From positions 1-64,000 of IMG/VR virus record IMGVR_UViG_3300023210_003077: a DNA stretch of 64,000 bases; one strand, 5' to 3'. This DNA is from a virus. The notes beneath the pieces were generated by a model. That model was not told the origin of the DNA, did no database searches, and was given only the letters and a program-made list of their open reading frames with translations. Shown here piece after piece: positions 1-64,000 of the stretch. The stretch's first letter is position 1. Every line of letters begins with the position of its first letter. Position numbers and translations under genes: made by a program.

Positions 1-97
1 TAACTTTTTTTTTTTTTTATAATCCTTAGTAAAATCAAACCATTTTTATCTTTACGATAAGTGCCTTGTTCACAACTTCATTAAACTTTCTTATATA

Positions 98-652
98 TTA
101 CTTATTAAATTTTAACTTATAAAGTGTTTTGTATATCAAACAAACAATATCATCAATTATACTATGTAAATGAGTATCTTCTTCTGATATACATTTTTTA
201 GCATGTTTTATATATTCACCCAATTCTTCAAAATAAGCAACTGGTTCCTTTGATTTAGTTTCACTAGTGTCAATAACATCATAGTTTTCTATTATACCAT
301 ACTGACCTTGATAAACCTCGATAACATCATCAACCATACCAAGAACTTCTTCATAATAAGATCCAAGTGCCATATGTTTAGCATAAGAACCTTCATCACC
401 TCTAACTTGTAAATGATAAACGTGTGCCATTTCTCTACTTTCAAATAACTTAGAAAAGAAAGTAGAAACATCATTAGATTCTGTTGTACCAACTATCTCA
501 TCATCATTTTTTTCTTGTGGTACGATTACATTACCAGGTAGATTAGCAGTAACAGATCCATCTCCACTAATTGGTTGCAAATCTACCGTTTCTTCTACCT
601 CATTTATTGCTTTAACTGGCCTTTTACCACCAAAATCTGAAAACTTTCTCAT
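98..652 (-). CDS. Helical ferritin/Dps-like phage protein (DUF5856-like)
   Basis: 184 residues. The first ~60 residues are acidic and low in complexity. From about residue 63 to the end it is predicted helical, with a His-containing stretch (REMAHVYHLQVRG) followed by YYEEVLGMVDDVIEVYQG, a pattern I associate with ferritin/Dps-like phage proteins of the DUF5856 type. That assignment is from memory of the family and I cannot confirm metal ligands. The N-terminus MRKFSDF is a weak match to the window-wide capsid-targeting-like tag. A TATATATTAA element (reverse TTAATATATA) at 676-685 lies about 25 nt upstream of the ATG. It could alternatively be a structural protein of no enzymatic role. Confidence 0.55.
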   Translation of the reverse strand: MRKFSDFGGKRPVKAINEVEETVDLQPISGDGSVTANLPGNVIVPQEKNDDEIVGTTESNDVSTFFSKLFESREMAHVYHLQVRGDEGSYAKHMALGSYYEEVLGMVDDVIEVYQGQYGIIENYDVIDTSETKSKEPVAYFEELGEYIKHAKKCISEEDTHLHSIIDDIVCLIYKTLYKLKFNK

Positions 653-686
653 ATTCTATAATTTTTTATCTTGTTTATATATTAAA

Positions 687-1082
687 TTAAAATTTACCTT
701 TTAACGCTTTAAATATTAATTCAGTCTCATATCCATCTGATCTCATATCATGATAAAATTCCATTCTCTGTTCTATATCAGGTATAGCATCACCAAACTC
801 ATTTTTCCAAGCTAATTCTATTATTTCTTCTGGTGTTTTACCATCTCCCATCATCTCTTGCTTATGTTTATATATTTCCATATTTTCTTCAATTCTTTCT
901 TCAGTAGAATCAATGTTATTTATTTGATAATTTGAACCATACTCAATTGATGATAATATAGAATCTGATAGATACCCTGCCTCGCCCTCATTTTCAGCAG
1001 GTAATATAAGTTCTATCTCAGCATTTACTTTGAAGAATCTACCATTCTCAATATCTTCTAAAACTTTAGTGAATTTTTTCAT
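687..1082 (-). CDS. Hypothetical protein with possible capsid-targeting-like N-terminus
   Basis: 131 residues, not recognised. It begins MKKFTKVLEDIENGRFFKV, so a basic-aromatic start is followed by an I-E site, a loose version of the tag seen on many neighbours. The remainder is acidic and predicted helical, with a ...GDGKTPEEIIELAWKNEFGD... segment. It lies upstream of, and on the same strand as, the DUF5856-like gene, with a 34-nt gap that holds that gene's TTAATATATA promoter-like motif. Its own copy of the motif is about 24 nt upstream of the ATG. No function is inferred beyond possible virion association. Confidence 0.5.
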   Translation of the reverse strand: MKKFTKVLEDIENGRFFKVNAEIELILPAENEGEAGYLSDSILSSIEYGSNYQINNIDSTEERIEENMEIYKHKQEMMGDGKTPEEIIELAWKNEFGDAIPDIEQRMEFYHDMRSDGYETELIFKALKGKF

Positions 1083-1160
1083 GCGTATTTTTTAATTTAT
1101 AAAGTATATATTAAATAACCCAGTTAAATTTCATTGAATTCGAAAAATAGAATTATAATT

Positions 1161-1170
1161 TTAATATATA
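1161..1170 (+). promoter_or_regulatory. TTAATATATA promoter-like element
   Basis: A TTAATATATA box lies 24 nt before the ATG at 1195 and in the same orientation as that gene. The same decamer, or a one-base variant ending in A or C, precedes many genes on both strands, so I read it as a phage -10-like element. It resembles the T4 late promoter TATAAATA in composition but is not identical. Confidence 0.45.
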
Positions 1171-1194
1171 ATATGTACAAAAATAACTAAGCTT

Positions 1195-1464
1195 ATGAGA
1201 TTTTTAAAAAAATTCGAAAAATTTAATGAAGAGTTCGTAATGGGTGGACAGGAAGTGGAAACTAAACCAGCACCAACAACAACTCCAGATGTTAAACCAG
1301 GAACAAGACCTAGTAGACCATCACCAATAAGGAGAGATAAACCATCGGTTAATCCTAATCCTAAAATGGAACTTCCAACATCTAGTGTTGAAGACGTTGT
1401 TAATAAATTCGTGAGTCTCCTTAATGATAAGGGTGAAGACATAAAAAAATATGTCAATAAATAA
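1195..1464 (+). CDS. Small proline-rich protein with capsid-targeting-like tag
   Basis: 89 residues. The N-terminus MRFLKKFEKFNEE fits the tag, with a predicted cut after F-N-E. A Pro/Thr/Lys-rich linker (residues ~22-62, repeated KPxTRPSRPSP-like pieces) follows, then a short helix near the C-terminus (VEDVVNKFVSLLNDKG). The stop TAA overlaps the ATG of the next gene by one base, so the two are translationally coupled. A disordered basic linker plus tag would suit an internal head protein; that role is inferred. Confidence 0.6.
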   Translation: MRFLKKFEKFNEEFVMGGQEVETKPAPTTTPDVKPGTRPSRPSPIRRDKPSVNPNPKMELPTSSVEDVVNKFVSLLNDKGEDIKKYVNK

Positions 1465-2978
1465 TGAAGAATTTTAACGACTTTATGAATGAAGAAGTTT
1501 CTCTTAAAGGTAACTCAGGTATACCTGGAGAAGGGGCTGATAAAGATGAAAAGAAATATTTAAGTGATGTTGAGCGTAGAGCTCGTCAAAGAATAGGTGT
1601 ACCCAATGAGGAAAACCCTAGATTTGGACCTCCAAGACAAACAATGCAAGTAGGTAGAGAGATGATGGAAGTCATGGGACAATCTATGAGGTTTGTTAGA
1701 GGTAATGAAGATGCTTTAGAAGAATTAGCAGAAAGAATAATAATGCAAGAATATGCGTCTATATTAGATAATGTAGATTTAGATATTAAGATTGTTAGGC
1801 CAGGTGATGTTAAGGCTTTTATGGATGAAGAGTGTGAAGATTGTGAACCACCATCTATGCAATTATTAGAAGATCCCGAAATTAAAAAAGAGGTTGATAA
1901 AAGAAAGGTTATAAACAATATTACACAAGGTGAAGCTAAAAACACCAAAAGAATTTTAGCAATGCCAGAAGTTAAAACTGAATTACAAGCTATTCTTGGT
2001 CAAGGACCAGGTGAAGAAGCTCACACACTATGGATGAGATTAACAGAATTAGCTGATAAAATGGATTGGTTAATACCAGTTGATGTTAAAGGTGATATGA
2101 TGGAACAAGCACCAGAAGGAGCGGCAGGAGCATGTTCAGTAAAATGGCCAGAAGCAAAAGAAGAAGAAGATTTATCAAAGAAAATATTAAAGAATCTTGA
2201 AGAAGATGACGCTGATATAGATAACGAAGATGAGGATATACAAGAATTGTTATCAAGTGGTAACCCAATTATAAAAGCAAGAGGTGTAGATTTCCCAATG
2301 TTATTACATGAAACTGTTAAAGGTATTTATGAATTAATAGCAGCGGCTGGTATACCAGAAGATAAAAGAACTGCTGGATTAGTTATGTCAAATACATCTA
2401 CAATGGATGATGAAGCAGAAGAGTTCAGATATGGACCAGAATTAGCATCAGATATAAGAGATTTTGTTAATGAAGCTCCGGATGTTGATAAGTATCCAAA
2501 TATAAGAGAACACTTCTATGGTGTGTTACACGCTTTACCAGTAGATGAGTTCTTACCATTGGTTAAGAAAATTCTTTTAAGTACCCCAGAAGCTAGAACA
2601 AAGGTTGATGAGATGGTAGAAGAAATAATCAAATCAATAGATGAGTATGAATTAGGCGAAGCTTTACCTAATTCTGATTATAACGAACCAGAAGAAGATG
2701 GAGATACAATTGAACCTAGTAAAGAAAAAGATATTTCATTTGAGGATGAGATGAAACAAAAAACAATTGAAAGAGAATCAGATTACTCTCAATTAAGTAA
2801 AAAAGAGATTCAAGATTTAATTGATGATGCTCTTGATGCGGCTATAAAGAAAGGTGATGGAGACTTTTCTAAAGTAAAAGAGCTAAGTGAATTCTTAGGA
2901 GAAGGAAAGGAAATTTATCTTAGAGAAATAGAAAGAATAAACGAGGGTCATAGTCACCACGATAGAAAACAAAAATAA
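1464..2978 (+). CDS. Large acidic putative internal virion protein with tag
   Basis: 504 residues beginning MKNFNDFMNEE, a clear tag with cut after M-N-E. The rest is acidic and helical. Two more ordered blocks stand out: residues ~60-180 (REMMEVMGQSMRFVRGNEDAL...) and ~275-390, which contains LLHETVKGIYELIAAAGIPED and RYGPELASDIRDFVNE. I do not recognise a catalytic motif. The gene sits between two other tagged genes on the same strand, with a 6-nt gap to the ankyrin protein downstream. Size and context suggest an abundant packaged or head-associated protein; the function is unknown. Confidence 0.6.
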   Translation: MKNFNDFMNEEVSLKGNSGIPGEGADKDEKKYLSDVERRARQRIGVPNEENPRFGPPRQTMQVGREMMEVMGQSMRFVRGNEDALEELAERIIMQEYASILDNVDLDIKIVRPGDVKAFMDEECEDCEPPSMQLLEDPEIKKEVDKRKVINNITQGEAKNTKRILAMPEVKTELQAILGQGPGEEAHTLWMRLTELADKMDWLIPVDVKGDMMEQAPEGAAGACSVKWPEAKEEEDLSKKILKNLEEDDADIDNEDEDIQELLSSGNPIIKARGVDFPMLLHETVKGIYELIAAAGIPEDKRTAGLVMSNTSTMDDEAEEFRYGPELASDIRDFVNEAPDVDKYPNIREHFYGVLHALPVDEFLPLVKKILLSTPEARTKVDEMVEEIIKSIDEYELGEALPNSDYNEPEEDGDTIEPSKEKDISFEDEMKQKTIERESDYSQLSKKEIQDLIDDALDAAIKKGDGDFSKVKELSEFLGEGKEIYLREIERINEGHSHHDRKQK

Positions 2979-2984
2979 AATTAT

Positions 2985-4913
2985 ATGAAACTACATAAAT
3001 ATAATCAGTTTTTGGATCAAAAGCCAATAAACGAAGATCTAAATAAATCTAAGAAATTCTTGAAGGAGAGACACCTTTTAATAAAAGCGGCTGAAGAAAT
3101 GGGGTTGATCAAAGGTGAATTAGAACAACAATTGAAACATGGTGAGAAAAAATCACTAACACTAAATGATTTCACTGATGAACAAGCAAAGGAACTTAGA
3201 TATATGATGAGAGGTATGAAAATCTCGGATGAAGAAATACAACAGATTGAAAGAGATCCTGAATTTTTGGAGTTAAGAGAAGAACTCAAAGATAATATTG
3301 GTTATTTATATAACTTCACTTATATGTATTATGTAGAAATGGTTACATTAGAAGAAATAAAGTCTATGTATAATAGATTATTAGAATACAAAAATTTATT
3401 AAACCAATTACCAAAAAAGTTCAATGTAGGTTTTATAGACACTAAAATAGATAATAATAGTGAGATTCTAGTAGATGGTCTTGACCAATTAGAAGATTAT
3501 AGAAAAGTTAAGAAGATTGTAGATAAACTGACTAGTGAACTTAAAAAGGATTATAAAAAAGCGGCCGAAGGACAAAAAGAAAAATTCTCATCAATTGCCA
3601 CAGCATTTAACGAGATGGGTAAAAAGGAAGACGGAACAATAGATGAAGAAAAGAGAGATGGTTTATGGAAATCATTCTTTGGTGAAGTAAGAGTAATTGA
3701 AGGAGTTAAAAGATATGTTGGTCAATTAAAACGTTACAAAACCATTGGTGAGTTTAACAGAGCGGCAGAAAACTTCTTAAAAGCATCAGAAAATTCAGAT
3801 ATATTAGCTTTTTATGATAAAATAAATGATTGTAATGAGAAATTTGGATTTGCCGGGGCTGATATAGTATTTGATGAGAATGGAATTCTTATAATAGAAG
3901 TTAAATCATTCCCAGCGAATCAAATGTTAAATGGACATACTAGACACTGTATTAAAGATTATAACAGTCAATGGGAAAATTATGTATCAAATCATAATAA
4001 CAAACAATATTACGTTTATAACTTCAATATACCACAACATGATAATATGTCAGTAGTTGGTGTAACAATCGAACCAGGTCAAAGAGTAAGAGCAGCACAC
4101 GCTAAGAATGATTCAAGTGTTGGAAGTGGGTTTAAAAGAACAATGGATAATTGGCAAAAAGAATATGCAATAAAAGATAATCTTTGGGATCAATTAAAAC
4201 CAATGACACAAGAAGAAGTTGATAGGAGAGAAAGAGCTAAAGTAGCCGAAAGAAGGATTATCGAGAAAGGATTATCAATTGAAGATATTGTTAAATTTGT
4301 AAAAGAAGATGGTGCTAATATTAATAAGAATAATGGTGTGTGTTTGTCAAACGCTGTTGAAGAAGATGATATCGAAAAGGCTAAAGTTATACTTCAATTA
4401 GGAGCATCTCCTAACTTAAAGAAAGGAGCTGATGCTCCAATTTCAAAAGCTAAGAACTTAGAGATGATTAAGCTACTTGTTAGTAATGGCTCTGATATAA
4501 CAGGAGATGTATTCAATAATATATTACACGATATGGATGCTTTAGAATATTGTTTAAAAGCTGGATTAGATCCTAACTTCAATAACTTTTTACCATTCAG
4601 AAGAGTTTGTAAAGGTAGTTGGAAAACAAGAGATGATATCGGAGAAAGTTATTTAGGAGCATTTAAGTTATTACTTAAATACGGAGCTAAATTATCTGAT
4701 GATAGAGGTAGAAATATGATTATCAAATGGGCATCTGAATACTCTAGACTTGATATATTAGATTTCTTATCAGAAGAAAATCTTTCACAGAAGTTCACAG
4801 CGAAAGAATGGGAGGAAGCAATAACTTGGATAAGCCATTCAAGAAAAACTAATGATGATATAAAAACTGGAATATTTGATTACTTAAATAATGAGATAAG
4901 TAAAAAATCATAA
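2985..4913 (+). CDS. Tagged ankyrin-repeat protein with PcfJ-like domain
   Basis: 642 residues. The N-terminus MKLHKYNQFLDQKPINE carries the tag, extended to an I-N-E site. Residues ~20-290 are helical and charged. Residues ~310-390 resemble the PcfJ-like domain: NGHTRHCIKDY, a tyrosine-rich strand, then VVGVTIEPGQRVRAAHAKND. Residues ~435-640 form degenerate ankyrin repeats, with units such as AVEEDDIEKAKVILQLGASPN and NLEMIKLLVSNGSD. Ankyrin repeats usually bind proteins, so together with the tag I infer a protein carried in the head that may act on a host target after injection. It ends at a bidirectional terminator. Confidence 0.6.
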   Translation: MKLHKYNQFLDQKPINEDLNKSKKFLKERHLLIKAAEEMGLIKGELEQQLKHGEKKSLTLNDFTDEQAKELRYMMRGMKISDEEIQQIERDPEFLELREELKDNIGYLYNFTYMYYVEMVTLEEIKSMYNRLLEYKNLLNQLPKKFNVGFIDTKIDNNSEILVDGLDQLEDYRKVKKIVDKLTSELKKDYKKAAEGQKEKFSSIATAFNEMGKKEDGTIDEEKRDGLWKSFFGEVRVIEGVKRYVGQLKRYKTIGEFNRAAENFLKASENSDILAFYDKINDCNEKFGFAGADIVFDENGILIIEVKSFPANQMLNGHTRHCIKDYNSQWENYVSNHNNKQYYVYNFNIPQHDNMSVVGVTIEPGQRVRAAHAKNDSSVGSGFKRTMDNWQKEYAIKDNLWDQLKPMTQEEVDRRERAKVAERRIIEKGLSIEDIVKFVKEDGANINKNNGVCLSNAVEEDDIEKAKVILQLGASPNLKKGADAPISKAKNLEMIKLLVSNGSDITGDVFNNILHDMDALEYCLKAGLDPNFNNFLPFRRVCKGSWKTRDDIGESYLGAFKLLLKYGAKLSDDRGRNMIIKWASEYSRLDILDFLSEENLSQKFTAKEWEEAITWISHSRKTNDDIKTGIFDYLNNEISKKS

Positions 4914-4920
4914 TAAAACA

Positions 4921-4948
4921 AAAACCACTTAAATTAAGTGGTTTTTTT
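4921..4948. terminator. Bidirectional terminator
   Basis: AAAACCACTT-AAATT-AAGTGGTTTT is a perfect 10-bp hairpin flanked by A and T runs. It separates the convergent ankyrin gene (+) and RuvC-like gene (-). On the minus strand it overlaps the last codons of the RuvC-like gene. Confidence 0.85.
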
Positions 4949-5653
4949 ATTTTCTAATACTTTGTATATTAAATACGCATCATTACAATCCTCATAAGGC
5001 TTAGGTAAATTCTTAACAGCTAATAATTCTTCACTAGATTGCTTACAATGTGTAGCCCAATAATCATTTAGGTTATCATTCTCAACAATTGCTCTTAACA
5101 TCTCAGGTTTCTTAAAATTACCACCAGAAATTCCCCAATTATTCTTGTAAATATATTCAGTTCTTGGATTCTTACCACCAATCTTTTTCTCAATAGGTTT
5201 GTATGTTAATTTACATGATTCTAACTTCAATGTAGAGGGTGAAAGTACAAATATGTCGTCTGATACTCTATCAAATAGTTTCTTTCTTAGAAGTGTTGAA
5301 AACGTCACCAAATCGATTATATCACCAGCAGTACTTGAGAATGAATAACCCTCAATTCCTATTAAAGTTTCTTCTTCTGGATTTATAGTATCTAAGATAT
5401 CATCTATAATATAATCAGTAATTCTATCATAATCTTTTAATTTCGTTAACTCACCTTCTGAGTAATCTTCGAACTCTCTATACTCAATATATTTATAGGT
5501 TATAAATTGCTCTGCCATCTTAAACCACTTCTTCATACCTTTCTTACCAGATACGGATGATTCGCGACAATAATTAAATATTTTAAATGTTTCACCATCA
5601 GAAACCACTAACCCTGTGGAAATTAAACTCGGATCAACTGCTACTATATTCAT
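4934..5653 (-). CDS. RuvC-like Holliday-junction resolvase / RNase H-fold nuclease
   Basis: 239 residues. The RNase H fold acidic residues are visible: Asp in VAVDPSLISTG (residue 6), Glu in LIGIEGYSF (near 100), and a C-terminal Asp in DCNDAYLIYKVL (near 226). This is the order of RuvC-type resolvases, which cleave four-way junctions during recombination or before packaging. The length exceeds bacterial RuvC (about 170) because of an insert around residues 45-85. In T4 the equivalent job is done by gp49 endonuclease VII, which is absent here, so this may be the packaging resolvase; that is inference. Confidence 0.75.
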   Translation of the reverse strand: MNIVAVDPSLISTGLVVSDGETFKIFNYCRESSVSGKKGMKKWFKMAEQFITYKYIEYREFEDYSEGELTKLKDYDRITDYIIDDILDTINPEEETLIGIEGYSFSSTAGDIIDLVTFSTLLRKKLFDRVSDDIFVLSPSTLKLESCKLTYKPIEKKIGGKNPRTEYIYKNNWGISGGNFKKPEMLRAIVENDNLNDYWATHCKQSSEELLAVKNLPKPYEDCNDAYLIYKVLENKKTT

Positions 5654-5689
5654 AGAATTATATATCTATCGAATCCACCTCTCTTTTGG

Positions 5690-6106
5690 TTAGTTTGGGT
5701 TACCATCATTATCATATCTCTCCGGTATAAACTGTGGTTTATGACCAATTTCAGTGATAACCAACTCATAATAAGCATCAGTAGATCCAAAATCACTATA
5801 AAATACCTTTAACCCGAATCCACTTAGTTGTGAATGAACATCATATATTAAATCGTGTATCTTTGGCTCTATATGATATAATGTTGGCATATCATTTGGA
5901 AAATCTATGGTTTTATCAAAAAGTTGTATAATAAATGATTTATCATCATTTTTAATGATGCCTGATTGTAATGGATTCTCTACTGAAAATCCTAACTCCG
6001 GAAACTCATCAGTTATGTATAACATAATATCACTTATATCATTATAAGTCATACCTTTATCACCATAAACACTTTCTTTTAGAAACTCGTTATACTTTTT
6101 CAACAT
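5690..6106 (-). CDS. Tagged hypothetical protein
   Basis: 138 residues starting MLKKYNEFLKES, a tag variant with cut after L-K-E, the closest here to the L/I-x-E site used by T4 gp21. The body is a mixed alpha/beta sequence with several Asp/Tyr-rich turns and no recognised motif. A TTAATATATAC element ends three bases before the ATG, so if it is a -10 box the transcript would be essentially leaderless. Confidence 0.55.
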   Translation of the reverse strand: MLKKYNEFLKESVYGDKGMTYNDISDIMLYITDEFPELGFSVENPLQSGIIKNDDKSFIIQLFDKTIDFPNDMPTLYHIEPKIHDLIYDVHSQLSGFGLKVFYSDFGSTDAYYELVITEIGHKPQFIPERYDNDGNPN

Positions 6107-6177
6107 ACGGTATATATTAATTTGGTCATTGAGTAATATTTCCTTATATTTGTATTAATCACTACAAAATAAAAACT

Positions 6178-6630
6178 ATGAAAGGACACAAATTAAATAA
6201 CACAGACGCTCTTAAATTTATCTTCTCGGGTAAATCAACGACTACATTCTTAAATGTAGAAACTAATAACAGATTCACTTTCAAAGTGAAACAAGCTAAA
6301 GATTCAAACCTGTTTTTCGTAAGTCTTCTAAATGGACCAGATAATTATTCTTACATCGGAACGGCAGTAGAAGGTAATTACAGACACGGTAAGAAATCTT
6401 TAATAACAAAAGATTCACAATCTGTTAAAGTTTTCGAATATGTTGTGAAAAAATTAAAATCAAAGAATCTATCTGAAAAAATAGAAGTTTGGCATGAAGG
6501 AAGATGTGGTAAATGTAATAGACCACTAACAGTACCATCTAGTATCTTAACTGGAATTGGACCATCTTGTGCTAAGAAACTATCAAAGTCTGAAAAGAGA
6601 GATAACTTCCTTAAATTGATTCTCGCTTAA
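6178..6630 (+). CDS. DUF6011-like zinc-ribbon protein
   Basis: 150 residues. The C-terminal part, from about residue 103, reads WHEGRCGKCNRPLTVPSSI followed by TGIGPSCAKKL, a CxxC...C pattern typical of DUF6011-type proteins. The three cysteines probably help bind one zinc ion. The N-terminal ~100 residues form a beta-rich domain (TTTFLNVETNNRFTFKV). Its biochemical role is unknown. It starts a short plus-strand unit with the phosphatase 18 bp downstream and lies divergent from the tagged gene at 5690-6106. Confidence 0.65.
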   Translation: MKGHKLNNTDALKFIFSGKSTTTFLNVETNNRFTFKVKQAKDSNLFFVSLLNGPDNYSYIGTAVEGNYRHGKKSLITKDSQSVKVFEYVVKKLKSKNLSEKIEVWHEGRCGKCNRPLTVPSSILTGIGPSCAKKLSKSEKRDNFLKLILA

Positions 6631-6648
6631 TACATTAAATAAAAACCA

Positions 6649-7119
6649 ATGACAAAAGATACTTATATTTTCGATCTCGATGGTACTATCGCAAACATAG
6701 ATGCACGTAGAAAACTATCCACCAAAACAAACGGTAAAATGGATTTCAAACAATTCTTTGATCCGAAAAATATCGATTTAGACTTACCAAATGATCCAGT
6801 AATTCAAACATTACAAACACTTCACAAAGCTGGATTCAAGATCGTTATCTTCTCAGGAAGAAGCAAAGCAACAAAAGCCACAACGACACAATGGTTAAAT
6901 AAATACAACATACCATTTGATGTTCTAAAAATGAGACCAACATCAAATACATTCGCATATATGAAGGATGATGATCTTAAAAAACATTGGTTAGATACAA
7001 TTTTCCCTGATGATTCTAAAAATCGAATTATTTCAGTTTTTGATGATAGAGACCAAGTAGTAACAATGTGGAGATCAAACGATATTCCATGTTTTCAAGT
7101 AAATTATGGTGATTTTTGA
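6649..7119 (+). CDS. HAD phosphatase, T4 Pnk 3'-phosphatase-like
   Basis: 156 residues. HAD motif I is FDLDGTIANID (nucleophile Asp near residue 10), motif II is IFSGRS, and the last acidic motif is VFDDRDQVVTMWR. The ending, CFQVNYGDF, closely parallels the C-terminus of T4 polynucleotide kinase (DDRTQVVEMWR...GDF). T4 Pnk's C-terminal domain removes 3'-phosphates or 2',3'-cyclic phosphates from cut RNA. There is no kinase domain here, so this is the phosphatase module alone. A nucleotide or RNA repair role fits; a generic nucleotidase is the alternative. Confidence 0.75.
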   Translation: MTKDTYIFDLDGTIANIDARRKLSTKTNGKMDFKQFFDPKNIDLDLPNDPVIQTLQTLHKAGFKIVIFSGRSKATKATTTQWLNKYNIPFDVLKMRPTSNTFAYMKDDDLKKHWLDTIFPDDSKNRIISVFDDRDQVVTMWRSNDIPCFQVNYGDF

Positions 7120-7140
7120 AAAATAAAATTATATCCATAA

Positions 7141-7170
7141 AAAAACCCCAATCATAAGATTAGGGTTTTT
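7141..7170. terminator. Bidirectional terminator
   Basis: AAAAACCCCAATC-ATAA-GATTAGGGTTTTT is a 13-bp hairpin with one C/A mismatch and A/T flanks. It lies between the convergent phosphatase (+) and the small gene at 7204-7431 (-). Confidence 0.8.
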
Positions 7171-7203
7171 GGGACCGACTTTGGAAGTCGAACATCCACC
7201 ACC

Positions 7204-7431
7204 TTATTTTTCTAAATAAGGAAAATTATTTTTTCTTTTTTCAATATAACTAATCACACCACGTACAAAGAGTTCCTGTAAAACTGATTCACAAGTATAT
7301 TGTTTGTCAAAATAGTACTCAATGTTATTACTAACATTATCCATACCTGCTTTATATAGTTTTTCCATAGGGAAGTTTCCACTTTCAACATTTTTTTCCT
7401 CTAACAATTCCTTTATTCTTCTCTGTAACAT
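7204..7431 (-). CDS. Small hypothetical protein
   Basis: 75 residues, predicted largely helical (MLQRRIKELLEEKNVESGN...). I recognise no motif. It follows the H1-like gene on the same strand with a 17-nt gap and ends at the 7141-7170 terminator. It is probably co-transcribed with uvsX and the H1-like gene. Coding potential is judged from position and absence of competing ORFs only. Confidence 0.45.
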   Translation of the reverse strand: MLQRRIKELLEEKNVESGNFPMEKLYKAGMDNVSNNIEYYFDKQYTCESVLQELFVRGVISYIEKRKNNFPYLEK

Positions 7432-7448
7432 GGTGATGATTAGTATTT

Positions 7449-7616
7449 TTATTTTTTAGCTTCTTCAACAGACGCCGCTCTATAAGATGTAACTAACTTC
7501 TTAATCTCACCTAGAGCTTTACGAGCATCACCATCAGACTTCTTAGTTGGTTTGTTGTGACTCTCTTCAAATGTTTCCCACAATTGCTTTAATTGTTCAA
7601 AAATTTCTTGCTTCAT
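7449..7616 (-). CDS. Small basic histone H1-like (Hc1-type) protein
   Basis: 55 residues: MKQEIFEQLKQLWETFEESH, then NKPTKKSDGDARKALGEIKK and a short tail. The layout of a helical N-terminus, a basic linker, then DARKALGEIKKLVTSYR resembles the small histone H1-like (Hc1-family) proteins of Bacteroidota, in which a GTRxRKxMQELKxLAQE segment occupies the same place. Such proteins bind nucleic acid. It is placed between uvsX and a small hypothetical gene, suggesting a role in replication or nucleoid handling. The similarity is short, so confidence is limited. Confidence 0.5.
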   Translation of the reverse strand: MKQEIFEQLKQLWETFEESHNKPTKKSDGDARKALGEIKKLVTSYRAASVEEAKK

Positions 7617-7660
7617 ATTTATTTATTTGTTTTATAACCCGAAGGTTTGGTTTTCAAGAT

Positions 7661-8887
7661 TTACTTGAAAATATCTTCTGCGTCTGACGCATCTGTGAAA
7701 CCGTTTGTATCATCATACGCGTCATCCTCAATAACTTCATTGAATTGTTTTTCAACTTCTTCTATTTCATCAATTGATTTGAATCTAAAATAATCATTTA
7801 CAATAGGGTTCATAGCTTCTAACACCTCTTTTGTAAATACATCTGGTCTAAATAATTGTTTCTTACTAACTGATTTACTCAAATGGTTAACATACCATCT
7901 ATTACCACCTGGTTTAAATGTCATTTCACCAGTTTCTTTATTCACTTCCATTTTACCTTTAGCAATACCTATTTGTTCAAAATATTCTGGTCTACAAAAA
8001 GCATCTAACCCTGTAAAAGGATTCATACCATTAGCAAATGAGATATCAAATCTGATTTTCTTAGGTTTAGCTAATCTATTCTTTTGTGTTTTGAACAATA
8101 CACTAATCCCAGATGATCCTAAATCCATATCATCTTCATCACCCGTTTTTAGTTTAGACTTACTCATAAATCCAATAACAGAAGCAGAATATAATAATCC
8201 ATTACCACCCTTTAGCACTGCTCGTGGAAAAAGATCCATGGTTAGGTAAGTATGGTTACATACTAAAAATGGAATATTCAAATACCCCAAATCAGTGTTT
8301 ATACTTCGGAACATAGAACCCATGGCCTTCGCCTTTGTCATATCTTGTTTAATATTACCTTTCAACAAATCTTCTTTTTCTTTATTAGATGCCATCTGAC
8401 CAAGTGAATCCAAAACTATTAACAACTTTGGTATTTCAAACCCATTAATCTTTTGCTCTTTCAACTCATCAACTAATTGGGTAAGGAGAATATTAACATC
8501 CTCAACTTTATTAGATCTTATAAGTCTAAATTTTTCTGGAGAACTATCAACACCAAACTTAGGCATATCTTCCAAATCAACAGCTTGTTCTGTATCAATA
8601 TAAATAACCGAATATCCTTTCTTTTGAGCATTTCTACAAACAGAATATGCCAAAAATGATTTTCCTGACCCTGACTCACCAGCAAAGGCTGTAATTCGAT
8701 TTGTAGAAATACCACCTTCTAATAATTTCCCAGATAAAGCAGCATCTAACACATAAACACCAGTAGTTATAAACTCCCTTTCCTTTACCTCAGTTTCTAT
8801 TTGAATAGGCACAGTTTTAGCGATGTTATCTAATATAGCCCCTACTTTACTAAATTCAAATTTTTTAACTTCTTTCTTTTTTGCCAT
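7661..8887 (-). CDS. uvsX: UvsX/RecA-family recombinase
   Basis: 408 residues. Walker A is GESGSGKS (residues 70-77), the catalytic Glu region follows in YIDTEQAVD, and Walker B is LLIVLDSLGQM. The latter half includes the loop and NHTYLTMDLFP segment typical of T4-type UvsX rather than bacterial RecA. It forms filaments on single-stranded DNA for strand exchange and recombination-dependent replication, partnering a gp41-type helicase, which is encoded at 18795-20129. The acidic C-tail (ASDAEDIFK) is also typical. A TTAATATATA element lies 31 nt upstream. Confidence 0.92.
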   Translation of the reverse strand: MAKKKEVKKFEFSKVGAILDNIAKTVPIQIETEVKEREFITTGVYVLDAALSGKLLEGGISTNRITAFAGESGSGKSFLAYSVCRNAQKKGYSVIYIDTEQAVDLEDMPKFGVDSSPEKFRLIRSNKVEDVNILLTQLVDELKEQKINGFEIPKLLIVLDSLGQMASNKEKEDLLKGNIKQDMTKAKAMGSMFRSINTDLGYLNIPFLVCNHTYLTMDLFPRAVLKGGNGLLYSASVIGFMSKSKLKTGDEDDMDLGSSGISVLFKTQKNRLAKPKKIRFDISFANGMNPFTGLDAFCRPEYFEQIGIAKGKMEVNKETGEMTFKPGGNRWYVNHLSKSVSKKQLFRPDVFTKEVLEAMNPIVNDYFRFKSIDEIEEVEKQFNEVIEDDAYDDTNGFTDASDAEDIFK

Positions 8888-8918
8888 TTTAAATTTTTAA
8901 TTTTTAATTTTCTTATGT

Positions 8919-8928
8919 TATATATTAA
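8919..8928 (-). promoter_or_regulatory. TTAATATATA promoter-like element of uvsX
   Basis: On the minus strand the sequence reads ATTTAATATATAAC, 31 nt upstream of the uvsX ATG. It lies inside a 134-bp AT-rich divergent region whose other side drives the homing endonuclease. Confidence 0.5.
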
Positions 8929-9021
8929 ATTTTCACGCCCCATTTATAGATTTTATGAAAAAAAAATTATTTATATAAGAAAAGTATATATAAGAAAAAA
9001 TATAAAGGGGAAGTATATTAT

Positions 9022-10905
9022 ATGATATATAATAACATGGAAAAAGAAAAATTCTTAGAGAGAGTTAAAAATATACACAAAGATTATAATTATAAATATT
9101 ATATAAATGGTGATGTTAAATCACACGATTATATAGAAATAAAATGCAGGGATCACGATAATAGATTTAAACAAAAAGTTTACACACACCTAAATGGATC
9201 AACTGGGTGTAAAGAATGCTACACAAATAAAATAACATCAAAGAATAAAATAACTAAGAGTGAATTTATAGAAAGAAGTAACAGGAAACACGGAAACATA
9301 TATGATTACACAAAAGTCAATTTAATCGATAGCAAAACAAAAGTGGAAGTTGTTTGTAAAGAACACGGATCATTTTTCCCAACACCATCAAACCATATGA
9401 TGGGTAGTAAATGCCCGAAGTGCTCGATAATTAATAAATCTGAAAGTCAAAAAATTACATTTGTGGAATTTATAGAAAGATCTAACAATATATACCATGG
9501 TCTTTACCAATACACAAAGCCGGGAATATTTGATTATAAATCACCGATAAAAGCAATCTGTAAAAAACATGGGGAGTTCATATTAAATCCAGAAAGACAC
9601 ATAACCAAAGGCCAATGTTGTACATTATGCACAGAAGAAAGAATAAAAATATCAAAGGATGAATTTATAGAAAGTTGTAATAAAATACATAATTATAAAT
9701 ACAATTACGAATTAGTAAACTATAAAACACTAAGAGATAAAGTTAAAATAATATGTCCATCTCACGGCATTTTCGAAAAAAATGCAACACATCACATACA
9801 TAACAAAAAAGGATGTCCGGAATGCTCTAGATTAAAAAAATTATCAATGAATATACATGAATTTATAAAAATATCAAATAAAACATTTAATAATAAGTAT
9901 GATTATTCAAAATCAATTTTCAAAAATAAAAAATCAAAAATAGAAATAATATGTCCACTCCACGGACAATTCTCAAAACGACCAATTGAACATATTAATG
10001 GTTCAGGATGTCCTATATGCAAGGAAAGTAAAGGTGAAATTAAAATAAGGGAATTATTAAATAAATATAAAGTGAATTTTATATCACAAAAGGAATTTGA
10101 GGGGTGTGAATATAAAAAAAACTTAAAATTTGATTTTTATATACCCAAATTCAATTCTTGTATAGAATATGATGGACCACAACACTCGGAAATAATAGAA
10201 ACATGGGGTGGTATCAAAAAGTTAAAGGAAACACAAATAAGAGATAATATTAAAAATAAGTTTTGTACCGATAATAAAATAGATTTATTGAGGATAAAAT
10301 TCACCGATTATAAAAACATAGAAAATATATTAGCAGAATATTACTCTCTCACAGAAGCAAAAAAGGCGAAGCAACCAAAGGTTAAAGTTTATAAGAAAAC
10401 AAGAGAAAATAAAATAAATGAACTAATATCCAAGTGTCAAATAACACACAATTTTAAATATAAATACATTATAAATGTAAATGAATATAAAAATATAAAC
10501 TCACATATAGAAGTTTTGTGTCCTATACACGGTTCCTTTATACAAAGGGCATATACACACTTAAATTACGGAATAGGTTGTAAAAAATGTGATGAATTTA
10601 AGTATATGAATTATATATCACATTTCTTAGATGAAAATGACATAAGGTATTATAAAAACCACAACATAGATGGTTTAATATTTAATTATTATCTACCAAA
10701 AACAAGAACAATAATAGAATTTGATGGTAGACATCATTTTGAACCAATAGATGAGTTTGGGGGATTAAAAACACTAAATAGGATAAGGGAAATAGATAAA
10801 ATTAAGAAGAATTACTGTGAAGATAATTATATTAATTTAATTAGAATAAAGTATAATAAAATAGATGATATCTATCAAATACTTTGGGAAAATCTTAAAA
10901 GATAA
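9022..10905 (+). CDS. Duplicated Vsr/PD-(D/E)XK-type homing endonuclease with zinc-finger repeats
   Basis: 627 residues. Residues ~1-340 contain about five repeats of ~60 residues with an IxxxCxxHG...F...H...GCxxC signature. This is a zinc-knuckle array of the kind attached to free-standing phage homing nucleases. Residues ~345-440 form a nuclease module: FDFYIPKFNSCIEYDGPQH, then R.DN.KNKFC and LLRIKF. Another finger and a second, similar nuclease module (residues ~535-627, TIIEFDGRHH ... LIRIKY) follow. Such Vsr/EDxHD-type enzymes spread by cutting alleles lacking them. It lies opposite in strand to uvsX. A rare Shine-Dalgarno-like AAGGGG precedes the start, and an ATG at 9037 is an alternative. 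Confidence 0.75.
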   Translation: MIYNNMEKEKFLERVKNIHKDYNYKYYINGDVKSHDYIEIKCRDHDNRFKQKVYTHLNGSTGCKECYTNKITSKNKITKSEFIERSNRKHGNIYDYTKVNLIDSKTKVEVVCKEHGSFFPTPSNHMMGSKCPKCSIINKSESQKITFVEFIERSNNIYHGLYQYTKPGIFDYKSPIKAICKKHGEFILNPERHITKGQCCTLCTEERIKISKDEFIESCNKIHNYKYNYELVNYKTLRDKVKIICPSHGIFEKNATHHIHNKKGCPECSRLKKLSMNIHEFIKISNKTFNNKYDYSKSIFKNKKSKIEIICPLHGQFSKRPIEHINGSGCPICKESKGEIKIRELLNKYKVNFISQKEFEGCEYKKNLKFDFYIPKFNSCIEYDGPQHSEIIETWGGIKKLKETQIRDNIKNKFCTDNKIDLLRIKFTDYKNIENILAEYYSLTEAKKAKQPKVKVYKKTRENKINELISKCQITHNFKYKYIINVNEYKNINSHIEVLCPIHGSFIQRAYTHLNYGIGCKKCDEFKYMNYISHFLDENDIRYYKNHNIDGLIFNYYLPKTRTIIEFDGRHHFEPIDEFGGLKTLNRIREIDKIKKNYCEDNYINLIRIKYNKIDDIYQILWENLKR

Positions 10906-11346
10906 TTAAGGTCTAAAAGCCCACTTTTTCAATACTTCAAAAACCTCACCCATACCAAAAGAGTAACTAGAAGAATATTCTAAAAATTCTTCCTTAGTCA
11001 TACCTTTAGCAATCTCATCATGAATATCTATTTCTAATTTATTGATTTCATCATCCGACCATTGAAAATTCTCACTAACTAAATCTCCAGTTGGTTCTTC
11101 TTCAACAGTACCAGGTATTTCTAAATATTGATCTAAAATACCTTTAGTAGTCATATCATCTTCCCAATACCAAGCTTCTCCATCAAGTAATGCAACTTTA
11201 TCATCAGAAATTAATTTTTGTAAAGATGTGTTATCTGTAAATGCGTTAACATCCTCATCAGTTAAATTTACCTTAACAGAACCCGGTATATTTTCACCTG
11301 GTTTCTCTGCTTTACTTTCGTTAAATTGACTCCACTTTTTAATCAT
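10906..11346 (-). CDS. Tagged acidic hypothetical protein
   Basis: 146 residues starting MIKKWSQFNESKAEKPG, a strong tag with predicted cut F-N-E|S. The body is acidic, with VNLTDEDVNAF and a C-terminal helix KEEFLEYSSSYSFGMGEVFEVLKKW. No domain is recognised. It is the last of six consecutive minus-strand tagged genes (13180 down to 10906) that appear to form one operon. Its stop abuts the end of the convergent homing endonuclease. Confidence 0.6.
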   Translation of the reverse strand: MIKKWSQFNESKAEKPGENIPGSVKVNLTDEDVNAFTDNTSLQKLISDDKVALLDGEAWYWEDDMTTKGILDQYLEIPGTVEEEPTGDLVSENFQWSDDEINKLEIDIHDEIAKGMTKEEFLEYSSSYSFGMGEVFEVLKKWAFRP

Positions 11347-11352
11347 CTTTCT

Positions 11353-11844
11353 TTATTTATTTTTATCAAAATCATTTATCATATCCAAAACTTCCTTAAA
11401 AGCTTTTTTTCTACCAGATTTATAAGCATTTACTGTACCACCATCAGAGACACCTTTGTAGGCATCATCAAAATCCCATAATTCATAATTTACTTTCTTA
11501 TTTAGACCTTCTTTAACTTTCAAATTTAAAATATGTAATATTGTTTCTTTATCTAATTCTGCTGATAGATTCTCATCAATTTTATTACTCTCAAGTAAAC
11601 CTCTTAATTCATTTACTAAATATCCAGGATCTTCATCATACTTCCCACCACTCCAATCATCTAACAATCCTTGAAGTTCAGGAACATTACTAACTGTCTT
11701 CATTTTATTCACAGGTTTAGACGCTTCTTCAATGTCTTGTTTATCTACTCCCGCCGCTGGAAATGATTGCATCTCCTGAAAGAAGTTCAATAAACTATAA
11801 TCACTATTTGATTCATTAACGAATTGTTTCCACTTTTTAATCAT
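11353..11844 (-). CDS. Tagged hypothetical protein
   Basis: 163 residues starting MIKKWKQFVNESNSD, with predicted cut V-N-E|S. It has a hydrophobic helix (YSLLNFFQEMQSF), a middle acidic region and a C-terminal VSDGGTVNAYKSGRKKAFKEVL segment. No family is recognised. Its start overlaps the end of the upstream tagged gene by 8 nt and a 6-nt gap separates it from the next one, consistent with a tightly packed operon. Confidence 0.6.
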   Translation of the reverse strand: MIKKWKQFVNESNSDYSLLNFFQEMQSFPAAGVDKQDIEEASKPVNKMKTVSNVPELQGLLDDWSGGKYDEDPGYLVNELRGLLESNKIDENLSAELDKETILHILNLKVKEGLNKKVNYELWDFDDAYKGVSDGGTVNAYKSGRKKAFKEVLDMINDFDKNK

Positions 11845-12244
11845 AATTTCTTAATAATTTTTTTAACATATCAGTTGGCTCATCATCAAAATAAATTGAT
11901 TCTATATAACCTACTCTATAATCATCAATACCATCATACTCACCATCGGCACCAGTTATTAAATTCAACAATTGTTGACTTTTACTACCTACATATTCTT
12001 CGTCCAAAGAAGCACCTGTCTCATTTTTAAATGCTTCTGGTGATTCATATTCTTTCCATTCTCCTGATTTTGATTTTTCAAATACCTTACCCTCTGTTGT
12101 TACAAGTATAATACCTGTACCAGATAATAAATCTTCTAAGAATACCGGAACATTAATACCATTTTCAAATATTTCTTTCAAATCATTGATAGTATCTAAT
12201 CCCTCACTCTCTAATTCTTCGTTAAATTTTCTTAAATATTTCAT
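11837..12244 (-). CDS. Tagged hypothetical protein
   Basis: 135 residues starting MKYLRKFNEELESEG, tag with cut F-N-E|E. A compact alpha/beta body follows: IFENGINVPVFLEDLLSGTG then IILVTTEGKVFEKSKSGEWK. No family is recognised. It lies third in the six-gene tagged array, with its stop overlapping the next start. Confidence 0.6.
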   Translation of the reverse strand: MKYLRKFNEELESEGLDTINDLKEIFENGINVPVFLEDLLSGTGIILVTTEGKVFEKSKSGEWKEYESPEAFKNETGASLDEEYVGSKSQQLLNLITGADGEYDGIDDYRVGYIESIYFDDEPTDMLKKLLRNYD

Positions 12245-12252
12245 AATTATAA

Positions 12253-12537
12253 TTATCTTTTTCCTGTTCTGTATTCTTCGATGATAGTATCAACATCCCT
12301 ACGTACCTTCTTCCTACTAACACCATATAATATTGATAATGTATCTTCACAACCTGACTGACCATCATAACTAGGATTCATAGATCCATCCATATAATCA
12401 CCGTATATCTGATCTGCTATATATTTACACATTTTTTCTAAAGCTTCTTCGTAACTAGGACACTTAGATTTAGGTGGATCAAAATCATCATCACTTCTAC
12501 CTATAACACCCTCATTAAATTTTATTAAATGTTTCAT
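12253..12537 (-). CDS. Small tagged protein
   Basis: 94 residues starting MKHLIKFNEGVIGRS, tag with cut F-N-E|G. After cleavage the product would be about 85 residues with two cysteines (SKCPSYEEALEKMCKYI and QSGCEDTLSILYG) and a basic C-terminus ending YRTGKR. No family is recognised. A TTAATATATA motif ends about five bases before the ATG. Confidence 0.58.
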   Translation of the reverse strand: MKHLIKFNEGVIGRSDDDFDPPKSKCPSYEEALEKMCKYIADQIYGDYMDGSMNPSYDGQSGCEDTLSILYGVSRKKVRRDVDTIIEEYRTGKR

Positions 12538-12557
12538 TATTCTATATATTAATTTTA

Positions 12558-12881
12558 TTATTTGAATTTATGTGGGAATATGTGTCTTAGTTCATGACCC
12601 TTTGGTATATCAGAAGCTCTCATACCCATAATCTTTTTCTCAGGACAAGTATCTTTACCATCCATTAGGTAATTATTATTACAAGCCCATACTTCAATAG
12701 TTCTATTAAATAGTTGACCTACTTGAAAAGGGAATCTAATATTTGGTAATTTTTCGATTCTTGTTATTTTACCATCAGGAGTTTTAAACACAGAAAAAAC
12801 CATATGTCTATTTCTCTTATTAGTAAAAACTACCTCTCTTTCTGGTAAATTTCCCTCATTAAATGTTTTCAAATGTTTCAT
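12558..12881 (-). CDS. Small basic tagged protein
   Basis: 107 residues starting MKHLKTFNEGNLPER, tag with cut F-N-E|G. The mature part is basic and beta-rich (REVVFTNKRNRHMVFSVFKT) and ends HIFPHKFK. A small basic packaged protein is reminiscent of T4 internal proteins, but no homology is claimed. The start overlaps the stop of the upstream tagged gene by one base. Confidence 0.58.
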   Translation of the reverse strand: MKHLKTFNEGNLPEREVVFTNKRNRHMVFSVFKTPDGKITRIEKLPNIRFPFQVGQLFNRTIEVWACNNNYLMDGKDTCPEKKIMGMRASDIPKGHELRHIFPHKFK

Positions 12882-13180
12882 TATTTTAAATATGACATAT
12901 CTTCTTTTGTTAAGGCCGAGAATAAATCTACTATTTTACCTTTGATTCCACCTAAATCACCTCTGATATCTTCTATCATATCAATCAATTCTTGTGGTAA
13001 TTCATTTTCATTAACATTTAACTCAGCCATCATATTATTAAACTCACCCACACCATATTTACTCGATCCTAAAGAATCATGTATATCACCAAATTCTCCG
13101 TGTTGATCTATATATCCATTGTAATCAACATACTCACCAGAATTCTCATCCCAAGCTTCATTAAATTTTTTAATAGCCAT
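12881..13180 (-). CDS. Small tagged acidic protein, first gene of the array
   Basis: 99 residues starting MAIKKFNEAWDENSG, a short tag with cut F-N-E|A. The body is acidic and helical (FNNMMAELNVNENELPQELI then DMIEDIRGDLGGIKGKIVDL). No family is recognised. It is promoter-proximal in the six-gene array: the TTAATATATAC element at 13201-13210 and the Ro60 terminator lie just upstream. Confidence 0.58.
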   Translation of the reverse strand: MAIKKFNEAWDENSGEYVDYNGYIDQHGEFGDIHDSLGSSKYGVGEFNNMMAELNVNENELPQELIDMIEDIRGDLGGIKGKIVDLFSALTKEDMSYLK

Positions 13181-13200
13181 AATATTTATATTTCTTTTTT

Positions 13201-13210
13201 GTATATATTA
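13201..13210 (-). promoter_or_regulatory. Promoter-like element of the six-gene tagged array
   Basis: Minus strand TTTTAATATATAC lies 20 nt upstream of the first tagged gene, directly after the terminator of the Ro60 unit. This placement argues that the tagged genes form an independent transcription unit. Confidence 0.5.
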
Positions 13211-13213
13211 AAA

Positions 13214-13245
13214 CAAAAAACCCACTTCAAAGAAGTGTGTTTTTG
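13214..13245 (-). terminator. Terminator of the Ro60 unit
   Basis: On the minus strand CAAAAACACACTTC-TTT-GAAGTGGGTTTTTTG forms a hairpin with one mismatch and a U-run, immediately after the Ro60 stop codon. Confidence 0.75.
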
Positions 13246-14280
13246 TTAAAGCTGGATAGACTTTATCTCATTGAAGAGAGCCTTTTTGTCGACCTCCATC
13301 AACTTCATAATATCGAATACTTTATCGGAAAATCCGGCTAAAGCAAAGACATTATTTTCTGGGAACTGCAATGTACCATACCCAGCGAGATCCCAAGAAT
13401 AAACGAATGGTGTAGCACCAAACATATTCTTATATTGGTTAAATTCATCAGATGGTGTAGTATAACCAACCCATCCTTGCATATCTGAAAGAATTATTAT
13501 TCTATCATACTTCTTGTTAGCAGTTGTGAAAATTGACTTAAAGTTTGTTCCACCACCAGCAAATCTAAAACCATCTCTAATAGTTAACACAGAATCCATT
13601 GGATTATATGCCATATAGTTAGCTTCTCTAGCAAATGTCATAACATCACAGTTATTAACCTTTGATAGAATTGCACCGAATAAAGAAGCCGTGTCAGATG
13701 CTATACCCCTCATAGAAGCTGAAACGTCCATAACTACAAGTGTTTCTCCTTCGAACTTAGGAACGTTAGCTACTGATATATCAAGTGCTTGATTAAGAGC
13801 AATAAGTACATCTCTGACATCCTTAGAAGAACCAATCTTATTGATTTCCTCATAAGCCGTAGCGAAACGGAATGGAAGAATTCTTGACTTCTTGATTAAC
13901 TTTTCATTAACTAACATCTCACAAGCTTCCTTAATAGAAGTAGGTGATTGAGTTATAATATTTCTCAAGTTTCTCAAAAGAGCGAAATATCCAATCTTAC
14001 CAGTTGAGATTAACTCTCCCCAAGCATCTGATTTTAATTTTTCCAAATCTTCCTTAGAATCAGCCTTTTGACCAGCTTCAGATAACTTAGCTTCCCAAGT
14101 TTGTGTGTTTTTCAACTCACCTCTGATAAGTGACTCAAGCGCTTCTTTATTTCTAGAAGTCGGAACAGGGTGAACTAAGTTCACAATATCAACTAACTTC
14201 ACTTCCTTATTCTCACCTTTATACTTAGATAGATTATATCCATCAAATTTATCAAAAGCCTTCGCAAATCCCTTCTTCAA
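13246..14280 (-). CDS. Ro60/Rsr TROVE protein, C-terminal part (frameshifted)
   Basis: 344 residues. The first ~150 are the rest of the TROVE HEAT-repeat ring (NALKKGFAKAFDKFDGYNLS begins just before this ATG in the open frame). Residues ~180-344 are a von Willebrand A domain with an intact MIDAS: DVSASM, GGTNF and ILSDMQGW. Ro60 proteins bind Y RNAs and misfolded RNAs, and bacterial Rsr works with 3' exonucleases. The frame stays open upstream through KTSKDNPKFP and meets the N-terminal fragment in another frame, so the ATG used here is probably internal. The two halves together equal a normal Ro60 of about 490 residues. Confidence 0.82.
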   Translation of the reverse strand: MKKGFAKAFDKFDGYNLSKYKGENKEVKLVDIVNLVHPVPTSRNKEALESLIRGELKNTQTWEAKLSEAGQKADSKEDLEKLKSDAWGELISTGKIGYFALLRNLRNIITQSPTSIKEACEMLVNEKLIKKSRILPFRFATAYEEINKIGSSKDVRDVLIALNQALDISVANVPKFEGETLVVMDVSASMRGIASDTASLFGAILSKVNNCDVMTFAREANYMAYNPMDSVLTIRDGFRFAGGGTNFKSIFTTANKKYDRIIILSDMQGWVGYTTPSDEFNQYKNMFGATPFVYSWDLAGYGTLQFPENNVFALAGFSDKVFDIMKLMEVDKKALFNEIKSIQL

Positions 14281-14305
14281 AGCATTTGGAAACTTTGGAT
14301 TATCT

Positions 14306-14695
14306 TTAGATGTTTTGTTTTCTGTAGTAAGATAATATTTCTGTCATATCATCAACACGAACAACCACTTTCTCGTAGAAATCCTTAGCCCACTCTTGAC
14401 CAGTAAGTTGTGAAGTCAATTCACCAGCTAAAGCGTGAGTAATACTTCTCATCCCGAAACGGTCACGAGCAAATATAGCAGCTTTCGCAACAAACTCTTT
14501 ATCCTTAACCTTCTCAGAAATATTTTTCAAATCTACTAAAGAATTACCACCATCTCTATAAAATTGAGTATTAACAAATGATGTTAATAATAGCGAAACC
14601 AACACTAACTCATTAGATTGTGAATAAGATTCCCCACCAGCTAAATTGGAAGTCTTTGTTATTGCCTTTGGCATTGTTGTGTTAAATTTTGACAT
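14306..14695 (-). CDS. Ro60/Rsr TROVE protein, N-terminal part (frameshifted)
   Basis: 129 residues: MSKFNTTMPKAITKTSNLAG, then FYRDGGNSL..., KAAIFARDRFGMRSITHALA and ILSYYRKQNI before a TAA. These are canonical Ro60 N-terminal repeats. The expected continuation is present one base out of frame: removing one A from the run in AGAAAACAAAAC joins SYYR to NKTSKDNPKFPNALKKGF. So this is a +1 disruption, a homopolymer error, a real mutation or a recoding site. The gene sits directly downstream of a structured RNA on the same strand, the arrangement of bacterial rsr-Y RNA loci. Confidence 0.82.
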   Translation of the reverse strand: MSKFNTTMPKAITKTSNLAGGESYSQSNELVLVSLLLTSFVNTQFYRDGGNSLVDLKNISEKVKDKEFVAKAAIFARDRFGMRSITHALAGELTSQLTGQEWAKDFYEKVVVRVDDMTEILSYYRKQNI

Positions 14696-14729
14696 AATTT
14701 TTATTTTTATTTAATTTTTAATTCAAAAA

Positions 14730-14769
14730 AAAGACCAGACTCTCTACATTTGTAGTTAATCTGGTCTTT
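14730..14769. terminator. Terminator of the Ro60-linked non-coding RNA
   Basis: AAAGACCAGA ... TCTGGTCTTT are perfect 10-bp arms around a 20-nt loop that itself contains CTACA/TGTAG. On the minus strand it is followed by eight T residues, so it should end the RNA transcribed from 15102. Confidence 0.85.
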
Positions 14770-15102
14770 TATATAATATTTGCAAACAAGAAAATTTAGC
14801 CGAAGCGCTACGAAGATTCGTGAGAATATTCGCCGATAGTTTAAGTGACCATCTCACTTTGACCTTTACGTAGTCACTCGGACTTTTTCACCTCAACTAC
14901 TTTATAGTGTTTTGGTAGATTCGCTGTCGCTAATCACTTTTTTTCATAGTTGATCATTTAGATCTCGAAGTATCTCAAACTATCGCTATGTTTGCTTATT
15001 ATAATAATAGACCAGAGGAAGTTATCAAAGAGTGTGTTTTTAGAATTTATATTTCGAAGTAACTCTTTAAATCACTACTGGTTTTTTATTCGTTTCTAAT
15101 TT
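14730..15102 (-). ncRNA. Structured non-coding RNA upstream of Ro60, Y RNA candidate
   Basis: No ORF fills 14696-15210. The minus strand has its own promoter (15109-15160), about 370 nt of pairing-rich sequence and a terminator. Visible helices (minus strand) are ACCAG/CTGGT enclosing AAAGAGT/ACTCTTT near the 5' end, and CATAG/CTATG in the middle. AGTCCGAGTGAC (14884-14873) pairs with GTCACTTAAACT (14849-14838) apart from a CC/AA mismatch. GUCCGAG with a mismatched C recalls the Ro-binding stem of Y RNAs (GGUCCGA in human Y RNAs). The position next to a Ro60 gene supports this. A competing local hairpin AAGTGA-GATGG-TCACTT uses the same 3' arm, so the fold is not settled. Confidence 0.6.
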
Positions 15103-15108
15103 CTATAT

Positions 15109-15160
15109 GTATATATCAACCTCTAAAATTTCATTTTTTTCGAAGGTGGATTGTTTATAG
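15109..15160 (-). promoter_or_regulatory. Bipartite promoter of the Ro60-linked RNA
   Basis: Minus strand: the box CTATAAACAATCCACCTT (15160-15143), 25 nt, then GATATATAC (15117-15109). The same two elements with 25-26 nt spacing occur before the tmRNA, capsid and protease-scaffold genes. Confidence 0.7.
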
Positions 15161-15161
15161 C

Positions 15162-15199
15162 AAAAAAAGGGAGAAGTTAAAAATCTTCTCCTTTTTTTT
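15162..15199. terminator. Bidirectional terminator after nrdA
   Basis: AAAAAAAGGGAGAAG-TTAAAAAT-CTTCTCCTTTTTTT: the GGAGAAG/CTTCTCC arms are flanked by A and T runs. It closes the nrdA transcript just before the RNA promoter. Confidence 0.85.
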
Positions 15200-15210
15200 A
15201 ATTATATATG

Positions 15211-17754
15211 TTATGCTCCACAAGACAAACAATCATCTGGATTATCAAGCGAACAAGCTATTTCATCCATTTGCTCCTCAATAGATTTCTTATCTTCTTG
15301 AACAGTGAATTTAACAGCATCCGTTGCTGATTTATTTCTCAAATAATAAATACCAGTTTTAAGTGAGTACTTCTTATCTCTAAAGAATCTTGGTTTCCCA
15401 TCTTCATCATAAACGATTTCGATACCTTCACCTTTTGGTAAGATTGGTTGTCCTTTATCATCTAACATAAAGTTTCTTCTTCCCCAACCGTAGAAGTGCA
15501 TTGCTGTTAATTTAGCAAAATTCGGAGAATCCATAAAGATATTCATTGATTGTGTTTGGTCAATAAAGGCTCCTCTATCAGCCGCCATATCAATTACATC
15601 TTTTTGTTTAATCTCATAAACAGTTTTAAATATTTCTTTAATATTCGTTGGTACTTCTGGTATGTTTTGAACTGAACCATTCTCAGAAATTATCTTTCTT
15701 CTTAACGAATCATCCCAAATTCCTAATTTAACCAATTCTTTAACTAAATATTTATTAACCATAATGAAAGTTCCAGAAAGAACACTTCTAGTGTACATAT
15801 TTGAAGTTTGACCCTCACAAGATGCTTCGTTACCCAATATATTAGCCGTTGATGCTGTTGGCATTATACAACCAGTTAATGAGTTTCTCACACCAAATTC
15901 TAAAATCTCAGATCTTAGTTTATCCCAATCCCATCTCTTTGTCGGAACAACACCCCACAAATCAAATTGAAATTTACCCTCTGATATCGGAGAACCTTTA
16001 TAAGTAGCGTATGGTCCTTGTTCTTTAGCTAAGTCACAAGAAGCTTTCATTGCCGCGAAGTGAATCGTTTCAAATATCTCTCTGTTTAATTCTTTAGCCT
16101 CATCTGAATCATATGCTAAGTTTGTCATAAAGAAAACATCAGCCAATCCCTGAACACCCAAACCAATTGGTCTATGTAATAGGTTAGAAAATTTAGCACC
16201 CTCTGATGGATAAAAATTAACATCAATAACATTATTAAGGTTAATAGTAGCATTGTAAGCCACATCATATAACTTCTTATGGTTATAAGTTTTATTCTTA
16301 TTCACAAACTTTGGAAGAGCAATAGACGCTAAGTTACATACAGCAGTTTCATTAACATATTCTCTACCATAAAACTCACCCAAATCTAAACTCTCAAGTA
16401 ATTCTTTATTCTTCAATACTTCCTTTTGAATCTTAGTAATACCAGTAGCTTCAACAATCTCAGCACATAAGTTAGAAGATCTAACAATACCAATATTTGA
16501 TTGATTTGATTTCTCATTAATAGCATCTTTATATAAGATATATGGTGTACCAGTTTCTATTTGCGATTCAAGTATTTTATTCCAAACTTCTCTAGCCTTA
16601 ATAACTTTCTTATATCTTCCTTCCTTTTCATATTTCAAATACAATTCACGGAATTCTTCACCATAAGTTTCATTCAAACCAGTACATTCATGTGGACACA
16701 TCAAAGACCAATCCTCATCTAAATCAACTCTTTCCATAAATAAGTCATTCATCCACATAGCCAAGAATAAATCTCTAGCTCTAATCTCATCTTTACCTTG
16801 ATTCTTACGAAGGTCTAAGAACTCCATAATATCAGAGTGCCAAGGTTCCATATAAATAGCAATAGAACCTTTACGTTTTCCCCCACCTTGATCAACAGCT
16901 CTTGCAGTCTCATTAAAAATCTTCAAGAATGGAATAATACCATTTGAAGTACCATTAGTACCAGCGATATATGTTCCTTTACCTCTTACTTTATTAAAAG
17001 ATATACCAATACCTCCGGCGTTCTTTGATATTTGAGCTGATTCTTTAAGAGTATTAAATATTCCCTCAATTGAATCATCTTCGGTATCTAATAGAAAACA
17101 AGAAGATAATTGTGGTCTACCTGTACCGGAATTAAATAATGTTGGTGTAGCGTGTGTATAATATCCTTCTGATAGGTAGTTATATGTTTCAATAACCTTA
17201 TCAATATTATTACCCCAAATTTGTATTGCTGTTCTCATATACATATACTGAGGTCTTTCAGCTACAACACCATTTAATTTCAATAGATATGATTTCTCAA
17301 GTGTCTTAAATCCAAAATAATCAAAATTATGATCACGAGAGTGAACAATAGCAGAATCTAATCTACCCTTATGCTCATTTACAATATTCTGAAAAGAATC
17401 AGAAACAATAGGAGATAATCTATTTGTTCTTGGATCAATATAATTATATAAGTCTGAAACTGTCTCCGAAAAACTCTTCTTAGTTTCTTTGTGTAAGGTT
17501 GTTATAGCCAACCTAGCTGCTAGTATAGAATAATCTGGATGTTTAGTCGCCAAAGACGCTGCAGTTTCCATAGCTAATCTATCAAGTACGGAAGTTTTAA
17601 TATTAGGAGCCACTCCAGCAATTACTTTTTGAGCTACGTCAAAAGGAATTACCCACTTCTGGTCTAGTTTGTAAGTTTGTTGAGTTATTCTATCAACAAT
17701 CTTATCTAACATTACCGGCTCTTTCTTCCCATTTCTTTTTATTACTTTTATCAT
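15211..17754 (-). CDS. nrdA: Class Ia ribonucleoside-diphosphate reductase, alpha subunit
   Basis: 847 residues. The N-terminal ATP-cone (MIKVIKRNGKKEPVMLDKIV) spans about residues 1-90. The catalytic domain follows with PTLFNSGTGRPQLSSCFLL, SAQISKNAGGIGISF, SNLCAEIVEAT, NETAVCNLASIALP and MPTASTANILGNEASCE. The C-terminal redox pair is CLSCGA at the very end. It reduces NDPs to dNDPs for phage DNA synthesis and needs a radical-bearing NrdB, not found in this window. It is longer than T4 NrdA (about 754), mainly in the C-terminal third. It ends at a strong terminator. Confidence 0.95.
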   Translation of the reverse strand: MIKVIKRNGKKEPVMLDKIVDRITQQTYKLDQKWVIPFDVAQKVIAGVAPNIKTSVLDRLAMETAASLATKHPDYSILAARLAITTLHKETKKSFSETVSDLYNYIDPRTNRLSPIVSDSFQNIVNEHKGRLDSAIVHSRDHNFDYFGFKTLEKSYLLKLNGVVAERPQYMYMRTAIQIWGNNIDKVIETYNYLSEGYYTHATPTLFNSGTGRPQLSSCFLLDTEDDSIEGIFNTLKESAQISKNAGGIGISFNKVRGKGTYIAGTNGTSNGIIPFLKIFNETARAVDQGGGKRKGSIAIYMEPWHSDIMEFLDLRKNQGKDEIRARDLFLAMWMNDLFMERVDLDEDWSLMCPHECTGLNETYGEEFRELYLKYEKEGRYKKVIKAREVWNKILESQIETGTPYILYKDAINEKSNQSNIGIVRSSNLCAEIVEATGITKIQKEVLKNKELLESLDLGEFYGREYVNETAVCNLASIALPKFVNKNKTYNHKKLYDVAYNATINLNNVIDVNFYPSEGAKFSNLLHRPIGLGVQGLADVFFMTNLAYDSDEAKELNREIFETIHFAAMKASCDLAKEQGPYATYKGSPISEGKFQFDLWGVVPTKRWDWDKLRSEILEFGVRNSLTGCIMPTASTANILGNEASCEGQTSNMYTRSVLSGTFIMVNKYLVKELVKLGIWDDSLRRKIISENGSVQNIPEVPTNIKEIFKTVYEIKQKDVIDMAADRGAFIDQTQSMNIFMDSPNFAKLTAMHFYGWGRRNFMLDDKGQPILPKGEGIEIVYDEDGKPRFFRDKKYSLKTGIYYLRNKSATDAVKFTVQEDKKSIEEQMDEIACSLDNPDDCLSCGA

Positions 17755-17876
17755 TGCTTTTTATTAATTATTTTTTGTTTTTTATATATTGATGTTTTAC
17801 TTACATTAAAAAGTACAACATTTCATTTTTATAAGGTTTTTTATATTAAAGTTTTTATCTTTTTTTATAAAAATTT

Positions 17877-18779
17877 TTACAAAAAGTCTATGTTGTTTAA
17901 CTTATTTAAGTTATACTTGAATTTATTATTTAAAATTTGTGTTATCTGATCTAGCTCAATCGTGAAAATATTTTCATAAGAATCTATCTTGTAACATGAA
18001 TTTTCATAATCTGTTTCCAACACAACTCCTGTTATTACTTTATCATCACCAAATTCATCTTCCCACATGAATTCAATTTCAGTTCCTTCATAAATATTAC
18101 GATTTATGACATCTTTTGATTTTTTGTTTTTGCCAATATGGTCTTCAAGTTCTTTTAATATCAAATTTCTCCATTCGTTATCTAAAAGCTTAAACATATT
18201 AAATATATTATCTGAAAAATAAACAGACAACTCATTGAACAATTCAATATTGGTAAAACTCTCTTCTTTAAGATGTGATTTCAATAAAGCGTAGTAATTA
18301 TTGAAATCAACTTTAGAGGGTTTTCTTCTATTATTCAAAAAATTTATACTAGTATGTTCATTTAAAATATCATAAACACTTTCTTTAACTTGCTTCTGTC
18401 TAACATACTGCTCGTTATCAATAGATTCAAAATGATATTGTGATGATTTATCAACCTCAATACTATCTGGATAGTATCCAGAAAAACTATCAAAGTCATC
18501 ATCAGCTAAAGGTTCTTTTTTACTACCCTTAAATATAGAGTCATATTTCAATGCGTGTTTACCTTCCTCTTTATGTTTAGATAAAAGAACATCTCCCTCT
18601 TTCTTCTTATCAGCATCACCCGACTCTTCAGCATCACCCGACTCTTCAGCATCACCCGACTCTTCAGCATCACCCGACTCTTCAGCATCACCCGACTCTT
18701 CAACGATGTCTAATTTATCATCATCATTTATTTCATCATTCAACTCATCATCGAATTCTTCATCTTTCTTTTTAATCAT
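17877..18779 (-). CDS. Acidic hypothetical protein with EESGDA tandem repeat
   Basis: 300 residues starting MIKKKDEEFDDELND. Residues ~27-56 hold five exact copies of EESGDA encoded by an 18-bp tandem repeat. The region after residue 100 is mixed, with helices around 130-215 and a C-terminal beta domain (IEFMWEDEFGDDKVITGVVL). I do not recognise a family. It lies between nrdA and the gp41-like helicase, 15 nt downstream of the helicase stop, so it is probably co-transcribed with it. The N-terminus is basic then acidic and does not match the capsid tag well. Confidence 0.6.
   Translation of the reverse strand: MIKKKDEEFDDELNDEINDDDKLDIVEESGDAEESGDAEESGDAEESGDAEESGDADKKKEGDVLLSKHKEEGKHALKYDSIFKGSKKEPLADDDFDSFSGYYPDSIEVDKSSQYHFESIDNEQYVRQKQVKESVYDILNEHTSINFLNNRRKPSKVDFNNYYALLKSHLKEESFTNIELFNELSVYFSDNIFNMFKLLDNEWRNLILKELEDHIGKNKKSKDVINRNIYEGTEIEFMWEDEFGDDKVITGVVLETDYENSCYKIDSYENIFTIELDQITQILNNKFKYNLNKLNNIDFL
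18612..18701. repeat. 18-bp tandem repeat, five copies
   Basis: The unit AGCATCACCCGACTCTTC is repeated five times without mismatch, in frame with the 17877-18779 gene (Glu-Glu-Ser-Gly-Asp-Ala on the minus strand). Exact identity suggests recent slippage and likely copy-number variation between strains. Confidence 0.95.
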
Positions 18780-18794
18780 AGATTTTTTTCATTT

Positions 18795-20129
18795 TTATTG
18801 ATCGATAAATTGATCATTTTCAAGAGTCAAATATGTCGAATTCAAATTCAACCTTATCTGTGATTTTAAGAAATCACCATCTCTTTGTTTTAATAACTTA
18901 AACCTATAAAGGTTTTGTCTTTTCATTTCTTCCGTTCTGATAATAGCGAAGAATGTATCAGCAGTTTCGGCTATCGCCTTAGACTCAGGAACACTCTCTA
19001 ATGTTATATCAGATGATCCCCAAGCATCTTTAGCTACTTGAACACCGGTGATAACAGGACACATATATTTAGCTCCCAGTGCTCTCAGACCCTCGGCTAA
19101 TTGTTTACCTTTAGAGTATAAGTTATCAGATCCGATTCCTTTAATAGGAGCAATTAATGTTATATAATCAACAACTATCATGTCTATCTTAATACCTTTC
19201 TTTTCTTTCAATCTTTGAATATAGTTATCAAAGTCTGAAATGTTCGCGGTACCAGCAGCCCAAAATTTAGTATAAATTTTACCGACACTCTTTTCAAAAA
19301 TATCACCAACCCCCTCAGTTTGACTCAAAGCCGCTATTTTCTTTTTAATTAAATCAGTATCCTTTGATACATTATCATAATCATTGATAGGAATCTTCAA
19401 TCTCATAGCACCAAGTCTCTTCATAACTTTTCGCTCACTCATTTCCATAGTTATATATAGGACGTTAGAACCCATATTAGCGGAATGAACAGCAAAATTT
19501 TGCATCCATAGTGATTTACCACCATTAGTTTCAGCCATTATCACATTTAGTGTTTGAATGTCCCATCCACCACCAAGCATATGATCAATTGTCTCAAATC
19601 CACATTTAACTTTAAATTTGGAAGAATCTTGTATGTGATTTTCAGCATCATCAAAATCGGATCCTAAATCATCATCTTGAATAAAATTTAAACTTGACAT
19701 ATCATCAACTATACATTTTATTCTATTTGCTGCTTCAATCGCTTTATCAAAATCAGATATATTATCAAGACCTCTTGTCTCATCTATTATATCAACAGTA
19801 CCAGTTTTCAACCTATTAGAAAGTACCCAACCATTAAAATTAGGTTCGATGAAATTCTTCTCATCATATTCTTTAAGATCTACTTTTAGTATTGATTTTA
19901 AAATATCTTTCGTGATATTACCTTCTTTATCTTCTAAAGAAACCATATCTAATATTTGTCTTGGGCTTGGAATGTCAGGGTCTTTACCACTTAACATATA
20001 ATTTCTAATTACCCCATAAACAAATTGGATTTCTGAATTCCTAAAGAAGAACGGTTTTACGATCTCGAAAAACTTCTTGTTGCTTACAACGTAATTAAAA
20101 TATACTTTCTCTAATTGAGGTGTAGTCAT
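18795..20129 (-). CDS. Replicative DnaB-type helicase, T4 gp41-like
   Basis: 444 residues. Walker A is AETNGGKS (199-206), Walker B is IDMIVVDYITL (near 320), and a later motif QVAKDAWGSSDITLESVPES carries the sensor region of the RecA-like DnaB C-domain. The N-terminal ~170 residues are helical, as in gp41. Hexameric gp41 travels 5' to 3' on the lagging strand and recruits primase. A primase is not visible in this window. The downstream neighbour is the EESGDA protein, with nrdA beyond. Confidence 0.9.
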   Translation of the reverse strand: MTTPQLEKVYFNYVVSNKKFFEIVKPFFFRNSEIQFVYGVIRNYMLSGKDPDIPSPRQILDMVSLEDKEGNITKDILKSILKVDLKEYDEKNFIEPNFNGWVLSNRLKTGTVDIIDETRGLDNISDFDKAIEAANRIKCIVDDMSSLNFIQDDDLGSDFDDAENHIQDSSKFKVKCGFETIDHMLGGGWDIQTLNVIMAETNGGKSLWMQNFAVHSANMGSNVLYITMEMSERKVMKRLGAMRLKIPINDYDNVSKDTDLIKKKIAALSQTEGVGDIFEKSVGKIYTKFWAAGTANISDFDNYIQRLKEKKGIKIDMIVVDYITLIAPIKGIGSDNLYSKGKQLAEGLRALGAKYMCPVITGVQVAKDAWGSSDITLESVPESKAIAETADTFFAIIRTEEMKRQNLYRFKLLKQRDGDFLKSQIRLNLNSTYLTLENDQFIDQ

Positions 20130-20192
20130 TAAATATCTTTTATTTTAATATTATATTAAATGAACTAACTAAGTTTATAATAATCCAGTATC

Positions 20193-21005
20193 TTAAATTA
20201 AGTTCTCATCGTTTATAGGTTCAATATCATCAAACATATCATCGATATCGGATCCATAAAGATTAAATTTTTGGATTTTTGGTGTGTCGAGTTCATCAAG
20301 GACATCACCTTTTTCTATTTTGAATTTTCCTTTAATCTTATTAATTATATAATTTATGCCATGTTTAGCAACTAATGTACCTATACCAGCAGCAAGGCCT
20401 ATAAGATTTTGAATAACTGTTTCAGGAGTAAGTTCATACTTACCAATTAAATACAATATACCATTCATAACAGGAATCATTAAAGCTGTATAAGTAAACA
20501 TATCAATAACACCTCCAACAAGAGCTCCTAAATGTTTTCCAATAACCGAAAATATATTAGTCACAGATTCAAAAGATTTGATAACCAATTTAACAAGGCC
20601 GTTTCCAATACCTCTCATCTTCAATTCTTCTAACATAGATTTAGAATCTTTTGTTAATAAAGCTTCTTCCTCATAATTTTTAAATTTCTTTTCTTCTAAA
20701 TAAATTATAGTCAATGAACATATAGTGAGTAATACAGAAATTTCAAGAGTGACCTCGGTTGATATATTCATATTACCCATCATTGATTGAACAACGGGTA
20801 TGAAAGCACCGATACCAGCACCAAATGTACCGATAAGACCACCGTGTAATTTTAAATCGTTTTTAAATTTTTTCCAATGTGTTTTCCAATCACCATCATC
20901 ATCCAACTCATCATTCTCTTTTATCATCGTTTGGAATGAGTCAACAAACTCAAAGGCCATGTCATCGAAACTCACATATTCACCATATCTCTTTATACTA
21001 TTCAT
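20193..21005 (-). CDS. Membrane protein with tag-like N-terminus
   Basis: About 270 residues from the ATG at 21005 (MNSIKRYGEYVSFDD). The frame is open to an ATG at 21089, but that extension covers the TTAATATATA promoter motif, so I prefer the internal start. Hydrophobic segments are near residues 60-80, 90-110, 160-185 and 195-235, with long charged helices between. The acidic C-tail (DIDDMFDDIEPINDENLI) is probably cytosolic. Membrane protein with no recognised family; its N-terminus weakly resembles the capsid tag. It is divergent from the tagged gene at 21141. Confidence 0.6.
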   Translation of the reverse strand: MNSIKRYGEYVSFDDMAFEFVDSFQTMIKENDELDDDGDWKTHWKKFKNDLKLHGGLIGTFGAGIGAFIPVVQSMMGNMNISTEVTLEISVLLTICSLTIIYLEEKKFKNYEEEALLTKDSKSMLEELKMRGIGNGLVKLVIKSFESVTNIFSVIGKHLGALVGGVIDMFTYTALMIPVMNGILYLIGKYELTPETVIQNLIGLAAGIGTLVAKHGINYIINKIKGKFKIEKGDVLDELDTPKIQKFNLYGSDIDDMFDDIEPINDENLI

Positions 21006-21107
21006 ATTAATATATATTAAAAACCACCTAGAAAAAAGGTGAAATAAAATGTTTTTTTTTAAAAACATTAACAAAAGAAGATAAATCAAGAAATTACATT
21101 ATATAAT

Positions 21108-21117
21108 TTAATATATA
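21108..21117 (+). promoter_or_regulatory. TTAATATATA promoter-like element
   Basis: ATTTAATATATAAG lies 23 nt before the ATG at 21141 and probably drives the two tagged genes that end at the 21974 terminator. Confidence 0.5.
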
Positions 21118-21140
21118 AGTTATAAAAAATATTAACATAT

Positions 21141-21614
21141 ATGAAATACCTAAAGAAATTTGAAAACTACGATCCTAGAGATCTTGGTAGATTTAATAAT
21201 GAAGATGATATCAATCCGGAAGAAGAAAATACAGATTTAATCGATGATGTTGAAGGTATTGAAGATTTTGAAGGACAGTTAGGTTCCGTATCAGATGAAG
21301 AAGAAGAAGATTTAGAAGAAAAAGAAAACCAAAGAAAAATAAGACTCTGGGGTGACGAAGAATCACAAGTAGTTGAGAAAAAAGGCATGAACGCTGGGTT
21401 AAAAGCTTACTTAGATAAACAAAAAGGTAAGAAAAAAGAAGGTAAAGATGTTGATAAGGATGATAAGAAAGATGTTAAAGGTAAGAAAGATACTAAAGAT
21501 AAGAAGGAAGATAAGAAGGAAGATAAAGTAGATACCAAAGGATTAACTGCGGGTCAAAAGAAACTTCCAGCTGGATTACAAAAAGCAATCTTAGCTAAAA
21601 AGAAAAAGAAATAA
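21141..21614 (+). CDS. Tagged protein with lysine-rich C-terminal tail
   Basis: 157 residues starting MKYLKKFENYDPRDL, a tag variant. Residues ~20-70 are strongly acidic (DEEEEDLEEKE) and residues ~90-157 are extremely Lys-rich (KGKKDTKDKKEDKKEDK, ending LAKKKKK). A tagged, strongly basic tail suits a protein packed against DNA in the head, comparable in concept to T4 internal proteins; no homology is claimed. The stop overlaps the next ATG by one base. Confidence 0.6.
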   Translation: MKYLKKFENYDPRDLGRFNNEDDINPEEENTDLIDDVEGIEDFEGQLGSVSDEEEEDLEEKENQRKIRLWGDEESQVVEKKGMNAGLKAYLDKQKGKKKEGKDVDKDDKKDVKGKKDTKDKKEDKKEDKVDTKGLTAGQKKLPAGLQKAILAKKKKK

Positions 21615-21955
21615 TGATTAAGAATTGGTTAAAATTTAACGAAAGTGTAGAATCTAAAGAAATTGACATGGCTAAATCCTTCTTACAAAACAATGATTTA
21701 GAAGTTAAAGATATCAACTCAGGTAATGAGGGTCATGATTTAGGTAAAAAGTTCAAGGGTGTAAGTGATCCTGGGTCAGATAAAACAGCATTCATTTGGA
21801 ATGGAGATGGATGGAAAAATGATGGTAAAGAAGCTTTTTATGTATATATGCCTTTTGATGAGGAAATTCTCAAAGAAATGAAAGAGAAATTTCCAGTACT
21901 TAGTGTAGGTGGTAGAAATGGTACTTATTATGAAGTAACAATAGAAAAGAAATAA
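21614..21955 (+). CDS. Small tagged protein
   Basis: 113 residues starting MIKNWLKFNESVESK, strong tag with cut F-N-E|S. A small alpha/beta domain follows, with FKGVSDPGSDKTAFIWNGDG and a C-terminal strand NGTYYEVTIEKK. No family is recognised. It is coupled to the Lys-rich tagged gene and followed by a terminator. Confidence 0.58.
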   Translation: MIKNWLKFNESVESKEIDMAKSFLQNNDLEVKDINSGNEGHDLGKKFKGVSDPGSDKTAFIWNGDGWKNDGKEAFYVYMPFDEEILKEMKEKFPVLSVGGRNGTYYEVTIEKK

Positions 21956-21973
21956 TTAACAGATATATAAAAC

Positions 21974-22004
21974 AAAAAAGAGACTCAATCGAGTCTCTTT
22001 TTTT
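21974..22004. terminator. Bidirectional terminator
   Basis: AAAAAAGAGACTC-AATC-GAGTCTCTTTTTTT is a perfect hairpin with A and T runs between the convergent tagged gene (+) and the DinG-like helicase (-). Confidence 0.88.
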
Positions 22005-23670
22005 AGGCTTCTATTTTTATATTAATACGTTTGACCGCACTTTGTACCCATTGTGGTAAGAAGTGTGAACTATGTTTAATAACATCACCAAAAGAACCAT
22101 CGATTATAATCGTATCACAGTAGTCAGTATTTGACCTAACTGCTCTACCACTCATCTGTATTATACCAGAAACCGTCTTCCAAGCATACCAATCCGGGTT
22201 ATTACTTTGTCTCAATTTATTCTTCTGAGAAGCTAAACTAGGATAAGGAACCTTAGCGATTATTTGAAATCTAGCTCTTTCATCATCAAACGAAACACCA
22301 GTACCCATACTTGGACTAACAATAACTGTTGGTTCATCACTCTCAAAATGCATCTTTAGAACTTCATCTTTATTGGATGAATCATGGTAAACCAATCTTG
22401 GATCCTTTATTGATTTCTGTATCCAATTAGCTAATTCAAATGAATTGGTGTGTATAATACCTTTCTTACCCTCATACTTACTCAATAACTTCTTAATATA
22501 TGGAATATATCTTTTGAATGTTTCCTCTTTACTCTTATATGACATCTTACCAAGAGGCATATAATATAGTGGTCTATTCTTTAATGGAAATGGAGACTCA
22601 ATTGAGTAATAAGCTGCTTTCTTAATATCTAAACCATTCAACTGACAGAATAAATTCTTATCCAAAATAGTACCAGACATAAGAAAAACCATATCATAAT
22701 TACTAAATACATACTTATCTAAGTAGTCATAAGCCCAAATAGGCTCTAATGATAACTCTTTTTGCCTTAACTTTTCATTATATCTAGATTCAAGCACCCA
22801 GTTATTTGGATTCTCCTTGAACTCTTTTAAGAAAAGTTCTATCTTGACTTGATACTGTCTCAAATCATTAACTAATTGCATTACCTTAACATCCGAATTT
22901 TTAGATTTAAATAACTTACTTAATTTAAGATCTCTCTTATCTTCTCGAACATTTCTACTCTTAGAACCAATTCCCTTTTCCATACTCTCAACAGTTGATA
23001 GTATCTCACTATTTAATATTCTAAGATATGAAACATACTGTTCTATGTTACGAACAGCTTTTAATTTCTTAATAAGATTCTTTTCGTCACTAAACATAAA
23101 TTTCTTAATTATACCCTCTGTCATTCTAATAGAAACAAAATCAGACATAACATCATCAAAATCATGAGCTTCATCGACCACCAATACCCTAGCCCCTCTA
23201 TTCTCCATCATCTTAGGATTATACATAGCGTATAATATATAAAGATAGAAATTTGTCAATGAAATACCCCCAGCCATATAAGATTCTCTAGAATTTGAAT
23301 ATGGACAAGAATCACAAGTAGTCTTATTAAGTTTATTAAACTCAGCACCTTGAGCACAAGAACAAGAGTATTGCTCACACTCATAATTATCTTTACCCTT
23401 TAAATCGGATATTGATTTATAAGTATCAGCATATTGATCTTGTAATATTTTACTGTTAGTTATAATATCAACTCTAGCTGTTCGGTTAACATTTTTTCGA
23501 TACCATTCTGATATCATCAAAGCTAAGTGACTTTTACCGGTCCCAACTGGTAAATTAAGTAGAAAGAATTTCTTTAGAGGATCAGCATTGAATTGACCAT
23601 CAATAAATTCTAAAGCTTCTTGTTGTTCTTTTCTAGGTTTGTATTTGGATAAATCTTTTTTTAGAGACAT
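22003..23670 (-). CDS. DinG/XPD-like superfamily 2 helicase
   Basis: 555 residues from the ATG at 23670 (MSLKKDLSKYKPRKEQQEAL). The frame is open to 23787, but the extra 39 residues are low-complexity and follow no start signal. Walker A is LPVGTGKSHLA (residues ~40-50), the DEAH box is VVDEAHDF, and late motifs are MSGTI, SPSMGTGVSFD and QMSGRAVRS. Four cysteines between motifs I and II (YECEQYSCSC ... TTCDSCPY) could hold the 4Fe-4S cluster that defines XPD/DinG. These enzymes unwind DNA 5' to 3', including forked or hybrid structures. A role in phage repair or origin handling is inferred. Confidence 0.85.
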   Translation of the reverse strand: MSLKKDLSKYKPRKEQQEALEFIDGQFNADPLKKFFLLNLPVGTGKSHLALMISEWYRKNVNRTARVDIITNSKILQDQYADTYKSISDLKGKDNYECEQYSCSCAQGAEFNKLNKTTCDSCPYSNSRESYMAGGISLTNFYLYILYAMYNPKMMENRGARVLVVDEAHDFDDVMSDFVSIRMTEGIIKKFMFSDEKNLIKKLKAVRNIEQYVSYLRILNSEILSTVESMEKGIGSKSRNVREDKRDLKLSKLFKSKNSDVKVMQLVNDLRQYQVKIELFLKEFKENPNNWVLESRYNEKLRQKELSLEPIWAYDYLDKYVFSNYDMVFLMSGTILDKNLFCQLNGLDIKKAAYYSIESPFPLKNRPLYYMPLGKMSYKSKEETFKRYIPYIKKLLSKYEGKKGIIHTNSFELANWIQKSIKDPRLVYHDSSNKDEVLKMHFESDEPTVIVSPSMGTGVSFDDERARFQIIAKVPYPSLASQKNKLRQSNNPDWYAWKTVSGIIQMSGRAVRSNTDYCDTIIIDGSFGDVIKHSSHFLPQWVQSAVKRINIKIEA

Positions 23671-23775
23671 AGAATAATTTATTTTATAAAAATTATATCT
23701 TTTTTTAGACTTTAGTTGTAAAATGTACTTTTTTAAGAAGTAATATAAATATATAAGAAAACACCTAAATATTTT

Positions 23776-23955
23776 ATGATACCGCACTTTTATGACGAAT
23801 TCGGAACTTACACAACAAAAGAAGACATTGAAATATATATCGAAAATTTGATTGGTCTAGGAGAGACTGATGATAAAATCGTTTATAATAAATGTATATT
23901 TATGTTTGGTGATATGCTTTCGGATATAATTAACGAAGTTCTTTATGAGGATTAA
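23776..23955 (+). CDS. Small acidic hypothetical protein
   Basis: 59 residues, MIPHFYDEFGTYTTKEDIEI and onward to INEVLYED. It is predicted helical and acidic. Its last 11 nt overlap the start of the HAD gene, the tight overlap of co-translated phage genes. No family is recognised. Upstream, at 23671-23775, is AT-rich spacer between divergent genes. Confidence 0.5.
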   Translation: MIPHFYDEFGTYTTKEDIEIYIENLIGLGETDDKIVYNKCIFMFGDMLSDIINEVLYED

Positions 23956-24583
23956 CAGATTTGAAGAATATGATACCTTATATGTATTTGATTTTGATGA
24001 TACATTAGTAGAGACTCCTAGTTTTGAGGAACTAGCTCTAAAATACTTAAAGGAGAGTTATTCAGTCAAAGACCTATTAGATATTTCTATTAGAAGATCA
24101 GGTTGTAAAATCGAAGATTTAAAATGGGAAAATGGTCGCATATATCTTGACGACCCAACATATAGATATAAAGAATTTGGAAACTGGGTTAGAAAAAAAT
24201 CTAGATTATATCTAGTAACTCCAAATATATTTTCACAAACAGATGAGAGTTTACCAACAGAATTAAAACCACTAATTGACCTATATAATAAGGTGGATAA
24301 TAAATGTATAGTAACAGCTAGACCAGAAGTAATAAAAGAAAAGTTAATATCCGTTTTATCAAAGTTAGGAATTGAATATCCAAAATATGGATTACATATG
24401 TTACCAACCAGAATAAAAAATGCGGGTGAGTGGAAAGGTCACAAAATAGTTGAACTTGTTAAAGAAACTGGTGTTAATAAAGTTATATTCTATGATGATA
24501 ATTCAAAATTTTTAAGAAAAGCAACTAAGGTTATAAAAGAAAGACTTCCAAATTTAAATTGGGAACCTATTAAGGTCAAGTAA
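23945..24583 (+). CDS. HAD-like hydrolase, phage RNA-repair-type
   Basis: 212 residues. HAD motif I FDFDDTLVETPSF starts near residue 15, the second motif is CIVTARPE, and the final acidic motif VIFYDDNSKF is near 180. It resembles the HAD domain found in Swiss Army Knife RNA-repair proteins of phages. Substrate is unknown; a phosphatase acting on nucleotides or RNA ends is plausible. The N-terminus MRINRFEEYDT weakly recalls the capsid tag. It converges on the DNA polymerase fragment with a 4-bp gap. Confidence 0.65.
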   Translation: MRINRFEEYDTLYVFDFDDTLVETPSFEELALKYLKESYSVKDLLDISIRRSGCKIEDLKWENGRIYLDDPTYRYKEFGNWVRKKSRLYLVTPNIFSQTDESLPTELKPLIDLYNKVDNKCIVTARPEVIKEKLISVLSKLGIEYPKYGLHMLPTRIKNAGEWKGHKIVELVKETGVNKVIFYDDNSKFLRKATKVIKERLPNLNWEPIKVK

Positions 24584-24587
24584 TTAA

Positions 24588-26126
24588 TTATATCTCTCCT
24601 TCTAATTCAGCTATTTGATCAAGAATATCTTTACGTTCTTCTTTCTTAACCATCATTATTTTCTTATTCTTCTTTCTATCACCATAAACATCCTCCAACA
24701 TCCTAAGTGTAGGTGATAATCTTTTTTCAAAAACACTACCGTTTACACAGACGACCATATTATCTTCAATCGGTCTACCATTAGCACACTTAGCCTTATC
24801 CTCTTTATCTTGGATACCCACAAAGTTCTCTGGTGATATATAAAATTGCCTTTGTGTAGTTGGATACAAGGAAGCAAAATCGTAACACACAACCCACTCA
24901 TTCATACCCACGACAGGATCCTTAACCCATCCGCCGGCGATTGTGGATTCAGCATCACCCTTTTCTTCTTTGAATAATACTATGTTATCCATTTCACGAA
25001 ATCTGTTTCTCAAAACGCCTTCTGTAATAGCTAATGAACCAAGAGCATTATTCATTTGAGAAACAACATCAACTATTCTGATTTTAGACAATGAAGAAAT
25101 CGCATAAATAATAGAGATATAATTTCTTGAATCATGTATTTTTTGTACCAATACAGAATCGACAGCATTATAATACATAAATGTTTCAAAGTCATCCTCA
25201 TATAGCTTCTGTAACGACCCAGTGTATTTAATCTTTTCAACACCAACTAATTTACTCGAAACGAAATCTAAAGATGATGATTCCTTTACTTTAATAGATG
25301 TATCACATATCTCATACAACTGCATATAATCAAAAATCATCCTATGAGCAGGAACTTCATATTCAGTACCCCATTTCTTATTTAATCTTTTTGTTAAAGA
25401 TGAAACATTTGGATTTATGGTATATTCTTTACCATTTACCCATTTTGATATCTTTTTACAACGGTTAACTAAATACAACCAATCATATTTAAGGAAATTC
25501 CAACCAGTTAGTAGTGGCATCTTAGGAACCATCTTATGAAAGAAAGCATATAACATATCAAACTCATCTTCATATTTGACATACTTAAATTTATACTCTA
25601 CACCACCAACATCTTTGAAATATTCATTGGTATTTGTTATTATTCTTTCCTGCATATCTTCCGGCATATCCTTTAATCCCAATAGAATGATTTTATCATC
25701 ATAAACTATCGATATAGATAATACTCTAGTACAAGCTCCCTCCTTTATAAGGATATTATTACCATCAGCATCCTCCTTATAAATATCAGCAGCTTCTGGA
25801 AAGCCATCAACAATTTCTGTCTCAATATCAATAAAGTATATTTTAGGTAAATTAAATTCGAATATTTCTTCTCTCTCACTCTCTGGTAAACCATCTAAGA
25901 ATTCATAAACAGCATATCTATCTGGGTGATTAACCTCTATTTGCTTAACATTCTTACCATCCCAAGATTTAAACTTTGGATGCTTTTGCTTATCAGTATC
26001 TTCACAAGAAACATATTTCATTGGATTATCCCAATTATAATATTTTAATTTTATATCGCCCGTCTTATCAACGTAACTTACTACTAATTTTTTACTATGT
26101 GTTAAATATTGAGTTTCGACTAACAT
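24588..26126 (-). CDS. Family B DNA polymerase, N-terminal half (gp43-like)
   Basis: 512 residues. The 3'-5' exonuclease motifs are all present: FIDIETE, GWNFLKYDWLYLV and YNAVDSVLV. The polymerase domain starts, with motif A as VCYDFASLYPTTQ near residue 418, but the ORF ends soon after at RKKNKKIMMVKKEERKD and a TAA. Motif B (KxxxNSxYG) and motif C (DTD) are missing; T4 gp43 is about 900 residues. The downstream base is a convergent HAD gene, so the second half must lie elsewhere. Split gp43 genes are known in some T4-like phages of Aeromonas. The fragment alone could act as an exonuclease but not as a polymerase. Confidence 0.88.
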   Translation of the reverse strand: MLVETQYLTHSKKLVVSYVDKTGDIKLKYYNWDNPMKYVSCEDTDKQKHPKFKSWDGKNVKQIEVNHPDRYAVYEFLDGLPESEREEIFEFNLPKIYFIDIETEIVDGFPEAADIYKEDADGNNILIKEGACTRVLSISIVYDDKIILLGLKDMPEDMQERIITNTNEYFKDVGGVEYKFKYVKYEDEFDMLYAFFHKMVPKMPLLTGWNFLKYDWLYLVNRCKKISKWVNGKEYTINPNVSSLTKRLNKKWGTEYEVPAHRMIFDYMQLYEICDTSIKVKESSSLDFVSSKLVGVEKIKYTGSLQKLYEDDFETFMYYNAVDSVLVQKIHDSRNYISIIYAISSLSKIRIVDVVSQMNNALGSLAITEGVLRNRFREMDNIVLFKEEKGDAESTIAGGWVKDPVVGMNEWVVCYDFASLYPTTQRQFYISPENFVGIQDKEDKAKCANGRPIEDNMVVCVNGSVFEKRLSPTLRMLEDVYGDRKKNKKIMMVKKEERKDILDQIAELEGEI

Positions 26127-26260
26127 ATTCTTATTTTAATTTATTATAGATAATTTATAGAGAAAAGTTATGAAATGTTTTGTTTATCGAAATAATATGT
26201 GTATATTTATTAGACAATATATAAAGTAATTATATTAAAAATAACTTACTAAAAATTAGG

Positions 26261-26301
26261 TTAATTGATATATTATTCGTATATTGTAGTATATCAATTA
26301 A
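26261..26301 (+). repeat. 12-bp perfect inverted repeat in a gene leader
   Basis: TTAATTGATATA (26261-26272) and TATATCAATTAA (26290-26301) are exact reverse complements around a 17-nt centre, 22 nt upstream of the ATG at 26324. It could be an operator for a dimeric regulator or a leader hairpin that affects translation. No poly-T run follows, so it is not a terminator. Confidence 0.6.
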
Positions 26302-26323
26302 GATATTCATTAAAACCACTATT

Positions 26324-26740
26324 ATGAAAGCTAACAAAATTTACTTACTAAAATTCACGAAACTTGTCGATATTGAGGATGTAAAACACCCAATATATAA
26401 TGACTTTACTAATTGTTTAAATCCTGAGGATGTAAAATATGTAGGATTCACAGAAAATGATGATGTCTTTATTAGACTAAATGATTATAAAGTTGATACA
26501 TTTGCTAATATTTTCACAAAATACGGATTTGAATTTGATGTTCTTGATGTAACTGATTCGGTTATTAAGGGTAAGACACAAAAAAAATATCCAGAAGTAG
26601 AGAAATTAACACCTTACCTATTTGAAGATTTTCGAGTAGAAACGACTTCGATTGATGATATACTTGATAAGATTAATGAAACTGGTATGGACTCACTAGA
26701 TAAAATTGATAAAAATATTTTATCATCAACAGCATCATAA
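26324..26740 (+). CDS. Hypothetical protein
   Basis: 138 residues, alpha/beta, starting MKANKIYLLKFTKLVDIEDV and ending in a Ser/Asp-rich helix (ILDKINETGMDSLDKIDKNI). No motif is recognised. It is monocistronic, with its own leader inverted repeat and its own terminator, which is unusual among the packed operons here and suggests separate regulation. Confidence 0.55.
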   Translation: MKANKIYLLKFTKLVDIEDVKHPIYNDFTNCLNPEDVKYVGFTENDDVFIRLNDYKVDTFANIFTKYGFEFDVLDVTDSVIKGKTQKKYPEVEKLTPYLFEDFRVETTSIDDILDKINETGMDSLDKIDKNILSSTAS

Positions 26741-26750
26741 AAAAGGCATA

Positions 26751-26779
26751 AAAAAAGGGACTCAAAAGTCCCTTTTTTT
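26751..26779. terminator. Bidirectional terminator
   Basis: AAAAAAGGGACT-CAAA-AGTCCCTTTTTTT is a perfect hairpin between the convergent genes ending at 26740 (+) and 26801 (-). Confidence 0.88.
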
Positions 26780-26800
26780 ATTTATTTAACTCCTTATGAA

Positions 26801-27196
26801 TTATGGTCTATTAAATCCACTATCTTTTCTATTAGCAGCTGCTGGTTTTACAAACACATCTACAAATCCAGTAACACCATCGTCATAAACAACGTACATT
26901 CTACTCGAATTAGCGGATGCTTGACCGGGTGATCTGTCTTTTCTACCACCTCTTTGGATTCTTAATCCACCTTTATAGTTATTTTCACTAGCTTCTTTTT
27001 CTAAACGTTCTCTGTTAAACGAATAACCCTTTGGATTTTTATTTGCAGCTTCTTCAGCATCATCTAAAGCTTTATTGAAAGCTACCATAGCCTTATCTCT
27101 ATCATCACTACTGTCATGACCAGTAAAGAACTTTCTTATTCCTTCTTCCTCTTCATTTACTGGAGAGTAATTTTCAAACGTCTTTAAATATTTCAT
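26801..27196 (-). CDS. Tagged hypothetical protein
   Basis: 131 residues starting MKYLKTFENYSPVNEEEE, a tag reaching V-N-E|E. Residues ~30-80 form a charged helix-rich part and residues ~80-131 are basic and Gly/Ser-rich (RIQRGGRKDRSPGQASANSS). A strand VVYDDGVTGFVDVFVKP follows. No family is recognised. A TAATATATAC element lies about 27 nt upstream. Confidence 0.56.
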   Translation of the reverse strand: MKYLKTFENYSPVNEEEEGIRKFFTGHDSSDDRDKAMVAFNKALDDAEEAANKNPKGYSFNRERLEKEASENNYKGGLRIQRGGRKDRSPGQASANSSRMYVVYDDGVTGFVDVFVKPAAANRKDSGFNRP

Positions 27197-27305
27197 ATTA
27201 AAATATAATTTTTTATACTGTATATATTATATCCAAAAACTCGTTTCCTTGATATTTCGGGATATAATTAATTAAAGTATATATAAAGTATGAAATACAC
27301 TTTTA

Positions 27306-27800
27306 TTAAAAATCACAATCAAAATAATCCAACATAATACCACTTCTATCATTAGTAAATGTTAAATCATTTCTTTTCACTAATTGATACTCATAATGAT
27401 AACCAGTCTTAAATAATGTTCTTATAAAAGGTAAATCATCATTGAAGTTAATCATTTTAGTATCTATCATCAAACAAAGTATTCTTTTATCATCTTCTGG
27501 GTTATAATTTGTCATTTCATCACCTTGGTCTTTATTAACACCTTCTTTACCATAAGCAGCAAATTTAGTTTTTAACTTCTCACCCGTATGTACCCATTCT
27601 ATTGTGATATCATCACCAACTTTAACATTAGGATCTTCCTCACTTAAATAAAGTCTAATCCAAAAAAATATCTTTTGTTCTTCAATTACCTTAGTAGAAG
27701 ATTCATTATCCACCTCATCTGATAATTCATCAGTATCCATATCTTTAACCTGTTCAACAAGTTTTTCTAAATATTCATATTGTTTTGCTAAATTACTCAT
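27306..27800 (-). CDS. Hypothetical protein
   Basis: 164 residues. A helical acidic N-terminus (MSNLAKQYEYLEKLVEQVKD) leads to a beta-rich body: FFWIRLYLSEEDPNVKVGDD then ITIEWVHTGEKLKTKFAAYG, the outline of a small OB- or SH3-like barrel. That fold guess is weak. It lacks the capsid tag and lies 45 nt downstream of thyA. Confidence 0.5.
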   Translation of the reverse strand: MSNLAKQYEYLEKLVEQVKDMDTDELSDEVDNESSTKVIEEQKIFFWIRLYLSEEDPNVKVGDDITIEWVHTGEKLKTKFAAYGKEGVNKDQGDEMTNYNPEDDKRILCLMIDTKMINFNDDLPFIRTLFKTGYHYEYQLVKRNDLTFTNDRSGIMLDYFDCDF

Positions 27801-27845
27801 TTATATTTTTAATTTTAATTTTTAAACCCATCTATTAATAATAAA

Positions 27846-28904
27846 TTAGTTTGATAAAGGTGCTTTTATAACACCAGATGATTCATAATTAATAATCTTG
27901 ATATTATCAAAATATAAATTATCTATCGAAATGTTATTTAATTCTATTTTACACAAACCAAATGTTTCTCTTGTTAATTGTTGTTTTACTTGATCAACAT
28001 GGTTAGTATATATATGACAATCACCACCAGAAAACTTTAATTGATTTGGAACCATATTAACCTCTCTAGCTAAAAGGTGTAATAATATACCATATGATGC
28101 TATATTAAATGGTAATCCTAAAAATGAATCCACTGATCTTTGATTCCATTTAAGACTCAATTTTTTTCTAGGTACTTCTCTATCATCTAACATATCATCA
28201 GTCATATCCTGTGAATATATTAAAGACTTATTTATTGACGAACACCACCATTCCCTTCTTTCATCGTGTGTCATTTTATTAGTATAACACTGAAACCCAT
28301 AATGACAAGGTGGTAAAACCATCTTATCAAGCTCTCCAGGATTCCAAGCACTGACCATAAGCCTTCTAGAATCTGGATTATTTTTAAGGTCTCTTATTAA
28401 ATCGGCTATTTGGTCTACCTGAGGAACGTCCTTCCAACTAGAAGGAGAATTATGTTCCCAACCATTAACAACTTTCTTATAACCTTTCCAGTTTCTCCAT
28501 TGTTTACCATAAACAGGGCCTAAATCTCCCCATTTCTTAGCAAATTCACCATCAGATTTAACCCTATCAATAAAATCAATCATAGTATCTGGCCAATCAC
28601 CCTTAAATTCACTAGAATTCTTCATATAATTCTTAAAGGCATCACCATTCCAAATATTAACACCATTATCGACAAGATATTTTATATTTGTATCACCTCT
28701 CAAAAACCATATTAGCTCGTGTATTACAGCTTTTGTAAAAACTTTCTTAGAAGTTAATAACGGAAAACCCTCTGACATATCAAATGTCATTGAATAATCA
28801 AATATTGAAATGGTTCCGGTTCCGGTTCTATCTTCTTTTAATTCACCATTTTCAAGTATATATTTTAGAAAATCTATATACTGTTTATCCACACTATTTT
28901 TCAT
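27846..28904 (-). CDS. thyA: Thymidylate synthase
   Basis: 352 residues. Conserved blocks are LKEDRTGTGT, PLLTSKKVFTKAVIHELIWF, LVDNGVNIWNGDAF, the catalytic Cys in VLPPCHYGFQCY, LKWNQRSVDSFLGLPFNIAS and SGGDCHIYTNHVDQV. It converts dUMP to dTMP with methylene-tetrahydrofolate. The protein is longer than E. coli ThyA (264) because of inserts around residues 90-150 and near the catalytic Cys (TNKMTHDERREWWCSSINKS). The start overlaps the upstream P-loop gene by 11 nt. Confidence 0.95.
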   Translation of the reverse strand: MKNSVDKQYIDFLKYILENGELKEDRTGTGTISIFDYSMTFDMSEGFPLLTSKKVFTKAVIHELIWFLRGDTNIKYLVDNGVNIWNGDAFKNYMKNSSEFKGDWPDTMIDFIDRVKSDGEFAKKWGDLGPVYGKQWRNWKGYKKVVNGWEHNSPSSWKDVPQVDQIADLIRDLKNNPDSRRLMVSAWNPGELDKMVLPPCHYGFQCYTNKMTHDERREWWCSSINKSLIYSQDMTDDMLDDREVPRKKLSLKWNQRSVDSFLGLPFNIASYGILLHLLAREVNMVPNQLKFSGGDCHIYTNHVDQVKQQLTRETFGLCKIELNNISIDNLYFDNIKIINYESSGVIKAPLSN

Positions 28905-29370
28905 TTAATAAGTATTTTAGTTTTGTTTCTCTTATTGATTGTAATAAATATCCATTTCTATCTATAATAGAATTATTATACTCAATTGTTGTCTTAGTCA
29001 ATTTAAATATTTCACTTTTTTCAACAAACTTATTCAGTTTGGATCCCCAGTCCTTGAAACAAATTGATATAATAACCTTTTTACTATCAGAAACCTCAGA
29101 TATACACTCAGAAGATAAATATCCAATATCATCAATTAAAATAACATCAATATCATCAATATTATTTACCATCTTAAATAACCTAACATCATTCTTATTC
29201 ACAAGGTTTATAACATCATTATCAATAGGGTTTGATATACCAGACCCATCACCATCAATAAGGCATACCGAATACCCACATTTATTTAATGTGTTTGCTA
29301 TTTGATACAAATAAGTAGATTTTCCTACATTGGTATCACCAATAATTATATTTCTTAGATTATTAACCAC
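28894..29370 (-). CDS. Small P-loop NTPase
   Basis: 158 residues. Walker A is GDTNVGKST (residues ~10-18) and Walker B is DVILIDDIGYL. There is a central LIDGDGSGISN loop, so the layout recalls minimal AAA/ParA-like or nucleotide-kinase-like NTPases, without a recognised partner domain. Overlap with thyA suggests co-translation. A role in nucleotide metabolism is possible but unproved. Confidence 0.65.
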   Translation of the reverse strand: MVNNLRNIIIGDTNVGKSTYLYQIANTLNKCGYSVCLIDGDGSGISNPIDNDVINLVNKNDVRLFKMVNNIDDIDVILIDDIGYLSSECISEVSDSKKVIISICFKDWGSKLNKFVEKSEIFKLTKTTIEYNNSIIDRNGYLLQSIRETKLKYLLNEK

Positions 29371-29399
29371 ATAGATTATAGTGGTATTATTATTTTAGT

Positions 29400-29858
29400 T
29401 TACAATCTCAAATATTGTTTAATATATTTAGAGTGTTCTAATTGTGTGTTAGTAGCTAATCCCATAGTAATGTGGAAACCGAAATAAGGATCACCCAATC
29501 CCATAACACTTCTTATATTTATAGCATCATCAGAATAAGCCTTTATCCACCAGTGACCTTTATCATTAGAACGTATATTTGTTGGATCGTATTGAATTGT
29601 TATTTCAGTACCATCAAACATTTTCTTAGCTTGTTTGTATATTACATCATCAACAATATCGTTAATAATAGTAAAGTGGGTTCCTCGAAGTGGTTTATTC
29701 AAGACTAGTCCAAATCTTTTTTTTAAAAACCAAGAATAGTAAGACCAAGTATCATCCTTGAACTCGATCATAACGACTTTCTTCCAGGAAGACTGCTTAG
29801 AGTGCTTCTTAGTTTTATCGATTGGATCGAATACTATTTTACCTTTTATTTCAAACAT
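29400..29858 (-). CDS. 2H phosphoesterase-like protein
   Basis: 152 residues. The two hallmark motifs of the 2H family are visible: RGTHFTIIND (HxT near residue 61) and YFGFHITMGLA (HxT near 131). 2H enzymes act on 2',3'-cyclic phosphates or 2'-5' linkages, for example in tRNA repair or in removing cyclic oligonucleotide signals. The N-terminus FEIKGKIVFDP and SSWKKVVMIEF match a phage-specific branch. Together with the PnkP-type phosphatase and the HAD protein it makes an RNA-repair set plausible; anti-defence against cyclic-nucleotide signalling is an alternative. Confidence 0.7.
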   Translation of the reverse strand: MFEIKGKIVFDPIDKTKKHSKQSSWKKVVMIEFKDDTWSYYSWFLKKRFGLVLNKPLRGTHFTIINDIVDDVIYKQAKKMFDGTEITIQYDPTNIRSNDKGHWWIKAYSDDAINIRSVMGLGDPYFGFHITMGLATNTQLEHSKYIKQYLRL

Positions 29859-29913
29859 ACAACAAATATAGTTATTATATTTAATATATACAAAAAAGCA
29901 GAAGTTTATAAGT

Positions 29914-30321
29914 ATGGATTTTATAGCAATAACAATAACAAACTTAATCTGGATACTTTATTCTATGTCGGAAGGTTTACGGGAAGGTTTTTTTGAACAT
30001 ATCAAGAGTAAAAATAAAAGGAGTTCTGAATTTTGTGCTAAAAAAATATTCAATATTCAAAGATTTTTAGTGTTATTAACGACTGGGACATTATTAACAT
30101 ATACAATTGGATGGGTATCAATACCATTTATAATAGCACAAATTTTTATGTTCAAGTATTTTCATAGAATAATATTTGAACAAACAATTAAAAAATTGGA
30201 TAAAAATTCAATAACAGAGACACATGTGCATTTACCACCTTCAGAACAAGATAAAAAGAAAACACCAATGGTTTTATTTGGTGTTTCTTTACAAGTGTTC
30301 ATATATATATTTTTAATTTAA
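29914..30321 (+). CDS. Small integral membrane protein
   Basis: 135 residues with predicted membrane segments near residues 4-17, 50-68, 68-85 and 118-135, and a basic cytosolic loop (EHIKSKNKRSSEF). No holin or other family is recognised. A TTAATATATAC motif at 29881-29890 precedes it by 23 nt. It begins a plus-strand unit with two further genes, 2 bp and then a 4-bp overlap apart. Confidence 0.55.
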   Translation: MDFIAITITNLIWILYSMSEGLREGFFEHIKSKNKRSSEFCAKKIFNIQRFLVLLTTGTLLTYTIGWVSIPFIIAQIFMFKYFHRIIFEQTIKKLDKNSITETHVHLPPSEQDKKKTPMVLFGVSLQVFIYIFLI

Positions 30322-30323
30322 TT

Positions 30324-30476
30324 ATGAAAAAGAAAGCAAATAAAGGAAAATCGATACTAAGAGAGAGGTTTATAATAGGCTTTTGTAAAAAGAATGGTTG
30401 GAATTATAATGAGTTAACAACTGGACAGATGTTAATAATAGCAAATAAACCAGAATATAAAACCCCTAAATTATGA
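30324..30476 (+). CDS. Small basic protein
   Basis: 50 residues: MKKKANKGKSILRERFIIGF, then CKKNGWNYNELTTGQMLIIA, ending in PEYKTPKL. It is basic, with one helix. Its TGA overlaps the ATG of the tagged gene downstream (ATGA), a standard coupling junction. No family is recognised. Confidence 0.5.
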   Translation: MKKKANKGKSILRERFIIGFCKKNGWNYNELTTGQMLIIANKPEYKTPKL

Positions 30477-30997
30477 TTAAAAAATGGTCAGAATATATAA
30501 CTGAGTCTTTTGAAAAGGTTTCTCATACAGAGGATGATATTTATAAATATACATTAGATTTATTAGAAGATAAAATTAATGATTTATTTTTTGATATACA
30601 CGGAGAATTTGATACAGTATCAGGAGATATAACACCAGGACAATCATTTGAATTGGGTGACCTTCAAGAGAAAATGGCTAAGTTAATATCTAAACAAGTT
30701 CATCAAAATCTAGGAAAAGATTTCAAAAAAATAAGATCAAGTGAAATTGATGTTAATGAATTAAAAGAACTTTCTGATGAAAGAGATTCTGTTAAGGACG
30801 GTGATGAAGTTATCGCTGTTTATTTTGATGGTGGTTATTCAATTTATAAGTTCAAAGTTTTTACTGATGATGTTGCTAATAGAGGATTAGGAGGTGATGA
30901 TGTGGATGAAGGAAATTGGTATGAACTAGAAGATGCCTACCTCGTTGTAAAGGCAGACACCTATAATGATTTTGTAAGTCCAGATAAAAGAATCTGA
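30473..30997 (+). CDS. Tagged hypothetical protein
   Basis: 174 residues starting MIKKWSEYITESFEK, a tag with cut I-T-E|S, the same residues as the T4 site class (I-x-E). The body is acidic with a helical first half and a beta second half (VIAVYFDGGYSIYKFKVFTD). No family is recognised. It converges directly on the peptidase gene with no gap. Confidence 0.58.
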   Translation: MIKKWSEYITESFEKVSHTEDDIYKYTLDLLEDKINDLFFDIHGEFDTVSGDITPGQSFELGDLQEKMAKLISKQVHQNLGKDFKKIRSSEIDVNELKELSDERDSVKDGDEVIAVYFDGGYSIYKFKVFTDDVANRGLGGDDVDEGNWYELEDAYLVVKADTYNDFVSPDKRI

Positions 30998-32080
30998 TTA
31001 CATCACAATACTTCTATATTTTTTAACACTAGCACTTAATTGACTTTTAGGAACAGATCCTAATTCCGGCATCAAATCAATTAACTCAATTCTATCACCA
31101 ACAACTTCTATATCATCATTAATTTTAACTCTTAATTTATGGCCATTCCATAAAATATCAGTAAATCCAGGATAAGAACCACTCACATATAACCAATTGC
31201 GTATTTCAGCTTTTTCGGATTCTATATGATTAATAGATATATACATTTTCTTCACATCTTCTTTACTCTTAAAGTATGAATAGAACTCTGTTGAGAATTT
31301 ACCATCTTCTTCATACTCATGTAAATCATCATCATCATCATCAAAATCAGATATTGGATCTCTTTTAATTGGAAGTGTTTCCCAATCAATTTCACAAACA
31401 GCTTTACTTAATTTCTTCAAGAAATCCAAATCTTGGATTTCATCACCACCATGTTCATTATAATAACCAACAGATATATTAGTACACTCCGGTACAAAAT
31501 CCATAAAGTTAATTGAGTCTGTTAGAACTCCAGTATCATCAGGTGAGAAATTAAATTTACCAACATTATTTAATCTAAGTGAAAGTTCAGTTGCGAATTC
31601 ATCAGACGCACATCTACCATACAATTGTTCTGTAATAACAGAAGTAGTACCTCTTCTATCAAAAGATACACATTTTGTAATGTATTCAGAGAATTCAGTT
31701 TTTAACCAAGTTCCGGAAAGTGCGTTTGAACCAATACACCCAACTTCCTCTCCAATAAAGAAGTAATAAAGTCCAGGTACTTTTTTTTCGATAAGTGATA
31801 AGATAATAACCATTCCGGCTTTATCATCAGCTCCTAAAATTGTAGTCCCATCAGTACCAACAAACTTACCACGAAATACATGATTAACTCTTTCTTGTTC
31901 AGCACAAGCCGTATCAAGGTGACAAGTAAACATAGTAGATGGTTTATCACCAATCTTCAAATAGAAATTACCATGCTCATCTTCTGTATATCCCTTCGGT
32001 AAGAATTTTTTTAATTGATTTTCGGTTCCATATGGATATGTAAACTTTGTTAGTTTAATAAATTTTCGTCTAGTTCTCAT
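30998..32080 (-). CDS. Zinc peptidase of the M20/M28/M42 group, copy 1
   Basis: 360 residues. The di-zinc ligands appear in order: TCHLDTA (His, Asp), ILGADDKAG (bridging Asp), FIGEEVG (catalytic and ligand Glu), SFDRRG (Asp) and YYNEHGGDE (His). This matches aminopeptidases and deacylases of the co-catalytic type. A paralogue at 56500-57855 shares almost every motif. A C-terminal ~110-residue extension after PIKRDP is acidic and specific to this copy. A role in degrading peptides from cleaved virion proteins or host peptides is inferred. Confidence 0.8.
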   Translation of the reverse strand: MRTRRKFIKLTKFTYPYGTENQLKKFLPKGYTEDEHGNFYLKIGDKPSTMFTCHLDTACAEQERVNHVFRGKFVGTDGTTILGADDKAGMVIILSLIEKKVPGLYYFFIGEEVGCIGSNALSGTWLKTEFSEYITKCVSFDRRGTTSVITEQLYGRCASDEFATELSLRLNNVGKFNFSPDDTGVLTDSINFMDFVPECTNISVGYYNEHGGDEIQDLDFLKKLSKAVCEIDWETLPIKRDPISDFDDDDDDLHEYEEDGKFSTEFYSYFKSKEDVKKMYISINHIESEKAEIRNWLYVSGSYPGFTDILWNGHKLRVKINDDIEVVGDRIELIDLMPELGSVPKSQLSASVKKYRSIVM

Positions 32081-32115
32081 ATATATTTAGTTTATATTTA
32101 ATAACAAATATAGGG

Positions 32116-32655
32116 CTAATTATCAGTTCCACCAAATATATCATTGATTTTCTTATCTCTTCTATAAGATTTTATTAAAGATTCTAAAGTTGATGTCCAT
32201 TTATTTATATTATCAGTTATAAATAATTCATTTTTACCAACCGTTTTATACTCTCTTCTAAGATGATAGTCTGTAACATCATCAGTAGATTTATAGTGAT
32301 ATTCTTTAGCTATTATCAAATGGTCTAATCCCAATTTATCAATTTCTTTTTTCCAAATAGATATCTCAATAGGTGTTAAATGCCAAAAATCCAAAACCAA
32401 CAAATCAACCCTAAATAAATTGCCTTCATTTTCTATAATATCAACAAACTCAACAAAGTTATTAAAGTGTAATTGATTATCCAAATAATATTTTATTGTA
32501 TTTGTTTGTGTTGATTTATCAATGTCACTATTTTTAGGTGGAGTTAATAGCAAATAATTTCTGCCTGATAATTCTAAAAAATTAACAATATCTTTAATAC
32601 CATCAGAGATGCTATTATCACCAGTAAAATAATTACATTTTTTTATTTCTATCAT
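32116..32655 (-). CDS. Hypothetical protein, possible P-loop-less NTPase-like fold
   Basis: 179 residues with alternating strands and helices (LSGRNYLLLTPPKNSDIDKS, VDLLVLDFWHLTPIEIS). The LLVLDFWHL segment resembles a Walker B strand, but no Walker A is present, so no enzymatic assignment is made. Its first 23 nt overlap the retropepsin-like gene upstream. Probably in one operon with that gene and the peptidase downstream. Confidence 0.5.
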   Translation of the reverse strand: MIEIKKCNYFTGDNSISDGIKDIVNFLELSGRNYLLLTPPKNSDIDKSTQTNTIKYYLDNQLHFNNFVEFVDIIENEGNLFRVDLLVLDFWHLTPIEISIWKKEIDKLGLDHLIIAKEYHYKSTDDVTDYHLRREYKTVGKNELFITDNINKWTSTLESLIKSYRRDKKINDIFGGTDN

Positions 32656-33037
32656 GTAAATTCTTTTTTCTCACATCTACCAAAAATCCGTGTTTATGTA
32701 GAAATTTTCTACCTATCAAACAAGGAAACTTCATTTTTTTTCTATCACTCAGTGATACGAAAACATCATAGGTAAGTTTACCCAGATGCATCTTCAATTT
32801 TATAGAATATCTTTTTTGATTTTTACCAAAAGAACTCTTAACACTAATAATATTAAAATCATCATATATGAATTTATTAGATTCATCACCAACCCAGAAG
32901 TATAATTTACCATCCACTTCGTTGATATCCTCAACGTGTAAAGAAACGCTATAAGCACCAGTGTCTATTTTAGAATCCACTTTTATATTTAGTTCAGGAA
33001 AAAATATTTTTTCAAATCTTCCTACTTTTTTATCCAT
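32633..33037 (-). CDS. Retropepsin-like aspartic protease (RimB/Zn_protease-like)
   Basis: 134 residues. The opening VGRFEKIFFPELNIKVDSKI followed by DTGAYSVSLHVEDI matches the single-DTG family often annotated as ATP-dependent zinc protease (pfam05618), whose fold is retropepsin-like. A second conserved block is CLIGRKFLHKHGFLVDV. Single-DTG proteins act as dimers. It lies in a unit with a di-zinc peptidase, so two different proteases are adjacent. Confidence 0.65.
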   Translation of the reverse strand: MDKKVGRFEKIFFPELNIKVDSKIDTGAYSVSLHVEDINEVDGKLYFWVGDESNKFIYDDFNIISVKSSFGKNQKRYSIKLKMHLGKLTYDVFVSLSDRKKMKFPCLIGRKFLHKHGFLVDVRKKNLHDRNKKM

Positions 33038-33142
33038 AATATAAGATTTAAAGTATTATAGAATAATATTTATATAATGTTTAGTTAAGAACTATAAAAC
33101 AAAAGCTATAAGTGTTTATATAAATAAAAAATAACTTTTTTA

Positions 33143-33910
33143 ATGCAACAATCATACAAATTCACGTTTATAATAGGATATAGACACACAATAGATAGGT
33201 TAAACAACCTAAGAAGAACACTGGATTGGGCTAACTCCTTTTCAGGATCAGAAATTATTCTTGTAGAACAAGATAAACACTCAAAAATATCACACTTAAA
33301 TTTAAGATGTAAGCATATTTTCATAAAATCAAAAATGCCTTATAATAGGTCTTGGGCATTTAATATAGGATTAAAACACTCCAACTCAAACATAATTGTT
33401 TGTGGTGATTCTGATTTAGTTATGAATCCAAAAGATTTCATAAAGGGTCTCCAGGCATTAACAGAATATGATATGGTTAGTCCATATCATTCCGTGGTTG
33501 ATCTAAATCCACAGGAGTCCAATCTACCTTTGGAACAGGTTGTTAATATTAATAGACCTGGTAGAGGTGAGACAGATAACCAAAAAATAAATATTTCAGG
33601 AGGTATAGCAATTTTCAGACGAGATTCTTTATTAAGAATTGGTGGGTGGAACGAAGACTTTATAGGCTGGGGTGGTGAAGATGATTATCAAACAATGAAA
33701 GTTAAACACTTCTTGAAACACACCGAATTAAAAGCTAGATGTTATCACCTATACCATGAAAGAGTGGCTCCTGATAATAGATATTACCAAAGAACTTTAC
33801 AATTATTAGAAAAAACTTCCAAGATGAGTAAAGAAGAAATACAAAAGATAACAAACGCATCTATACCAAAAATAGGAATGAAAAACAAATATGAGCACCT
33901 TGCTGTCTAA
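33143..33910 (+). CDS. Family 2 / galactosyltransferase-like glycosyltransferase
   Basis: 255 residues, GT-A fold. FTFIIGYRHTIDRLNNLRRT opens the nucleotide-binding half, CGDSDLVMNP supplies the DxD-type metal site, and GGWNEDFIGWGGEDDYQ is the acceptor-side motif typical of chondroitin/galactosyltransferase C-domains. It could modify phage DNA bases, virion proteins or host surface glycans; the sequence does not tell which. The end overlaps the next gene by 20 nt. Confidence 0.8.
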   Translation: MQQSYKFTFIIGYRHTIDRLNNLRRTLDWANSFSGSEIILVEQDKHSKISHLNLRCKHIFIKSKMPYNRSWAFNIGLKHSNSNIIVCGDSDLVMNPKDFIKGLQALTEYDMVSPYHSVVDLNPQESNLPLEQVVNINRPGRGETDNQKINISGGIAIFRRDSLLRIGGWNEDFIGWGGEDDYQTMKVKHFLKHTELKARCYHLYHERVAPDNRYYQRTLQLLEKTSKMSKEEIQKITNASIPKIGMKNKYEHLAV

Positions 33911-34694
33911 TATAAAATTGATATGTAATTACACAGAAAATAATAAACCCTCTTTACCCAAGGGTGTTATTTATTATACGGATACTTTATCATCTGATGA
34001 TGAGTGGATAATGAATGAACTCAAAAGAAGACATAGACAATCATCTATAAATTCTGTTCTTGCTGAAAAACAAGAAGAATATGATGATATGGATTGGTTA
34101 CCGCAAGGTATTTATGATGGGTTGGATACAATTGGAACATTCTCAACAAGAATGATGTCGCAAAATGTAACTGCTAAAAAATTCATAAGTGAAGCATTAT
34201 TATATAATGATATTATATCAACATTGGATACTTTAACAAGTAAACCAATGAAAAAATGTAAATTTTACACAGACGTAACTCTTAAATTAAAAAATGATAA
34301 ATTTTTAACAACAAATGAACAATCAGATGCTGATTCCAGAAGAATAATCACAAAGATGACATTTATTAGTAATGTTTTATCTATGAAAAGTAACTTAGGT
34401 CCCGCTACCGCATTTATTATAGGAGATAATATAGTAGAATACTTATTATCAACATCATATAATTTTAATTTATCAAATAATTATGATGACATCATAGGTA
34501 ATATAAATGGGGCTCAAGTAATACACTCAAGTAAAATAAATCCAAGTAAAGTAATCGGAGTAAGACCAAAAGGTGAGAGATGTACAGGATTAAATGTTGT
34601 TAACAATGTTAATAACGGAGATAATTATCAAACTTATTTTATAAAAGAAACACCAACATTCGAGAATCGAATTGTTTGGTTTGAGATTAGTTAG
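33891..34694 (+). CDS. gp23-like capsid-fold paralogue (C-terminal domain)
   Basis: 267 residues. The region SRRIITKMTFISNVLSMKSN followed by LGPATAFII aligns well with the major capsid protein's VQRKLVTKIAHASNYIATEG followed by RVGPAQYLI. Later pieces (GNINGAQVIHSSKINPSKVI, then TFENRIVWFEIS) follow the same order as the capsid C-terminal domain. It is about half the length of a full gp23. I infer a minor capsid or vertex component. The alignment is by eye and needs a structure comparison. Confidence 0.55.
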   Translation: MSTLLSNIKLICNYTENNKPSLPKGVIYYTDTLSSDDEWIMNELKRRHRQSSINSVLAEKQEEYDDMDWLPQGIYDGLDTIGTFSTRMMSQNVTAKKFISEALLYNDIISTLDTLTSKPMKKCKFYTDVTLKLKNDKFLTTNEQSDADSRRIITKMTFISNVLSMKSNLGPATAFIIGDNIVEYLLSTSYNFNLSNNYDDIIGNINGAQVIHSSKINPSKVIGVRPKGERCTGLNVVNNVNNGDNYQTYFIKETPTFENRIVWFEIS

Positions 34695-35226
34695 TAGTAG
34701 CTACTCTAATCTTATCATACTTTATCATAAGCTTATATAGCTTATGGTATTCTTCTGATGGATTAATAACTTCCTTTTCATACCACTTATTATTATTCAT
34801 ATATTCAACTAACATACCAACAGAAAAATCTTCTTTATTCTTAGGTTTCCAATATCTAACTTGTTCAACAAAAGAGAACGATATACCATCATATAAATAT
34901 GAAATGTTATCTGAGTCTGTATTATACAATACGATACCTAAGGGCTTCTCTGAGCCGTCTTTGAACACTTTCTTAGCACCGGTCTCACCAAAGTATTTAA
35001 CTATACCACAATCCTCTCTAAAATGGTTAAGTAAAAAAATCAAATCTTTTCTTAACTCATCATTATCAACACCAAAAGCCATCAATGAATCCTCATATTG
35101 ACCTTGATAATAACCCTTTATCGGTATAATTTGATAATTTTTAGCATACAAAATTGACATAATATCATCAATCTTTTCAGATGATATCACAATATATGAT
35201 ATTTTGGGGTTAGTTAAATCAATCAC
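34687..35226 (-). CDS. Hypothetical protein
   Basis: 179 residues, alpha/beta. It has an N-terminal PKISYIVISSEKIDDIMSIL segment, a central LMAFGVDNDELRKDLIFLLN and an aromatic C-terminal part (FSFVEQVRYWKPKNKEDFSV) that may be a small SH3-like module. No family is recognised. Its 3' end overlaps the convergent capsid paralogue by 8 nt. Confidence 0.5.
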   Translation of the reverse strand: MIDLTNPKISYIVISSEKIDDIMSILYAKNYQIIPIKGYYQGQYEDSLMAFGVDNDELRKDLIFLLNHFREDCGIVKYFGETGAKKVFKDGSEKPLGIVLYNTDSDNISYLYDGISFSFVEQVRYWKPKNKEDFSVGMLVEYMNNNKWYEKEVINPSEEYHKLYKLMIKYDKIRVATTN

Positions 35227-35241
35227 AAAGGTATATATTAA

Positions 35242-35403
35242 CTATTTTAGTTCACTATCATTGACTATGTATATTTTAAGAAGTTCTTCAGGGTTTAATC
35301 TCTTAACTTCAGAAAAATACTCAATAGCTATTGATAATGATTCAAAAACTGATTTACTTATAACCTCTTTTGATAATTTTGATTTTAAATAGTAAGTTTT
35401 CAT
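35242..35403 (-). CDS. Small hypothetical protein
   Basis: 53 residues (MKTYYLKSKLSKEVISKSVF then ESLSIAIEYFSEVKRLNPEE, ending in ...YIVNDSELK). The pattern of a strand, a helix and a basic-acidic tail is short but plausible. It fills the gap between two minus-strand genes and has an ATATATAC motif just upstream. Confidence 0.45.
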   Translation of the reverse strand: MKTYYLKSKLSKEVISKSVFESLSIAIEYFSEVKRLNPEELLKIYIVNDSELK

Positions 35404-35413
35404 ATTGTATATA

Positions 35414-36676
35414 TTATTTTGTTAAATTGAATTCATTTTCAAGTTCTTGTTCAAAGATATCATCAATAATGTCTTTATATTTTTTAGGAAAAACAATACT
35501 ATCATGTACCGTTATCATTTTTATTTCTGGGTATAATACAATTATACGTCTTATTATTCGATTGAATATAAGATTCGACTCTGCTTTTTGTAAATCATAA
35601 GCCATCGTTTTATAATTACCATTATCCTTTTTATATAATTTTATAAAATTGTGTATAGTCGGGAAAGCCTTTCTAAATCCAATATCAGCCTTACTAGTAA
35701 TGTTTCTACCAAAAAGAACTTTGTATGTTAATTCCTTAGCATCGTTTCTATTTTTAATACCCAATACATTCATCATGTATTGGTAGTAATTACCACTAAG
35801 TGTTAGTTCTCTAAATAATTCAAACTCTTCCTCCTTGACCCACTTAGTATCACTATCTTTTATTAATTTAGATAGGAATAATGGTTGGCTATTTTTAATA
35901 TCTATCTCACAAGTTTCCTCACCATCTATCAATAAACAATTCTTTCTAATGAATGATCTAAGTATTGTGAAATTGGTGTGCATTCTACCATAGCTATCAA
36001 AGTGATAAAATATATGCTTATCATTAACACACTCAACAGAATAAACATTTCTATTATAGACATCATATTTTTCATCTTTTAATGCATCCAGGAAAAATAT
36101 AGCTCTATCGAATTGAATCTCAACGGAAAAAAGGTCAGATATTAATTTCTCTCGGATATCTTTACCTATCAAATAATCATCATTATCAGAGAAGTCAATG
36201 CTATCCATTACTTTCTTTTTATATTTCTTCAATAAGACTTTATCTTTGTTTCTATATCTTCTTTGAATCTTTGATTTGATGATTTTAGCATTTAGTGAAT
36301 ATTTACGAGAAGATACACCTTTCCTATAATTAGAAACCATACTTATTATCTTGGTCTCAATTAGATAATTGATATAATAATTATAAAGATATCCATACTT
36401 ATCTTTCAATATAGTTGCATTTATAACAAATTTATTCTCTTTCTTGAAATAATATTTTAATACCATATTATGTATGATATCGATCAAGTAAGCTGTTTTT
36501 AACTTTTCATTTTTATAATTTATGTATTTTTCTGATTCTAAGTATTCTAAAACGGATGGTAAGTATTGTAATAGGAAAGTTTTCTTGTTTAGCTTTTCAA
36601 CTATATTTTTGGAAGAATCCGTACTGGATAATTTTTTTGATACCTTCATATTCTTTATAGGCGGATTATTTATCAT
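35414..36676 (-). CDS. PolA-like palm-domain protein without exonuclease
   Basis: 420 residues. The first ~170 are basic and helical. The second half has three blocks in family A polymerase order: CEIDIKNSQPLFLSKLI (motif A-like, near 255), a Lys-rich helix ending TYKVLFGRN (motif B-like), and IKMITVHDSIVFPKKY (motif C, HDS in place of HDE). There is no exonuclease domain. It may be a replicase or primer-extending enzyme related to proteins of Bacteroidota mobile elements; I know such proteins only as unannotated. It is not the missing half of the PolB gene, since motif C there would be DTD. Confidence 0.5.
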   Translation of the reverse strand: MINNPPIKNMKVSKKLSSTDSSKNIVEKLNKKTFLLQYLPSVLEYLESEKYINYKNEKLKTAYLIDIIHNMVLKYYFKKENKFVINATILKDKYGYLYNYYINYLIETKIISMVSNYRKGVSSRKYSLNAKIIKSKIQRRYRNKDKVLLKKYKKKVMDSIDFSDNDDYLIGKDIREKLISDLFSVEIQFDRAIFFLDALKDEKYDVYNRNVYSVECVNDKHIFYHFDSYGRMHTNFTILRSFIRKNCLLIDGEETCEIDIKNSQPLFLSKLIKDSDTKWVKEEEFELFRELTLSGNYYQYMMNVLGIKNRNDAKELTYKVLFGRNITSKADIGFRKAFPTIHNFIKLYKKDNGNYKTMAYDLQKAESNLIFNRIIRRIIVLYPEIKMITVHDSIVFPKKYKDIIDDIFEQELENEFNLTK

Positions 36677-36857
36677 GTTTTGTTATATTAAAAATATTAT
36701 TAATCGAATCTTTTCTTGTTGTTCTTCTATTATCCATACTAAAAGGATCTAAACCACTATAATAGTGTATATCCTTAGCCATTTCACGAGTATATTTACA
36801 TTTTAGTTCGCGTACTTCGGCCTTTACCTCGACAGAGGTCATTTTAATATCAATCAT
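36666..36857 (-). CDS. Small basic hypothetical protein
   Basis: 63 residues, MIDIKMTSVEVKAEVRELKC then KYTREMAKDIHYYSGLDPF and a basic tail. Both ends overlap its neighbours (11 nt with the PolA-like gene, 1 nt with the upstream 442-residue gene), so it belongs to the same unit. The KYTREMAKDI...GLD stretch recalls a segment of T4-like capsid proteins, but it is too short to build on. Confidence 0.5.
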   Translation of the reverse strand: MIDIKMTSVEVKAEVRELKCKYTREMAKDIHYYSGLDPFSMDNRRTTRKDSINNIFNITKHDK

Positions 36858-38185
36858 TATTTAAATGGAATTTTACCTGGATCAATTGGGAATTTACCAC
36901 CCTTACCTTTTTTCTTCTTCTTGTTCTGACCACCAGTCTTAGAAAACTCTGAGTAAACATCTGGATAAACTTCACCCTCTCCATCAGTATCATATTGAAT
37001 ATCAAAGAAGTCACCGAAATCTAGTAGACCAGATCTACCTAATTCAATTTCATGTAGTTTTCCTAAATAAGTATCGATATAATCATCGATATCAACTACA
37101 AATTTATTAAATAACTTAACTGTATTCTCAGTGAATATACCAATTGGTTTCTTTCTTTTCTTGTTGAAAGATCCAAGAATAACCTTAAAAATATATTCTA
37201 ATTTATCACTCTCTTTTATATAATCCTTTGTTAATTTATTACTAATCAATTCAATATTTATCTTAAATTTATCCTTATCAAAGAATTCAGGAACAACAAA
37301 GTCAAAGTCAAGTAAATCTTGTTTGACCTCCGATATATAAACATTGAATATTTTAGAAACTAAATATATGTAAACTTCATCTTTTCTATCACCTTTCAAT
37401 TTAATATCTTCTAAATTAATAGATTGAGAAAAATTCAAGAAATTAATTAATATTAATGTATAAATCTCAACAAAGTCTGTATGATTATCATCACTCAACC
37501 TTTTATATAAAGGATTTAATAACTGAAATGAAATATCCTTTGTTTTACTCTTAATAATAAGTTTCTCAACATTATTTTGGAATTCATTATCCATTAAGAA
37601 AGAGTTATTAACTGATGGGTTTAATATTCCATAAAAGAAGAATGCAAATGACTTTTCACCAAAAATATACTCTAAATCATCCTCACTAGTATTAATAAAA
37701 TACTTTATCGCTTCTTTCATACTTTCGGTCAAAGTACCTTGATATATAACCGGCACCACATCAACATTAAATAATCTAGAATACTCATCTAACTCTTCAA
37801 TAGTAAATTCATATTTTCTAGACTTAGAAATAGCTGTAAGAACAAGATTATTCTTAGGAACTCTATTATACTCTATATTAGCAGGTTGCTCATCAGGAAA
37901 ATACTCGAAACAAAACCACCATTTTTTATTTAAAAGGCTTTTTGTTCTATCATCTAATGAATTTAAATAATTGATAGCCGGATTATAATAATTTTGCATT
38001 GCTAAGTCAATTAGATTTATTGACTCATTTGATATAGATTTAGGTTTGATATTAAAATGCTTACCATCCCAATTAACCCATATTTTACTTCCCTGTATAT
38101 CTTCAAGGACAATTATCTCATCGATGAATATATCATTTAATATTTCTTCATCATTTAACCCGTTTAATGTTACTAACTTGCTCAT
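36857..38185 (-). CDS. Phage protein, possibly a divergent nucleotidyltransferase/ligase
   Basis: 442 residues. Near residue 33 it reads SKIWVNWDGKHFNIKPKS, and near 95 KKWWFCFEYFPDEQPANIEY then RVPKNNLVLTAI. The order xWDGxxF ... FEYF ... NNLVLTAI resembles motifs I, III and IIIa of RNA/DNA ligases, but the position of the catalytic lysine in KxDG is Asn here, so activity is doubtful. The rest is helical, with a Lys/Gly-rich tail (KKKKKGKGGKFPIDPGK). I do not assign a function. Confidence 0.45.
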   Translation of the reverse strand: MSKLVTLNGLNDEEILNDIFIDEIIVLEDIQGSKIWVNWDGKHFNIKPKSISNESINLIDLAMQNYYNPAINYLNSLDDRTKSLLNKKWWFCFEYFPDEQPANIEYNRVPKNNLVLTAISKSRKYEFTIEELDEYSRLFNVDVVPVIYQGTLTESMKEAIKYFINTSEDDLEYIFGEKSFAFFFYGILNPSVNNSFLMDNEFQNNVEKLIIKSKTKDISFQLLNPLYKRLSDDNHTDFVEIYTLILINFLNFSQSINLEDIKLKGDRKDEVYIYLVSKIFNVYISEVKQDLLDFDFVVPEFFDKDKFKINIELISNKLTKDYIKESDKLEYIFKVILGSFNKKRKKPIGIFTENTVKLFNKFVVDIDDYIDTYLGKLHEIELGRSGLLDFGDFFDIQYDTDGEGEVYPDVYSEFSKTGGQNKKKKKGKGGKFPIDPGKIPFK

Positions 38186-38230
38186 AAATTTTGATTTCTG
38201 TTTTTTATCAAAATGTATATATAAATTAAA

Positions 38231-38503
38231 TTAATTAGTTTGTAAAAAATCCAATATTATATCTATATTTTCTTTTGTAAATCCATCTAACGGAGATCCA
38301 CCAAATTTAAGGTACTCACCATAAATATCATTATATTCATCTATTGTATATATCTTAGAATCCATCTCTGAATAAATAACATTTGTGTCATGTGAATTTA
38401 TGGTTTTATTCTGTAACCCCGTCTCACCATAAGCAGGACCAATAGGACCAACCAATTCAGTACCAGATATTTCTTCATTAAATTGTTTAAATTTCTTTAT
38501 CAT
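38231..38503 (-). CDS. Small tagged protein
   Basis: 90 residues starting MIKKFKQFNEEISGTEL, strong tag with cut F-N-E|E. The mature part is Gly/Tyr-rich in the middle (GPIGPAYGETGLQNK) with a C-terminal helix (ENIDIILDFLQTN). The ATG overlaps the stop of the upstream gene by 4 nt. No family is recognised. Confidence 0.56.
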   Translation of the reverse strand: MIKKFKQFNEEISGTELVGPIGPAYGETGLQNKTINSHDTNVIYSEMDSKIYTIDEYNDIYGEYLKFGGSPLDGFTKENIDIILDFLQTN

Positions 38504-38949
38504 TTCGTAGCTTCTATTTTTTCATAATATTCGTCTTGTTCTTGTAATGAATACTCTTTTTTTATATTATTATAAATAATATTATATAAAAATCTATCAT
38601 GTAATTGATGTGTCTCATTTCTCATAATAACATCACATGTAACAGAATCGACATTATTCTCAATACTAAGTATCTCAAGTCCAATTTTACCATCCCTATC
38701 ATGTAAATCACAAATGACTTTCTTACCTCTTTCTAATATTTCTTTAACCTTTCTAGAAGTTGCATTTTTAGACAAGAACATCAAATCCTTAGCAACCTCT
38801 TCGGTAGTACGATTATATAAATCCAAAAATTTCTTTTCTTTAGTAGAAATTTTTATTTTCTTGTATATTTTTTCTAAAATTCTATTCATCTCGATTTCTT
38901 TTAAAGATTTGCGTAATACGTAGTAATTAACTAACTTTTTAAATCCCAT
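38500..38949 (-). CDS. Basic helical hypothetical protein
   Basis: 149 residues, very basic in the first 70 (LRKSLKEIEMNRILEKIYKK). It has a central LSKNATSRKVKEILERGKKV and a beta-like part (VDSVTCDVIMRNETHQLHDR). It may bind nucleic acid. A TTAATATATAC motif lies about 25 nt upstream, in the region divergent from the large membrane-rich gene. Confidence 0.5.
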   Translation of the reverse strand: MGFKKLVNYYVLRKSLKEIEMNRILEKIYKKIKISTKEKKFLDLYNRTTEEVAKDLMFLSKNATSRKVKEILERGKKVICDLHDRDGKIGLEILSIENNVDSVTCDVIMRNETHQLHDRFLYNIIYNNIKKEYSLQEQDEYYEKIEATK

Positions 38950-39028
38950 AATAATGTATTATTTGTACATGTATATATTAAGAAGACGTATCCAGTTTTT
39001 ATATATACTTTGGAAATAAAAGTTTTTT

Positions 39029-42000
39029 ATGGATAAGCAATTATTAAAAGCATTAGACAATTTATCAGTTTCATTAGAAATGATAGCGGCAGCTCTCGAT
39101 AGTAAGAAAGATGGTGCTTCTGCAACAGGCGCTGCATTAAAAGGAGGTGATTTTGGTAAGAAATTAGAAGCCATAAACGTAGGTATACAATCAATTAAAA
39201 CTGATACTCAAGAAATTTTAACCAATCAGAAAACAATAATAGCTCTTTCCAAAGAGAAATCTAAGGATGTTATTGAGGAAAGTGGTACTGATAAGAAGAA
39301 AGAAAGTAGTATTAAAAAAGGTGTTGGTACTATATTACTAATAGCAGTAGCTGTTTTAGCAATAGGATTAGCGTTGAAATTAGTCGGACCGGTTGATGTT
39401 TTATCAGCTATTGGTTTAGGATTAGCTATGGTAGCAATAGGATTCGCGTTTGCTCAAGTGGCGGAAGCGACCAAAGGATCCTCATTAAAAGATATAGCTC
39501 TGGCTTCTTTAGCTATGGTATTTATGTCAATAGCAGTAGCTCTTTCATCTTACGCATTATCAATGATAAGGCCTATATCATTTATGCAAGCAATAACCGC
39601 TGTTTTTGTAGCTGGTGTATTTTCGGTAATTGCATTTGGTATTAGAAAATTATTAGGAGCATTTAAGGGTCTATCAATGGCCAGTATAGTGAAATCTGTT
39701 CTTTTCTTACCATTGATTTTACCAGCTATCGCATTAGGTATTGCTCTCGCATCATACGCATTAGGATTAGTACAACCAATAGGATTCTCACAAGTAATAG
39801 CATCTATATTCATAGCGGCAATATTCGCAGTAGTATCATATGGTATTAGAAATATGTTACAAGCATTTAAGGGAATGGGTACCAAAGATTTAATACAAGC
39901 ATCTATTTTCTTACCATTAATTCTACCAGCTATCGCACTAGGTATAGCAGGAGCATCATACGCACTCTCTTTAGTACAACCAGTGGGTCTTATGCAATGG
40001 TTTACATCAGTACTTATAGCAATATTATTTGTTGTTTTATCATTTGGGATGGTAAAAATAGTTAAAGCAATGAATAAAATGGAATGGTCATCACTCCCTA
40101 AAATACCAATATTCTTTACATTGATATCAATAGCGATTATGGTATCATCACACATTTTAGCATTAACCGCTGATATAAGTTGGGGACTAATACTTAAAAT
40201 AGCAGCAATTGGTGTATTAATGGCCGGTCTTACTATTGCATTAGTCGGACCAATGAAGGTATTAAGTAAGATGGGTGTTGTTGATCTATTAAAAGGTGGA
40301 TTAGCAATTTTGATTATAGCGGTAGCAGTAATGGTAACATCACACATTTTAGCATTAGGTAATTATGATACATATCCAGGTTTAGATTGGATAATCGGAG
40401 TAGGTTTAAGTATGGTAGCGATGGGTGTCGCTGCTGTACTCTTAGGATCGTTTGTATTTGGTCCACAAGCACTAGTATTTTTAGCTGGTTTAGTTGCTAT
40501 ACTAGTTGTAGCACTTGCTATTGTAGCATTGGATTACATTCAAGCATTAGGTACTTATGAAACCTACCCAGGTATAGAGTGGTTAGCCGGAGTGGCCTTA
40601 GCTATGACAGTTATGGCTACCGCCGCTATACTCTTGGGTCTGATGGTATTTGGTCCACAAGCACTAATATTTTTAGCTGGTTTAGGTGCTATACTAGTTG
40701 TAGCTGCTACTATAGCAAAAGTATCAGATATTCTATCCAAGGGTAAATATGATAATGCAGGTATGTTAGAATGGGCAACAGCTACAGCATTATTATATTT
40801 AACATTTACACCAATTATAATGGCATTGGGTGTCATGAGTGTAGCGGGTGCTATTATTTCATTCTTCGGAGGAGATGATCCATTTTTAGTAGCACAGGGT
40901 ATGATGTTGACGATAGCAGATACAATAGTAGCCGTATCACATACTCTTTATAAGGGAAATTATAAAGGTGGTCCAACAAAAGAGTGGGCAGAAGGAATAT
41001 CGATAGCATTAGGAGCATTTATGCCTATTTATAAAATGATGCAGATGAATTCTATAATGTCAATACTTGGTGGTAGTGGTGTAGGTCCTGATGATTTTAC
41101 GAATGCTATCACAACGGTTTCTGATGGTATTATATCAGCCGCTGATAAATTTTCCGGAGCGAGTGACCAATTCAAGGATGGACCATCAAAACGTTGGGCC
41201 GAAGGGGTTGGAACAGCAATTGGCGCATTCGCACCAGTATATGAGGTTTTGAACAATCAAGGAGGGTGGTCCAATGGACCATCAGTAGCTGATATGGAAA
41301 GAGCTATCCGATCTATATCTTATGCTATTATAGATGCAGCGGGTATATTCGCAGAAAATAAAGCAGCATTTAAGAAAAACTATCCAAAAAAACGTTGGGG
41401 AGAAGGTGTTGGAGCAGCAATTAACTCATTTGCACCAGTATTTGAAGCTATGAACAATACGAGCTGGTATTCTTCGTCTGTTACGACAATAAAGGCAATG
41501 AGTTACGGAATTCGATCGGTTTCAAGGGCGATAGTTGATGCGGGTTGGATATTTTATGACACTATCCCAGAAATATGGAAAAAGGACAATGTTCCTGGTA
41601 AAGGTTGGGGTAAAGGTGTTGCAGAAGCAATTGGATCGTTCTCGGAAGTCTTTAATCTGATGATGACAAATGGTGGTGGATGGACTGGACCAAGCCAAGA
41701 GGAAGTAGCACAATCACTAGGATCTGGGATAAGAATCATAGCTAGATCTATAAGGAGTGCTGGAGAAACACTAGGGAGTGTTGGGAAAGAATATTGGCAA
41801 AATCATCCTGATGAAGCATGGGGTATCGGTATTCGAAAGGCGATAAATTCCTTTTTAGATATATTTTATGATTTAACTATGGCTGGATACAGCGAATACA
41901 GTTTTTCTGTGAACTCCTCAATGTTGGAGGGTGGTGTTCAATCAATGGCAAACACAGCCCGTATTCTTTTTGATAATAAAAGATATTTTGCAGTTAAACT

Positions 42001-42853
42001 AGATCCAAAATTTATACCAAATATAGCTACGAATGTAATGGGATTCGCAAAGTTGGGAAAATGGCTTGATGATATGTTAGTAACTACTTCAACAAAAACT
42101 ACAAGTAGTAAATCAGGAGGATTTGCTGGTTTCGGTGCTAAGACGAGTACGAAAACGGAAGTGGTTAGAACTGAAAAAGATATGGGTATTATTGATAGAG
42201 TAGCACAAGCTATGGCAAACACAGCTTATATTTTTTATAAAAATAAAAAATATTTTGATGTTAAAATAGACCCTCTCTTTATAAAGAAATTAAGCAGAAA
42301 TATAATAGACTATACTAGATTAGCTGAGTATTTAACAAGAGTCGAAGAAAAAGAAGGATCCTTCTTGGGTAGTGTTGCTGGCGCATTTGGATTTGGAGAG
42401 GATCCAATAATGAGAATTGCAGGTGGTATGGTTGTATTAGCGGATTCATATGATATATTAACCACCTCTTTTGAGAAATTTGGAATTGCTTTAGAAGCAA
42501 TCAACATGGAAAAGCTAAAGGAAGTTAAATCTCTTCAAACTGATCAATTAGCAAATGATTTAAGTCAAATAAAAAGTGAGAATGATGGTGGATGGCACCC
42601 AATGGATGACCTCGGTAAATTTACCGGATTATGGGGTGGAGAAGATAAACCAGAATCAGTTGGTAAAAAGAATGTTAAGTTACCTAATCTTACAGATAAA
42701 ACTAAGTATGGTTTAGAAGGTAGATCAATACCACAACAACTGGATTTATTAATAGGATTATTGACAAATATTGACAAATCAACAAACACAATAGATGAAT
42801 TTATACAAGATGCGAGTGATGGAAAGATTCAGAATGTAGAGGAATTAAACTAA
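39029..42853 (+). CDS. Large hydrophobic repeat protein, tape-measure-like candidate
   Basis: 1274 residues. A short charged N-terminus with a helical segment precedes about 14 hydrophobic segments (residues ~90-620), many built from similar ~75-residue modules. Examples are PIGFSQVIASIFIAAIFAVV and the near-duplicates VFGPQALVFLAGLVAILVV / VFGPQALIFLAGLGAILVV. From residue ~640 five repeats carry [KE]xWAEGVGTAIGAFAPVYE-like units. The C-terminal ~250 residues are soluble. Long, hydrophobic and repetitive sequence next to tail genes fits a tape-measure protein that enters the host membrane. A separate membrane-active virion protein is the alternative. Confidence 0.55.
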   Translation: MDKQLLKALDNLSVSLEMIAAALDSKKDGASATGAALKGGDFGKKLEAINVGIQSIKTDTQEILTNQKTIIALSKEKSKDVIEESGTDKKKESSIKKGVGTILLIAVAVLAIGLALKLVGPVDVLSAIGLGLAMVAIGFAFAQVAEATKGSSLKDIALASLAMVFMSIAVALSSYALSMIRPISFMQAITAVFVAGVFSVIAFGIRKLLGAFKGLSMASIVKSVLFLPLILPAIALGIALASYALGLVQPIGFSQVIASIFIAAIFAVVSYGIRNMLQAFKGMGTKDLIQASIFLPLILPAIALGIAGASYALSLVQPVGLMQWFTSVLIAILFVVLSFGMVKIVKAMNKMEWSSLPKIPIFFTLISIAIMVSSHILALTADISWGLILKIAAIGVLMAGLTIALVGPMKVLSKMGVVDLLKGGLAILIIAVAVMVTSHILALGNYDTYPGLDWIIGVGLSMVAMGVAAVLLGSFVFGPQALVFLAGLVAILVVALAIVALDYIQALGTYETYPGIEWLAGVALAMTVMATAAILLGLMVFGPQALIFLAGLGAILVVAATIAKVSDILSKGKYDNAGMLEWATATALLYLTFTPIIMALGVMSVAGAIISFFGGDDPFLVAQGMMLTIADTIVAVSHTLYKGNYKGGPTKEWAEGISIALGAFMPIYKMMQMNSIMSILGGSGVGPDDFTNAITTVSDGIISAADKFSGASDQFKDGPSKRWAEGVGTAIGAFAPVYEVLNNQGGWSNGPSVADMERAIRSISYAIIDAAGIFAENKAAFKKNYPKKRWGEGVGAAINSFAPVFEAMNNTSWYSSSVTTIKAMSYGIRSVSRAIVDAGWIFYDTIPEIWKKDNVPGKGWGKGVAEAIGSFSEVFNLMMTNGGGWTGPSQEEVAQSLGSGIRIIARSIRSAGETLGSVGKEYWQNHPDEAWGIGIRKAINSFLDIFYDLTMAGYSEYSFSVNSSMLEGGVQSMANTARILFDNKRYFAVKLDPKFIPNIATNVMGFAKLGKWLDDMLVTTSTKTTSSKSGGFAGFGAKTSTKTEVVRTEKDMGIIDRVAQAMANTAYIFYKNKKYFDVKIDPLFIKKLSRNIIDYTRLAEYLTRVEEKEGSFLGSVAGAFGFGEDPIMRIAGGMVVLADSYDILTTSFEKFGIALEAINMEKLKEVKSLQTDQLANDLSQIKSENDGGWHPMDDLGKFTGLWGGEDKPESVGKKNVKLPNLTDKTKYGLEGRSIPQQLDLLIGLLTNIDKSTNTIDEFIQDASDGKIQNVEELN

Positions 42854-42865
42854 TTTTTAAAATTA

Positions 42866-43339
42866 ATGATTCACATAAACAAAAACATTATTAATGATAT
42901 AACATTTATGAATAAGAATATATCACTCTTTAAAAAGATCAAACTCTTTAGATCTTATAAAAAGATTTTAAAGGAAATACAATTTGAACTAGAGCCAAAA
43001 TTCAATGTTAGAATTGATAGTGCTAAGAGAATTTACACAGTACTTAACGTACCAGAAGATTTAATAGGGGAAAATTTTTCACTTAAAAAGGCAGATATAG
43101 ATAAAATATCAGAAACCTACATAAAAGAATATACATCAGAATTATCAAAGTATTTATCTTCAAAAGGACTACTAGAACTTTATGATGTTTATAAGATTGA
43201 TAAAGTTGATAAATACTCATACTTAATTGTTGTTGGATTTTCAATTTTTAAGTCAGATAAGTATTACAATAACTTATATTATAAAGTAATACCAACTGCT
43301 GTCGTTTTATCAACGATATTACTATTTTTATTTATATAA
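42866..43339 (+). CDS. Tail-anchored hypothetical membrane protein
   Basis: 157 residues: mixed alpha/beta soluble part with a basic N-terminal third, then a single C-terminal membrane helix (VIPTAVVLSTILLFLFI). It follows the large repeat protein by 12 nt, so it may interact with it. No family is recognised. Confidence 0.5.
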   Translation: MIHINKNIINDITFMNKNISLFKKIKLFRSYKKILKEIQFELEPKFNVRIDSAKRIYTVLNVPEDLIGENFSLKKADIDKISETYIKEYTSELSKYLSSKGLLELYDVYKIDKVDKYSYLIVVGFSIFKSDKYYNNLYYKVIPTAVVLSTILLFLFI

Positions 43340-43393
43340 ATAGTAAACTTTTCATATATACACCTTATAATATAAAAACAAAAACATTAAACA

Positions 43394-43825
43394 ATGGATA
43401 GATTTTACGAACTGTCGGAAGACACAATAAGCGACTTTTATGAGATTTTCAATAAAAAGTCATTCCCTGTATCAATGAAATTTCAATTTCAAGGAGACCA
43501 GAAACAAAAAGCAATCATCAACGTGAGTAAAATACCAGATAAGTATGTAGCAATCATGGATAAGGAATTATTGATTTCAATCAATGAAGATTTATTAACT
43601 GCTTATGATGATGAATCAATAACAATTTTATTCGAACAAGAAATTGATAAAATTAATATTAACATCGATTCTGGTAAAATTAAATTAGTTAGAACAGACC
43701 TTAATACATTCTCTGGATTAGTAAACAAATATGGTGTGGAAAAAGTAGCAAGAGCTAATAAAGTTGAGGAATTGTATCAAGAGCAACAAAAGGATGCTAA
43801 AAGTGACGAAGAATTTATAGTTTAA
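43394..43825 (+). CDS. Conserved-looking phage hypothetical protein
   Basis: 143 residues. Compact sequence with ITILFEQEIDKININIDSGK, then KLVRTDLNTFSGLVNKYG and an acidic helix at the C-terminus. The DLNTFSGLVNKYG motif looks conserved, but I cannot name the family. It opens a run of three plus-strand genes (43394-44792) ended by the terminator at 44814. Confidence 0.5.
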   Translation: MDRFYELSEDTISDFYEIFNKKSFPVSMKFQFQGDQKQKAIINVSKIPDKYVAIMDKELLISINEDLLTAYDDESITILFEQEIDKININIDSGKIKLVRTDLNTFSGLVNKYGVEKVARANKVEELYQEQQKDAKSDEEFIV

Positions 43826-43826
43826 T

Positions 43827-44081
43827 ATGGAAAACAAGATAAAACAAGGTGAAAACCTAGGATATAACTACATCAAAGCTTTAAGAAAAAAGTATGAAGC
43901 AGAAATGGAAGAAGCAAGAGCTAACCTTTCACTATATGTAAACAACTTAGTAGCTATAGGTGAACATTCTGATTTAATGGATGAACATGATAAATGGATT
44001 GAAAAATATACAAACTCAAAAGATAAATTAGAATCATTAAATTCAATATTTGACGAAACAATTTACACAGAAAGAGTATAA
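43827..44081 (+). CDS. Small coiled-coil protein
   Basis: 84 residues, nearly all helical and charged (NYIKALRKKYEAEMEEARAN then LSLYVNNLVAI), with heptad-like spacing of hydrophobics. It starts one base after the previous stop. It is possibly a structural or chaperone protein; no family is recognised. Confidence 0.5.
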   Translation: MENKIKQGENLGYNYIKALRKKYEAEMEEARANLSLYVNNLVAIGEHSDLMDEHDKWIEKYTNSKDKLESLNSIFDETIYTERV

Positions 44082-44111
44082 TAAATATAGATAAAAAATA
44101 AATTAATTAAT

Positions 44112-44792
44112 ATGACACAAATCGAAACAAATGTTATCAAACCAGATGTTACTTTCATGGAAAATGAAATAGAACAACTGTTATTAACACCTGAAAATGA
44201 ATCAGCTCTTGATTCTAAAATAGAAGAAATCAATGATTATATGATAAATAATCATGGTGAAGGTAAATCCGCTGAAGAAAAAGATGAACTTTATAAAAAT
44301 TCACAAATGCTTTGGAAAGAATTGTCGGTTGTTATGACAAATGCGAAATATAATTTTCACCTAAACAGAAAACAATATAAATTCTTAACTGATTTAATTC
44401 TTAAGCATTTAGAATATGATACAAATACTGTATTCTTTGCTATCGAACTAACAGAATTATTAGGTGGTATGAAAGAAGCTAAATACACAAATGATACAGA
44501 CCTAGTATCTTTTCCTGTAAACGCAACTGAGATAACATATATCTATCACTTAATATCAGAGCATAAAGTAAAAGGACTTACAAACGCAGCTTATTACTTC
44601 GCACAAGTTCTACGTAGAATTGGAGCAATCAGTAAAGTATTTAATTACTATGATGCTACAGCTAAGAATCTTTCAACTCAAATACAAGACTGGGTACTTT
44701 CTTTTGAAGAGGGTGTTAATATCGCACCACCAGTAGCTAAAGAGGTTGAATCGGAAGTTGTTGAAGCAAACGTTGTTGAACCAAACAACTAA
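44112..44792 (+). CDS. Helical hypothetical protein
   Basis: 226 residues, predicted mostly alpha-helical, with an acidic N-terminus and a Val/Glu/Pro-rich C-terminal tail (PPVAKEVESEVVEANVVEPN). The middle has LNRKQYKFLTDLILKHLEYD. No family is recognised. Last gene before a strong terminator, with the 1955-residue tail protein convergent beyond. Confidence 0.5.
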   Translation: MTQIETNVIKPDVTFMENEIEQLLLTPENESALDSKIEEINDYMINNHGEGKSAEEKDELYKNSQMLWKELSVVMTNAKYNFHLNRKQYKFLTDLILKHLEYDTNTVFFAIELTELLGGMKEAKYTNDTDLVSFPVNATEITYIYHLISEHKVKGLTNAAYYFAQVLRRIGAISKVFNYYDATAKNLSTQIQDWVLSFEEGVNIAPPVAKEVESEVVEANVVEPNN

Positions 44793-44813
44793 ATAATAGA
44801 ATAAACAATAAAT

Positions 44814-44847
44814 AAAAACCCCATCATTTTTATGATGGGGTTTTTTT
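44814..44847. terminator. Bidirectional terminator
   Basis: AAAAACCCCATCAT-TTTT-ATGATGGGGTTTTTTT is a perfect hairpin with A and T runs between convergent genes. The remaining ~115 bp to 44962 hold no ORF or RNA that I can support. Confidence 0.9.
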
Positions 44848-44962
44848 ATGATGTTTAGTTTTACTAAAAACCGTATATGTCTGGAAACGTGTACCATTAA
44901 ATTAATCGAGCGTTAGGTAAAATATTCAACTTTTGATGAGCTATTATTTTGGATTCGAAACA

Positions 44963-47900
44963 CTACGGCGAAATATTTGGAATTCCTCCACGGCCGGGTG
45001 GTGGTAGTACTGGTGGCTCACCATGTGGGTTTCCATGCCCACCATGGAAAGGAATTGCTGGTTGTTCTCCATAAACTGGTGGTATTGGCTCAAAAGGACC
45101 AATTGGATCAATAGGATTATATGGTTCTGTTAAATCTTTCAATCCTCTAATTTCATAATTTTTTTTATCACTATAAACACTACCATATCCATTATCTGAT
45201 GTAACTTCAATGACTATAAACGGGTCAATATTTGAATCAATAATGAAATTAAATGGTAACAAATCATCACCAGATCTAAATTCATTTATAGTCTGTACAG
45301 GATCATAATCAAGTTGCCTCCACTCAGTAACATCTAACCAATTTCCTGGATCTAAATTAGGACTGATGATTGATTGTGTATTACCTAAACCACTATAAAC
45401 ATAAAAATCTCTTCTATATTGAACTATATTAGTTAATTGGTAACCATCAGTAGCATTCCACTCAGTAGCATTTTCATATTTTCTAGGATTTTTAACCTTA
45501 TTGTTATCAATAACAGACTCATATAATTTATCATAATAAGTAACCTTATCACCGGTAATATAAGTTTTAAAAGGAGCCCATTCTTTATAAGTTTTATAAG
45601 TTCTTATTTTAATATTAAAATAATCAGGAAGAACCAAATTAGAACCATTAAAAGTTTTAGGCTTTTCTAATAATGTCTCCGATGGTGTAATCTCAGCACC
45701 AACTCCAGGTATTATTGAATAAAAATCAAGAACACAATCATAAACAGTAGATCCACTATTAACAGGAGATAAATAAGACTCATTTAATTTAAATGTTATC
45801 GGTGTCATTTCTTGATTTATATTAAATATTCTAACATCATGTACCTTGTGTACTATATAAGTACCATTATTTATATAAGATTTACCTGTTATATCCATTA
45901 TCTTATGTGTCAATGGGATAATATTATTCTTAAGCCAAAATTTCAATCCTTGTAATTTTATAATAATTTCATCAATACTATAACTGAGTACATTATTACC
46001 CTCTTTATCTGTTATAAAATATGTTAAATTAAATAAATTTGTACCATCAAATTTATTATTCGGCATTGTGTGTTTTATGAAGTCATTTTCTTCCCAACCA
46101 TCAACACTATTATCAAATATATCAGGTATTTCAACCTTAAACAACTTAGAGAAATTCTCGGAAGCTGGATCAACATTTTTATAATATTCATTCAATTGTA
46201 AATCATTATAACCAAAGTAATTAATCGCATTTATAATAGACTTATAAGCTCCGATATAAGGATATATCAAATGTTTCATCATCAACATCTCCTTTCTCTT
46301 CTTATTGAGATAAGGCCAGTCTATACCACCCTCTAATATATCATACTCCTTGAATATAAAAACTTCATTTGGACCAATTAATTTACCAACATTACCCAAT
46401 TCTACTTTAAATCGAATATCTTCCTCCTCTGTCTCAGCATAGGTTGTGAACCTACCTATTTCTCTATCAACAACCTTTATACTTAAATCTAAATAAGTAT
46501 TAGTACCGACAAATGGATAATCCGATATAACAGTATTTTCATACTCTATGAAGTCATAAGATAGATTAAAGAAATCCACAACTAACGTCTTGGTATAAAC
46601 CTCCCTAACCTTCAAAAGAATACCATTATTACCAGATATATACTGATTTTCATCATTCATAGTATCCTTTAAATAAACAACAATATGTTGACCAGGTTTT
46701 AATCCCTTTTTAGTAAATGTTTCAATTGATGATTCTAATATTGTTAATTGACCTCTTTTATTCTCATTATTAATATCCAAAGTTTCAAGTGTAATACTAT
46801 TCACAGTATCCGATATAATATCGAAATAAATTTCTTCTTTCTTATACAATTGCAATACAGATCTTAAAGCACCTGGATTTTCAGATTTGAATCCCAAAAA
46901 TAATTGCAAAGGTTCTACATCAGTTGAAATATCATCCTCATCATCAACATAACTTAATGTTTGTTCGACCTTATCGAATATAGTTTGTTGGTATTGTGAC
47001 AAAGATACCTTACTAATATCACTATTTGGATATTTATTAAGAACTACTTCTGTTAAAGGTCTTTCACCAATATAAGAATATGATCCAGTTGTGGTTCTAT
47101 CTAATTGAATACCACTAAAATCATATAAGAAGAATTGAGGAACATTATCAGAAAGCCACCTCCAATAATACTTAACAGAGACATCACCCTCAAAATTTTC
47201 TCTCGGTCTTCTCATATAATCTCTGGTTTTTAACCAAATACTTTCTCTTTGTTCATAATCTGGATCCAAAGTACCGTATTGATTATCCTCAATTGTATCA
47301 TATGTTGGTGGTAATAAATTTATAACACCACCAAGCTCAACATCAAGCTCAACGACTGAGTTTATAGATGGCTGTATTGCCCATATAGATTTTCTTTCAG
47401 GATTATAAACTAATTTTGTCGTCTGTGCGCTCACAGGAGCGGTATATTTAACAGTACCATCAACACCATCCAAAACCAGTATATTATCATATGTTTGTGA
47501 TGATAAATAAACATCACCATCAAATTGATTTATCATTAAATACCCATAATTAGAAACACCGGTTTGTAAATAAAAATCAGTATCTAAATTCATTCTAGTA
47601 AAATTTGTAGATGAATCGGATACGTTCATCTCACCAGTTATATTATTAAATATAACATCATTGAATGCTTGTGATGGTAAAGCAATCGATTGTGTAGCGC
47701 CATTATCTATTTTCCATAAACTAGCAGATCCATAAACATATATACCCTCATTAACCGGTTCATAAAAAATCGAATGTGTTAATCCAGTAACACCATAACT
47801 CGTCTGAAATGTTCTTGTTAAACCATCTATTCTAACTACCAAATCAGCATTAGTTGTAATATACATATCACCTTCAAAATCATTAAATACCATTTTTCCC

Positions 47901-50830
47901 GTCTTAGTATCTAATGGTGATGGTGTTGTCAGATTATGATTTGGTATATTAGTTAAATTATTATATTCCCAAATATCAATATATGGTATATTATCATATG
48001 TAACATAAACATCACCATTTATTGGATTCATCCCGATATCAAAAGCGTCATTAGATAAAGAAATTGTGTTAATCAAGGTATTAATAAGAGGATCAACAAC
48101 ATAAATACTGTTTTTAGATAAACAGTAAAGATAATTATTTATAGGGTTAAATTCAACCTCTATACTTTGTGTATTACCTGGTAAAGCAACTGTTGTTATA
48201 TATTGTCCTATATAAGCATCTATAACAACTAATTCATCTCCATAAGCATACATAGAATTAGATAACTGAACATATTTAATATCAACTAATCCGGTAGTCC
48301 CAGAGAAAGAATTTAAATCATATTCATTAACCACATATTCATTCAGATTATATGATAAAGAGAACATATTCAAATCGAAGGAGCTCATTGGTAATCCTGG
48401 AGAAGCACCATCATCACCTCCGCCAAACGCACCACCCTCAGATTGAGTTGGTACAATTATTGGCTGGCAACCAGTTTGGCCAAAACCATAATCAAATGCT
48501 AATGTAACAAAAGCTGATGAATTACAAATACTATCGGTTAATCCCCAAAAAGGTCCTTGATAACTCAAATTCAGCACCTGTGGGTCTAAAAATTGTATAT
48601 TAAAATCTTGATTAACATATGGATGGTATGTATTGTTTATAGCAAATACCATACCCGTAGCGAACCCAGAATCCTCAAATGATGTTAATGATGTATCAGG
48701 TAGTAAAACCTCATTAGAAGCTATTAACATACCATGATTACCTAATATCTTTTCTGTTATTATATAATCTTGTAAACCCGGTATATTTAATTTACCAGTA
48801 GTTATTGTATAATCTAGTCTTCTACCCAAATGCTTAATATCAAATTTCAATAAATTATTAATATTTGTTACGAAAATCTCGAAGCTGACTAATATCTCAG
48901 AATGTTTTTCCATCCAAGCTGATAAAGTAGATGGGATATCCGGAAGTAATCCACTATAAATTGTTTGTTGTGAATATGATTCATCATTTATTATGATATT
49001 TAAAAATGGTCCCATGTCATCGAACAAAACTCTAGAGTGTTCTATATGATAATTTGCTGTTATACCAACCTCAACATTATTTATATCAAGTGGAACATTA
49101 GGATATTCTGTTCTCAAAACAATTGAATTATAAAATACAGAAGTATAATTACCTACATATTTTAATTCAGCTATTATACCTAATGATAATAATCTTAAAT
49201 ACCACCGTGATAACCAAGATCTTAAAGTTCTATCTATTGTTCTTTCCATATCAATGATTGATCCGGTATAAATAAAGGCAACTTCTTCATCATATATCAT
49301 TTTATTGACCTCGACCAGTATACCAAATTCATCAATATCAGTAAAAACAATATTATATTTGAAATTCTCAGATATATCATAATTTAATTCATAATTTAAT
49401 TCTTCTTCAACCTCAACCAATCTCTCAGAAGTTTTTAATTCAGAGCCGATGGAATAGGTAGCACCTATTTCACTATGATAAAAGTTAACTTTAGCATAAT
49501 CACTAGGATAAATTAAATCAGATTTTAATGTATTATTTTTATAAAATAAATCAATATTAAATATTTTAAGATCTTCTTTATATTTATCAGCAGCAGACGC
49601 TAATGTAACAGCAGCTGAACTAGTCCAACCAGTATAAAAATAATATCTATCTGTTGTTAAATATATCTGAGCAGATAATAAAGATTCTGCAACCGTGGAC
49701 TGTTCAACTTTAACATAAGTTGGGTTAGACCAATAATTAGTATTTAAAGGTGTTACAAAGGATGTTGTTTGTGATGCAAAGCTTTGTGTATAACCTTTTA
49801 CACATTCATATATTCTATTATTGAATAAAACTTGAGACTGTGTAGCATAATATGTTAATTGTGTGTTACCAGCAAATGTTGGTATATTAGAAACTCTTAA
49901 AAAATTTTGATTATCAACAGATCCTATAATTTTGAATTCCGTACCAGATTTTAGTATATGTGGGTAATTAAAAACGTTATTTATATAGATTCTACTATCA
50001 GTAGTTATACTTAACCCTCCTTCATACACCTTAGGTATATCAGTTTTTGTTATAACTTCTATTATAAAATTTGAATCATCGGGTAAATTAGAATTGTTTG
50101 TTGAGAATTCAAAATGAACTTGATCTGTAACATCTATATTCTCAACAGAGACTACCGAATCATTAAATTCAGTATTAACTAAATTTAATTTCTTACCAAC
50201 ATAATATTCATCATAAAAATCCGGCTCTGACCAATCAGATAAATTATTATCATAAGAAGAATCTATATAATTATAAACACCAACAGCATTAATTCCCGTT
50301 ATCGTTTTATTATCATAACTATTCACATCAATATATGATGAATAGTAAGTACTTTCAAATGTAGCATTATCCATCTGCCCAATAATCATAATAGCATTTT
50401 TCTTACTACTAACAACAGCATATGTTTGGTTAATATTATTAAACTCAAATAAAGGACTATTAAACTTGATAAGTGTTCCTGTTGGGAATTTTGATTCAAA
50501 GTCAATACCATATATCCATTTAGAGTAGAAAGAGGGATCGTTATTAACCGGTTCGATATTTATTATATCTTGGTCATCATACTTAGCACCATATAGGTTT
50601 AAACCATATTCATTAAATAATTGAAACTTTTTAGTTGTTAATTCACCAGGTAATTCAAACTCAAAAGATGGTATATTTTCCATAGTATAAAGACCATAAG
50701 TCTTAAACGTATCTGTTGAATTTTCGTGAAAGAGCATATCTCCTTCGAATCTATCATTAGATTCACTATAATTAAAGTTTAAGTAGTCTCCTTCTTTATT
50801 GAAAAATACAAGATTCTTATGATTTGACAT
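44963..50830 (-). CDS. Giant tail/baseplate protein with beta-propeller and carbohydrate-binding-like modules
   Basis: 1955 residues, the largest gene. Residues ~1-820 are beta-rich with short repeats. Residues ~860-1180 form a beta-propeller of ~40-residue blades of YVTN/NHL type (VEFNPINNYLYCLSKNSIYV, IGMNPINGDVYVTYDNIP and others). Near residue 1800 two ~45-residue modules read YKEWAPFKTYITGDKVTYYD and WNATDGYQLTNIVQYRRDFY, resembling chitin-binding CBM5/12 folds. The last ~50 residues are Pro/Gly-rich (PPVYGEQPAIPFHGGHG). Long beta-rich proteins with sugar-binding modules are typical of baseplate-linked adhesins. The TTAATATATA element at 50853-50862 lies 22 nt upstream. Confidence 0.6.
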   Translation of the reverse strand: MSNHKNLVFFNKEGDYLNFNYSESNDRFEGDMLFHENSTDTFKTYGLYTMENIPSFEFELPGELTTKKFQLFNEYGLNLYGAKYDDQDIINIEPVNNDPSFYSKWIYGIDFESKFPTGTLIKFNSPLFEFNNINQTYAVVSSKKNAIMIIGQMDNATFESTYYSSYIDVNSYDNKTITGINAVGVYNYIDSSYDNNLSDWSEPDFYDEYYVGKKLNLVNTEFNDSVVSVENIDVTDQVHFEFSTNNSNLPDDSNFIIEVITKTDIPKVYEGGLSITTDSRIYINNVFNYPHILKSGTEFKIIGSVDNQNFLRVSNIPTFAGNTQLTYYATQSQVLFNNRIYECVKGYTQSFASQTTSFVTPLNTNYWSNPTYVKVEQSTVAESLLSAQIYLTTDRYYFYTGWTSSAAVTLASAADKYKEDLKIFNIDLFYKNNTLKSDLIYPSDYAKVNFYHSEIGATYSIGSELKTSERLVEVEEELNYELNYDISENFKYNIVFTDIDEFGILVEVNKMIYDEEVAFIYTGSIIDMERTIDRTLRSWLSRWYLRLLSLGIIAELKYVGNYTSVFYNSIVLRTEYPNVPLDINNVEVGITANYHIEHSRVLFDDMGPFLNIIINDESYSQQTIYSGLLPDIPSTLSAWMEKHSEILVSFEIFVTNINNLLKFDIKHLGRRLDYTITTGKLNIPGLQDYIITEKILGNHGMLIASNEVLLPDTSLTSFEDSGFATGMVFAINNTYHPYVNQDFNIQFLDPQVLNLSYQGPFWGLTDSICNSSAFVTLAFDYGFGQTGCQPIIVPTQSEGGAFGGGDDGASPGLPMSSFDLNMFSLSYNLNEYVVNEYDLNSFSGTTGLVDIKYVQLSNSMYAYGDELVVIDAYIGQYITTVALPGNTQSIEVEFNPINNYLYCLSKNSIYVVDPLINTLINTISLSNDAFDIGMNPINGDVYVTYDNIPYIDIWEYNNLTNIPNHNLTTPSPLDTKTGKMVFNDFEGDMYITTNADLVVRIDGLTRTFQTSYGVTGLTHSIFYEPVNEGIYVYGSASLWKIDNGATQSIALPSQAFNDVIFNNITGEMNVSDSSTNFTRMNLDTDFYLQTGVSNYGYLMINQFDGDVYLSSQTYDNILVLDGVDGTVKYTAPVSAQTTKLVYNPERKSIWAIQPSINSVVELDVELGGVINLLPPTYDTIEDNQYGTLDPDYEQRESIWLKTRDYMRRPRENFEGDVSVKYYWRWLSDNVPQFFLYDFSGIQLDRTTTGSYSYIGERPLTEVVLNKYPNSDISKVSLSQYQQTIFDKVEQTLSYVDDEDDISTDVEPLQLFLGFKSENPGALRSVLQLYKKEEIYFDIISDTVNSITLETLDINNENKRGQLTILESSIETFTKKGLKPGQHIVVYLKDTMNDENQYISGNNGILLKVREVYTKTLVVDFFNLSYDFIEYENTVISDYPFVGTNTYLDLSIKVVDREIGRFTTYAETEEEDIRFKVELGNVGKLIGPNEVFIFKEYDILEGGIDWPYLNKKRKEMLMMKHLIYPYIGAYKSIINAINYFGYNDLQLNEYYKNVDPASENFSKLFKVEIPDIFDNSVDGWEENDFIKHTMPNNKFDGTNLFNLTYFITDKEGNNVLSYSIDEIIIKLQGLKFWLKNNIIPLTHKIMDITGKSYINNGTYIVHKVHDVRIFNINQEMTPITFKLNESYLSPVNSGSTVYDCVLDFYSIIPGVGAEITPSETLLEKPKTFNGSNLVLPDYFNIKIRTYKTYKEWAPFKTYITGDKVTYYDKLYESVIDNNKVKNPRKYENATEWNATDGYQLTNIVQYRRDFYVYSGLGNTQSIISPNLDPGNWLDVTEWRQLDYDPVQTINEFRSGDDLLPFNFIIDSNIDPFIVIEVTSDNGYGSVYSDKKNYEIRGLKDLTEPYNPIDPIGPFEPIPPVYGEQPAIPFHGGHGNPHGEPPVLPPPGRGGIPNISP

Positions 50831-50852
50831 CTATTTACATTCCGGTTTTGTT

Positions 50853-50862
50853 TATATATTAA
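50853..50862 (-). promoter_or_regulatory. Promoter-like element of the giant tail gene
   Basis: Minus strand AATTAATATATAAAC. The facing plus-strand gene has its own copy at 50887-50896, ending four bases before its ATG, so the intergenic region carries one box per direction. Confidence 0.5.
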
Positions 50863-50900
50863 TTTTACATTTCTTGATAGAGAAAATTAATATATATGTA

Positions 50901-51275
50901 ATGATAAGAATCGATAGCTATATGGAATTTATAAACGAAGAATTCTTTAGAAAGATATTTAATAAGAAAAAAACAAATAAGTCATCTAAAAAATCAAGAT
51001 TAGATACTTGTTTATTTAACATTTTAGAATTCTTAAAAGATAATGATATTAATGATTGGAATGATTTTATGGGAATGTCACAATTTGATAGAGAAATTGT
51101 TGATAAAATAATTGACCATGAAATAAAAAACTTCGATGAATTAAAGGAAATTAAATTTCTAATAAAATTAGAATTGGCAGATACTCAACAATTAAGAGAG
51201 TTTCTAACTGAATATGAAGATAAAGAAGAGTATGAAAAATGTGCTCAGATAATTAAAAAAATAAGTAGTAAATAA
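50901..51275 (+). CDS. Tagged hypothetical protein
   Basis: 124 residues from the ATG at 50901 (MIRIDSYMEFINEEFF), tag with cut I-N-E|E, identical to the class of site in the capsid protein. An ATG at 50874 is in frame, but that extension runs through the TTAATATATA box. After the tag comes a basic stretch (KKKTNKSSKKSRLD) and a helical domain. First of five consecutive plus-strand tagged genes (50901-52954). Confidence 0.57.
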   Translation: MIRIDSYMEFINEEFFRKIFNKKKTNKSSKKSRLDTCLFNILEFLKDNDINDWNDFMGMSQFDREIVDKIIDHEIKNFDELKEIKFLIKLELADTQQLREFLTEYEDKEEYEKCAQIIKKISSK

Positions 51276-51481
51276 TGAAACACTTAAAGAAATTTAACGA
51301 AAGTGAAGAGTTTAATTGGGATGATGTTCTAAAAAAACAAAGATCTGGAGATAAATGGGAAGAACTTGAAAAGGATATAATCTCAATTGCTGAAAAATAT
51401 GAAGGTGACTTCGGAGTTGACTCTTATGGAGTTGTTGATGCTATGTACCAAGTACTGGAAGGAATGTACCAAAAGAAATAA
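51275..51481 (+). CDS. Small tagged protein
   Basis: 68 residues starting MKHLKKFNESEEFNWDD, strong tag with cut F-N-E|S. The mature part is about 59 acidic helical residues. Start and stop of the flanking genes overlap or nearly touch (1 nt, 8 nt). No family is recognised. Confidence 0.56.
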   Translation: MKHLKKFNESEEFNWDDVLKKQRSGDKWEELEKDIISIAEKYEGDFGVDSYGVVDAMYQVLEGMYQKK

Positions 51482-51489
51482 TTAAAACT

Positions 51490-51909
51490 ATGAAAAAGAT
51501 TAAAAGGTTTAATGAAGCCAAAAAAGAAGAAGAAACACAAGAAATTACATTTGATGCTAAAGAACTAGTTGATAAAGATGTTGAACCTGGATTCACAACA
51601 TCTGTTGAGGACCAAGAAAAGGTTGATAAGGCATTTAAAAAAGAAATGGATAAGATTGTTAAGTTTGAAAACTTCATAACGATTAACATCGATAATATTG
51701 AGAATATTGAGAATATTGATATGGAGAATGAATTAGAAGAAGAAAGTGATGAAACTTTATCAGGAGATTGTGCTTGTTGTGATAATTGCACCGGAGAAGC
51801 TGGCTGTGAATGTGGATGCCCCGGATGCGAATGTGTTGAGAGTGATGGTGTTGGTGTTATTAACTTCTCTGAATTTACAAGTGATGGTGAAAATGAAGTA
51901 GAAGAATGA
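51490..51909 (+). CDS. Tagged protein with dense cysteine cluster
   Basis: 139 residues starting MKKIKRFNEAKKEEE, tag with cut F-N-E|A. Residues ~95-116 hold nine cysteines in CACCDNCTG ... CECGCPGCEC, a metallothionein-like density that probably binds zinc or another metal. The rest is acidic with a short repeat (NIENIENID). No family is recognised. The stop overlaps the next gene by 4 nt. Confidence 0.57.
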   Translation: MKKIKRFNEAKKEEETQEITFDAKELVDKDVEPGFTTSVEDQEKVDKAFKKEMDKIVKFENFITINIDNIENIENIDMENELEEESDETLSGDCACCDNCTGEAGCECGCPGCECVESDGVGVINFSEFTSDGENEVEE

Positions 51910-52475
51910 TACACAAATTTAATCAATATAAAGAAATATCAGAGAATCTAAAATACCATTTAGATAGTTCTAAACCTATAACTGAAAATGTTTTTAGACC
52001 TGGTTCAGATGCTTTTTATGAAGTAATAAAAGAAGCTAGAAAGTTATTCGATTCTAATACTGTTGAATTGTGTGATATAGATAATGAATTATTCGAATCA
52101 ACAGATATTGGTAGGTTCGGAGTGTTTAATAATGAATTAGTACCACTTGATTTACCAATAGAAAATATTCAAGAATTAAATGAAGCAGAGTATAAGGGTA
52201 AAGAAGTTAAATTAAATTATCCTAAAAGAGGCGGGACTAAGAAATATCACGTTTATGTTAAAAACCCAAAGACTGGTAATGTTAAAAAACTTGCCTTTGG
52301 AGATGTACATGGTGGACTAACAGCTAAAGTTAGTAACCCAGATGCTAGAAAGAGCTTCGCGGCTAGACATAAATGCTCAACCAAAAAGGATAGAACAACT
52401 GCTGGATATTGGGCTTGTCGTCTCACGAAATACGGACATCTTTGGAATGGGCGAACCTACCCTGGGTATTGGTAA
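51906..52475 (+). CDS. Tagged virion-protein candidate with conserved C-terminal domain
   Basis: 189 residues starting MIHKFNQYKEISENLKY, a looser tag (cut I-S-E|N). Residues ~100-189 form a basic domain: GGTKKYHVYVKNPKTGNVKK, then SFAARHKCSTKKDRTTAGYW and a C-terminal NGRTYPGYW. I have seen this ARHxC...TxGYWxCR pattern at the end of structural proteins of T4-like phages, but cannot name the family with certainty. Confidence 0.57.
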   Translation: MIHKFNQYKEISENLKYHLDSSKPITENVFRPGSDAFYEVIKEARKLFDSNTVELCDIDNELFESTDIGRFGVFNNELVPLDLPIENIQELNEAEYKGKEVKLNYPKRGGTKKYHVYVKNPKTGNVKKLAFGDVHGGLTAKVSNPDARKSFAARHKCSTKKDRTTAGYWACRLTKYGHLWNGRTYPGYW

Positions 52476-52495
52476 AATATTAGTATTTATAATAA

Positions 52496-52954
52496 ATGAA
52501 ACACTTAGAAACATATAAAATATTCGAAATCGCTAAAATCAAAGAAATTACTTGTGATAACTGTGATTGGAATTGGGAAATTGAAATAAATGATGATAGA
52601 AAATATTTATGTCACCAATGTGGATATGATAATGAATTAAAAGAATTTGATATGAAAGCTTTGAAAGAATGGCAAAATGAAAACCCAGACGTTGTATTAC
52701 CATTTATTGAAGAACAGTTATCAGAGAATACATTTATCAGAGAATTTAAACAAGAAACTGATTCAGGTGAATTTATTTGGCATCGTGATAGAGAAGATAG
52801 AATTATAGAGTCTATAAATGAAACTGATTGGATGATTCAAATCGATAATCAACTTCCAAAAGTAATTGAGGGTATTGTAGAAATACCTATGGGTGTTTAT
52901 CATAGACTAATAAAAGGAAATGGTAACTTAAAGATTAAATTAATTAAGAAATAA
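52496..52954 (+). CDS. Tagged zinc-ribbon and cupin-like protein
   Basis: 152 residues starting MKHLETYKIFEIAKIKE, tag variant with cut I-F-E|I. Residues ~19-50 hold a CxxC...CxxC zinc ribbon (TCDNCDW ... YLCHQCGYD). The C-terminal part has FIWHRDREDRIIESINETDW and VYHRLIKGNGNLKIKLI, an H-x-D...H layout like the phage cupin-type domains. No catalytic role is proposed. It converges on the 52944 gene with an 11-nt overlap. Confidence 0.57.
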   Translation: MKHLETYKIFEIAKIKEITCDNCDWNWEIEINDDRKYLCHQCGYDNELKEFDMKALKEWQNENPDVVLPFIEEQLSENTFIREFKQETDSGEFIWHRDREDRIIESINETDWMIQIDNQLPKVIEGIVEIPMGVYHRLIKGNGNLKIKLIKK

Positions 52955-53165
52955 CCTTATTGATTCTATATTCTCTTTTTTCTGATTTACCATGTGGCTC
53001 AACTAATACCTCACCATCATAAATTGAAAAATCCCACTTAGTTCCATCTTTTTGATCAACAAGTATTAATTTATCAATAGTTGTGTATCCATCTGGATCA
53101 ACCACAATAGCATTTTTATTAGAAGCCGAATTCACCTGGAATGTATTATTAATCTGTTGAGCCAT
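52944..53165 (-). CDS. Small hypothetical protein
   Basis: 73 residues, beta-rich (NAIVVDPDGYTTIDKLILVD, DFSIYDGEVLVEPHGKSEKR). The start overlaps the end of the capsid paralogue by 17 nt. Possibly a small decoration or adaptor protein; no family is recognised. Confidence 0.5.
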   Translation of the reverse strand: MAQQINNTFQVNSASNKNAIVVDPDGYTTIDKLILVDQKDGTKWDFSIYDGEVLVEPHGKSEKREYRINKVIS

Positions 53166-53901
53166 CTAATAAAGAATTTATTTTTATATCACGCTGTAAT
53201 TGTTTATATTGCTTATAAGAACTACTTGATTCATTACCATCTAAAACAAATATAACCTTAGAGTCTGCTATTTTAAAAGCCACATCATAACTTATCATCA
53301 TCTTAGGTGCAAATGTGGCCGCTGATGTAACAGTTTGATTTATATTCTCTATATTAATCTCACAAGAATCAAATAAGCAAATTCTATTATCATCAAATTT
53401 CATAAAAGGATCTATATAAACATCATATTTAATCAAAGACCCAAATAAATATGGTAAACCTTGAGATTCTACAACCGATGCACTTGGTTTAAAGTTAAAT
53501 AATGAACTATCACCTATTGAATTAGCCATAGAAGTATTCGTAACTAAATACTTATATTTTTTATCTATACAATCAATAGATAAAAAATCAATAATATCAT
53601 TAACAGATTGGTGAGTATTAACAGTTTTAGAAATATCTATATAATCAAATTTTGAAGTATTGAATAATTCTTTCAAAATTGTTTTATAAATACTTTGATT
53701 CATCTCAATCCTAATAAGACTTATCATCTCAGCATCAGTATCAACACCAAACCCATCCAATTCCATCGGAATTGATAAACTAAATGTATTAGTAGTGAAA
53801 TTTTTTAGATTATTATTAATAGATAAATATGGTTGAATTGAAAAAATATCATCCTTAACACTCTCGAAAATATCAACAATCTTAAAGTTCACATTCGACA
53901 T
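53149..53901 (-). CDS. gp23-like capsid-fold paralogue, second copy
   Basis: 250 residues. Aligns by eye with the major capsid protein C-terminal half: GFGVDTDAEMISLIRIEMNQ matches NTGMDIVQKMESILVNELSQ, YLVTNTSMA matches YLITNGGLA, VYIDPFMKFDDNRICLF matches IYVDPYMRYNDNRIALG, and AATFAPKMM matches EATFAPRML. The capsid N-terminal domain is absent and the linker GRKNNPDQPGIIFVPY is shortened. A minor vertex protein, comparable to T4 gp24, is a reasonable guess. Confidence 0.65.
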   Translation of the reverse strand: MSNVNFKIVDIFESVKDDIFSIQPYLSINNNLKNFTTNTFSLSIPMELDGFGVDTDAEMISLIRIEMNQSIYKTILKELFNTSKFDYIDISKTVNTHQSVNDIIDFLSIDCIDKKYKYLVTNTSMANSIGDSSLFNFKPSASVVESQGLPYLFGSLIKYDVYIDPFMKFDDNRICLFDSCEINIENINQTVTSAATFAPKMMISYDVAFKIADSKVIFVLDGNESSSSYKQYKQLQRDIKINSLLDGSTD

Positions 53902-54853
53902 CCTTATTAGTGATTTTTTCTCCCGTTTCTGGATTATAATTCATAATAAGCATCTCAACACCTTTAGCTTGTACCTTTTTATTATCCGAATTGTTACCAC
54001 CATGAGCAGAACTTCTAAATACTTCTTTCTCAACCCAGTTATATTGGTCTCTTGGTAATAATTCTTCTAATAAAGGAAAGTAATAATAAGATAATGACCA
54101 TCTACAATCAGTCTTTTTAAGCATTTCTAATAACCTTCTATGTGATTCGGGTCCAAAGACACCTTCATCATCACATCCATACCAGAATAGTCTCCTAGCA
54201 TCATCCATTCCTTTAGCCTCGTCAAATCTAGCGTAAGGTGGGTCTAAGTAAAGAAATGTATCTACTGAATCATATTTGTTTATCAATTCCTCAAAATCAA
54301 TATTATAGAACTCAGTAATTGATTCCAATTTCTCTGTGTACTTACCCTTCTTTAGTTTATTAACAAGTGCTTCTATTTTAAGTTTGCCATTATTCTTCTT
54401 ATAACCATTAAACCCTGCTCCTCTTGGATAAACTGAATTATGAGCTGATGTAATTAAGAAAGCATACATAGCAGCTTTTTCATAATCCCCAATCTCAAAA
54501 TCCATATCATCTAAGAAATCATTCTTTTGAAATGTCTTATAAATAGCTTTATAAAAATCCCAATTTTTTATTGGATCCGTTTCTGTTGTGTGTAATAAAC
54601 CACTCTTTAGATTATCTATATGTATCAACATTTCTGTTGGATTTTGACAACACTTATATAAGTTCACCTGGTGGCGGTTCTTATCATTATAAACAACTGT
54701 ATCGAATTTAAGATTTGGGTCATCCATATACGTTCCCATTGCACCTGAGAATGGTTCTACATAAGTTTTGATACCATCTTTTGGTATTCTTGTGTTGATG
54801 AACTGATGGAAGACCTTTGAGGACTTGCCACCAAAATAGCTAATAACAGACAT
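53882..54853 (-). CDS. DNA adenine methyltransferase (Dam/D12 class)
   Basis: 323 residues. MSVISYFGGKSSKVFHQFIN supplies the SAM-binding FGGK motif, VEPFSGAMGTYM follows, and the catalytic motif is LYLDPPYARF. The layout (X, I, target domain, IV) is that of D12-class N6-adenine methylases. It may protect phage DNA from host restriction. The gene overlaps the capsid paralogue by 20 nt and shares a region with the NADAR gene upstream. Confidence 0.85.
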   Translation of the reverse strand: MSVISYFGGKSSKVFHQFINTRIPKDGIKTYVEPFSGAMGTYMDDPNLKFDTVVYNDKNRHQVNLYKCCQNPTEMLIHIDNLKSGLLHTTETDPIKNWDFYKAIYKTFQKNDFLDDMDFEIGDYEKAAMYAFLITSAHNSVYPRGAGFNGYKKNNGKLKIEALVNKLKKGKYTEKLESITEFYNIDFEELINKYDSVDTFLYLDPPYARFDEAKGMDDARRLFWYGCDDEGVFGPESHRRLLEMLKKTDCRWSLSYYYFPLLEELLPRDQYNWVEKEVFRSSAHGGNNSDNKKVQAKGVEMLIMNYNPETGEKITNKDVECEL

Positions 54854-54947
54854 TTTTATTGGTTTTATATTTTTTAGAAATTATTTTCTATATTTTTTCT
54901 TACTTTTAGTTATAGAAGCAATCTTATCAAAAGTTTCCCTTTTTTAT

Positions 54948-55424
54948 TCAAATAAACAGACCAACTCTCTTCTCACCTCTCAACTCTCTTCTTACTTCCA
55001 TAAGAATTTTACCAAGATGGTTTTTACCCTTTCCATTACAAACTCCCCAAAAAGTATCTTTATGAAAATTACCCTCGATTAGTTCATCGTCACCAGTTGA
55101 TAATAATAATTCTCGAAGAGTTGAGTTGTTATTAAATTTTTCTCTAACACCCCAGTTCATAAATTCAATCTTCTTAACTTCCCAATCTTTACGAACCTTT
55201 ATTTTCTGTCCTAACTTTTTAGCAATAGCAGCACTTGGTATTGTCGCTATCATTTCTCTGAAATCACCAGCGGTATAATATCTACCATTAATAAATTGTT
55301 CATCCGTCACTTTCATAGCAACATAATAATGTTCATTTGATGGATATGATATACCTTGGTGTTCTACCACACACGGATAGAAGTTTGATAGAAATCTCCA
55401 GCGACCTTCGAATTTATTAATCAT
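54948..55424 (-). CDS. NADAR-family N-glycosidase
   Basis: 158 residues covering the whole NADAR fold: WRFLSNFYPCVVEHQGISYP, then SNEHYYVAMK, the helix SAAIAKKLGQKIKVRKDWEV, and ELIEGNFHKDTFWGVCNGKG leading to NHLGKILMEVR. NADAR enzymes (YbiA-like) cleave N-glycosidic bonds, and members are known to reverse ADP-ribosylation of guanine, including DNA modified by DarT-type toxins. In a phage this could counter DarTG-type host defence. Alternatively it may act on riboflavin intermediates, like YbiA. It lies between the methylase and the tmRNA terminator. Confidence 0.8.
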   Translation of the reverse strand: MINKFEGRWRFLSNFYPCVVEHQGISYPSNEHYYVAMKVTDEQFINGRYYTAGDFREMIATIPSAAIAKKLGQKIKVRKDWEVKKIEFMNWGVREKFNNNSTLRELLLSTGDDELIEGNFHKDTFWGVCNGKGKNHLGKILMEVRRELRGEKRVGLFI

Positions 55425-55490
55425 AACTATTATATTTAAAATAATAGATTAGTTTATCAAAAACAATACGTCATAGTTCTATAGCATTAA

Positions 55491-55523
55491 AAAACCTCAC
55501 TCCCATGTAGGAAGTGAGGTTAA
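55491..55523 (-). terminator. Terminator of the tmRNA unit
   Basis: Minus strand AACCTCACTTCC-TACATG-GGAGTGAGGTTTTTT: strong GC-rich hairpin followed by six T residues, about 35 nt after the mature 3' end of the RNA. The remaining stretches 55425-55490 and 55524-55557 hold no gene. Confidence 0.88.
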
Positions 55524-55557
55524 AAAATCCAATTGAAAGTATTCAATCGGCTCTTGT

Positions 55558-55933
55558 GGAGATGACGATGTACTGCCCATCGTGTCTTCCTCAGTTAACA
55601 ATAATTATTCATTTACAGGCTTAGAAAGTTTTTCTAAACTTTCAAACTAGATAATTTTTTTGAAAAGACTTCTAAAAATTATCAAATAACGGTCTTACCT
55701 TTTTAACTGTGTAAATCAGTTGTTAAATTTTCAAGAGTTTCCTCTATTAAGCTTCAACTAACTCCCCTACGTTAAGTAGGTTGTTTTGTAGAGCAAATAC
55801 TAAATCTTCTTTGCTTGCTACTTCTGTTACGTTTCCGTTTACTGTTTTGTTATTTAATTTATTAATCGGGTATTTAACAATCCGATACCTGCATAACTAC
55901 CTTTACTCTGCGAATCTATTCTATGACACCCCC
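55558..55933 (-). ncRNA. ssrA: Transfer-messenger RNA (tmRNA), one-piece
   Basis: 376 nt on the minus strand, no conventional ORF. Ends pair as a 7-bp acceptor stem GGGGGTG (55933-55927) / CATCTCC (55564-55558), two wobbles allowed. A T-arm-like hairpin ACGATG-GGCAGTA-CATCGT (55583-55565) abuts the acceptor strand exactly as in tmRNA. Near the 5' end GAATAGATTCGCAG matches the conserved GGATTCGAC region. AGTTA/TAACT and GCAGG/CCTGT form the P2 helix. Between them a frame without ATG runs ...GNVTEVASKEDLVF... to ...NVGELVEA, ending TAATAG, the double stop typical of tag ORFs. The tag would be about 29 residues, long like the phage Bxz1 tag. The T-loop lacks TTCGA and CCA is not encoded. SmpB is not in the window. 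Confidence 0.78.
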
Positions 55934-55950
55934 AAGTGTTTGTAATTAAT

Positions 55951-56003
55951 GTATATATAATATACTAAAATATTTAAAAGTTGTTAAAATGGATTGTTTA
56001 TAG
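55951..56003 (-). promoter_or_regulatory. Bipartite promoter of the tmRNA
   Basis: Minus strand: CTATAAACAATCCATTTT (56003-55986), 26 nt, then TATATATAC (55959-55951), 17 nt before the mature 5' G. The box abuts the stop codon of the 56004 gene. Confidence 0.7.
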
Positions 56004-56498
56004 TTAAAATGGAACACGATCATCGTTCAAACCTTCATCATAAAAGAAGTTAAAGGTTAACATTGGTTTACCTTTTCTAGTTTCCCACATCTCAAACTCA
56101 CAATCATATTGTGGTAATACATCCTTCTTCAATTTATTAGCCACATCTAAAACATTAATAACATCTTTTAATCTTTCCTTTCTATTCATAACACAATATA
56201 TCATAATATCTAAGTTCTTATGTTCTATTTCAACCTCAATACCATTGTTCTTAAACATTGTTCTTAACAAGTAAAGTAAATGTTGAACATCATCTCTATC
56301 ATCATTATCATCCTCACTAGATCTAGACTCACCACCATTAAGATACTGGTAACCCTCATCATCATAATCCGACCGATCAGACCATCTATCACTTGGATCA
56401 CCCCAAGGATCGTTAATATCATCATTAAGATATGAGTTCTCATCCTCTCTTATATTTTCCTTTTCTAGGAACTTCTTATAATTCTTAATATTCTTCAT
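56004..56498 (-). CDS. Tagged acidic protein
   Basis: 164 residues starting MKNIKNYKKFLEKENIRED, tag with cut L-E-K-E or K-E|N. Residues ~20-70 are Asp/Ser/Arg-rich and disordered (DPWGDPSDRWSDRSDYDDEG), then an alpha/beta domain (RTMFKNNGIEVEIEHKNLDI). No family is recognised. It lies directly between the tmRNA promoter and the second peptidase gene. Confidence 0.57.
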   Translation of the reverse strand: MKNIKNYKKFLEKENIREDENSYLNDDINDPWGDPSDRWSDRSDYDDEGYQYLNGGESRSSEDDNDDRDDVQHLLYLLRTMFKNNGIEVEIEHKNLDIMIYCVMNRKERLKDVINVLDVANKLKKDVLPQYDCEFEMWETRKGKPMLTFNFFYDEGLNDDRVPF

Positions 56499-56499
56499 A

Positions 56500-57855
56500 T
56501 TATGTTAATTCTATTTTAAGATATGTTTCAGTAAAAATACACATACTATCTACTTTATGTTTATCAAGTAAGTTTTGTACAATATTCAAAGTATCATAAA
56601 CAGTTACTAGATTAGTATCATCTAAATCTATTCTTATATATATTTTATCCTCAAACCCAACCATCTTCACCTCTAATTCAAATACTGCATTTTTTATAAC
56701 ATCAATTAAAGATTTGTGCTTCTGCACTAAATCAAGGTTCAAACCTACTTTTCTAGCAACTGGTAATCCAGCCCAATCAACATTAATAGAAGTTTTACAC
56801 AACTGTATTAAAAATGTCATGTTTTGTTCTTCTCTACCTGTGTGTTCATTTAAATAACCAACAGATAAATTAGTACACTCAGGAATAATATCCATAAATG
56901 AAGCAGAATCAGTATAAACGCCACCATTATCCAATGAAAGGTTAAGTCCTTGTTTATTGTACTCTTTACAAAGTCCTGTACCAAAAGCATCAGAACAACA
57001 ACGACCACCCATTTGATGTGTTATAACAGAAATTGTTCTTCTTCTATCAAAAGAAATACATTTCTTAACATTTTTTAGGAAATCAAATTTATCATAAACA
57101 TCAGCTAATTGATTAGAACCAATACCACCTCTTTCTTCACCAATAAAGAAATAATAAATACCTGGGATATTATGAACCATCATATACATCATAACAGTAA
57201 CTCCAGACTTATCATCAGCCCCTAATATTGTACTACCATCAGTATAGATTATCTCATCCCCATCTACCTCTTTAGTGAATAGGTTAGTAGGAACTGGACT
57301 TCTATCAGCCGTATCAAGGTGAGAACTAAACATTGTAGTATCATCACCAGGAATCACTTTATAATAATTACCAAATTCATCTTTATCTAAGTCTTTTGGT
57401 AAGTATTTCATAACTTTCTCCTCATGTGGGTGTGGGTATGTTTCTGTAACAAGTGATAAGAATGTAGACCTAGGGTCTTTTGGATTATAACTAAACTCAG
57501 GTATTTCAACTTTTTTACCAGATTGTTCAGCCTTACCACCATTCTTCACTCTATTGAAAGCATGAGCAAATTTTGTTATCTCATCACTACTAAATAGATT
57601 AGAAAAGTAATATCTAATGAATTTACCAATTTTCATTATATTTTTCTTACCACCAATAACAACAGTGAAATTAAAATCTGATGATTTATCTGTACCACAA
57701 TCAACATTTGTTATATTAAGGCCATTATGATATTTTGCAGTTGGATCATTCATCCAAAGAAGTTCAAAAGCTAGATAACTATTATTATCCTCCATACTTT
57801 TAAGTATCTTTAGTAATTTATCCGAAAATTTTACTCTTTTAGTTTCTCCTGCCAT
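56500..57855 (-). CDS. Zinc peptidase of the M20/M28/M42 group, copy 2
   Basis: 451 residues. The same ligands as copy 1: FSSHLDTAD, ILGADDKSG, FIGEERG, SFDRRR and YLNEHTGREE. It is preceded by a ~150-residue extension (residues ~1-150) not present in copy 1, of a small alpha/beta type. YTDSASFMDIIPECTNLSVG matches LTDSINFMDFVPECTNISVG of copy 1 (30998-32080), so both derive from one gene duplication. The start lies near a TTAATATATA motif. The substrate is unknown. Confidence 0.8.
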   Translation of the reverse strand: MAGETKRVKFSDKLLKILKSMEDNNSYLAFELLWMNDPTAKYHNGLNITNVDCGTDKSSDFNFTVVIGGKKNIMKIGKFIRYYFSNLFSSDEITKFAHAFNRVKNGGKAEQSGKKVEIPEFSYNPKDPRSTFLSLVTETYPHPHEEKVMKYLPKDLDKDEFGNYYKVIPGDDTTMFSSHLDTADRSPVPTNLFTKEVDGDEIIYTDGSTILGADDKSGVTVMMYMMVHNIPGIYYFFIGEERGGIGSNQLADVYDKFDFLKNVKKCISFDRRRTISVITHQMGGRCCSDAFGTGLCKEYNKQGLNLSLDNGGVYTDSASFMDIIPECTNLSVGYLNEHTGREEQNMTFLIQLCKTSINVDWAGLPVARKVGLNLDLVQKHKSLIDVIKNAVFELEVKMVGFEDKIYIRIDLDDTNLVTVYDTLNIVQNLLDKHKVDSMCIFTETYLKIELT

Positions 57856-57892
57856 TATAAAAATTTATTTTATTAATCTTATATATTAAATA

Positions 57893-58282
57893 TCAAACTA
57901 CGATTTCGTAGGCATTGATATAATCAACTCTTACTTGACCCTCATTCATACCACTTTCTTTCTTAACAAATTTTCTTTGGCAATAAACAACAGTTACATT
58001 ATCTTCTTTACTAGCTTTACTATTCTTTTTAGCTAATTCAGCAACATATCTTAGTATTTCTTGAGTTGGTAAGTTTTCTCTAACTCTTATAATAACATGA
58101 CTCCCAGGAACACCCTTAGCGTGCATCCAGATGTCTTTATCATCAGCAACGTTAAATGTTAAGTGGTCGTTAGATTTGGAGTCTCTACCTATATGAATAA
58201 AGAATCCTTCTACTTCAACTTTCTTAATATTAGGGAACTTAGTCTTCTTAGACTCAAAGAAATAATTATACTTTTTAATCAT
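57893..58282 (-). CDS. Tagged NFACT-R (RqcH/NEMF C-terminal) domain protein
   Basis: 129 residues starting MIKKYNYFFESKKTKFP, tag with cut F-E|S. The rest is a complete NFACT-R (DUF814) domain: GFFIHIGRDSKSNDHLTFNV, then DKDIWMHAKGVPGSHVIIRV, LPTQEILRYVAELAKKNSKA and VVYCQRKFVKKESGMNEGQV. In RqcH and eukaryotic NEMF this is the C-terminal domain of a much larger protein that adds C-terminal tails to stalled nascent chains. Here it stands alone, with a packaging-like tag, 2.3 kb from the tmRNA. An interfering or helper role at ribosomes is a hypothesis. Confidence 0.8.
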   Translation of the reverse strand: MIKKYNYFFESKKTKFPNIKKVEVEGFFIHIGRDSKSNDHLTFNVADDKDIWMHAKGVPGSHVIIRVRENLPTQEILRYVAELAKKNSKASKEDNVTVVYCQRKFVKKESGMNEGQVRVDYINAYEIVV

Positions 58283-58307
58283 AGTGTATATATAAATTAT
58301 TTAAAAA

Positions 58308-58335
58308 GAAAAAAGACCCACAAGGAGTCTTTTTT
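58308..58335. terminator. Terminator after the capsid gene
   Basis: GAAAAAAGAC-CCACAAGGA-GTCTTTTTTC is a hairpin with A/T-rich arms between the capsid gene stop (minus strand, 58357) and the tagged NFACT-R gene. Confidence 0.65.
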
Positions 58336-58356
58336 CGGTATTTTCAATTTAACTAT

Positions 58357-59046
58357 TTAGTTAAGAAGTGTATTCACATCTGTAACTTCGATAGTCATAA
58401 ATTGTTTTTGTGGGAACCAACCAACTTCTGTTACAGCGTATCTAGATCTTAGTAACATTCTAGGAGCGAAAGTCGCTTCAGAAATTACAGATATAGACTG
58501 AGCCATTAAGTAAGGTACAAAAATAATACCTGGTTGATCTGGATTGTTCTTTCTACCAAGAGCAATTCTATTGTCGTTATATCTCATATATGGATCAACA
58601 TATATTGAAATATCTCCAATTGAACCTACTGGGTATAATTGACCTTGACCATTGATTTTTGATTTCACTGGGTTAATTGTATAACCAGAGATATCAGAAA
58701 GTGCTGCTGCTAATCCCCCATTTGTAATAAGGTATTGAGCTGGACCAACACGTCCCTCTGTAGCGATGTAGTTAGAAGCGTGAGCTATCTTAGTTACAAG
58801 CTTTCTTTGAACAGCGTGTGTAGTTTCACCACCAACGTTTCCATTACCAGCAGCAACAGTTGCATAAGCTGTGTTTAAGTCAAAGATTGTTTGTCCCGCT
58901 AATGGTGCCGGTGCTGTTCCAACATAAGCTGGTGCAGATAATCTGTTAAGTGAACCCATTTCAAATATCTTAGCAACAATTTGCTTAGAGATTGTTTGAG
59001 ATAATTCATTAACAAGAATTGACTCCATTTTTTGAACGATATCCAT
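58357..59046 (-). CDS. Major capsid protein, C-terminal part (gp23-like)
   Basis: 229 residues from an internal Met. The frame is open back to 59142, so the capsid protein really continues from the N-terminal ORF across one UGA: after the stop it reads PKISSKTVAVGTIEVSSALR then RTEIEDIKANTGMDIVQKME. This aligns with T4 gp23 FRIDKQVIEAKSRQLKAAYS through HGMDADAELSG. The C-terminal half holds LNTAYATVAAGNGNVGGETT, RVGPAQYLITNG and VYVDP-like IYVDPYMRYNDNRI. A start at 59046 would drop 32 conserved residues, so independent translation of this piece is unlikely to give a working capsid. Confidence 0.88.
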   Translation of the reverse strand: MDIVQKMESILVNELSQTISKQIVAKIFEMGSLNRLSAPAYVGTAPAPLAGQTIFDLNTAYATVAAGNGNVGGETTHAVQRKLVTKIAHASNYIATEGRVGPAQYLITNGGLAAALSDISGYTINPVKSKINGQGQLYPVGSIGDISIYVDPYMRYNDNRIALGRKNNPDQPGIIFVPYLMAQSISVISEATFAPRMLLRSRYAVTEVGWFPQKQFMTIEVTDVNTLLN

Positions 59047-59142
59047 ACCAGTGTTAGCTTTGATATCTTCAATTTCAGTTCTTCTAAGAGCTGAAGATAC
59101 TTCAATAGTACCTACGGCAACTGTTTTAGAACTAATTTTTGG

Positions 59143-60087
59143 TCAGATGATACCAGAGTATCTTTTATCGTCCATTTCTCTATCCATTGGATAGTTACCA
59201 GCAGGGCCAGTAGCATCCGACATCCAGTTTGCAGAGAAACCAGGAATGTGATCTTCAAGAGCTGATACTAATTCAATAGTAGGCTCATCAGTTAAAGTAA
59301 CATCTCCTAAATCAGTAATTTGAGAAGCCATTGACATTGTAGGACTAAATGTGTTTCTAGTCGGGTCAAATCCCCAGTTTGCTTGAGCTGAACCAACATC
59401 TGTGTGAGATGTATTCATCTGTCTGTAAGCTCTGAACATTGGATAACCATCAATTCTAGAGAATCCTAAAAATTCAACTTTTCCTTCTTTTGAAGGTGTT
59501 GGTTCTACAACTACATCTGAACCATCTGTGATATCATTCCACATTCTACCAGTTAAACCACCAACTGTTTCAGTGATTGTATTCGTAGCTAATTGAGCTC
59601 TTAATCCAGCGATAACTGCTGTCATACCACCAGCACCAGTAGTTAAAAATGTAGCGTTTGGTGCAATCTTAAAGACTTGTGGTCTTTCGTCTGAATCTCC
59701 TAAATGAGCATCATCATATCTAAAGTCGATATATAATAAATCAATTTTTGGACCTGGAGAAGGTTTAACAGCTACTAAATCTAAACCGATTGTTTGAGCT
59801 GCTATTTTCATCGCTACCGGTAAAAGGTTTTGACCAACATCACCTGAACCAGTTGAGTCAGCGTAATTGCCAATTGTGTTACCAGCTAATGAATTAGGTT
59901 GTGCAGCTACTACAGCTCCCATACCCGATACGTTTGAAGCGTTTGCGTAAGCGTTTTCATTGATTGAGTGAAATTCAGCATATTCTGACATCCAATCCAA
60001 TCTATCTTCACCAGCAACTCCCATGTTCTCTAATACTGGAGACCATTTCTTCATAGCTTTTTGTTTGTCTATTCTAATGTGTGACAT
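59143..60087 (-). CDS. Major capsid protein, N-terminal part, ended by in-frame UGA
   Basis: 314 residues. The N-terminus AMKKWSPVLENMGV matches the gp23 pattern KWxPLLE. A predicted maturation site is SINE|NAYANAS (after Glu44), the same I/F-N-E signature as the tagged proteins. NYADSTGSGDVGQNLLPVAM matches the gp23 A-Q...G-P-ALMGM region. The ORF ends ...MDDKRYSGII and UGA (59143-59145), followed in the same frame by the rest of the capsid sequence. The combined ORF (58357-60087, 577 codons) is about T4 gp23 size. The context is UGA-C, a weak stop in E. coli. Confidence 0.9.
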   Translation of the reverse strand: MSHIRIDKQKAMKKWSPVLENMGVAGEDRLDWMSEYAEFHSINENAYANASNVSGMGAVVAAQPNSLAGNTIGNYADSTGSGDVGQNLLPVAMKIAAQTIGLDLVAVKPSPGPKIDLLYIDFRYDDAHLGDSDERPQVFKIAPNATFLTTGAGGMTAVIAGLRAQLATNTITETVGGLTGRMWNDITDGSDVVVEPTPSKEGKVEFLGFSRIDGYPMFRAYRQMNTSHTDVGSAQANWGFDPTRNTFSPTMSMASQITDLGDVTLTDEPTIELVSALEDHIPGFSANWMSDATGPAGNYPMDREMDDKRYSGII

Positions 60088-60117
60088 AATTTTCTTTTTT
60101 TATTTTTTTTAATTAAT

Positions 60118-60169
60118 GTATATATAAACCCACAAATTCTTGATTTTTACCAAGGTGGATTCTTTACAG
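60118..60169 (-). promoter_or_regulatory. Bipartite promoter of the capsid gene
   Basis: Minus strand: CTGTAAAGAATCCACCTT (60169-60152), 25 nt, then TATATATAC (60126-60118), 30 nt before the ATG. The box is four nt after the stop codon of the protease-scaffold gene. Confidence 0.75.
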
Positions 60170-60172
60170 ACA

Positions 60173-62314
60173 TTAAATATTTTTGAATCTTTCCATTATC
60201 GCTTGAACATCATTATCTGAAAGTTTATCTTCTTGGATAAGGCTTTCATGTGATACAAGTTTCTTTGTTACAGACTCATTTGTCTTTAGCTTTCTAGTTG
60301 ACCAAAAATGTTCAACTTGTGCCTCAGTAGTTAAAACGTCTTCTGGATATAATCTAGCTTGTGACAAGATAGATTTCTTAGAAGTGTCGTTTAATTGTTC
60401 CCAGATTGGCTTTGTGTTTTCAGGCATCAATCTGATTATTCTCTCTTCAAGAGATTCGTTCTTAGTTGATAGTGCTTCAGATATCAATAACAAAACATCT
60501 TTTTGAGTAAAGTAGTCTCTTTCGTTTATATGGACTTTAACTGACTCTTGTTCGTCATTTGACAAAGCGTAAAAGCTGTCAACTTGTGATTTAGACATGA
60601 ACTTCAAGAAATTCACATCTGTTGTTTCAGAAACTTTTCGTTTTTTAGCTTCTTCAATTAGTTTATCAATAGATTCAGATAATTCAGAATCACTATCACC
60701 GTTTACCATATCATGGCTTTCAGTTTTATCTTCTTTGTTTTCTTCATCTTTATTTTCTTCATCTTTGTTTTCTTCTGTTGCGTAATCATCTGTATTCTCA
60801 ACAGATTCTTCAACACCATTTTCTTCATCATTATTATCTAATGATACTTCAAGATTACAATTTTCTTCATCTTTGTTTTCTTCATCATCAAAAGCTTCAA
60901 AACCAGCATCGTCTAGAGATGGGAAGCTTTCAGATCCTTCAACAGATTCAAATAATTTATCTCCGTTTAATCTCTCAACTATCAATCCTTGATAATTAAT
61001 TGATTTGTCAAGATTCTCTGCTACATACTCAGAATAAGCGATGTTATCATCTAAATGTTCTGCGATATACTCAGAGTAAGCAATGTTACCTTCAACATGC
61101 TCAGATAAGTATTCAGAATAAGCGATATTATTATCAACGTTTTCTGCGATATACTCAGAGTAAGCAATGTTTTTGTCTAAATTCTCAGCGATATACTCAG
61201 AATAAGCGATGTTTTTGTCTAAATTCTCAGCGATATATTCAGAATAAGCAATGTTCTTATCTAAACTCTCAGCTAAATACTCAGAATATGAAATGTTTTT
61301 ATCAACATTCTCAGCTAAATACTCAGCATAAGATATGTTCTTGTCTAAATTCTCAGCTAAATACTCAGAATAATCAATGTTCTTATCTAAGTTTTCACCT
61401 AAATACTCAGCGTAATTAATAGATTTCTCTAAGTTTTCTGCTAAATAATCATTATGTTTAACTAATTTCTCAGTTGTCTTCTTTAATGATTTATTCTCAT
61501 TAACTACTATTTGTACCTTTTCTGATAAATAATCAAGATACTTAGCTACTTTTGAATTAGAGTTGTTTAACTCTTCATAATACTCTAATAATTGTTCCAA
61601 TTTCTTTGGAGCTACATTACCTTTAGTAATGGCTGTATTAACTGTCTTCTTAGTTGATGCTAATTCGTTAACTAAGTAGTTAGAGTAGTCAGTCAATTGT
61701 TTTTTTGTTACAAACTCATTTTTGTTCATATTGAATAACTCATTTATTTTTGACTCATCGGACATTTCATATATCCTAAAGTTAGATTTTTCGTCATTAT
61801 ATCCCAATGACTCATTAAGTACCTTAACATCCATTTTAGCTGACGCAAATCCTGGGTCAGCAACAATGTCATAAGTAAATAATTTTTTAAGGGAAACTGA
61901 ACCATCAGATTCAGTAATACCAGCAGCTCTTGAAGAAACGAATACAGGACACCCGTCATCGACAAGTGCTTTTGCTTCCTTACCCCAGTAAGTACTTAGT
62001 AATTTAATCTCTCCCGCTACGATATTTTTCTCTTGGATATAACTTGCCTTTGTGATAATATGCGAGGCTCTTGAGAGTGATGTGTCAAAAACGTCTGGAT
62101 GATCGAATTCACCATAAACAGCACCTAAGCCACTTATACGTTCATTCATTTCATTCAATGCTGGTAAAAATTTATCAGCCGAATAAATACGTTCATTTCT
62201 GTTCTTGACACCGAATTCGGTGAATGTACCACCTAATGTGTACCCCTTATTAGCAGAGTTACTCTCTCTAATAAGTTGGTTTTGTGAATTTTCTACTATT
62301 AAAACCGGTTTCAT
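60173..62314 (-). CDS. Prohead protease fused to repetitive scaffold
   Basis: 713 residues. Residues ~1-165 are a gp21-type prohead protease: VYGEFDHPDV then SLSRASHIITK (catalytic His72), PVFVSSRAAG (Ser127/128) and FTYDIVADPGFASAKM (Asp). At VKVLNE|SLGYN (after Glu168) is a site of the same class as the tagged proteins, so the protease may free itself from the scaffold. Residues 288-441 are eleven 14-residue repeats (xEYLAENLDKNIAYS), two heptads each, likely a long coiled coil. Residues ~460-540 are acidic (ENKDEENKDEENKEDK) and a helical C-terminus ends with TEAQVEHFWSTRKL... . In T4, gp21 and the gp22 scaffold are separate proteins. Confidence 0.85.
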   Translation of the reverse strand: MKPVLIVENSQNQLIRESNSANKGYTLGGTFTEFGVKNRNERIYSADKFLPALNEMNERISGLGAVYGEFDHPDVFDTSLSRASHIITKASYIQEKNIVAGEIKLLSTYWGKEAKALVDDGCPVFVSSRAAGITESDGSVSLKKLFTYDIVADPGFASAKMDVKVLNESLGYNDEKSNFRIYEMSDESKINELFNMNKNEFVTKKQLTDYSNYLVNELASTKKTVNTAITKGNVAPKKLEQLLEYYEELNNSNSKVAKYLDYLSEKVQIVVNENKSLKKTTEKLVKHNDYLAENLEKSINYAEYLGENLDKNIDYSEYLAENLDKNISYAEYLAENVDKNISYSEYLAESLDKNIAYSEYIAENLDKNIAYSEYIAENLDKNIAYSEYIAENVDNNIAYSEYLSEHVEGNIAYSEYIAEHLDDNIAYSEYVAENLDKSINYQGLIVERLNGDKLFESVEGSESFPSLDDAGFEAFDDEENKDEENCNLEVSLDNNDEENGVEESVENTDDYATEENKDEENKDEENKEDKTESHDMVNGDSDSELSESIDKLIEEAKKRKVSETTDVNFLKFMSKSQVDSFYALSNDEQESVKVHINERDYFTQKDVLLLISEALSTKNESLEERIIRLMPENTKPIWEQLNDTSKKSILSQARLYPEDVLTTEAQVEHFWSTRKLKTNESVTKKLVSHESLIQEDKLSDNDVQAIMERFKNI
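60992..61453 (-). repeat. 42-bp coding tandem repeat, eleven copies
   Basis: Encodes the 14-residue repeats of the scaffold. Consensus residues are Ala/Ser-Glu-Asn/His-Leu/Val-Asp-Lys-Asn-Ile-x-Tyr-Ser-Glu-Tyr-Leu/Ile. Copies 6-8 are most alike, suggesting slippage-type expansion; outer copies have drifted. Confidence 0.9.
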
Positions 62315-62340
62315 GTAAAATAATTATTTTTTGCTTCTTA

Positions 62341-62392
62341 GTATATATTGACAATGTAAATTCTAAAAATAACAAAGGTGGATTCTTTACAG
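62341..62392 (-). promoter_or_regulatory. Bipartite promoter of the protease-scaffold gene
   Basis: Minus strand: CTGTAAAGAATCCACCTT (62392-62375), 25 nt, then AATATATAC (62349-62341), 26 nt before the ATG at 62314. The box is base-for-base identical to that of the capsid gene. Confidence 0.75.
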
Positions 62393-62483
62393 AGGCTCTA
62401 TAATCTTTTATTAAAGAAGGTTTGGTGAGTACGGGAAGAGGACAACACATATTTAATAAATAATTAAAATTTTGAGGTTTTTT

Positions 62484-62885
62484 ATGATAATAACTAGAGA
62501 GATAAAAGTTAAAATAAGCGAAGCAAACTATTCATACTATGAAAATCTAGGATATAGTGATGTTACAATTGGTGAATTATTAATAATACCAGTTGAATTA
62601 CTATCCAAAGGATCCCACTATAAAATAAAGTGTAAGTGTGATAAATGTGGAATCGAAAAGGATGTAATATTCAAGAACTATATTAAATATGATAATAACT
62701 GGGGTGAATACTCTTGTAGAAAATGCTCAGAATCAAAAAGGAAAAAATCATTAAGAGAAAATTACGGTGTTGACTATCCAATACAAAACAATAAAATATT
62801 GAAAAAAATGAAAAAAACACTTATAGATAAGTACGGTGTTGACAACATATCCAAACGCGATAATAAACAAAACGATATTTCCTAA
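62484..62885 (+). CDS. Homing-endonuclease remnant with zinc finger and NUMOD-like motifs
   Basis: 133 residues from ATG 62484 (an in-frame TTG at 62472 is possible). It contains a four-cysteine finger (CKCDKCG ... YSCRKC) and then two copies of the ENYGVDYPIQNNKILKKMKK / DKYGVDNISK pattern found in DNA-binding parts of phage homing nucleases. No nuclease motif follows: the ORF stops ten bases before the RNase R gene. It is probably a truncated, no longer active invader inserted in front of RNase R. Confidence 0.6.
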   Translation: MIITREIKVKISEANYSYYENLGYSDVTIGELLIIPVELLSKGSHYKIKCKCDKCGIEKDVIFKNYIKYDNNWGEYSCRKCSESKRKKSLRENYGVDYPIQNNKILKKMKKTLIDKYGVDNISKRDNKQNDIS

Positions 62886-62895
62886 TAAAAGGAAT

Positions 62896-64000
62896 ATGAA
62901 TAATAATATAAAAGAAGGAGAACGTTACGAAGGTCAAATAGAGTTCTCAACAAACAGACACGCAACAATCACAATAAACGATAAATCAATTTTCATTTAT
63001 AAGAAGAATACTAAAAATGCTTTACACTTAGATAAAGTAATTGTAGAAGTATTTAGGGGTGATAGGAAATTAGAAGCTAAAGTAATTAACACAATATCAA
63101 GGAATAAGAAAGAATTCGTTGGTAAGGTACATATTAATGGTAAATCAACATTTGTTATAGCAGATAATAAAAGAATACCAGTTGATTTCTATATCAAGGG
63201 TGGATTAAAATCGGAAGATAACCAAAAGGTTATAGTCGAACTCACAAAGTGGGTAGATAGTAAATCCCCACAAGCTAAGATAACTAAGATATTAGGAGAT
63301 GTTGGTGATAATAACGCTGAGATGAATTCGATAATGTATGAATATGGATTACCAGTTGATTTTCCACAAGATGTTATAAACGAATCAGAACTCACACCAG
63401 AAGTAATAACCGAAAAGGAAATAAAATCTCGTAGAGATATGAGAGATACAACAACAATAACAATCGACCCAGTAGATGCTCGTGATTTTGATGACGCATT
63501 ATCACTTAAAGTAATGAATGATAATAGATTTGAAGTAGGAGTACATATTGCTGATGTTGGACACTATGTTAAACCTGGTACTAAATTAGATGATGAAGCT
63601 TATGAAAGAGCAACATCTGTGTATCTAGTTGATAGATGTGTATCTATGTTACCAGAAAGACTTAGTAATGGAATATGTTCATTAAAACCTAATGAAGATA
63701 GGTTAGCATTTTCAGTTGTATTTACACTAGACTCGGATGGTAAAATTGTTAAAGAATGGCACGGTAAAACAGTCATACATTCTGATATGAGATTTGCTTA
63801 TGAGGATGCTCAAGAGATAATCGAGGGTAATGATGAAAAATACACAGGTGATGGTAGTGTTTATCCATTGATGATTAATCATCTAAACACATTAGCTAAG
63901 AAAATAAGAAAGAAAAGAATTAAAGACGGTTCATTAGAGATGGGTGGTGTGGAAGTTCGATTCGAATTAGCAGAGGATAATAAGAAACCAATTGGTGTTT
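62896..64000 (+). CDS. rnr: RNase R / RNase II-family exoribonuclease (runs off the window)
   Basis: At least 368 codons, start ATG 62896 (MNNNIKEGERYEGQIEFSTN), truncated at the window end. Residues ~1-80 and ~80-160 look like cold-shock/OB domains. The RNB catalytic domain begins near 190, with TITIDPVDARDFDDALSL (Asp cluster), EVGVHIADVGHYVKPG and YLVDRCVSMLPERLSNGICS. RNase R digests structured RNA 3' to 5' and in bacteria degrades non-stop mRNAs in trans-translation with tmRNA and SmpB. Its place in a genome that also encodes tmRNA is suggestive. No preceding Shine-Dalgarno, apart from a weak AAAAGGAAT. Confidence 0.9.
   Translation, partial: MNNNIKEGERYEGQIEFSTNRHATITINDKSIFIYKKNTKNALHLDKVIVEVFRGDRKLEAKVINTISRNKKEFVGKVHINGKSTFVIADNKRIPVDFYIKGGLKSEDNQKVIVELTKWVDSKSPQAKITKILGDVGDNNAEMNSIMYEYGLPVDFPQDVINESELTPEVITEKEIKSRRDMRDTTTITIDPVDARDFDDALSLKVMNDNRFEVGVHIADVGHYVKPGTKLDDEAYERATSVYLVDRCVSMLPERLSNGICSLKPNEDRLAFSVVFTLDSDGKIVKEWHGKTVIHSDMRFAYEDAQEIIEGNDEKYTGDGSVYPLMINHLNTLAKKIRKKRIKDGSLEMGGVEVRFELAEDNKKPIGV

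Follow-up and report, generated by a model that had tools for sequence, protein, structure and literature searches.

The internal proteins IPI, IPII and IPIII of phage T4 carry the tag MKTYQEFIAE, at which gp21 cleaves, and the class of proteins carried in the T4 head includes anti-restriction and host-takeover proteins. Mutational data assign targeting to residues 4 and 7 of the T4 tag and processing to residues 8 and 10 (PMC9026906). Among giant phages, phiKZ and SPN3US package dozens of proteins, some of which are processed by the prohead protease (PMC5694885). For huge phages, no description of a tag such as that presented here was found in the open-access literature.

The window analysed comprises 64,000 nucleotides (positions 1 to 64,000 of the 154-kb viral record IMGVR_UViG_3300023210_003077). 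Its contig belongs to the Mahaphage clade, and its relatives are phages of 634-642 kb with Bacteroidetes as predicted hosts. Phages of the tagged sub-clade are known from metagenomes only.

Results

The sequence-only reading had proposed that at least 22 genes, on both strands, begin with one short shared pattern. This was confirmed, as 22 of 22 listed starts are in-frame ATG codons, and the motif can be recognised after each of them. The pattern as originally written was too rigid and matched 5 of the 22; once spacing was allowed to vary, as in M-(x)-[KR]-x-[LWFIY]-xx-[FY]-x(0-2)-E↓S/N/G (the arrow marking the predicted cut), 20 were matched. The two genes outside this gapped form, starting at 2985 and 56498, carry the near variants KYNQFLDQ and NYKKFLEKE. 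Across the 154-kb record, the gapped expression matched 23 of 182 non-overlapping ORFs compared with 3 of 974 internal methionines, and shuffled N-termini gave 1.4 expected matches against the 23 observed. With all tag patterns pooled, for which the internal-methionine background is ~0.3-0.6%, 26 of 182 ORFs were tagged (Fisher p ~6e-19); the HAD-like protein at 23945 is an example absent from the first list. When applied to T4 as a positive control, the same patterns returned IPII, IPIII and one 54-aa ORF from 264 ORFs.

Tagged genes numbered 95 of 947 in LR745206 and 100 of 970 in LR756502, and complete genomes of the Mahaphage sub-clade hold roughly 85-100 (~10% of genes), compared with ~3-5 in each of T4, P-SSM2 and KVP40. 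A gapped-triplet search, free of any predefined expression, ranked [LIVM]xx[FYW]xx[FYW] first among N-terminal patterns in this record and in four relatives. In neither Tenacibaculum phage PTm1 nor Chryseobacterium phage MA9V-1 did it rank first. In Lak phages, of the same clade, the tag was absent (2 of 396 genes match). The N-terminal tag is real, well beyond chance, and extends outside the window.

The tag is ~8-13 residues long and occurs in three sequence sub-types, A, B and C. Its conserved bulky residues lie at positions 4 and 7, or at 5 and 8 where one residue is inserted; since positions 4 and 7 match the T4 mutational data, they were counted in favour of a T4-type targeting sequence. 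The predicted cut-site sequences of type A (FNE) and type B ([ILV]xE) both fit [hydrophobic]-x-E. S, N or G is strongly favoured behind the tag Glu, and serine directly follows it in 30 of 65 type A, 21 of 58 type B and 16 of 55 type C tags, against a background of 7%. Type C (MKYLKxFExF) has the E↓S/N/G junction, with the same S/N/G preference after Glu; its cleavage is uncertain because there is no hydrophobic residue three before the cut. A second cleavage site downstream of type C tags was considered, and was found in a minority only.

The tagged proteins of this record, 26 in number, fall into 26 body clusters, and those of relatives into 84 clusters for 95 proteins and 88 for 100. The expectation that the proteins differ wholly after the tag was thus borne out here and mostly in relatives, and failed for small paralogous families, which exist among tagged proteins of the relatives. 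These families, and the AT-richness of the genomes, would suit an origin of the shared N-terminus as a by-product of start-codon choice, AT-rich early codons or one duplicated family, but this is extremely improbable. Chance and start-codon artefacts were ruled out by the internal-methionine, shuffle and reversed-pattern controls, and a single paralogous family by the 154 body clusters found among 221 tagged proteins in total. An effect of codon usage or translation was likewise rejected: the tags are written with varying synonymous codons (among 24 type A tags of LR756502 there are 23 distinct 27-mers), and the pattern is missing both from untagged late genes and from control phages that are just as AT-rich.

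On the plus strand of the window, the first tagged genes are 1195..1464 (MRFLKKFEKFNEE), whose LR745206 ortholog is also tagged, and 1464..2978, encoding an acidic protein of 504 aa with MKNFNDFMNE↓E at T4 spacing; three relatives, with bodies 49-59% identical to this one, retain the latter tag. A weak tag, MKLHKYNQFLDQKPINE, begins the 642-aa product of 2985..4913, which has an ankyrin-like segment. Further along lie 21141..21614 (type C, MKYLKKFENY), 21614..21955 (MIKNWLKFNE↓S), 23945..24583 (MRINRFEEYD) and 30473..30997 (MIKKWSEYITE↓S, T4 spacing). The body of 23945..24583 gives a weak HAD match, and its TLYVFDFDDT is conserved across contigs while the tag varies. The last plus-strand group comprises 50901..51275 (MIRIDSYMEFINE↓E, the ATG lying within a longer TTG ORF), 51275..51481 (MKHLKKFNE↓S), 51490..51909 (MKKIKRFNE↓A) and two genes with weak tags, 51906..52475 (MIHKFNQYKEISE) and 52496..52954 (MKHLETYKIFE).

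Minus-strand tagged genes include 5690..6106 (MLKKYNEFLKE↓S), with a late-type element immediately upstream, and 10906..11346 (MIKKWSQFNE↓S), whose tag is retained in LR745206 and LR756502. These are followed by 11353..11844 (MIKKWKQFVNE↓S), 11837..12244 (MKYLRKFNE↓E), 12253..12537 (MKHLIKFNE↓G), 12558..12881 (MKHLKTFNE↓G), 12881..13180 (short form, MAIKKFNE↓A), 26801..27196 (type C, MKYLKTFENY) and 38231..38503 (MIKKFKQFNE↓E). Two lie with the head genes: 56004..56498, encoding a tagged Asp-rich protein (MKNIKNYKKFLEKE) whose N-terminus differs between contigs with the pattern mostly retained, and 57893..58282, which adjoins the capsid protein gene and encodes an NFACT-R domain protein (MIKKYNYFFE↓S; Pfam NFACT-R_1, 8e-16). 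All 25 distinct N-termini of NFACT-R orthologs were tagged. Upstream of this last gene, at 58287..58294 on the minus strand, is the late-type element TATATATA. This element was present at 42 of 43 and 40 of 44 tagged genes with their own promoter, compared with 35-38% of other genes. It also precedes some metabolic genes (10 of 31).

The gp23-like major capsid protein (MCP) gene occupies 58357..60087 on the minus strand (PHROG 138/28442). An in-frame TGA interrupts it; recoding was considered and rejected, relatives having Gly or Ala at that position. A gp21-like protease fused to a scaffold is encoded at 60173..62314 (minus strand; PHROG 207, E=1.6e-30), and a gp20-like portal was also identified (E=8.5e-58). 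A T4-type protease and an MCP with a predicted N-terminal cleavage site are both present. The predicted sites named by the sequence-only reading, SINE↓NAYA in the MCP (after residue 44) and VLNE↓S in the protease, were found and are conserved in relatives, [IML]xE↓N of the MCP in five of them.

Within the protease-scaffold, positions 60974..61453 (minus strand) encode about 11 tandem helical repeats (YSEYIAE; consensus DKNIAYSEYIAENL) that resemble the core of the T4 tag (YQEFIAE), and AlphaFold2 predicts the region to be one long helix. In a profile scan of internal windows, the repeats were enriched among the best in this record, LR756502, LR756501 and LR756504, and hardly so in LR745206 (3 of the top 40, 0 of the top 20). 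As this pattern is patchy and the repeat windows score lower than real tags, the scaffold-repeat point rests on tandem copy number.

Most tagged proteins of the window are without a Pfam or PHROG match. No tag was found on its core replication enzymes (UvsX, ribonucleotide reductase, thymidylate synthase and a DinG-like helicase), on the late sheath, fibre and baseplate genes, or on the MCP, portal and protease. The bodies behind the tags are for the most part acidic (median pI 4.8-5.1), and many resemble enzymes, namely PPK2, RNA ligase, NUDIX, DHH and methyltransferase. Both properties would suit a docking peptide for a target other than the prohead, such as a compartment for replication or at the membrane, or a partner protein that all of them share, with the proteins acting unpackaged in the producing cell; moreover, ~100 packaged species would surpass any known phage head. 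We regard this as improbable, since it gives no account of why the tag agrees with that of T4 at the positions defined by mutation, why it has an E↓S/N/G junction, why the scaffold repeats look like tags, why the promoters are late-type or why the head cluster includes the tagged genes 57893 and 56004.

On conserved bodies, ortholog comparison showed that tag residues vary, switch type or are lost. Type C substitutes for cleavable tags on the same NFACT-R and HAD bodies and shares the preference for S/N/G after Glu, which argues against the idea that the tag recruits core-filling or shaping proteins for assembly, many of which, chiefly type C, stay uncut or exit before DNA entry. Enzymatic passengers would also be poorly suited as filler. 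This alternative is unlikely, although type C has no clear hydrophobic P3, acidic bodies such as 56004-56498 resemble core proteins, and T4 core proteins play such roles (PMC9026906).

Discussion

The tag is likely a T4-type capsid targeting sequence (CTS), in a hugely expanded system. Predictions of this reading that were tested at the sequence level came out favourably: T4-type head genes lie in the same region, the two targeting positions and the E↓S/N/G junction are conserved, the tag behaves as a module on unrelated passengers, the promoters are late-type, IPII and IPIII are recovered, and the scaffold has tag-like repeats. Counted against it are the acidic bodies, type C without hydrophobic P3, the untagged MCP, portal and protease, the tag-free Lak phages and the late-type element at some metabolic genes.

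Under the capsid-targeting reading, tagged proteins would be packaged, docked on the scaffold, cleaved and injected. During prohead assembly, the N-terminal segment, with two bulky residues three apart, would dock the late-made protein on the scaffold core, the docking scaffold being part of the gp21-like protease fusion with its ~11 tag-like repeats. At maturation the protease would cut at E↓S/N/G, just behind the Glu of the tag, and the cut passenger, free within the head, would be ejected along with the DNA. The tag would have spread to ~10% of all genes in the Mahaphage sub-clade.

More tentatively, and somewhat short of an even chance, the tag may be a single detached copy of the scaffold repeat. 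Cargo would dock by fitting into the helical array that the protease-scaffold fusion carries, and this protease would digest both the array and the tags, at sites of one kind. About one-tenth of genes would then be pre-loaded injected effectors; enzymes that degrade nucleotide signals (2H phosphoesterase, DHH) or repair RNA are plausible members of the set. That tagged proteins are early host-takeover factors, as had been proposed, is a further step, hinted at solely by domain content in relatives.

As about one in ten proteins of these phages, which are among the largest known to infect bacteria, bears a T4-style head-loading label, dozens of uncharacterised proteins are probably carried along with the DNA and may be injected. 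A rule read from sequence could mark ~90 mostly unannotated genes per megaphage as 'probably carried in particle'. The targeting device of a few T4 proteins appears scalable more than 20-fold in gene number, the tag-like scaffold repeats suggest a possible recognition mode for CTSs, and many natural tag variants are on offer for loading foreign proteins into phage heads.

In phiKZ and SPN3US, inner-body propeptides are mostly >100 residues, compared with ~8-13 for megaphage tags, and a short tag shared between proteins, as seen here, is not described for them; megaphage head genes are T4-type rather than phiKZ-type. Cyanophage P-SSM2 and Vibrio phage KVP40 each yielded ~3-5 convincing N-termini with the same patterns (MKSFKQFLEE, MKTYQQFNES, MKQFCNFLAE), though 1-3% of their ORFs match, against ~10% in megaphages. 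Like the T4 CTS, the megaphage tag is N-terminal and ~10 residues long, has its bulky residues at 4 and 7 and a Glu preceding the predicted cut, and stands on unrelated passengers; the capsid protein, portal and protease are of the same type. The comparison concerns the tag only: T4 internal proteins are small and basic, whereas megaphage passengers are mostly acidic and several enzyme-like, and they are not placed in the T4 internal protein families. The megaphage system further differs from that of T4 in having ~100 tagged genes rather than 3, three sequence sub-types, a tag Glu that frequently falls at position 9 (FNE) or 8 (FES) and not at 10, and a scaffold that is fused to the protease and built of tag-like repeats.

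A recurrent N-terminal tag

The sequence-only reading had listed 22 gene starts bearing a short N-terminal tag, likened to the T4 capsid targeting sequence, and these starts are real. Its printed pattern matched 5 of the 22 in literal form, but 20 of 22 with flexible spacing. After inspection, three sub-types were set up: type A (M-K-x-[LI]-xx-[FY]-N-E), type B ([YWF]-xx-[FY]-[ILV]-x-E, spaced as in T4 MKTYQEFIAE) and type C (M-K-[YH]-[LI]-xx-[FY]-E-x-[FYW]). Each was rare at internal methionines (0–0.5%). Using longest-ORF gene calls and the union of patterns, we found tags on 26/182 genes of the whole record (154,019 bases, the window being bases 1–64000), 95/947 in LR745206 and 100/970 in LR756502. 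These complete phages (634,780 and 642,428 bases) were the closest relatives in the phage collection (~76–80% DNA identity), and supply most of the statistics, rather than the window; by chance, ~4–8 of the 95–100 matches per complete genome would be expected. Counts were 26/461, 13/277 and 16/255 in the relatives LR756500, LR756501 and LR756504, 2/304 in Tenacibaculum phage PTm1 and 2/217 in Chryseobacterium phage MA9V-1, some of these sequences being partial, 2/396 in Lak-B5 (code 15), and 109/1508 in 76 IMG/VR loci retrieved via the scaffold protein. Because the patterns were tuned by eye, a regex-free test matters: in this record, as in four relatives, the gapped triplet that ranked first at N-termini was the tag core.

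Evidence independent of the tag definition

Serine directly followed the tag Glu in 30/65 type A, 21/58 type B and 16/55 type C tags, compared with 7% after Glu generally; N, G, A and E were also frequent there. Synonymous codon variation was seen inside tags.

The element [AT]ATATATA lay upstream of 17/19 structural and 10/31 metabolic genes in this record, the labels being our own. Among genes with an upstream gap of at least 25 bases, it preceded 42/43 tagged versus 127/361 untagged genes in LR745206 (p = 1e-16), and 40/44 versus 140/373 in LR756502 (p = 6e-12). Restricted to ATG starts and at least 80 aa, the association held in both (41/42 versus 112/254; 38/41 versus 123/279); this record alone gave 9/10 versus 49/75, without significance. 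From position, we infer a late role for TATATATA. The element often stops 4–5 bases 5′ of the ATG, peaking at −12/−13 (e.g. window 58287–58294, minus strand), and late mRNAs from such ATG-close elements would be nearly leaderless. A second class of late-type elements lies at −25 to −37.

The tag as a module and its passengers

The NFACT-R protein (57893–58282) adjoins the major capsid protein (MCP) and has orthologs in many contigs. All 25 distinct N-termini that continue into the conserved body (KFP) had a tag ending E-S or E-G right before it. These tags were diverse, from MIKKYNYFFES to MKYLKYFES and MRNLKKFNNFLKEG, and certain lineages had an extra domain in place of the tag. A HAD-like protein at 23945 showed the same behaviour, its body (TLYVFDFDDT) following MRINRFEEYD, MKYLKIFETF, MVKIDKFNEF or MKTNILNFTDF. 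For a Toprim/primase-like protein, the LR745206 and LR756502 bodies were 84% identical, yet one of the two had a type B tag and the other a type C tag. In LR756504, the orthologs of one NUDIX and one further HAD-like protein begin at the domain, without a tag.

Tagged proteins in the two complete relatives included PPK2, T4-type RNA ligase, NUDIX hydrolase, methyltransferases, the Toprim/primase-like protein and an NFACT-R protein. Tagged 2H phosphoesterases best matched the 2′-5′ RNA ligase family, the match to anti-CBASS Acb1 being weaker (PDB Acb1, E = 0.007); one further tagged protein was of DHH type by a match below cut-off. In the window, the core replication genes UvsX, ribonucleotide reductase, thymidylate synthase and DinG-like helicase carried no tag. 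This mix of predicted tagged proteins would suit a pre-loaded kit.

Both complete relatives also hold two tagged paralogous families, one of ~90–340 aa with a DILxELxDDGF stretch and 12 members in one cluster, the other of ~370–510 aa with three paralogs per genome. The thymidylate synthase (27846–28904, minus strand; 352 aa) is longer than usual, with matches split between residues 7–209 and 246–342, possibly reflecting an insertion.

Head genes, relatives and host

The head genes of the record are T4-type by sequence: a gp21-like protease fused to scaffold (60173–62314; PHROG 207, E = 1.6e-30; weak Pfam Peptidase_S77), the MCP (58357–60087; PHROG 138/28442) and, beyond the window, a Portal_T4 match (record 65480–66700). 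The cleavage-type site previously claimed in the MCP, INE/NAYA, is present, is kept as [IML]xE/N in five relatives, and presumably sits where gp23 processing is expected. A tagged, fast-evolving, Asp-rich protein (56004–56498, minus strand) is encoded within the head cluster; its position and acidity may resemble those of T4 core proteins gp67/gp68. The MCP gene has an in-frame TGA at 59143–59145 (minus strand; YSGII*PKISS). Relatives read Gly (LR745206, LR756502, LR756501) or Ala (LR756504) there, so recoding was rejected in favour of a nonsense change or sequencing error.

The MCP further matched LR756501 (735 kb), LR756504 (636 kb), LR756500 (462 kb), Lak phages and phages of Tenacibaculum and Chryseobacterium. 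As published, the 634–735 kb genomes belong, like Lak, to the Mahaphage clade, and their predicted hosts are Bacteroidetes (PMC7162821). A Psychroflexus MAG has a protease-scaffold homolog (49% identity) on a contig of 4.5 kb (SKIG01000098.1), consistent with a Bacteroidota host.

Scaffold repeats and comparison with T4

The protease-scaffold contains 11 copies of [FY]xx[FY][ILVM]xE, arranged as tandem repeats of 14 residues with the consensus DKNIAYSEYIAENL; every other protein in the record has at most two. Copies numbered 11–14 in the four closest relatives and 9–15 in 80 IMG/VR homologs. Residues 236–449 were modelled as one helix (AlphaFold2; pLDDT ~70 there, in a poor overall model, pTM 0.20). 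Compared with YQEFIAE, the core of the T4 tag, the repeat core YSEYIAE has 2/7 positions changed, and the tag may dock on the scaffold as one additional repeat.

Applied to T4 without change, the patterns matched 3/264 ORFs: two beginning MKTYQEFIAE, which by size and tag are IPII and IPIII, and a 54-aa ORF (MKTFKEFIKE). P-SSM2 gave 8 matches (~5 convincing) and KVP40 7 (~3 convincing). With a profile for type B built from the relatives, the T4 tag scored inside the range of real tags. T4, PTm1 and MA9V-1 lack a scaffold repeat array of this sort. In T4, ten residues are enough for packaging, positions 4 and 7 controlling targeting and 8 and 10 cutting (PMC9026906). The two targeting positions are the conserved positions of the tag, becoming 5 and 8 after a one-residue insertion.
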